Notes under the pieces: model-generated
The model's input: only the letters and a program-made list of their open reading frames with translations
Databases searched by the model: none
What the model was told of the DNA's origin: nothing
Assembly (NCBI GenBank): GCA_012514255.1
Contig: JAAZAP010000083.1
Location: 1 to 15,326, forward strand
Origin: Bacteroidales bacterium
Lineage (GTDB): Bacteria; Bacteroidota; Bacteroidia; Bacteroidales; VadinHA17
DNA length: 15,326 nt
Reading direction: 5' to 3'
Program-made: the position numbers and the translations under genes
In this document: piece after piece, positions 1 through 15,326 of the stretch
Position numbering within the stretch: position 1 is the stretch's first letter
Layout of the letters: each line of letters begins with the position of its first letter

Positions 1-1
1 C

Positions 2-340
2 AATAATCGTCGGGTCATAATCAATTATTTTGCACAGAGTGAATCCAATCAGGCTTATTCCGCTTATTATGATCCCGGCAACTTTTACAGAGTAACCACT
101 AATTCCTGTATCTGCTTTCATCTTAGGTATTATTATTTTTTTAAGAAATCTCAATCAGGATACTTTTCGCTTACCACTGCAGATAACGCAGCACCTTCAA
201 TAATTGAAAATATTGATTCGAAAAGATACTGCAATTTTCAGTATGCCCGGATAGGTTTTTCTGTGTTAATATTCACAGCTGACCTTGAGGCGAATCAGAC
301 ATTAACTCCGATTTTTGAACATGACGAGATCTGCATGTAA
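2..340 (+). other. Unassigned left edge; possible decayed 3' end of a gene
   Basis: No gene can be named here. One frame is open from base 2 to a TAA at 338-340 (112 codons, no start inside the window), but its translation is rich in Tyr, Phe and Cys and resembles no family I know. The frame one base later gives more protein-like hydrophobic stretches (PIRLIPLIMIPATF at about 48-89 and PLIPVSAFILGIIIFL at about 99-146), broken by a TAA at 96-98 and ended by a TAA near 201-203. Either a partial gene or, a little more likely, a degraded membrane-protein gene enters from the left. Bases 341-470 hold no gene; an inverted repeat (ATTTCTGTT at 343-351, complement at 372-380) is the only structure seen. 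Confidence 0.2.
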
Positions 341-470
341 TTATTTCTGTTGTGCACCATAATTAGTGTAAAACAGAAATGAAAACGGCATTATTGCAGC
401 TTTTCTTTTCCTGGACATCCGAAGAAACCTGCCGAAGAGGAGGATCGGGGGTGGTGGGGTGATCTTGCCG

Positions 471-543
471 CTACAATGCTTAAAGGTCTACGACCTTTTA
501 ATTGAGGGATTTCCGCTCACCGGTACAATGCTTAAAGGTCTAC
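471..543 (+). repeat. Two copies of the CTACAAT palindromic repeat (one complete, one half)
   Basis: The first copy (471-499) has the flank CTACAATGCTT, then the stem AAAGGT (482-487), loop CTACG (488-492) and ACCTTT (493-498). The second copy (523-543) repeats the flank and left arm exactly but stops after the loop, so its right arm is missing. It is a truncated relative of the elements around 1301-1597, 5168-5477, 6848 and 13061-13291. There is no T-tract, so this is not a standard terminator. Confidence 0.75.
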
Positions 544-572
544 CTATTTTCCGTGCATTGAGGTTACGGAAT

Positions 573-598
573 GACTGAAGACATCCCGGTCTTCGGTC
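573..598 (-). terminator. Possible hairpin at the end of ribE
   Basis: GACTGAAGAC (573-582) and GTCTTCGGTC (589-598) pair over ten positions with one T/G position, around a six-base loop. The hairpin touches the ribE stop codon (598-600). On the ribE strand no T-run follows, so termination is only a possibility. Confidence 0.3.
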
Positions 599-1206
599 TA
601 TTTGCCATCCTTGTCAAGTATCTGCCTGACAATCTTTGCAATGTATTTGCCAAGGATGTCAAATTCAATGTTGACAACGGTGCCGGCTTTTATCTGGTGG
701 AAGTTGGTGACTTCCCAGGTGAAGGGGATGATGGCAACCTCGAACGACCGGTCCTTCGAGTTGACAACCGTCAGGCTCACGCCGTTGACGCTGACCGAGC
801 CCTTCTCCACGGTGATATGCTCGGGCGACGTCGGTTCGTATTCAAAGGTGTAGTACCATGACCCCTCGGCCTCGCGCACGGATATACATGTGGCGGTGAG
901 ATCGACGTGCCCCTGCACCATATGTCCGTCGAGGCGCCCGTCGAGGCGCGTGCTGCGCTCCAGGTTGACCTTGTCGCCCGGCTTAAGCAACCCCAGGTTG
1001 GTCTTGTCAAGAGTCTCGCGGATGGCGGTAACAGTGTAGGTGTCCCCCTCCCTCTTCACCACCGTAAGGCAGACGCCGTTGTGCGACACGCTCTGGTCTA
1101 TCTTCAGCTCATGGGCGAATGAGCATCGCATGGTTATGTGAATGTTGTCCTTCTCCTGTTCTATGCGCACCACCGGTGCAGCTTCCTCTACTATTCCTGA
1201 AAACAT
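598..1206 (-). CDS. ribE: Riboflavin synthase, alpha subunit type
   Basis: This cytosolic enzyme catalyses the last step of riboflavin synthesis, the dismutation of two 6,7-dimethyl-8-ribityllumazine molecules into riboflavin and a pyrimidinedione. The 202-residue product has the usual length and begins with the family-typical MFSGIVEE. It contains two similar lumazine-binding barrels, with NGVCLTVV at about 43-50 in the first and NGVSLTVVN at about 141-149 in the second. The junction motif GHMVQGHVD lies at 94-102. The frame is open 22 codons further upstream (to 1272), but that extension is rejected because a TAnnTTTG promoter lies inside it and the family N-terminus starts at 1206. The gene stands alone, with repeat-rich DNA on both sides. 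Confidence 0.96.
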   Translation of the reverse strand: MFSGIVEEAAPVVRIEQEKDNIHITMRCSFAHELKIDQSVSHNGVCLTVVKREGDTYTVTAIRETLDKTNLGLLKPGDKVNLERSTRLDGRLDGHMVQGHVDLTATCISVREAEGSWYYTFEYEPTSPEHITVEKGSVSVNGVSLTVVNSKDRSFEVAIIPFTWEVTNFHQIKAGTVVNIEFDILGKYIAKIVRQILDKDGK

Positions 1207-1228
1207 GTTGTAAGATGGTTGTTTCGGG

Positions 1229-1236
1229 CAAAGATA
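1229..1236 (-). promoter_or_regulatory. Bacteroidota -7 promoter element for ribE
   Basis: On the minus strand this reads TATCTTTG, a full match to TAnnTTTG. It ends 22 bases before the ribE ATG, the same distance as for ileS. No convincing -33 TTTG is visible. Confidence 0.65.
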
Positions 1237-1300
1237 GGAAATACCATGCATACTTACCGGACATTCACCCAAAGCTGATGGCTGTTGCCGATTTCCTTCT

Positions 1301-1352
1301 TACAATTCTTTTTGGCCTACGGCCATACCCTCGTATAGGGTGGGGAATTGTA
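1301..1352. repeat. Head-to-head pair of palindromic repeats with inverted ends
   Basis: A plus-oriented copy begins TACAATTCTT at 1301 and has the stem TGGC (1313-1316), loop CTACG and GCCA (1322-1325). A minus-oriented copy follows directly: ACCCT (1327-1331), CGTAT, AGGGT (1337-1341), ending in GGGGAATTGTA at 1352. The pair forms a 52-bp unit with terminal inverted repeats TACAATTC / GAATTGTA, resembling a tiny MITE. Confidence 0.65.
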
Positions 1353-1375
1353 TAAACATGTTACCGGAAAATCCA

Positions 1376-1391
1376 GGGGTGGGTGGGTGGG
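1376..1391 (+). repeat. G-quadruplex motif
   Basis: GGGGTGGGTGGGTGGG has four G-runs joined by single T loops, the classic form of a very stable parallel quadruplex. A related G-rich stretch, sharing GGGTGGGTGGG then ACATGGGT, occurs at 13204-13223. Both lie beside palindromic repeat copies. Confidence 0.6.
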
Positions 1392-1443
1392 ACATGGGTG
1401 TACAATACAGGAAGGCGGTGGGGGATCTGGGCATCCACCCATC

Positions 1444-1597
1444 TACAATTCTTGAGGGTCTACGACCCTCCCTTCCATTGACGTTCACTGCTACAATTCT
1501 TGAGGGTCTACGGCCCTCCGTCTACAATTCTTGATGCCCTACAGGCATCCCTCGAATGTACGTCACGTGCTACAATTCTTGAGGGTCTACGACCATC
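1444..1597 (+). repeat. Cluster of four palindromic repeats abutting the ileS stop
   Basis: Four same-orientation copies start with TACAATTCTTGA at 1444, 1492, 1523 and 1571. The stems are GAGGGTC-TAC-GACCCTC (1454-1470), GAGGGTC-TAC-GGCCCTC (1502-1518, one G/T pair), GATGCC-CTACA-GGCATC (1533-1549), and a fourth with one mismatch (1581-1597). The last copy ends four bases from the ileS stop, so the ileS transcript would run through all four. Open frames here merely translate the repeat. Confidence 0.8.
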
Positions 1598-1601
1598 TGC
1601 C

Positions 1602-4600
1602 TCAGGCCTTCTCAACAATCACCCTGACCATCTGCTCCTCGATGTCCGTCTCGCGGGCGGCGCGGGCGGCAAGCTCGGCACCCGGGGCCAGCGACACCTC
1701 CAGCGCCAGCGTCTGGGATGCAATATAGTCGGCATGCTTGCGCACGGCAGCAGCAACAAACGGCAGATCCTCAATCACCACCCTGATCTTGTCGGTCACC
1801 TCAAACCCGCTCTCCTTGCGGATGTTCTGTATGCGGTTGACAAACTCGCGGGCAATACCCTCATGCAGCAGTTCCTCTGTGACAGTGATATCCAGCGCCA
1901 CCGTCAGCCTCCCCTCGTTGGCAACGAGCCATCCGGGTATATCCTCGGAGATGATCTCCACCTCGTCAGTGGTGATCCGGTGCACATTGCCGTTCGGGCC
2001 TGCCGCACCTGTCGCTCCGTCAAGCGCCAGCTCCACGAATCCATCGCGCTCGAACTGTGCTATTTCGCCCTGCGTGAGGGCCATGATAGCGACACCGGCC
2101 TCCTTCATCTGCCTGCCGAACTTCGGTCCCAGCAGCTTGAAATTGGGCTTGACGCGACGCACAAGTATGCCCGAGGTGTCATCAACATACTCCACGTCCT
2201 TGACGTTGACCTCGGCGAGTATCAGCGGCCTGACAGCCTCGAAACGCTTGCGGAACCCGGCATCAGTCACCGGCACCATGATCTTTGCCAGCGGCTGGCG
2301 TACCCTGATGTTCACCTTGCGGCGCAGGGCCAGGATCATGGACGACATCTTCTGGGCTATCTCCATCCGCTCCTCCAGGTCCTTGTCTATCAGCTTCTTA
2401 TCATAAGAAGGGAACGGCGCCAGGTGCACGGAACCCTCGGTATAATGCCCGCTGACGGCATTGAGGTCAGTAAAGATGCGGTCAGTATAGAACGGTATCA
2501 TCGGCGAGGCCAGCAGCGCCACCGTCTCCAGACAGGTATAGAGCGTCTGGTATGCCGAGAGCTTGTCCTCGTCCATGCCGCCGCCCCAGTAACGCTTGCG
2601 ATTGAGACGCACGTACCAGTTTGAGAGATTCTCGGTCACAAACTCCGATACGGCCCGTCCTGCCGGGGTGATGTCATAGTCGTCATACCGCTCACTCACC
2701 TCCTTCACCAGCGTGTTGAGCAGCGAGATGATCCAGCGGTCTATCTCGGGCCTGCGCTCCACGGGCACCTGTGGCTCACGGCCGGTGAACCCGTCAACGT
2801 TCGCGTAGAGCGCAAAGAATGAATAGGTATTATATAAGGTACCGAAGAACTTGCGCTTCACCTCCTCAATGCCTGACATGTCAAAGCGCAGGTTATCCCA
2901 CGGCTGGGCGTTGGTGAGCATGTACCAGCGCAGCGGATCGGCGCCGTGCCTGTCTATTGTTGAGAAGGGATCAACGGCGTTGCCCAGGCGCTTCGACATC
3001 TTGTTGCCGTTCTTGTCGAGTACCAATCCGTTTGAAATGATATTTTTAAACGATACCGAATCGGAGATCATCGTGGCTATGGCATGGAGCGTAAAGAACC
3101 ACCCGCGTGTCTGATCTACGCCTTCGGCGATAAAGTCGGCCGGGAACATCTCCCGGAAATTTTCCTTATTTTCAAAGGGGTAGTGTGCCTGCGCATAGGG
3201 CATCGCTCCCGAGTCGAACCAGACGTCTATCAGGTCAGGCTCGCGGTGCATGGGGCGACCGGTGGGGCTCACCAGCACGATCTCATCCACATACGGCCTG
3301 TGCAGGTCGAGCAGCGAATAGTTCTCCGCTGAGAAATCGCCCTCCACGAAATCCTGCAGCGGATTGCGGGTCATGTAACCGGCATCGATACTGCGGATTA
3401 TCTCCATCTTCAACTCTGCTACAGAGCCGATGCATATCTCCTCCTGGCGGTCTTCGGTCATCCAGATGGGCAGCGGCGTGCCCCAGTAGCGTGAGCGCGA
3501 CAGGTTCCAGTCGACCAGGTTCTCCAGCCACTTGCCGAAGCGTCCGGTGCCGGTACTCTCGGGCTTCCAGTAGATTGTGTTGTTATGTTCAATCATGCGG
3601 TCGCGCAGCGCGGTGGTGCGTATAAACCACGAGTCGAGCGGGTAGTACAGCACGGGCTTGTCGGTACGCCAGCAGTGCGGGTAGTTGTGCACCTGTTTCT
3701 CTATGCGGAACACCTTGCCCTGCTGCTTGAGTGTCACGGCAATGTCCACATCGAGGGTCTCGGCGCCCTCCTTTAGGTTGTCGTCATATTCGTTCTTGAC
3801 GTAGCGTCCCGCGAAGGGACCATAAGTGTCTGTGTTGACGCGTGTTGCCACGAAGGCCTGGTCGAGGTCCTCCATAGGCACCATCCGTCCGCGGCGATCG
3901 ACGAGCGGACCCATGAAGCCGTCGGACATCATCACCATCAGCGGAGGGATGCCGTGCTCGCGGCCGGCGCGATAGTCGTCCGCGCCGAAGGTAGGAGCTA
4001 TATGGACTATTCCCGTTCCGTCTTCTATGGTGACGAAATCGCCCGTGATGACGCGGAAAGCGCCGTCGTCAGGTTTCACCCAGTCGATAAGTTGTTCGTA
4101 GTCAATATCCTTAAGTTCGGAGCCCTTGTATTTCCCGGTAACGGTATATTCAATTTTCTTGTCTGGGGCGAAGATCACCGGCAGCAGCTCCTCTGCCAGT
4201 ATCACGGTGATGGGCTCGGAGGTGTATGGGTTCGCTGTGCGTACGGTGACGTATGTGATGTCCGGACCCACAGCCAGTGCGGTGTTTGACGGCAGCGTCC
4301 AGGGGGTGGTGGTCCATGCCATGATCTTCACGCCGTCAGTGTCGATGCCGCGGAACAGGAACTCCGACTTCTCATTGCGTACCAGGCTGAACAGTGCGAT
4401 GCAGGTGGTGTCCTTGACGTCCTTGTAGCATCCGGGCATGTTTAGCTCGTGTGAGCTGAGGCCGGTGCCGGCGGCGGGCGAAAAAGGCTGTATGGTGTAG
4501 CCCTCGTAGAGCAATCCCTTGTTATACAGCTGTTTGAGCAGCCACCATAGGGTCTCTATGTACCTGTTGTCATAGGTGATATAGGGATTGTCCATGTCTA

Positions 4601-5036
4601 TCCAGTACCCCATGTGGCGGGTCAGATCCTCCCAGGCATCGGTGAACTTCATCACATCCTTGCGGCAGGCCTCGTTGTACTCATCCACTGTAGGTTTGCC
4701 CGGCTTGCCTATGTCCTCCTTGGTTATCCCGAGCGCTTTCTCCACGCCCAGCTCCACGGGCAACCCGTGGGTGTCCCAGCCGGCCTTGCGTTTGACCTCG
4801 TAACCCTGCATGGTGCGGAAGCGGCAGATGGTGTCCTTGATGGCGCGCGACATGACATGGTGGATGCCGGGCATCCCGTTGGCTGAGGGGGGACCCTCGT
4901 AGAATACGAATTCGCCCTTGCCGTCGCGACAACGCAGCGACTTCCAGAAGGTTTCATGATCATCCCACATCTTCAGCACCTCATTGTTCACCTTCGGGAG
5001 GTCAAGGCCCTTATACTCGGGAAATTTCTTGGACAT
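1602..5036 (-). CDS. ileS: Isoleucyl-tRNA synthetase, type 2 (IleS2), with GIHH signature
   Basis: This enzyme charges tRNA-Ile with isoleucine in the cytosol and edits misactivated valine. The 1144-residue length fits the family. The class I signature normally reads HIGH, but residues 57-60 here are G-I-H-H (bases 4857-4868), in the expected context NGMP-GIHH. The second signature KMSKR is at 679-683. Editing-domain (CP1) motifs are WTTTPWTLPSNTALAV at 241-256 and GTGIVHIAPTFGADDY at 340-355; DVWFDSG is at 604-610. The C-terminal part shows no zinc-binding cysteines, and the KMSKR form and length also point to the eukaryote-like IleS2 branch, which is known for mupirocin tolerance. The ATG at 5036 fits a promoter element 22 bases upstream. 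The gene stands alone between two repeat-rich gaps. Confidence 0.97.
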   Translation of the reverse strand: MSKKFPEYKGLDLPKVNNEVLKMWDDHETFWKSLRCRDGKGEFVFYEGPPSANGMPGIHHVMSRAIKDTICRFRTMQGYEVKRKAGWDTHGLPVELGVEKALGITKEDIGKPGKPTVDEYNEACRKDVMKFTDAWEDLTRHMGYWIDMDNPYITYDNRYIETLWWLLKQLYNKGLLYEGYTIQPFSPAAGTGLSSHELNMPGCYKDVKDTTCIALFSLVRNEKSEFLFRGIDTDGVKIMAWTTTPWTLPSNTALAVGPDITYVTVRTANPYTSEPITVILAEELLPVIFAPDKKIEYTVTGKYKGSELKDIDYEQLIDWVKPDDGAFRVITGDFVTIEDGTGIVHIAPTFGADDYRAGREHGIPPLMVMMSDGFMGPLVDRRGRMVPMEDLDQAFVATRVNTDTYGPFAGRYVKNEYDDNLKEGAETLDVDIAVTLKQQGKVFRIEKQVHNYPHCWRTDKPVLYYPLDSWFIRTTALRDRMIEHNNTIYWKPESTGTGRFGKWLENLVDWNLSRSRYWGTPLPIWMTEDRQEEICIGSVAELKMEIIRSIDAGYMTRNPLQDFVEGDFSAENYSLLDLHRPYVDEIVLVSPTGRPMHREPDLIDVWFDSGAMPYAQAHYPFENKENFREMFPADFIAEGVDQTRGWFFTLHAIATMISDSVSFKNIISNGLVLDKNGNKMSKRLGNAVDPFSTIDRHGADPLRWYMLTNAQPWDNLRFDMSGIEEVKRKFFGTLYNTYSFFALYANVDGFTGREPQVPVERRPEIDRWIISLLNTLVKEVSERYDDYDITPAGRAVSEFVTENLSNWYVRLNRKRYWGGGMDEDKLSAYQTLYTCLETVALLASPMIPFYTDRIFTDLNAVSGHYTEGSVHLAPFPSYDKKLIDKDLEERMEIAQKMSSMILALRRKVNIRVRQPLAKIMVPVTDAGFRKRFEAVRPLILAEVNVKDVEYVDDTSGILVRRVKPNFKLLGPKFGRQMKEAGVAIMALTQGEIAQFERDGFVELALDGATGAAGPNGNVHRITTDEVEIISEDIPGWLVANEGRLTVALDITVTEELLHEGIAREFVNRIQNIRKESGFEVTDKIRVVIEDLPFVAAAVRKHADYIASQTLALEVSLAPGAELAARAARETDIEEQMVRVIVEKA

Positions 5037-5058
5037 AAAGCTGTTTTTTTTCAGGGTG

Positions 5059-5066
5059 CAAAGTTA
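5059..5066 (-). promoter_or_regulatory. Bacteroidota -7 promoter element for ileS
   Basis: The minus strand reads TAACTTTG, a full TAnnTTTG match, 22 bases before the ileS ATG. The short leader leaves no room for a T-box or other riboswitch. Confidence 0.65.
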
Positions 5067-5167
5067 GTAAAAGTAAGGCAATAGCCATCAGAGGGGCGAG
5101 CGTTAAGTAATGACCCGGTGGGTCATTTTAGTGAAGCAGCCAGATTGCAGGGGAGGAATTAGTGTTG

Positions 5168-5477
5168 TTCGCCGCAAGGGATCATGCATTGCAGGCTGGC
5201 CTTCTTCTGTTCAATAAACCCGGGCAGCACCACTGCAGGCCCGCATCCCCTGTTATTCGCCGCAGGGGATCAGGCATTGCAGGCTGGTCATGCTGACTGT
5301 CCCGATCCGCCGATTGGCGGATCGAGGATCCTCGGTCACGGGAACCGCGACCGGGACCGACTGGTACTGCTGACTGGAACTGCCGGCCCGCATCCCCTGT
5401 TTTTCGCCGCAGGGGATCAGGCATTGCAGGTTAGCCCGCATTCCGGGTTAATCGCCGTAGGCGATCAAGCATTGTAG
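5168..5477 (-). repeat. Four minus-oriented palindromic repeats, including a 46-bp duplication
   Basis: Copies lie at 5168-5194, 5245-5282, 5392-5429 and 5451-5477. Read on the minus strand each starts CTGCAATG or CTACAATG, followed by CTTGA-like bases and a hairpin. The last copy is closest to the consensus: ATCGC (5451-5455), loop, GCGAT (5461-5465). The middle two have a longer stem, ATCCCCTG with CAGGGGAT (5245-5252 with 5263-5270, and 5392-5399 with 5410-5417). They sit in a 46-bp direct repeat (5238-5283 and 5385-5430) that differs at one base. No gene is seen between ileS and the ATPase. Confidence 0.75.
5299..5357. repeat. Three-hairpin element, copy 1
   Basis: The outer arms GTCCCG (5299-5304) and CGGGAC (5352-5357) enclose three potential hairpins: CGATCCGCC with GGCGGATCG around GATT (5303-5324); the palindrome CGAGGATCCTCG (5323-5334); and GGTC-A-CGG with CCG-C-GACC (5334-5352, one mismatch). 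A second copy at 6909-6966 keeps the plan but changes the arms. Adjacent hairpins share a few bases, so not all stems can form at full length together. Confidence 0.6.
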
Positions 5478-5590
5478 ATAGAGTCACCCCCCCTGACCAC
5501 CCCTTTCCGGCGACCGACAGATTGCCCCAAAAAACAGTAGTTGAGGCTTTGTACAAATCCGCTTCAAATTGAAATTTGCTTTTACTAGTT

Positions 5591-5624
5591 ATATTGAGTA
5601 AATTTACTCAATATATTGAGTAAA
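5591..5624. promoter_or_regulatory. Three-half-site palindromic operator before the ATPase gene
   Basis: The half-site ATATTGAGTAAA occurs forward at 5591-5602, inverted at 5603-5614 and forward again at 5613-5624. Two perfect palindromes therefore overlap, 24 bp (5591-5614) and 22 bp (5603-5624), and the two forward half-sites lie 22 bp apart, about two helical turns. The block ends ten bases before the ATG at 5635. Its position suggests an operator controlling this gene, possibly by its own product; that is inference. Confidence 0.6.
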
Positions 5625-5634
5625 AACAGACAAT

Positions 5635-6819
5635 ATGTTTCAAAGATCTGTAATTGAGCAGCTTGAGGTACGGATGAAAGAGAAAAGAAACTTCATCCAG
5701 GTTATTACCGGTCCACGACAGGTAGGCAAAACCACCCTGGTCGGTCAGTTGCTTAACAGGCTTGATATTCCTTCACAGTATATTTCGGCTGACGGCGCGG
5801 GGCCTCAGGGTGATGTCTGGATAGAGAAACACTGGGAGGCGGCACGGCGGACACTTTTAACTGATGGTACCGGTGAGCTTATTCTGGCTATTGATGAAAT
5901 CCAGAAGCTGGAAAACTGGAGTGAGACTGTAAAGAAGCTATGGGATGAGGATACCTGGAATAAAACCCCGCTGAAACTTATTATTTCTGGTTCCTCAAGG
6001 CTTCTGCTTCAGAAGGGACTTACGGAGTCCCTCGGGGGAAGATTCGAGGTGACCTATATGGGACACTGGGCCCTGCAGGAGATGCACGAGGCATTTGGAT
6101 GGAGCCCCGAAGAGTATGTATGGTATGGCGGATATCCAGGCTCTGCATCAATAATTGAGGATGAAGAGAGGTGGAAACGTTATCTCACCGATTCTATAGT
6201 CGAGACAAGTATCTCACGCGATATCCTGATGCTCACAAGAGTAGACAAGCCGGCTCTGCTCCGCCGGCTGTTTGAGTTGGGCGTCAGGCATTCAGGTATG
6301 GAGCTCTCTTATACCAAGGTACTTGGGCAGTTGCAGGATTCCGGGAACACAACCACACTGTCTTATTACCTGACACTTCTCGGGTCCGCAGGATTACTTT
6401 CGGGGATTGAAAAGTATTCAGGCAGTATTGTCAGGCAGAGATCATCGAGCCCCAAGTTTATGGTTCATAACACTGCCCTGATGAGCTCGGCAGATACGGA
6501 ATCCTTCCGTGGTATCATGGAACATCCCGAAAAATGGGGAAGATATGTTGAATCTGCAGTGGGTGCTCACCTGCTCGACGGTTATATGAAAGGCCATTAC
6601 AAGCTCTATTACTGGAGAAAAGGCAATATGGAAGTCGATTTTGTCCTTGCCAGAGGAGATGATGTTATGGTACTTGAAGTTAAAAGCGGAAGGATGCGGA
6701 ACAAATCAGGGCTGCAAGAGTTCAGGAAAGAATATCCGAAGTCCAGGGTGATGCTGGTCGGAGGCACAGGTATACCCTGGCAGGAGTTCCTCGGTATTGA
6801 AACATCTAAAATTTACTGA
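5635..6819 (+). CDS. AAA family ATPase with C-terminal DUF4143 domain
   Basis: This is a predicted cytosolic ATPase of the large COG1373-like group; its cellular role is not established. The 394 residues show Walker A GPRQVGKTT (26-34), Walker B LILAIDEIQ (82-90) and a sensor-1-like LIISGSS (105-111). The C-terminal DUF4143 region ends in a PD-(D/E)xK-like pattern: E306, D335 and E348-V-K350 in VLEVKSG. The length is typical. The ATG at 5635 follows the palindromic operator; no ribosome binding site is visible. The gene is visibly lower in GC than ileS and is bracketed by shared repeats: an 18-bp match (5359-5376 and 6825-6842) and the two three-hairpin elements. This suggests acquisition by transfer. 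No partner gene is adjacent. Confidence 0.9.
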   Translation: MFQRSVIEQLEVRMKEKRNFIQVITGPRQVGKTTLVGQLLNRLDIPSQYISADGAGPQGDVWIEKHWEAARRTLLTDGTGELILAIDEIQKLENWSETVKKLWDEDTWNKTPLKLIISGSSRLLLQKGLTESLGGRFEVTYMGHWALQEMHEAFGWSPEEYVWYGGYPGSASIIEDEERWKRYLTDSIVETSISRDILMLTRVDKPALLRRLFELGVRHSGMELSYTKVLGQLQDSGNTTTLSYYLTLLGSAGLLSGIEKYSGSIVRQRSSSPKFMVHNTALMSSADTESFRGIMEHPEKWGRYVESAVGAHLLDGYMKGHYKLYYWRKGNMEVDFVLARGDDVMVLEVKSGRMRNKSGLQEFRKEYPKSRVMLVGGTGIPWQEFLGIETSKIY

Positions 6820-6824
6820 CTGCT

Positions 6825-6842
6825 GACTGGTACTGCTGACTG
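6825..6842 (+). repeat. 18-bp direct repeat shared with 5359-5376
   Basis: GACTGGTACTGCTGACTG is present exactly at both positions, on either side of the ATPase gene. This copy begins six bases after the stop codon and lies in a longer run of CTGACTG-like units (about 6816-6848). Confidence 0.7.
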
Positions 6843-6847
6843 CCGAC

Positions 6848-6870
6848 TATTCTTGAAGCCCTATGGGCTA
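6848..6870 (+). repeat. Palindromic repeat copy downstream of the ATPase
   Basis: The flank TATTCTTGA is followed by AGCC (6857-6860), loop CTATG and GGCT (6866-6869). It keeps the family plan with yet another complementary stem. No T-tract follows. Confidence 0.6.
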
Positions 6871-6908
6871 TTATGTATTTGAAAAACAATCAATTACTAC
6901 TGCCTATT

Positions 6909-6966
6909 GTCCCGATCCGATTTATCGGATCGAGGATCCTCGATCCAGACATGTCTGGATCGGGAC
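6909..6966. repeat. Three-hairpin element, copy 2
   Basis: Outer arms GTCCCGATC (6909-6917) and GATCGGGAC (6958-6966) enclose CGATCCGA with TCGGATCG around TTTA (6913-6932), the palindrome CGAGGATCCTCG (6931-6942), and a perfect 22-bp palindrome at 6941-6962 centred on ACATGT. Relative to copy 1 (5299-5357) the central palindrome is identical, while hairpins 1 and 3 have different but still complementary arms. Confidence 0.65.
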
Positions 6967-7017
6967 CTAATGCCTCTTGCCTGACAATATTCATGCAGAA
7001 TATATGTTTATTTATAT

Positions 7018-7025
7018 TACATTTG
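7018..7025 (+). promoter_or_regulatory. Bacteroidota -7 promoter element for the dksA-like gene
   Basis: TACATTTG matches TAnnTTTG and ends 25 bases before the ATG at 7051. No clear -33 element is seen. Confidence 0.6.
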
Positions 7026-7050
7026 CCGCATAATACTAACACCGTCAGCC

Positions 7051-7428
7051 ATGGCAGAAAAGACACGATATTCGGATGAGGAGCTGGAGGAATTCAGGCA
7101 GATCATCATGGCCAAACTCGAGAAAGCAAGGAGGGATTATGATGTGCTCAAGGCCAGCATAACCCACGAGGACAATAATGACACCATGGACACCTCGCCC
7201 ACCTTCAAGGTGCTGGAAGAGGGTGCCACCACCCTGTCAAAGGAAGAAGCCGGCCGGCTGGCTCAACGACAGCTGAAGTTCATTCAGCATCTGCAGGCAG
7301 CGCTGGTTCGCATTGAGAACAAGACTTACGGCATATGTCGTGAGACCGGTCAGCTCATAGGCAAGGAGCGTCTCCGTGCCGTTCCCCATGCCACTCTGTG
7401 CATGGAGGCCAAGCTGAAGCAGAAGTAG
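7051..7428 (+). CDS. DksA/TraR-family regulator with degenerate zinc finger
   Basis: This small protein (125 residues) belongs to the DksA/TraR family, which binds the secondary channel of RNA polymerase and tunes promoter output, often with ppGpp. Residues 8-40 and 60-90 form the predicted coiled-coil helices, with DTSP at 47-50. The C-terminal finger region reads YGICRETGQLI, then VPHATLC. Only C96 and C117 remain of the four cysteines in E. coli DksA, so zinc binding is probably lost or altered; a cysteine-poor finger is common in Bacteroidota members. The product is close to full family length. The gene is monocistronic, with its own promoter element and a strong intrinsic terminator. Whether it is a functional DksA orthologue or another family member cannot be told from sequence alone. 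Confidence 0.9.
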   Translation: MAEKTRYSDEELEEFRQIIMAKLEKARRDYDVLKASITHEDNNDTMDTSPTFKVLEEGATTLSKEEAGRLAQRQLKFIQHLQAALVRIENKTYGICRETGQLIGKERLRAVPHATLCMEAKLKQK

Positions 7429-7444
7429 TCTGAAGGTCTGAGGG
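7429..7444 (+). repeat. Two tandem octamers right after the dksA-like stop
   Basis: TCTGAAGG and TCTGAGGG stand in tandem directly after the TAG at 7426-7428. They match the octamer pattern of the longer arrays at 7498-7553 and 13294-13316. Confidence 0.45.
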
Positions 7445-7448
7445 TCTC

Positions 7449-7466
7449 ATCCGCCAGCTGGCGGAT
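7449..7466. repeat. Perfect 18-bp palindrome
   Basis: ATCCGCCAGCTGGCGGAT lies directly before the terminator hairpin of the dksA-like gene. Its GATCCGCC-type core recalls hairpin 1 of the element at 5299, and it may add a second stem to the transcript end. Confidence 0.6.
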
Positions 7467-7496
7467 AAAGGTCACGGGTAACTCGTGGCCTTTTTT
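7467..7496 (+). terminator. Rho-independent terminator of the dksA-like gene
   Basis: AAAGGTCACG (7467-7476) pairs with CGTGGCCTTT (7484-7493) with one G-U pair around a seven-base loop. Six Ts (7491-7496) follow from the end of the stem. It begins 39 bases after the stop codon and is the clearest intrinsic terminator in the window. Confidence 0.85.
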
Positions 7497-7497
7497 G

Positions 7498-7553
7498 TCT
7501 GAAGCCCTGAAGGCCCAAAGATCCAAAGCTCTGAAAGTCCAAATGTCTAAAAG
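7498..7553 (+). repeat. Degenerate octamer array, seven units
   Basis: Seven consecutive 8-bp units stay in register, from TCTGAAGC to TCTAAAAG, with the loose consensus (T/C)C(C/T)(G/A)AA(A/G)G. The register is kept although units differ from one another. A 75-codon open frame over this stretch is an artefact of the array. Confidence 0.55.
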
Positions 7554-7601
7554 CCAGAATTATCTGTATGATTTTCCGACTATTATTCGCCAGCCAGCGG
7601 A

Positions 7602-7633
7602 TCAGACTCTCCGAATCTCCGACTTTCCGACCT
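7602..7633 (-). repeat. Degenerate octamer array ending at the sugar-transferase stop codon
   Basis: Four octamers in register, TCAGACTC, TCCGAATC, TCCGACTT and TCCGACCT, run up to and overlap the first base of the sugar-transferase stop codon (7633-7635, minus strand). They would form the immediate 3' end of that transcript. Confidence 0.5.
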
Positions 7634-9150
7634 TACGCCGAGCGGGCGTTCCTGAAGAAAATATTGTACATGCTGCGGGCCAGGTAACGGATATCGGTGC
7701 CCAGCGGGTTCCTGTCCCATGAATCAAAATACCTCAGCTCCGAGTGCTGTATCGCCTCGAGGCCCGCGGGCATATCGGCATAGTACGGCGGCAACAGGCC
7801 GGGTTTGTATTGTATGCGCCGGTCACGGATCGCATCGTCATAGAGACTGAAATAGTGCCTTGAGAGAGGCCTCACGCCATACAGCCTGATATCGCCCTTA
7901 AGGATATTGACAATCATCGGCAGCTCATCAAGCCATACACGGCGCGCAAAACGCCCCCAGATCGTCACCCGGAAATCGTCCTTCATCTTACCGCCATCCT
8001 CCACCGAGTGAAGCCCGTACACATAATCCTGGATGTACTCCGAGTAGGGGTGCATAGTGCGCAGCTTGTAGACGTTGAATGTGCGGCCGTCGCGACCGAT
8101 CCTGGGGAGCGAGATGATCATCCCGTAGTTGTTCTCATTTACCGGCATTGGCGCAGAGCGACGTTCAGCCTTGATGCACAGCATGTTTCCGGCAAACTTC
8201 TCCTGTCTGATGGCGAAGCCGGCGCGACTGAGCCGTCCCAGCGCCTCAGCCCTCGAGAAAGGAGCGTTGGCGCCGCCGGTGATGAACTCCCACAGTCCCC
8301 TCGTCAGCCGCAGACGCGGAATGACACGGTTCATGATGAAATCGGGCACCATTATCAGGTACCATACCACCGGTGAATATTTATCCTTCAGCCTCTGTGC
8401 CCGCTGCTCCAGCGTCTCCACCGAGCATAGGAAGAGCCCGTCGTCGCCCAGTCGCGAGTTGACCGTGTCAAGGAACCTGTCGAGTTTCCTGATGCCGTTC
8501 ATCGGCTTGAGGTTTATGATGCATGTATAGTTGCTGTGCTCGAGGTTCTGAATGTTAAACGCTTCCCCCGTTGAAACTATCGCCAGTCGCGCCCCATCCT
8601 CCCTGCTGATCATTGACGAGAGCGCCTCGGCACGCACCCTTGAGCACCCCTCCTGCAGTCGTAACGTCAGCGCGGGATCAGGAATGATGTCGCCGGCGTC
8701 AGCGGGCTGTGAACGTGCAACCATCTCGCGCTCGGTGAGCCTGATGGTGGCGGGCGTTATCAGCGGCGCCTTGCGGAAAGCCAGGAAGAGCGTCCCGAGA
8801 ACCAGCTCAAGGAAGGTGGCGGTGAGAGCCGTGCCAAATACCACCTGCCTCGAGTAATGAAGATCACGCAGGGCGAAGAGAAGCAGGGCGGCAATGCTTG
8901 TGGCTACCAGATTGGCAATGAGAACACCCGAAAAGAGAGTCCGAAGGTTCACGATTCGGCCGCGACCAATCTTACCGCCGGCCACCGAGACGACCAGCCA
9001 GAGACAGGCCAACAGCACGAAGAAGGTGATGTGAGACGGCCCGTAAGCCTTCAGCCCCGCCGGCTTAAGCATCGACATAAGGATGTACGATACTGTAAGT
9101 ATCAATATATCAGCGCTTAGCGTGATTACACGAAATCTCCCCCTTTTCAT
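7633..9150 (-). CDS. Membrane sugar transferase with an inserted methyltransferase-like region
   Basis: The C-terminal third matches bacterial sugar transferases (polyprenyl-phosphate glycosyl-1-phosphate transferases), which start glycan repeat units on a lipid carrier at the inner membrane. Within 505 residues, four hydrophobic helices lie at about 7-27, 38-58, 72-94 and 104-125. Residues 185-330 resemble the second half of a SAM-dependent methyltransferase (RLGDDGLFL at 233-241, then FSRAEALGRLSRAGF at 298-312). The transferase core follows: IGRDGRTFNVYKLRTM (351-366), the catalytic Asp-Glu pair D408-E409 in WLDELP, and GVRPLS (425-430). The usual membrane-dipping helix with its K-R-x-x-D motif just before the core is not recognisable. 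The gene is divergent from wzi, 69 bp away, supporting a role in the surface-polysaccharide locus. The ATG at 9150 precedes the first helix. Confidence 0.85.
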   Translation of the reverse strand: MKRGRFRVITLSADILILTVSYILMSMLKPAGLKAYGPSHITFFVLLACLWLVVSVAGGKIGRGRIVNLRTLFSGVLIANLVATSIAALLLFALRDLHYSRQVVFGTALTATFLELVLGTLFLAFRKAPLITPATIRLTEREMVARSQPADAGDIIPDPALTLRLQEGCSRVRAEALSSMISREDGARLAIVSTGEAFNIQNLEHSNYTCIINLKPMNGIRKLDRFLDTVNSRLGDDGLFLCSVETLEQRAQRLKDKYSPVVWYLIMVPDFIMNRVIPRLRLTRGLWEFITGGANAPFSRAEALGRLSRAGFAIRQEKFAGNMLCIKAERRSAPMPVNENNYGMIISLPRIGRDGRTFNVYKLRTMHPYSEYIQDYVYGLHSVEDGGKMKDDFRVTIWGRFARRVWLDELPMIVNILKGDIRLYGVRPLSRHYFSLYDDAIRDRRIQYKPGLLPPYYADMPAGLEAIQHSELRYFDSWDRNPLGTDIRYLARSMYNIFFRNARSA

Positions 9151-9195
9151 ATCCTATAGTTTTTCGACAGTCTGCTGCAAATTTGCCACAAGCAT

Positions 9196-9203
9196 TATCT
9201 TTG
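9196..9203 (+). promoter_or_regulatory. Bacteroidota -7 promoter element for wzi
   Basis: TATCTTTG matches TAnnTTTG and ends 16 bases before the GTG at 9220. On the opposite strand a one-mismatch version, CAAATTTG (9178-9185, itself palindromic), could serve the divergent sugar transferase. The 69-bp gap thus probably carries two divergent promoters. Confidence 0.55.
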
Positions 9204-9219
9204 TGAAAAGCCTCAAATC

Positions 9220-11103
9220 GTGAACTATTCAACATACATAATAACTTTATCAACACTGCTGATATTGTGTTGGAGCGCACCGTCAAAGGCCCAGATGATC
9301 CCCGAGCCGGTGGGCGATGAGGCCGTTTACCTCTTCCTTGATGAGCTGGCAGCCGATGGTGTGATCACTCTCAACGGGGTGGTCAAACCCTATAGCAGGC
9401 TGATGATCAGGCAGAAACTGGAGGAGGCGGCCGGGTGGAATGCCCTGGCCGGGAAGGAAGAAGAGGCAGTGACGGGACGGTCTGGCCAGGGGATGGCAGG
9501 TAAGGTAGAGGCAGCGACGCGACGGTCTGATCGGGAGATATCTGGAGAAAGGGAGACATTGGGATGGAATGATATGACCGCTGCAGACAAAAATGAGGCA
9601 GCCGGTGGCGAAGTGGCTGAAGTGACAGGAGCCGTGGCTGCCGGCAGCCGGCAGCAGGAGCCGGCAGAGAGGAATGCCCCCCTCACCCGGAGGCAGCAGA
9701 AAGAGCTGGAGTTCTGGTTCAGCATCTATAGTCCCGGTGAGGCCGACGGCAAATTGAAGCTGTTACTGAACCCCGCCACGGCATACTACCGCGACTCGCT
9801 CTTCAGCGTCACCGTCTCGCCCATACTGGGGCTGACGGCAGGAGTCACTTACGGCACAACCTCAATCATCCCCGACGGGGGTGCACCGGACGGCGACAGG
9901 TCGCGGCAGAGCAGCATCAGCTGGAAGAACGGGGCGAAGGTTTATGGCAACTATAAGAACTGGGCCTTCTTCGCAGCATTGCAGGACAACCACCAGGATC
10001 CGATCCTCGGCAGCCCGGAATACCTCACTCGTGAGCGCGGCGGCCATATTAAGAACGGCACCGACTTTTCCGAGATGACCGGCGGCATAAGCTACATGTG
10101 GAAATGGGGCGACATCGCCTTCCTGAAGGATTCTCCGGTGTGGGGCAGCGGCTATGCCGGCACCAACATCCTCTCCGGCCGGGCGCCATCGTTCATGCAC
10201 ATCAGGCTCCACCTCAAGCCCGTCAGCTGGGGCGAGATGACCTGGATACACGGATGGCAGACCTCGATGGTGGTCGACTCCACCCGCTCATACTGGGTCA
10301 CCAACGCTTACGGCACCGTCTACCGCGAGCACTACCGCCGCAAGTACTTCGCGGCGAACATCTTCACCTTCACGCCGGTGGAACGGCTCCATGTCTCCGC
10401 CGGCAACAGCGTCATCTGGTCTGATCCGCGCATAACGCCATACTATCTCATGCCCATATTCTTCTATAAGTCGGTTGACCACGGTGTCAACTCCGGCATC
10501 AGCAACAGCAATGCGCAGATGTTCCTTGACGTGAGCTCGCACAACATACGGCACCTGCACCTATACGGCACGCTCTTCATCGACGAGCTCTCCACGGCGC
10601 GGTTCACCACCTCCGACTATAACTTCTTCTCGTGGAAGGGAGGTTTCCGCACAGGCAACTTCAGCTTCCTGCCCAACCTCTGGCTGACAACCGAGTGCAC
10701 CTTCACCTACCCGCTCACCTTCCAGCATAACGTGCCTGTCATCACCTTTGAGAACCAGGGTTATAATATGGGTCACTGGCTGCGCGACAACAGCAGGAGC
10801 TGGTACTTTGCGCTCGACTGGCGGCCGGTGCGCGCCGCCGGTGTACAACTGTGGCATGAGCGCTCAGAGCGGGGCCCCGACTACCAGAGCATCGGCGGCA
10901 GCAGGATCGGGCTGCCCTACATGGAAACCATCGAGTGGAGCAACATCGCCACCGGGGTCGATATCAGTTACCTGATCACCGGCGGGGTGCAGGCACGGGC
11001 CTCCTTCGCCCTGCGCAATGTTACCGGCACCGAAGAGTGGTACCCCTCATACCTTTCCGGCAAAACCACCACCCTCAGCGGCGGAGTGGTGTGGGGATTT
11101 TAA
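9220..11103 (+). CDS. wzi: Wzi-family capsule assembly protein, outer-membrane beta-barrel
   Basis: Wzi-type proteins sit in the outer membrane and help hold or assemble capsular polysaccharide at the surface. The 627-residue product starts with a signal peptide (about 1-25, cleavage near SKA-Q). A conserved-looking N-terminal part follows (VGDEAVYLFLDELAADG at 31-47). From about residue 190 the chain is rich in alternating aromatic and polar strands typical of a barrel, ending in the BAM-type terminal Phe of VVWGF. Residues about 73-153 form a Glu/Ala/Gly-rich insertion with 15-residue repeats that most homologues probably lack, which would explain the extra length. The start is GTG; the next in-frame ATG lies after the signal peptide, so GTG is strongly preferred. 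A last-codons homologue recurs at 13389-13419. Confidence 0.88.
   Translation: MNYSTYIITLSTLLILCWSAPSKAQMIPEPVGDEAVYLFLDELAADGVITLNGVVKPYSRLMIRQKLEEAAGWNALAGKEEEAVTGRSGQGMAGKVEAATRRSDREISGERETLGWNDMTAADKNEAAGGEVAEVTGAVAAGSRQQEPAERNAPLTRRQQKELEFWFSIYSPGEADGKLKLLLNPATAYYRDSLFSVTVSPILGLTAGVTYGTTSIIPDGGAPDGDRSRQSSISWKNGAKVYGNYKNWAFFAALQDNHQDPILGSPEYLTRERGGHIKNGTDFSEMTGGISYMWKWGDIAFLKDSPVWGSGYAGTNILSGRAPSFMHIRLHLKPVSWGEMTWIHGWQTSMVVDSTRSYWVTNAYGTVYREHYRRKYFAANIFTFTPVERLHVSAGNSVIWSDPRITPYYLMPIFFYKSVDHGVNSGISNSNAQMFLDVSSHNIRHLHLYGTLFIDELSTARFTTSDYNFFSWKGGFRTGNFSFLPNLWLTTECTFTYPLTFQHNVPVITFENQGYNMGHWLRDNSRSWYFALDWRPVRAAGVQLWHERSERGPDYQSIGGSRIGLPYMETIEWSNIATGVDISYLITGGVQARASFALRNVTGTEEWYPSYLSGKTTTLSGGVVWGF
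9463..9552 (+). repeat. Two 45-bp degenerate tandem repeats inside wzi
   Basis: Units starting GAGGCAG at 9463 and 9508 share GAGGCAG(T/C)GACG(G/C)GACGGTCTG and then diverge. They encode two 15-residue units, EAVTGRSGQGMAGKV and EAATRRSDREISGER, within the low-complexity insertion. The period is a multiple of three, so copy-number change would keep the frame. Confidence 0.55.
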
Positions 11104-11270
11104 ATGCTCCCAAGGTCATACTTATTGGCTTCCATGATGTTTTATGTAAATCTGCATTCTAAATGCCAATTTGCATAAAGGGAGATATTTGTTTCCTGCT
11201 AAAGGTATTAAATAAGAGGAGGAGTAATAAAAGTCATGAAGCAGATAAATACTTTTATAATAATAACTAC

Positions 11271-11300
11271 ATTTTACAAAAATGCTTATATTTGTAAAAT
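11271..11300 (+). promoter_or_regulatory. hipBA operator overlapping its -7 promoter element
   Basis: Perfect ten-base arms, ATTTTACAAA (11271-11280) and TTTGTAAAAT (11291-11300), are separated by ten bases, so the arm centres are 20 bp apart, about two helical turns. A -7 element TATATTTG (11287-11294) overlaps the right arm and lies 18 bases before the hipB ATG. A HipB dimer bound here would cover the promoter, consistent with known autorepression of hipBA modules. Confidence 0.7.
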
Positions 11301-11312
11301 AGAGTTATTGTT

Positions 11313-11675
11313 ATGAAGACAAGAAACAACATACTTTTGCCACGGGCACAGAAGCCGCTGACGATCCTTGGTGAGAACATCCGGCTTGCGAGGCTGAGAC
11401 GAAGATACAGCATGGAACAGGTCGCTGAAAGGGCTGATATCAGCAGGCCAACATTGCACTCCATTGAAAGAGGTAACTCCAATGTTACAATTGGTGCGTA
11501 TGTCAAGGTTCTCGCCGTGCTGGGACTTGAGCAGGATATTGTCGCAGTGGCAAAAGATGATATACTCGGTCGGAAGATTCAGGACGCCGGGTTGATTATA
11601 AAAGAAAGGGCTCCCAAAATCAACGTCAGGACAAAAACACAATCGAGCAAGCCCGGTATTGAGACTACTGATTAA
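11313..11675 (+). CDS. hipB: HipB-type antitoxin, XRE-family helix-turn-helix protein
   Basis: This DNA-binding antitoxin neutralises the downstream HipA kinase and represses the operon. The 120-residue protein has a Cro/C1-type helix-turn-helix at about 19-72 (LGENIRLARLRRRYSMEQVA, then SRPTLHSIERG), the hallmark of HipB. A short basic tail rich in Lys, Ser and Thr (about 97-120) follows; E. coli HipB also has a flexible tail, used in its turnover. The protein is somewhat longer than E. coli HipB (88 residues). The start at 11313 lies just downstream of the palindromic operator. The stop is seven bases before the hipA ATG, so the two are translated as one operon. GC content is visibly below that of wzi. 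Confidence 0.92.
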   Translation: MKTRNNILLPRAQKPLTILGENIRLARLRRRYSMEQVAERADISRPTLHSIERGNSNVTIGAYVKVLAVLGLEQDIVAVAKDDILGRKIQDAGLIIKERAPKINVRTKTQSSKPGIETTD

Positions 11676-11682
11676 CACGACG

Positions 11683-12957
11683 ATGGCAGCAAGAAATAAC
11701 CTCAGGAAAATCTATGTTTACGCTCATTGGGAAGATTTACAGGAGCCTGTAATGATGGGTGAACTCAGGGCTGAGTTAGTAAGAGGAAAGGAAATCTTTT
11801 CATTCAGTTACAATAATGAATGGCTTAAAACGAATTTCTCGCAAATCCTTGACCCTCATTTGTTCTTGTCTTCTGGCGCTCAATATACCAGTGATGAAAG
11901 ACAAAATTTTGGCATTTTTCTGGACTCCTCTCCTGACCGGTGGGGACGAACGCTGATGAAAAGACGTGAGGCGGCTCTGGCCAGATCCGAAGAACGTCCC
12001 GAAGTGACACTCAGGGAATCTGATTATCTCCTCGGTGTTTTTGATAGCCACAGGATGGGAGCACTCAGGTTCAAGGAGGATCCTGAAGGTCCTTTCATGA
12101 ATAACAATAAGGAGTATTCATCTCCTCCCTGGACCTCACTGAAGGAACTGGAGCAGGTCAGCCTCCGGCTTGAGGAAGAGGATGCATTTGATGATCCAAG
12201 GTATATAAAATGGCTTACCATGCTGGTCAATCCCGGATCTTCGCTTGGCGGAGCGAGACCAAAGGCTAGTGTTCTGGATGATTCAAAAAGACTCTGGATA
12301 GCAAAATTTCCAAGCAGATCAGATACAAAGGATATCGGGGGCTGGGAAATGGTGGCAAATGGACTTGCCAGATCATCCGGTATTAATGTGGCCCAATCAA
12401 TGGTCAGAAAGTTTTCTGGTCGTTACCATACCTTTCTGGCAAAGAGATTTGACAGGACTGCGGCCGGAGAACGCATCCATTTTGCCTCCGCAATGACTAT
12501 GCTTGGACACCAGGACGGTGACAGCTATCGCGAAGGAGCAAGTTACCTGGAGATTGTCGATTTTATTGTCACCGGGGGAGCCAGGATTGAGAGTGACCTT
12601 CAGGAGCTTTGGACCAGGATCATTTTCAATATCATGATTGCCAACACAGATGATCATCTCAGGAATCATGGATTCCTGATGACGAAAAAGGGATGGATTC
12701 TGTCACCTGCCTTTGATCTTAATCCTGATGAAAACGGAACGGGCCTCTCACTCAACATCAGTCTTACTGATAATGCCATGGATCCGGATCTAGCACTTGA
12801 GGTCATTGAATTTTTCAGAATGGACCGGGATAGTGGTGTCAGGATAATTAAACGCGTAAAAGAATCAGTCAGCCGTTGGCGAAGGGTAGCCGAATGGTAT
12901 CAATTGCCCAGGTCAGAGCAGGAGCGAATGGCGAAAGTGTTCGACAGGTTCATATGA
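11683..12957 (+). CDS. hipA: HipA-type serine/threonine kinase toxin
   Basis: HipA kinases phosphorylate cytosolic targets (glutamyl-tRNA synthetase in E. coli), stop growth and promote persistence; this protein's target is unknown. The 424-residue, full-length chain has the N-terminal subdomain (about 5-125, with SSPDRWG at 82-88). The phosphorylatable glycine-rich loop is SSLGGARPKAS (186-196). The catalytic loop NTDDHLRN has D323 and N328, and the metal-binding FDL includes D345. By alignment these correspond to D309, N314 and D332 of E. coli HipA, so the kinase looks intact. A TTG 24 bases upstream would overlap hipB; the ATG at 11683 is preferred. Low GC and flanking wzi-end copies suggest the pair was acquired as a unit. 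Confidence 0.93.
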   Translation: MAARNNLRKIYVYAHWEDLQEPVMMGELRAELVRGKEIFSFSYNNEWLKTNFSQILDPHLFLSSGAQYTSDERQNFGIFLDSSPDRWGRTLMKRREAALARSEERPEVTLRESDYLLGVFDSHRMGALRFKEDPEGPFMNNNKEYSSPPWTSLKELEQVSLRLEEEDAFDDPRYIKWLTMLVNPGSSLGGARPKASVLDDSKRLWIAKFPSRSDTKDIGGWEMVANGLARSSGINVAQSMVRKFSGRYHTFLAKRFDRTAAGERIHFASAMTMLGHQDGDSYREGASYLEIVDFIVTGGARIESDLQELWTRIIFNIMIANTDDHLRNHGFLMTKKGWILSPAFDLNPDENGTGLSLNISLTDNAMDPDLALEVIEFFRMDRDSGVRIIKRVKESVSRWRRVAEWYQLPRSEQERMAKVFDRFI

Positions 12958-13060
12958 GTTTATAATTAACCTGCTGACAGTTAGGCTGCGCTCCCCTGGT
13001 GGGATTGGGCCGGCTGAATATAGGATAACGGCGGCGTGGTATTTTGGGTATCCCTCCTGT

Positions 13061-13291
13061 TATAATTCCTGGAGGTCTATGACCTCCCCCTGCCATAAAA
13101 TGATTTGGCCTACGACAAATGATATGGGTGTAGTCCTTAAAAAAATATTGACAGGGATCAACATGCTATACAATGCCTGTAGGGCATTAAGAATTGTAGT
13201 GGAGGGTGGGTGGGGACATGGGTTCACAATTCTGTATGGCCAAAATCGGCAATCAACAATCGACAATCGACAATTCTTGATGGTCTGCGGC
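13061..13291. repeat. Palindromic repeat cluster downstream of hipA
   Basis: A plus copy at 13061-13087 has the stem GGAGGTC-TAT-GACCTCC. A degenerate hairpin at 13103-13120 has ATTTG and CAAAT around a loop containing CCTACG. A minus copy at 13171-13198 has AATGCC (13172-13177), loop, GGCATT (13183-13188) and ends in GAATTGTA. A decayed plus copy starts ACAATTCTTGATGGTC near 13270. A second G-rich stretch, GGGTGGGTGGGG then ACATGGG, lies at 13204-13222. No gene is seen between the hipA stop and the wzi relic. Confidence 0.7.
13244..13271 (+). repeat. Four tandem heptamers
   Basis: Units AATCGGC, AATCAAC, AATCGAC and AATCGAC follow each other in a seven-base register, leading into a decayed palindromic repeat copy. 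Confidence 0.55.
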
Positions 13292-13293
13292 AA

Positions 13294-13357
13294 AAAGGTC
13301 TAAAGGTCTAAAGGTCAGGATCAGTAATGCTAGTTCAGACCTTCTGACTTCCGATCT
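13294..13357 (+). repeat. Octamer arrays beside the wzi relic
   Basis: AAAGGTCT twice, then AAAGGTC, fill 13294-13316. After an 17-base gap three further octamers in register, TTCAGACC, TTCTGACT and TCCGATCT, fill 13334-13357. These match the octamer families at 7429-7444, 7498-7553 and 7602-7633. Confidence 0.5.
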
Positions 13358-13365
13358 TCATAGCC

Positions 13366-13419
13366 TTGAACAAAAAGAAAGTAGTTATCCTCAGCGGCGG
13401 AGTCGTGTGGGGATTCTGA
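13366..13419 (+). pseudogene. Relic of a wzi 3' end
   Basis: Read in frame, 13366-13419 gives LNKKKVVILSGGVVWGF and a TGA stop. The last nine residues, LSGGVVWGF, are identical to the C-terminus of the intact Wzi at 9220-11103. Over 31 bases (13389-13419 against 11073-11103) 28 match, and the three differences all keep the amino acid or the stop: GTC for GTG, TTC for TTT, TGA for TAA. Upstream the in-frame reading soon enters an octamer array and then a stop, so the rest of the gene is missing. It is either the displaced original end of wzi or the remnant of a second wzi-like gene. Confidence 0.7.
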
Positions 13420-13460
13420 TCAGTGAAAGATCATGAGAATTATCTTATAGATAATCCCCG

Positions 13461-13724
13461 TTATTTAGTTTTCAATTGATTTCTGATCTGGATAAGAAAC
13501 CAAAGAATCAGAACACTGAAAAAACTGATCGAAGCAATAAAATAGTTAATTATTTCAGTATCTGGCACTAACCTTCCCGCCCCTACTCTGTCAGCTCCCA
13601 GGAAAAAAAGGATAAATCCGAATGCTATCTGGAATAGCCCCAGAATAAGAAAACACAATCCCACTCACCCCGAAATCCATGCGATCCAGTTTACCAATTT
13701 GAAAAACCATCTGTTCTCTTTCAT
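13461..13724 (-). pseudogene. Small two-helix membrane protein interrupted by TGA
   Basis: Starting at the ATG at 13724 (MKENRWFFKLVNWIAWISG), the frame meets a TGA at 13665-13667 after 19 codons. It then continues, without shift, into a 67-residue stretch with two strongly hydrophobic helices (LCFLILGLFQIAFGFILFFL and YFIASISFFSVLILWFLIQI) and a basic tail ending at 13461. Without the TGA it would be an 87-residue membrane protein. I do not recognise the family. The codon after TGA is GTG, so the second part might be restarted as a 67-residue protein; otherwise this is a fresh pseudogene or a sequencing error. There is no obvious promoter. It lies between the wzi relic and the polysaccharide operon and points away from the latter. 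Confidence 0.5.
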
Positions 13725-14159
13725 TACTTTAATTTTTTGTTTTGCAATAATTTCAACCATAAATATCATTAATAATTGATTATCAATATAGTAACTTTTT
13801 ATCAAGTCAGAAATTTTGTTGATGTACATTCTTTTCCTGGTGATGAAATAAATAAGCGCTGTATTAAAATTTCATCATTTGATAACATAATCATGCATGT
13901 GAACAATGTTCCAGAAAAAAATCAAAGAAATGAATCACCATAACTGCGGTCAGTGTCAAAACAGCAGGTCATTGCCTGAAAGATGACACCGGCAATTGTA
14001 TGGAACGATTGAACCCGTATGCTTTATAATGCCGCACTCGTAAATACTGATCAATTAACAAATTATGGGGAATGACAGCTAAGCCGGACTTAAGTATTGC
14101 ATAATAAAGTCTCTTACTGACCTTAATAATTCTTAATTTTATGCCCAATTAAAAGGACC
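13725..14159. other. AT-rich intergenic region before the polysaccharide operon
   Basis: No gene is supported in these 435 bases. There is a small inverted repeat, ATTGAT and ATCAAT around one T, at 13775-13787. A near-match to the -7 element, TAATTTTA (14134-14141), lies 18 bases before the upxY ATG and could be its promoter. A long leader is plausible, since UpxY proteins act on the 5' leaders of their own operons, but no defined terminator-antiterminator pair was found by eye. Confidence 0.4.
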
Positions 14160-14729
14160 ATGGAAGAGAACCAGTCACAGCCGGTTACACCACCGCCGCT
14201 AAAGGAACTGAAGAAACCTGAAAAGGCATGGTATGCTGTCTATACCAACTCCAGGGCGGAGAAGCGCGTCAATGACCGCATCGCCGAGCTGGATATTGAA
14301 TCGTACCTGCCCCTGCAGAAGACCCTACGCCAGTGGTCCGACCGCAAGAAGATGATTGAGAAACCTCTCATCAGCTCCTACGTCTTCGTTAAGGCGCTGC
14401 CTAAAGATATCTACGCTGTGCGCAAGATAGACGGCGTGGTCAAGTTCATCTCCATCCTCGGCAAACCCGTACCCATCCCCGAGGAGCAGATCACCAACCT
14501 CCGCATCCTCTGCGGCAGCGACGCCGAGGTACAGGTCAGCACCGACGTCTACGCCAGGGGCGACATGGTGGAGGTTACCGTGGGCAGCCTTACCGGCCTC
14601 CGCGGCGAGCTGATACGTGTGGGCCGCAAACACAAGGTGGTCATACGCATCATCCAGCCCGGCATGAACCTTACGGTGGATATAAAAACCAACGCCATAC
14701 GTAAACTCGAAAAAAATGAAGATATTTAA
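14160..14729 (+). CDS. upxY: UpxY-family transcription antiterminator (NusG paralogue)
   Basis: UpxY proteins are specialised NusG paralogues encoded first in Bacteroidota capsule operons; they ride on RNA polymerase and prevent early termination in their own operon. The 189-residue product has the N-terminal NGN domain, opening with KAWYAVYTNSRAEKRV (22-37) and including SSYVFVKA (72-79). A KOW motif follows at about 133-160 (RGDMVEVTVGSLTGLRGELI). The proline-rich N-terminal tail (1-20) is specific to this protein. The ATG at 14160 follows AAAAGGACC, one of the few ribosome-site-like sequences in the window. It is the first gene of a plus-strand operon and is followed by a Wza-type gene 124 bases downstream, as expected for a polysaccharide locus. 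Confidence 0.92.
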   Translation: MEENQSQPVTPPPLKELKKPEKAWYAVYTNSRAEKRVNDRIAELDIESYLPLQKTLRQWSDRKKMIEKPLISSYVFVKALPKDIYAVRKIDGVVKFISILGKPVPIPEEQITNLRILCGSDAEVQVSTDVYARGDMVEVTVGSLTGLRGELIRVGRKHKVVIRIIQPGMNLTVDIKTNAIRKLEKNEDI

Positions 14730-14776
14730 TACGCCATTCACACGGCCCAAAACTATGACCACAAACCGCATGACCG

Positions 14777-14796
14777 TCCCGACCTTCCGGTCGGGA
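14777..14796 (+). repeat. Hairpin between upxY and wza
   Basis: TCCCGACC, loop TTCC, GGTCGGGA: a perfect eight-base stem. Its GTCCCGA left end matches the outer arm of the three-hairpin elements at 5299 and 6909, so it may be a reduced relative. No T-run follows, so transcription probably continues into wza. Confidence 0.6.
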
Positions 14797-14811
14797 TCTC
14801 CGCTCCGACAA

Positions 14812-14839
14812 GACCGCATGACCGCATGACCGCATGACC
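14812..14839 (+). repeat. Three tandem GACCGCAT octamers
   Basis: GACCGCAT is repeated three times and followed by GACC, ending 14 bases before the wza ATG. A partial match (ACCGCATGACC) also occurs at 14765-14775. It is another eight-base-period array in a gap of this locus. Confidence 0.75.
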
Positions 14840-14853
14840 ATAACAGACTAACA

Positions 14854-15326
14854 ATGAAAAACCTTATCCCCTTCATCACCCTGATATTCCTCGCAGCATC
14901 CTGCTCAACCCAAAAGGAACTCTCCTACCTGAATAACCTCGACGAGCTCGATGGAGCAAACCAATTCCCCATGGAGGTTCCCGATTATAAGGTGCAGCCC
15001 CGCGACGTCCTCTATGTAAGCGTCAAGGCACAGACCCCCGAGGGCACACTCACCGAGATGCTCAGCGACCGCACCTCGGCCAACATGAACTATATCTCCA
15101 ACGAGGGCTCAGCCTATATGATGGGCTACAGCATCGATCCGCAGGGCACCGTCACCCTGCCTATGATCGGCGATATCCCGGTGGCAGGAATGACCGTCTA
15201 CCAGATACGCGATCTCTTCCAGCAGAAGGTGGACTCCCTCTTCCGCCACGCCTACGTGGAAGTACGGCTGATGAGCTATAAGTTCACCGTCATCGGCGAG
15301 GTGAGAGCGCCGGGCAGCTACATCAA
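14854..15326 (+). CDS. wza: Wza-type polysaccharide export lipoprotein, 3' end beyond window
   Basis: Wza-family proteins form the outer-membrane or periplasmic channel that exports capsule or exopolysaccharide. The first 157 codons are present. A lipoprotein signal peptide MKNLIPFITLIFLAASC has its lipobox cysteine at residue 17. The chain then has the Poly_export (PF02563-like) pattern, with YKVQPRDVLYVSV at about 49-61 and YSIDPQGTVTLPMIGDIPVA at about 92-111. The C-terminal visible part (YKFTVIGEVRAPGSYI) begins the first SLBB domain. The start is fixed by the signal peptide. It is the second gene of the upxY operon, and a Wzc-like tyrosine kinase gene would be expected further downstream. 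Confidence 0.93.
   Translation, partial: MKNLIPFITLIFLAASCSTQKELSYLNNLDELDGANQFPMEVPDYKVQPRDVLYVSVKAQTPEGTLTEMLSDRTSANMNYISNEGSAYMMGYSIDPQGTVTLPMIGDIPVAGMTVYQIRDLFQQKVDSLFRHAYVEVRLMSYKFTVIGEVRAPGSYI

Follow-up and report, generated by a model that had tools for sequence, protein, structure and literature searches.

The dispersed palindromic repeats in the window, which is a stretch of 15,326 nt from a Bacteroidales bacterium (contig JAAZAP010000083.1), are likely to be REP-like, non-autonomous single-stranded DNA elements, in other words hairpins that a Y1 (HUH) transposase bearing the subclass 1.2 signature recognises, and which have spread through intergenic DNA as scattered and tandem copies. 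Since such hairpins surround a type of tnpA gene that has been described as lacking repeats, an orphan single-strand DNA transposase has probably found its DNA partner.

A covariance model (R1), trained on 87 copies from outside the window, all of them in other genomes, detected 15 copies in the window, of which 8 are strong, 3 weak and 4 marginal, with E-values taken from a shortened calibration. The strong copies, at 471, 1301, 1444, 1492, 1523 and 1571 on the plus strand and at 5451 and 13171 on the minus strand, scored 37-46 bits (E ≤ 2.2e-6). The first of them (471..498, +; 40.9 bits) has the stem AAAGGT/ACCTTT and the loop CTACG, and is followed by a weak copy (523..547, +; 22.9 bits) which has kept the 5' flank and whose stem has decayed to 3/6 pairs. 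The strong copy at 1300..1327 (+; 38.3 bits) is the first half of a pair that faces inward and has TACAATTC...GAATTGTA as its bounds; the degenerate second half is a marginal match at 1326..1353 (-; 13.8 bits, E 0.11). The copy with the stem GAGGGT/ACCCTC (1443..1470, +; 43.5 bits, strong) is contained in a longer unit of about 124 nt (1347..1470, +) that matches the flanks of tnpA in the genome G002. Further strong copies lie at 1491..1518 (+; 39.9 bits), 1522..1549 (+; 45.6 bits; stem GATGCC/GGCATC, loop CTACA) and 1570..1597 (+; 37.2 bits), the last one just beyond the 3' end of ileS (ORF 1602-5036, minus strand). On the minus strand, two degenerate marginal copies (5244..5282 and 5391..5429; each 12.2 bits, E 0.22), 96% alike over 52 nt, precede a strong copy (5450..5477; 39.7 bits) with 5/6 pairs in the stem GATCGC/GCGATT. 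The loop CTATG characterizes two weak copies, a truncated one at 6849..6871 (+; 17.9 bits; model positions 6-28) and one with the stem GGAGGT/ACCTCC at 13060..13087 (+; 20 bits), the latter overlapping a portion of the longer tnpA-bracketing unit (13017..13084, +; 81% identical over 68 nt to L033 2100-2163). Finally, a strong copy at 13172..13199 (-; 43.7 bits) has a CTACAAT-like tag on both sides and hence a 'double foot' look (TACAATTCTTAATGCCCTACAGGCATTGTA), and a marginal copy absent from the earlier list lies at 13270..13295 (+; 12.5 bits, E 0.19). Up to E 10 the window contains 21 R1 matches, the 6 beyond these 15 copies all having E above 2; the listed site at 5168 gave no R1 match at E ≤ 10. 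The original prediction of about 15 copies with a common flank was therefore generous, because only 8 copies are clean and about 7 are decayed. Its statement that no named family matches is in agreement with Rfam, no family of which reached its gathering score anywhere in the window.

The repeat comprises a fixed CTACAAT tag, a covarying stem of 4-6 bp and a CTACG/A loop, with the CTAC(AAT) tag on the 5' side of the hairpin, where about 7-9 nt separate CTAC from the stem. In an external set of 121 copies picked by their 5' flank only, the mean number of Watson-Crick pairs in the stem was 5.33 out of 6, in comparison with 3.34 when partners were shuffled (at most 3.61 in 1000 shuffles) and 0.93-1.52 when the register was shifted; 8/10 window copies picked by the 5' flank had 5 or 6 pairs. 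Among 87 of 91 distinct 28-mers (the 4 left out were without the hairpin), 92.1% of cells were paired versus 62.3% after shuffling, the covariation score was 0.712 versus 0.204, a value as high being found in 0/500 shuffles, and 6/6 stem pairs were changed on both sides. The expectation of covarying stems was thus borne out, and the loop, proposed as fixed, proved nearly so, with CTACG in 83/103 and CTACA in 13/103 of the external copies having 5-6 pairs. Well-paired copies displayed 49 distinct stem/loop combinations. The proposed selection on the fold is supported in the sense that either selection or the copying process maintains the fold. A resemblance to the GTAG foot of REP elements had also been suggested. 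Canonical REPs carry GT[AG]G 0-2 nt 5' of the hairpin, and their RAYTs are TnpAREP of class 2 in the 2018 survey of these transposases (PMC6006769), with the motif Y---NP; here, GT[AG]G occupied this position in 0/103 copies on the top strand and 5/103 on the bottom strand. Because this canonical foot is wanting, the repeats are called REP-like, and not REPs proper.

The high copy number anticipated for relatives was confirmed, at least 125, at least 92 and at least 71 copies being present in three Bacteroidales MAGs. Placement was assessed in 78 copies from 18 stretches (17 loci from other genomes and the window). As had been claimed, the copies are intergenic: 69/78 lay outside ORFs of at least 150 aa, and the 9 exceptions were all situated in one L028 ORF overlying the array itself, whereas 4536/5400 random positions fell inside such ORFs. 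The neighbouring genes of the clusters were tandem in 13 cases, convergent in 4 and divergent in 1 (63, 10 and 10 for gene pairs), which, with few clusters, is no striking bias. A TTTT run within 10 nt after the hairpin, as an intrinsic terminator would have, was found in 15/103 copies on the top strand and 0/103 on the bottom strand. It could be argued that the hairpins serve the host as RNA or DNA elements whose fold is under selection (terminators, stabilisers of mRNA 3' ends, binding sites for proteins), and that their link to tnpA is secondary, e.g. because the transposase inserts at hairpins; the intergenic placement, the strong stems and the copy directly behind ileS would fit this, and REPs co-opted in such roles are mentioned in the survey (PMC6006769). 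We consider this explanation unlikely, since the copies occur in both orientations, T runs are infrequent, the neighbouring genes are not strikingly biased in the few clusters, and the restricted occurrence, the tandem arrays and the symmetry around tnpA speak against it.

The link to a Y1 transposase, which had been a guess, was substantiated in relatives, where tnpA is flanked by copies. Inverted repeat copies lie on both sides of G002 tnpA, which is the arrangement of a Y1 gene in REP/RAYT systems. The window unit 1347-1470 is 77% identical to the right-flank unit of this gene (L033 2043-2166), and positions 1345-1470 are 76% identical to its left flank in inverted orientation (L033 781-656). 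Hairpins with a CTAC(G/A) loop and at least 4 perfect pairs, counted up to 500 nt from the gene, were found on one or both sides at 26/40 homologous tnpA loci. They numbered 99, versus 0.44 expected from dinucleotide shuffles (an expectation that excludes L188, with a right flank of 7 nt), and 76 of them pointed outward and 23 inward; control genes of the same family had such hairpins at 3/15 loci (8 hairpins). At many tnpA genes the hairpins are often doubled at about 50 nt, mostly outward, and in G044 tnpA has arrays on both sides, with 10 copies in register at a spacing of 92 nt and 6 at 118 nt. Dispersed copies occur elsewhere in such genomes and in related ones. The hairpin-bearing loci cluster on the tnpA tree, and a supported clade (97/96) has hairpins at 17/17 loci, although at L067 they are more than 800 nt off. 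The remaining 14/40 loci are without CTAC(G/A) hairpins within 500 nt, and many of them have other hairpins; a looser and not very specific hairpin test was positive at 33/40 tnpA loci versus 6/16 control loci. At the level of genomes, the association of the repeats with tnpA is modest: at least 5 net signature copies were present in 7/17 clade genomes versus 11/100 others (p 0.005, uncorrected for kinship), and 2 of those 11 (G062 and G104) have a hairpin-flanked tnpA of a second clade. In G061, ileS pieces are up to 92-93% identical to that of the window, yet there are 0 model matches and one signature match.

The motifs Y---Q--HH and W[QE] are present in 40/40 aligned TnpA rows and [DN]H[IVL]H in 37/40; the G002 protein (163 aa) has DHIH, WQ and YIRDQDKHH, and NH or DHLH occurs in some of the others. 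Judged by motif alone, TnpA carries the signature of the IS200-type subclass 1.2, which the survey characterizes by DH[IV]H, WQ, Y---Q--HH, a length of about 150 aa and occurrence in Bacteroidetes (PMC6006769). The enzyme is thus not the RAYT proper that had been envisaged, the class 2 signature Y---NP being found in none of these rows. Automated annotation names close homologues 'REP element-mobilizing transposase RayT', which is a label and not a test. A fold search with a 96% relative retrieved ISDra2 TnpA (E 4e-8), IS608 TnpA (3.1e-7) and the E. coli RAYT (5.7e-5), with TM about 0.56, and TnpA combines the IS200-type fold with an HUH motif and a single catalytic Tyr; its score with the NCBIfam IS200 profile (50.3) is under the cut-off of 55. 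If the repeats instead belonged to a class 2 RAYT outside the assembled contigs, the subclass 1.2 TnpA would be a bystander that landed among them. Transposons landing in repeats are common. Moreover, Bacteroidetes have class 2 subclasses 2.4 and 2.6, the latter described with atypical structures (PMC6006769), and G001 and G049 encode a further Y1 protein in open frames of 255 aa, the one in G001 reaching 79.1 bits where the NCBIfam REP_Tyr_transpos cut-off is 80. However, the G001 locus of that protein (L034) had no repeat copy in the 5'-flank scan, and this, along with the near absence of the GT[AG]G foot and the clustering on the tnpA tree of the hairpins found at 26/40 subclass 1.2-type loci, makes a class 2 owner very unlikely.

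One and the same locus harbours tnpA in G002 and G049, with the same flanking genes and the cassette inverted, and the sensor-side flank of this locus is also present in G032. These three genomes have one tnpA match each, and other genomes up to 11. The dN/dS values of tnpA were 0.094 (G002/G049), 0.216 and 0.072, from the only 3/15 pairs of 6 loci with unsaturated dS. In G002 and G049, and in G032 by one flank, tnpA resembles a RAYT in that it appears to be a maintained gene. The assemblies of G003 and G057 cover the orthologous locus, from which tnpA is missing, and in G003 the repeats remain. These two, G024, G055 and the MAGs richest in repeats (G001 and G059) all yielded no tnpA of this kind; a PF01797 search of the six gave a Y1 protein of a different type in G001, a fragment at a contig edge in G057 and none in the other four. 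G001 is an incomplete MAG, as its ileS is missing apart from a weak 22% match.

Elements in G018 and G042 occur as tnpA-bearing and tnpA-less copies that have four hairpins in common, arranged as outward doublets on both sides, and two tnpA-less copies keep a stretch that by eye resembles the end of tnpA. The tnpA-less copies of these genomes might be MITEs, which would retain the ends of a tnpA-bearing element and lack part of its interior. The suggested search for empty sites yielded one occupied/empty pair, in a related lineage: both flanks of one G018 element are contiguous in G028. These elements may be dead, because tnpA contains in-frame stops in G042 and a TGA in G018. Outside its hairpins, the G018 element is bounded by a 34-nt terminal inverted repeat (85%) that is not a hairpin, so another transposase could move it. 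An unlinked DDE transposase, with tnpA and the hairpins as cargo in these TIR-bounded elements, would agree with this repeat and with the AT-rich overlap of about 20 nt at the junction. We regard it as distinctly unlikely, given that at other loci the inverted repeats across tnpA, where there are any, are hairpin or tag units (at most 3 listed matches per locus, judged by eye; L188 is too short), which leaves the hairpins as the common element.

The hairpin units might also be passive duplications of old element debris, produced by slippage or recombination and no longer, or perhaps never, moved by TnpA. Such an origin could account for the regular arrays (42/63 same-strand neighbours within 160 nt are spaced 48-53 nt), the decayed window copies, the repeat-rich MAGs without tnpA and the broken tnpA in G042. 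It has only a very slight chance of being correct in view of the covariation, the diversity of stem/loop combinations, the dispersed copies in both orientations, the low tnpA dN/dS in G002/G049 and the occupied/empty pair. We infer instead that TnpA mobilises the repeats. When the DNA is replicated, TnpA (probably a dimer that occupies two hairpins) would bind the folded strand by way of the fixed loop and would cut and rejoin it near the CTAC tag. Hairpin units would in this way be copied into new intergenic sites, and the stems could drift as long as their complementarity persisted.

It seems somewhat more probable than the contrary that an IS200-type lineage (subclass 1.2) became a REP-like system in Bacteroidota independently of RAYTs. 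TnpA would be single-copy and maintained in some lineages and would have its own dispersed hairpins; the recognition unit would be a hairpin pair about 50 nt apart, the code a fixed loop plus CTAC tag in place of the GTAG foot, and tnpA sublineages would have their own loops and stems. REP/RAYT is the best-known transposase-repeat partnership kept by bacteria, with experiments in Proteobacteria. If our reading is true, bacteria would possess a second such system, with a different class of TnpA and its own recognition code, which would suggest that such partnerships arose more than once. Moreover, an orphan class of HUH enzymes would gain an immediately testable substrate, and it would become easier to explain why contigs of some Bacteroidales MAGs end in repeat arrays.

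Elements of the IS200/IS605 family have a single hairpin per end and are not mirror-symmetric. The system described here resembles them (IS608, ISDra2; TnpA subclass 1.1) in TnpA fold, HUH/Y1 motifs and hairpins near the ends of tnpA elements. It differs in that its hairpins are doubled and mirror-symmetric, as in the outward doublets on both sides in G018/G042, and in that tnpA-less copies exist. Like REP/REPIN and RAYT systems (PMC6006769; PMC2817692; PMC8266576), it has numerous short palindromes between genes, which also form dimers and tandem arrays; their stems covary, inverted copies surround a Y1 gene, some relatives have tnpA at a single conserved locus, and the gene can be lost while the repeats stay. 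Unlike those systems, the window family has a CTAC(AAT) tag 7-9 nt from the stem and no GT[AG]G foot, a fixed CTACG/A loop, a spacing of about 50 nt and an IS200-like TnpA with Y---Q--HH. TnpAREP subclass 2.6 is likewise a Bacteroidetes Y1 gene with non-canonical hairpins recurring in the genome, but its description gives NH[LIV]H, YIH[QN]NP and 179 aa versus DHIH, Y---Q--HH and 163 aa here, a distinction by protein motifs and length (PMC6006769). TIRYTs, outlined as mainly subclass 2.1 with HTH domains (PMC6006769) and GGGGWSAS motifs (PMC3733652), also combine a Y1 gene with inverted flanks repeated in the genome, and the G018 element has a TIR; the subclass 1.2 motifs of the present TnpA, and these motifs only, set them apart. 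The motif signature of the G002 protein is that of subclass 1.2, for which the survey of Quentin et al. enters REP as 'no' and describes generally no terminal IS200-type structures (PMC6006769). The CTAC(G/A) hairpins at 26/40 loci differ from that published description, and we read them as a correction to it and not as an exclusion from the subclass.

The hairpin repeats, in which a CTAC(AAT) tag stands 5' of a six-pair stem with a CTACG or CTACA loop, form a real, covarying family of restricted occurrence. Because hairpins must not be selected by their own hairpin, the copies used in the fold test were picked by the start TACAAT[GT]C[TC]T, and every distinct 85-nt context with this start was taken (121 external copies, from genomes other than that of the window, and 10 window copies). 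The original prediction held that the stems covary under a fixed flank, and this was borne out. Of the 6 stem pairs, the external copies formed a mean of 5.33, compared with 3.34 when partners were shuffled among copies (maximum of 1000 shuffles 3.61), and only 0.93-1.52 pairs of 6 in shifted registers. As many as 49 stem/loop combinations occurred among the 103 external copies with 5-6 pairs, and double changes were observed at all six stem pairs (133 cells vs 40.7 in shuffles, from 87 distinct 28-mers). Among same-strand neighbours within 160 nt of each other, 42 of 63 were 48-53 nt apart. The copies avoid genes, as had been noted, and the Rfam search of the window gave no match, in line with the earlier statement that no named family was known. 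Ordinary terminators were considered as the identity of the hairpins and rejected.

The genome_contigs collection was scanned once with the pattern TACAATKCTTGANNNNCTACRNNNNTC, which gave 32 stretches, most of them falling in three Bacteroidetes MAGs, AS06rmzACSIP_603 (G001), UBA4070 (G002) and QR_Bin.26 (G003). Stretches with one match each, from other phyla or with the sole match in their genome (L002, L008, L009, L012, L023), were dropped before counting because they are probably coding or chance matches; L035, L036 and L040, located in two of those excluded genomes, were likewise dropped, and L001, a contig of a 'Bacillota' MAG with two good copies, was retained. A looser form of the pattern gave 55 exact matches in G001, 13 in G002, 6 in G003 and one in each of two further genomes, and 0 when read backwards. 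The covariance model, trained on external copies only, detected at least 125 copies in G001, 92 in G002, 71 in G059, 20 in G003 and 18 in G049, so the many copies expected in relatives are indeed present. Among 11 further genomes, it found at least 3 copies in G057 and at least 1 each in G024 and G036, and none among the candidates scored (up to 150 in each genome) in the other 8, including G061. Of the genomes compared by ileS, those nearest to the window were G049 (93% identity), G003 (92%, split match), G059 (91%, 1-1079) and G002 (90%), and pieces of the G061 gene were 76-93% identical.

The window is a Bacteroidales-type contig with a riboflavin synthase-like gene, ileS (1602-5036), and AAA ATPase, HipA-like and UpxY/NusG-like genes (ORF names by eye). 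About 15 repeat copies had been claimed in it; of the copies that the covariance model detected there, 8 were strong, 3 weak and 4 marginal. When the surroundings of ileS were compared for empty sites of these copies, neighbouring genomes were divergent, N-gapped or had a different neighbour gene. The AAA ATPase gene (5635-6819, DUF4143-like by eye) separates ileS from a DksA/TraR-like gene; in G059 (L091), the DksA-like gene apparently adjoins ileS without it (by eye). A small HTH gene followed by the HipA-like gene (11313-12957, read from translated sequence) may be a toxin-antitoxin-type pair. A second simple repeat of the CTGACTGGTACTGCTGACTGCC type adjoins hairpin copies at 5278-5299, 5355-5376 and 6821-6842, and also in G001 (L015, L019). 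Another dispersed intergenic palindrome type, GATCCGCC..GGCGGATC and CCCGATCC..GGATCGGG, was noted by eye at 5300-5330, 6905-6965 and 7450-7470, and short tandem AAAGGTCT / CAGACCTT / AAAGGTTA units occur directly behind a hairpin copy or gene end (13289-13318; L017; L089).

A search for a Y1 transposase flanked by copies had been suggested, and such a gene was found. Y1_Tnp searches of five genomes with pattern hits gave matches in three, and that of G002 was a 163-aa gene (tnpA, L033 1486-1977) with repeat copies at both flanks and with inverted repeats of 116 nt (88%). Window positions 1347-1470 were 77% identical over 124 nt to its right flank, 1345-1470 were 76% identical to its left flank, inverted, and 13017-13084 also matched the flanking unit. 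Judged by its motifs (DHIH, WQ, YIRDQDKHH), TnpA carries the signature of subclass 1.2 instead of that of the RAYT originally proposed. The structure predicted for its 96% relative P0001 (pLDDT 84, pTM 0.73) resembles IS200/IS605 TnpA (E 4e-8 for ISDra2, 3.1e-7 for IS608) and, at a higher E, E. coli RAYT (5.7e-5), with TM about 0.56. Automated source names of close homologues are divided between 'REP element-mobilizing transposase RayT' and 'IS200/IS605 family transposase'. No tnpA of this type was found in G001 and G059, among the most repeat-rich MAGs. Another type of Y1 protein (open frame 255 aa) is present in L034 (G001) and L127 (G049); that of L034, the one tested, scored 79.1 bits against the NCBIfam REP-associated tyrosine transposase cut-off of 80.

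Homologues of the G002 tnpA were detected at E <= 0.001 in 77 of 117 genomes of the family to which G002 belongs, and 40 fetched loci were examined for hairpins with a CTAC(G/A) loop and at least 4 perfect pairs within 500 nt. Such hairpins stood at 26 loci, 99 in total compared with 0.44 expected by shuffling, and 76 faced outward; control genes had 8, at 3 of 15 loci. Loci at least 50% identical to G002 tnpA were positive in 15 of 16 cases, and in the sixteenth (L067) hairpins lay more than 800 nt from tnpA. This loop-specific test was relied on because a generic hairpin test was poorly specific (33/40 tnpA loci, 151 hairpins vs 11.0 expected; controls 6/16 loci, 32 vs 7.6). All 17 members of one clade of the tnpA tree (support 97/96) were hairpin-positive, and the hairpin label required 5 changes vs 12.3 when shuffled, labels being partly by judgement: L067 was set to 'with' for hairpins beyond 500 nt, L081 and L084 to 'without' although 3 and 1 were counted, and the remaining labels follow the 500-nt count. 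The association of the repeats with the tnpA clade over the 117 genomes was modest (7/17 clade genomes vs 11/100 others, p 0.005, kinship ignored). By the less specific generic test, many CTAC(G/A)-negative loci bear other hairpins, whose loops include TCT, TCC and TTC; these often recur at about 50 nt, and some sit behind a CTACA-like tag (all by eye). The hairpin type of G048, searched in five genomes, occurred 4 times in G048, each time on the contig that carries tnpA, once in G040 (beside tnpA), 3 times in G070 and not in the two others, with no sign of a large dispersed family in these five. In G044, tnpA lies between hairpin arrays with 92-nt and 118-nt spacing.

Elements in G042 and G018 are characterized by four hairpins, arranged as two outward-facing pairs with stems mostly fixed per position, which enclose either tnpA sequence or merely about 160-250 bp. 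The G042 tnpA copies contain in-frame stops and the G018 copy a TGA. The G018 element with this tnpA is absent from G028, where the sequences on its two sides (96% and 79% identical) adjoin each other directly; the position of its ends is known to within a few tens of bases, and an AT-rich overlap of about 20 nt lies at the junction. Beyond its hairpins, this element is also bounded by a terminal inverted repeat of 34 nt, and no repeat of that kind was seen to either side of the gene at the remaining tested loci. In the relatives of the window, by contrast, tnpA keeps to one locus: G002 and G049 share the genes that enclose it, its orientation being reversed in G049, and in G032 it adjoins the same sensor gene. 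The dN/dS of tnpA between G002 and G049 is 0.094. The gene is missing from the assembled orthologous locus of G003 and G057, and G003 retains repeats there. A neighbouring segment of about 410 nt is inverted in G003 (L165), where tnpA is gone, and G002 and G049 (L134/L135) carry the tnpA cassette in opposite orientations, as if the inverted repeats drove local inversions.

On this sequence evidence, the hairpin repeats are most likely a substrate of subclass 1.2 TnpA. In REPs, the loop and a tetranucleotide are described as recognition parts in passages of PMC8266576, and by analogy TnpA would bind and cut the hairpin repeats, with the tag taking part. The suggested GTAG foot of REPs was not recovered, GT[AG]G being present at 0/103 hairpins on the top strand and 5/103 on the bottom. 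A literature search, with most subscription journals outside its scope, revealed neither a paper linking subclass 1.2 to REPs nor the repeat printed as such, the 12-mers CTACAATTCTTG and CAAGAATTGTAG giving an unrelated match only. In Quentin et al. 2018 (PMC6006769), TnpA of subclass 1.2 is described as low in copy number and generally without IS200 end structures, and Table 1 there gives 'no' for REP; REP-like partners had thus been reported as lacking in this subclass. Summarizing, the hairpin repeats would work like REPs, but differ from them in two defining features, the foot and the class of the transposase.
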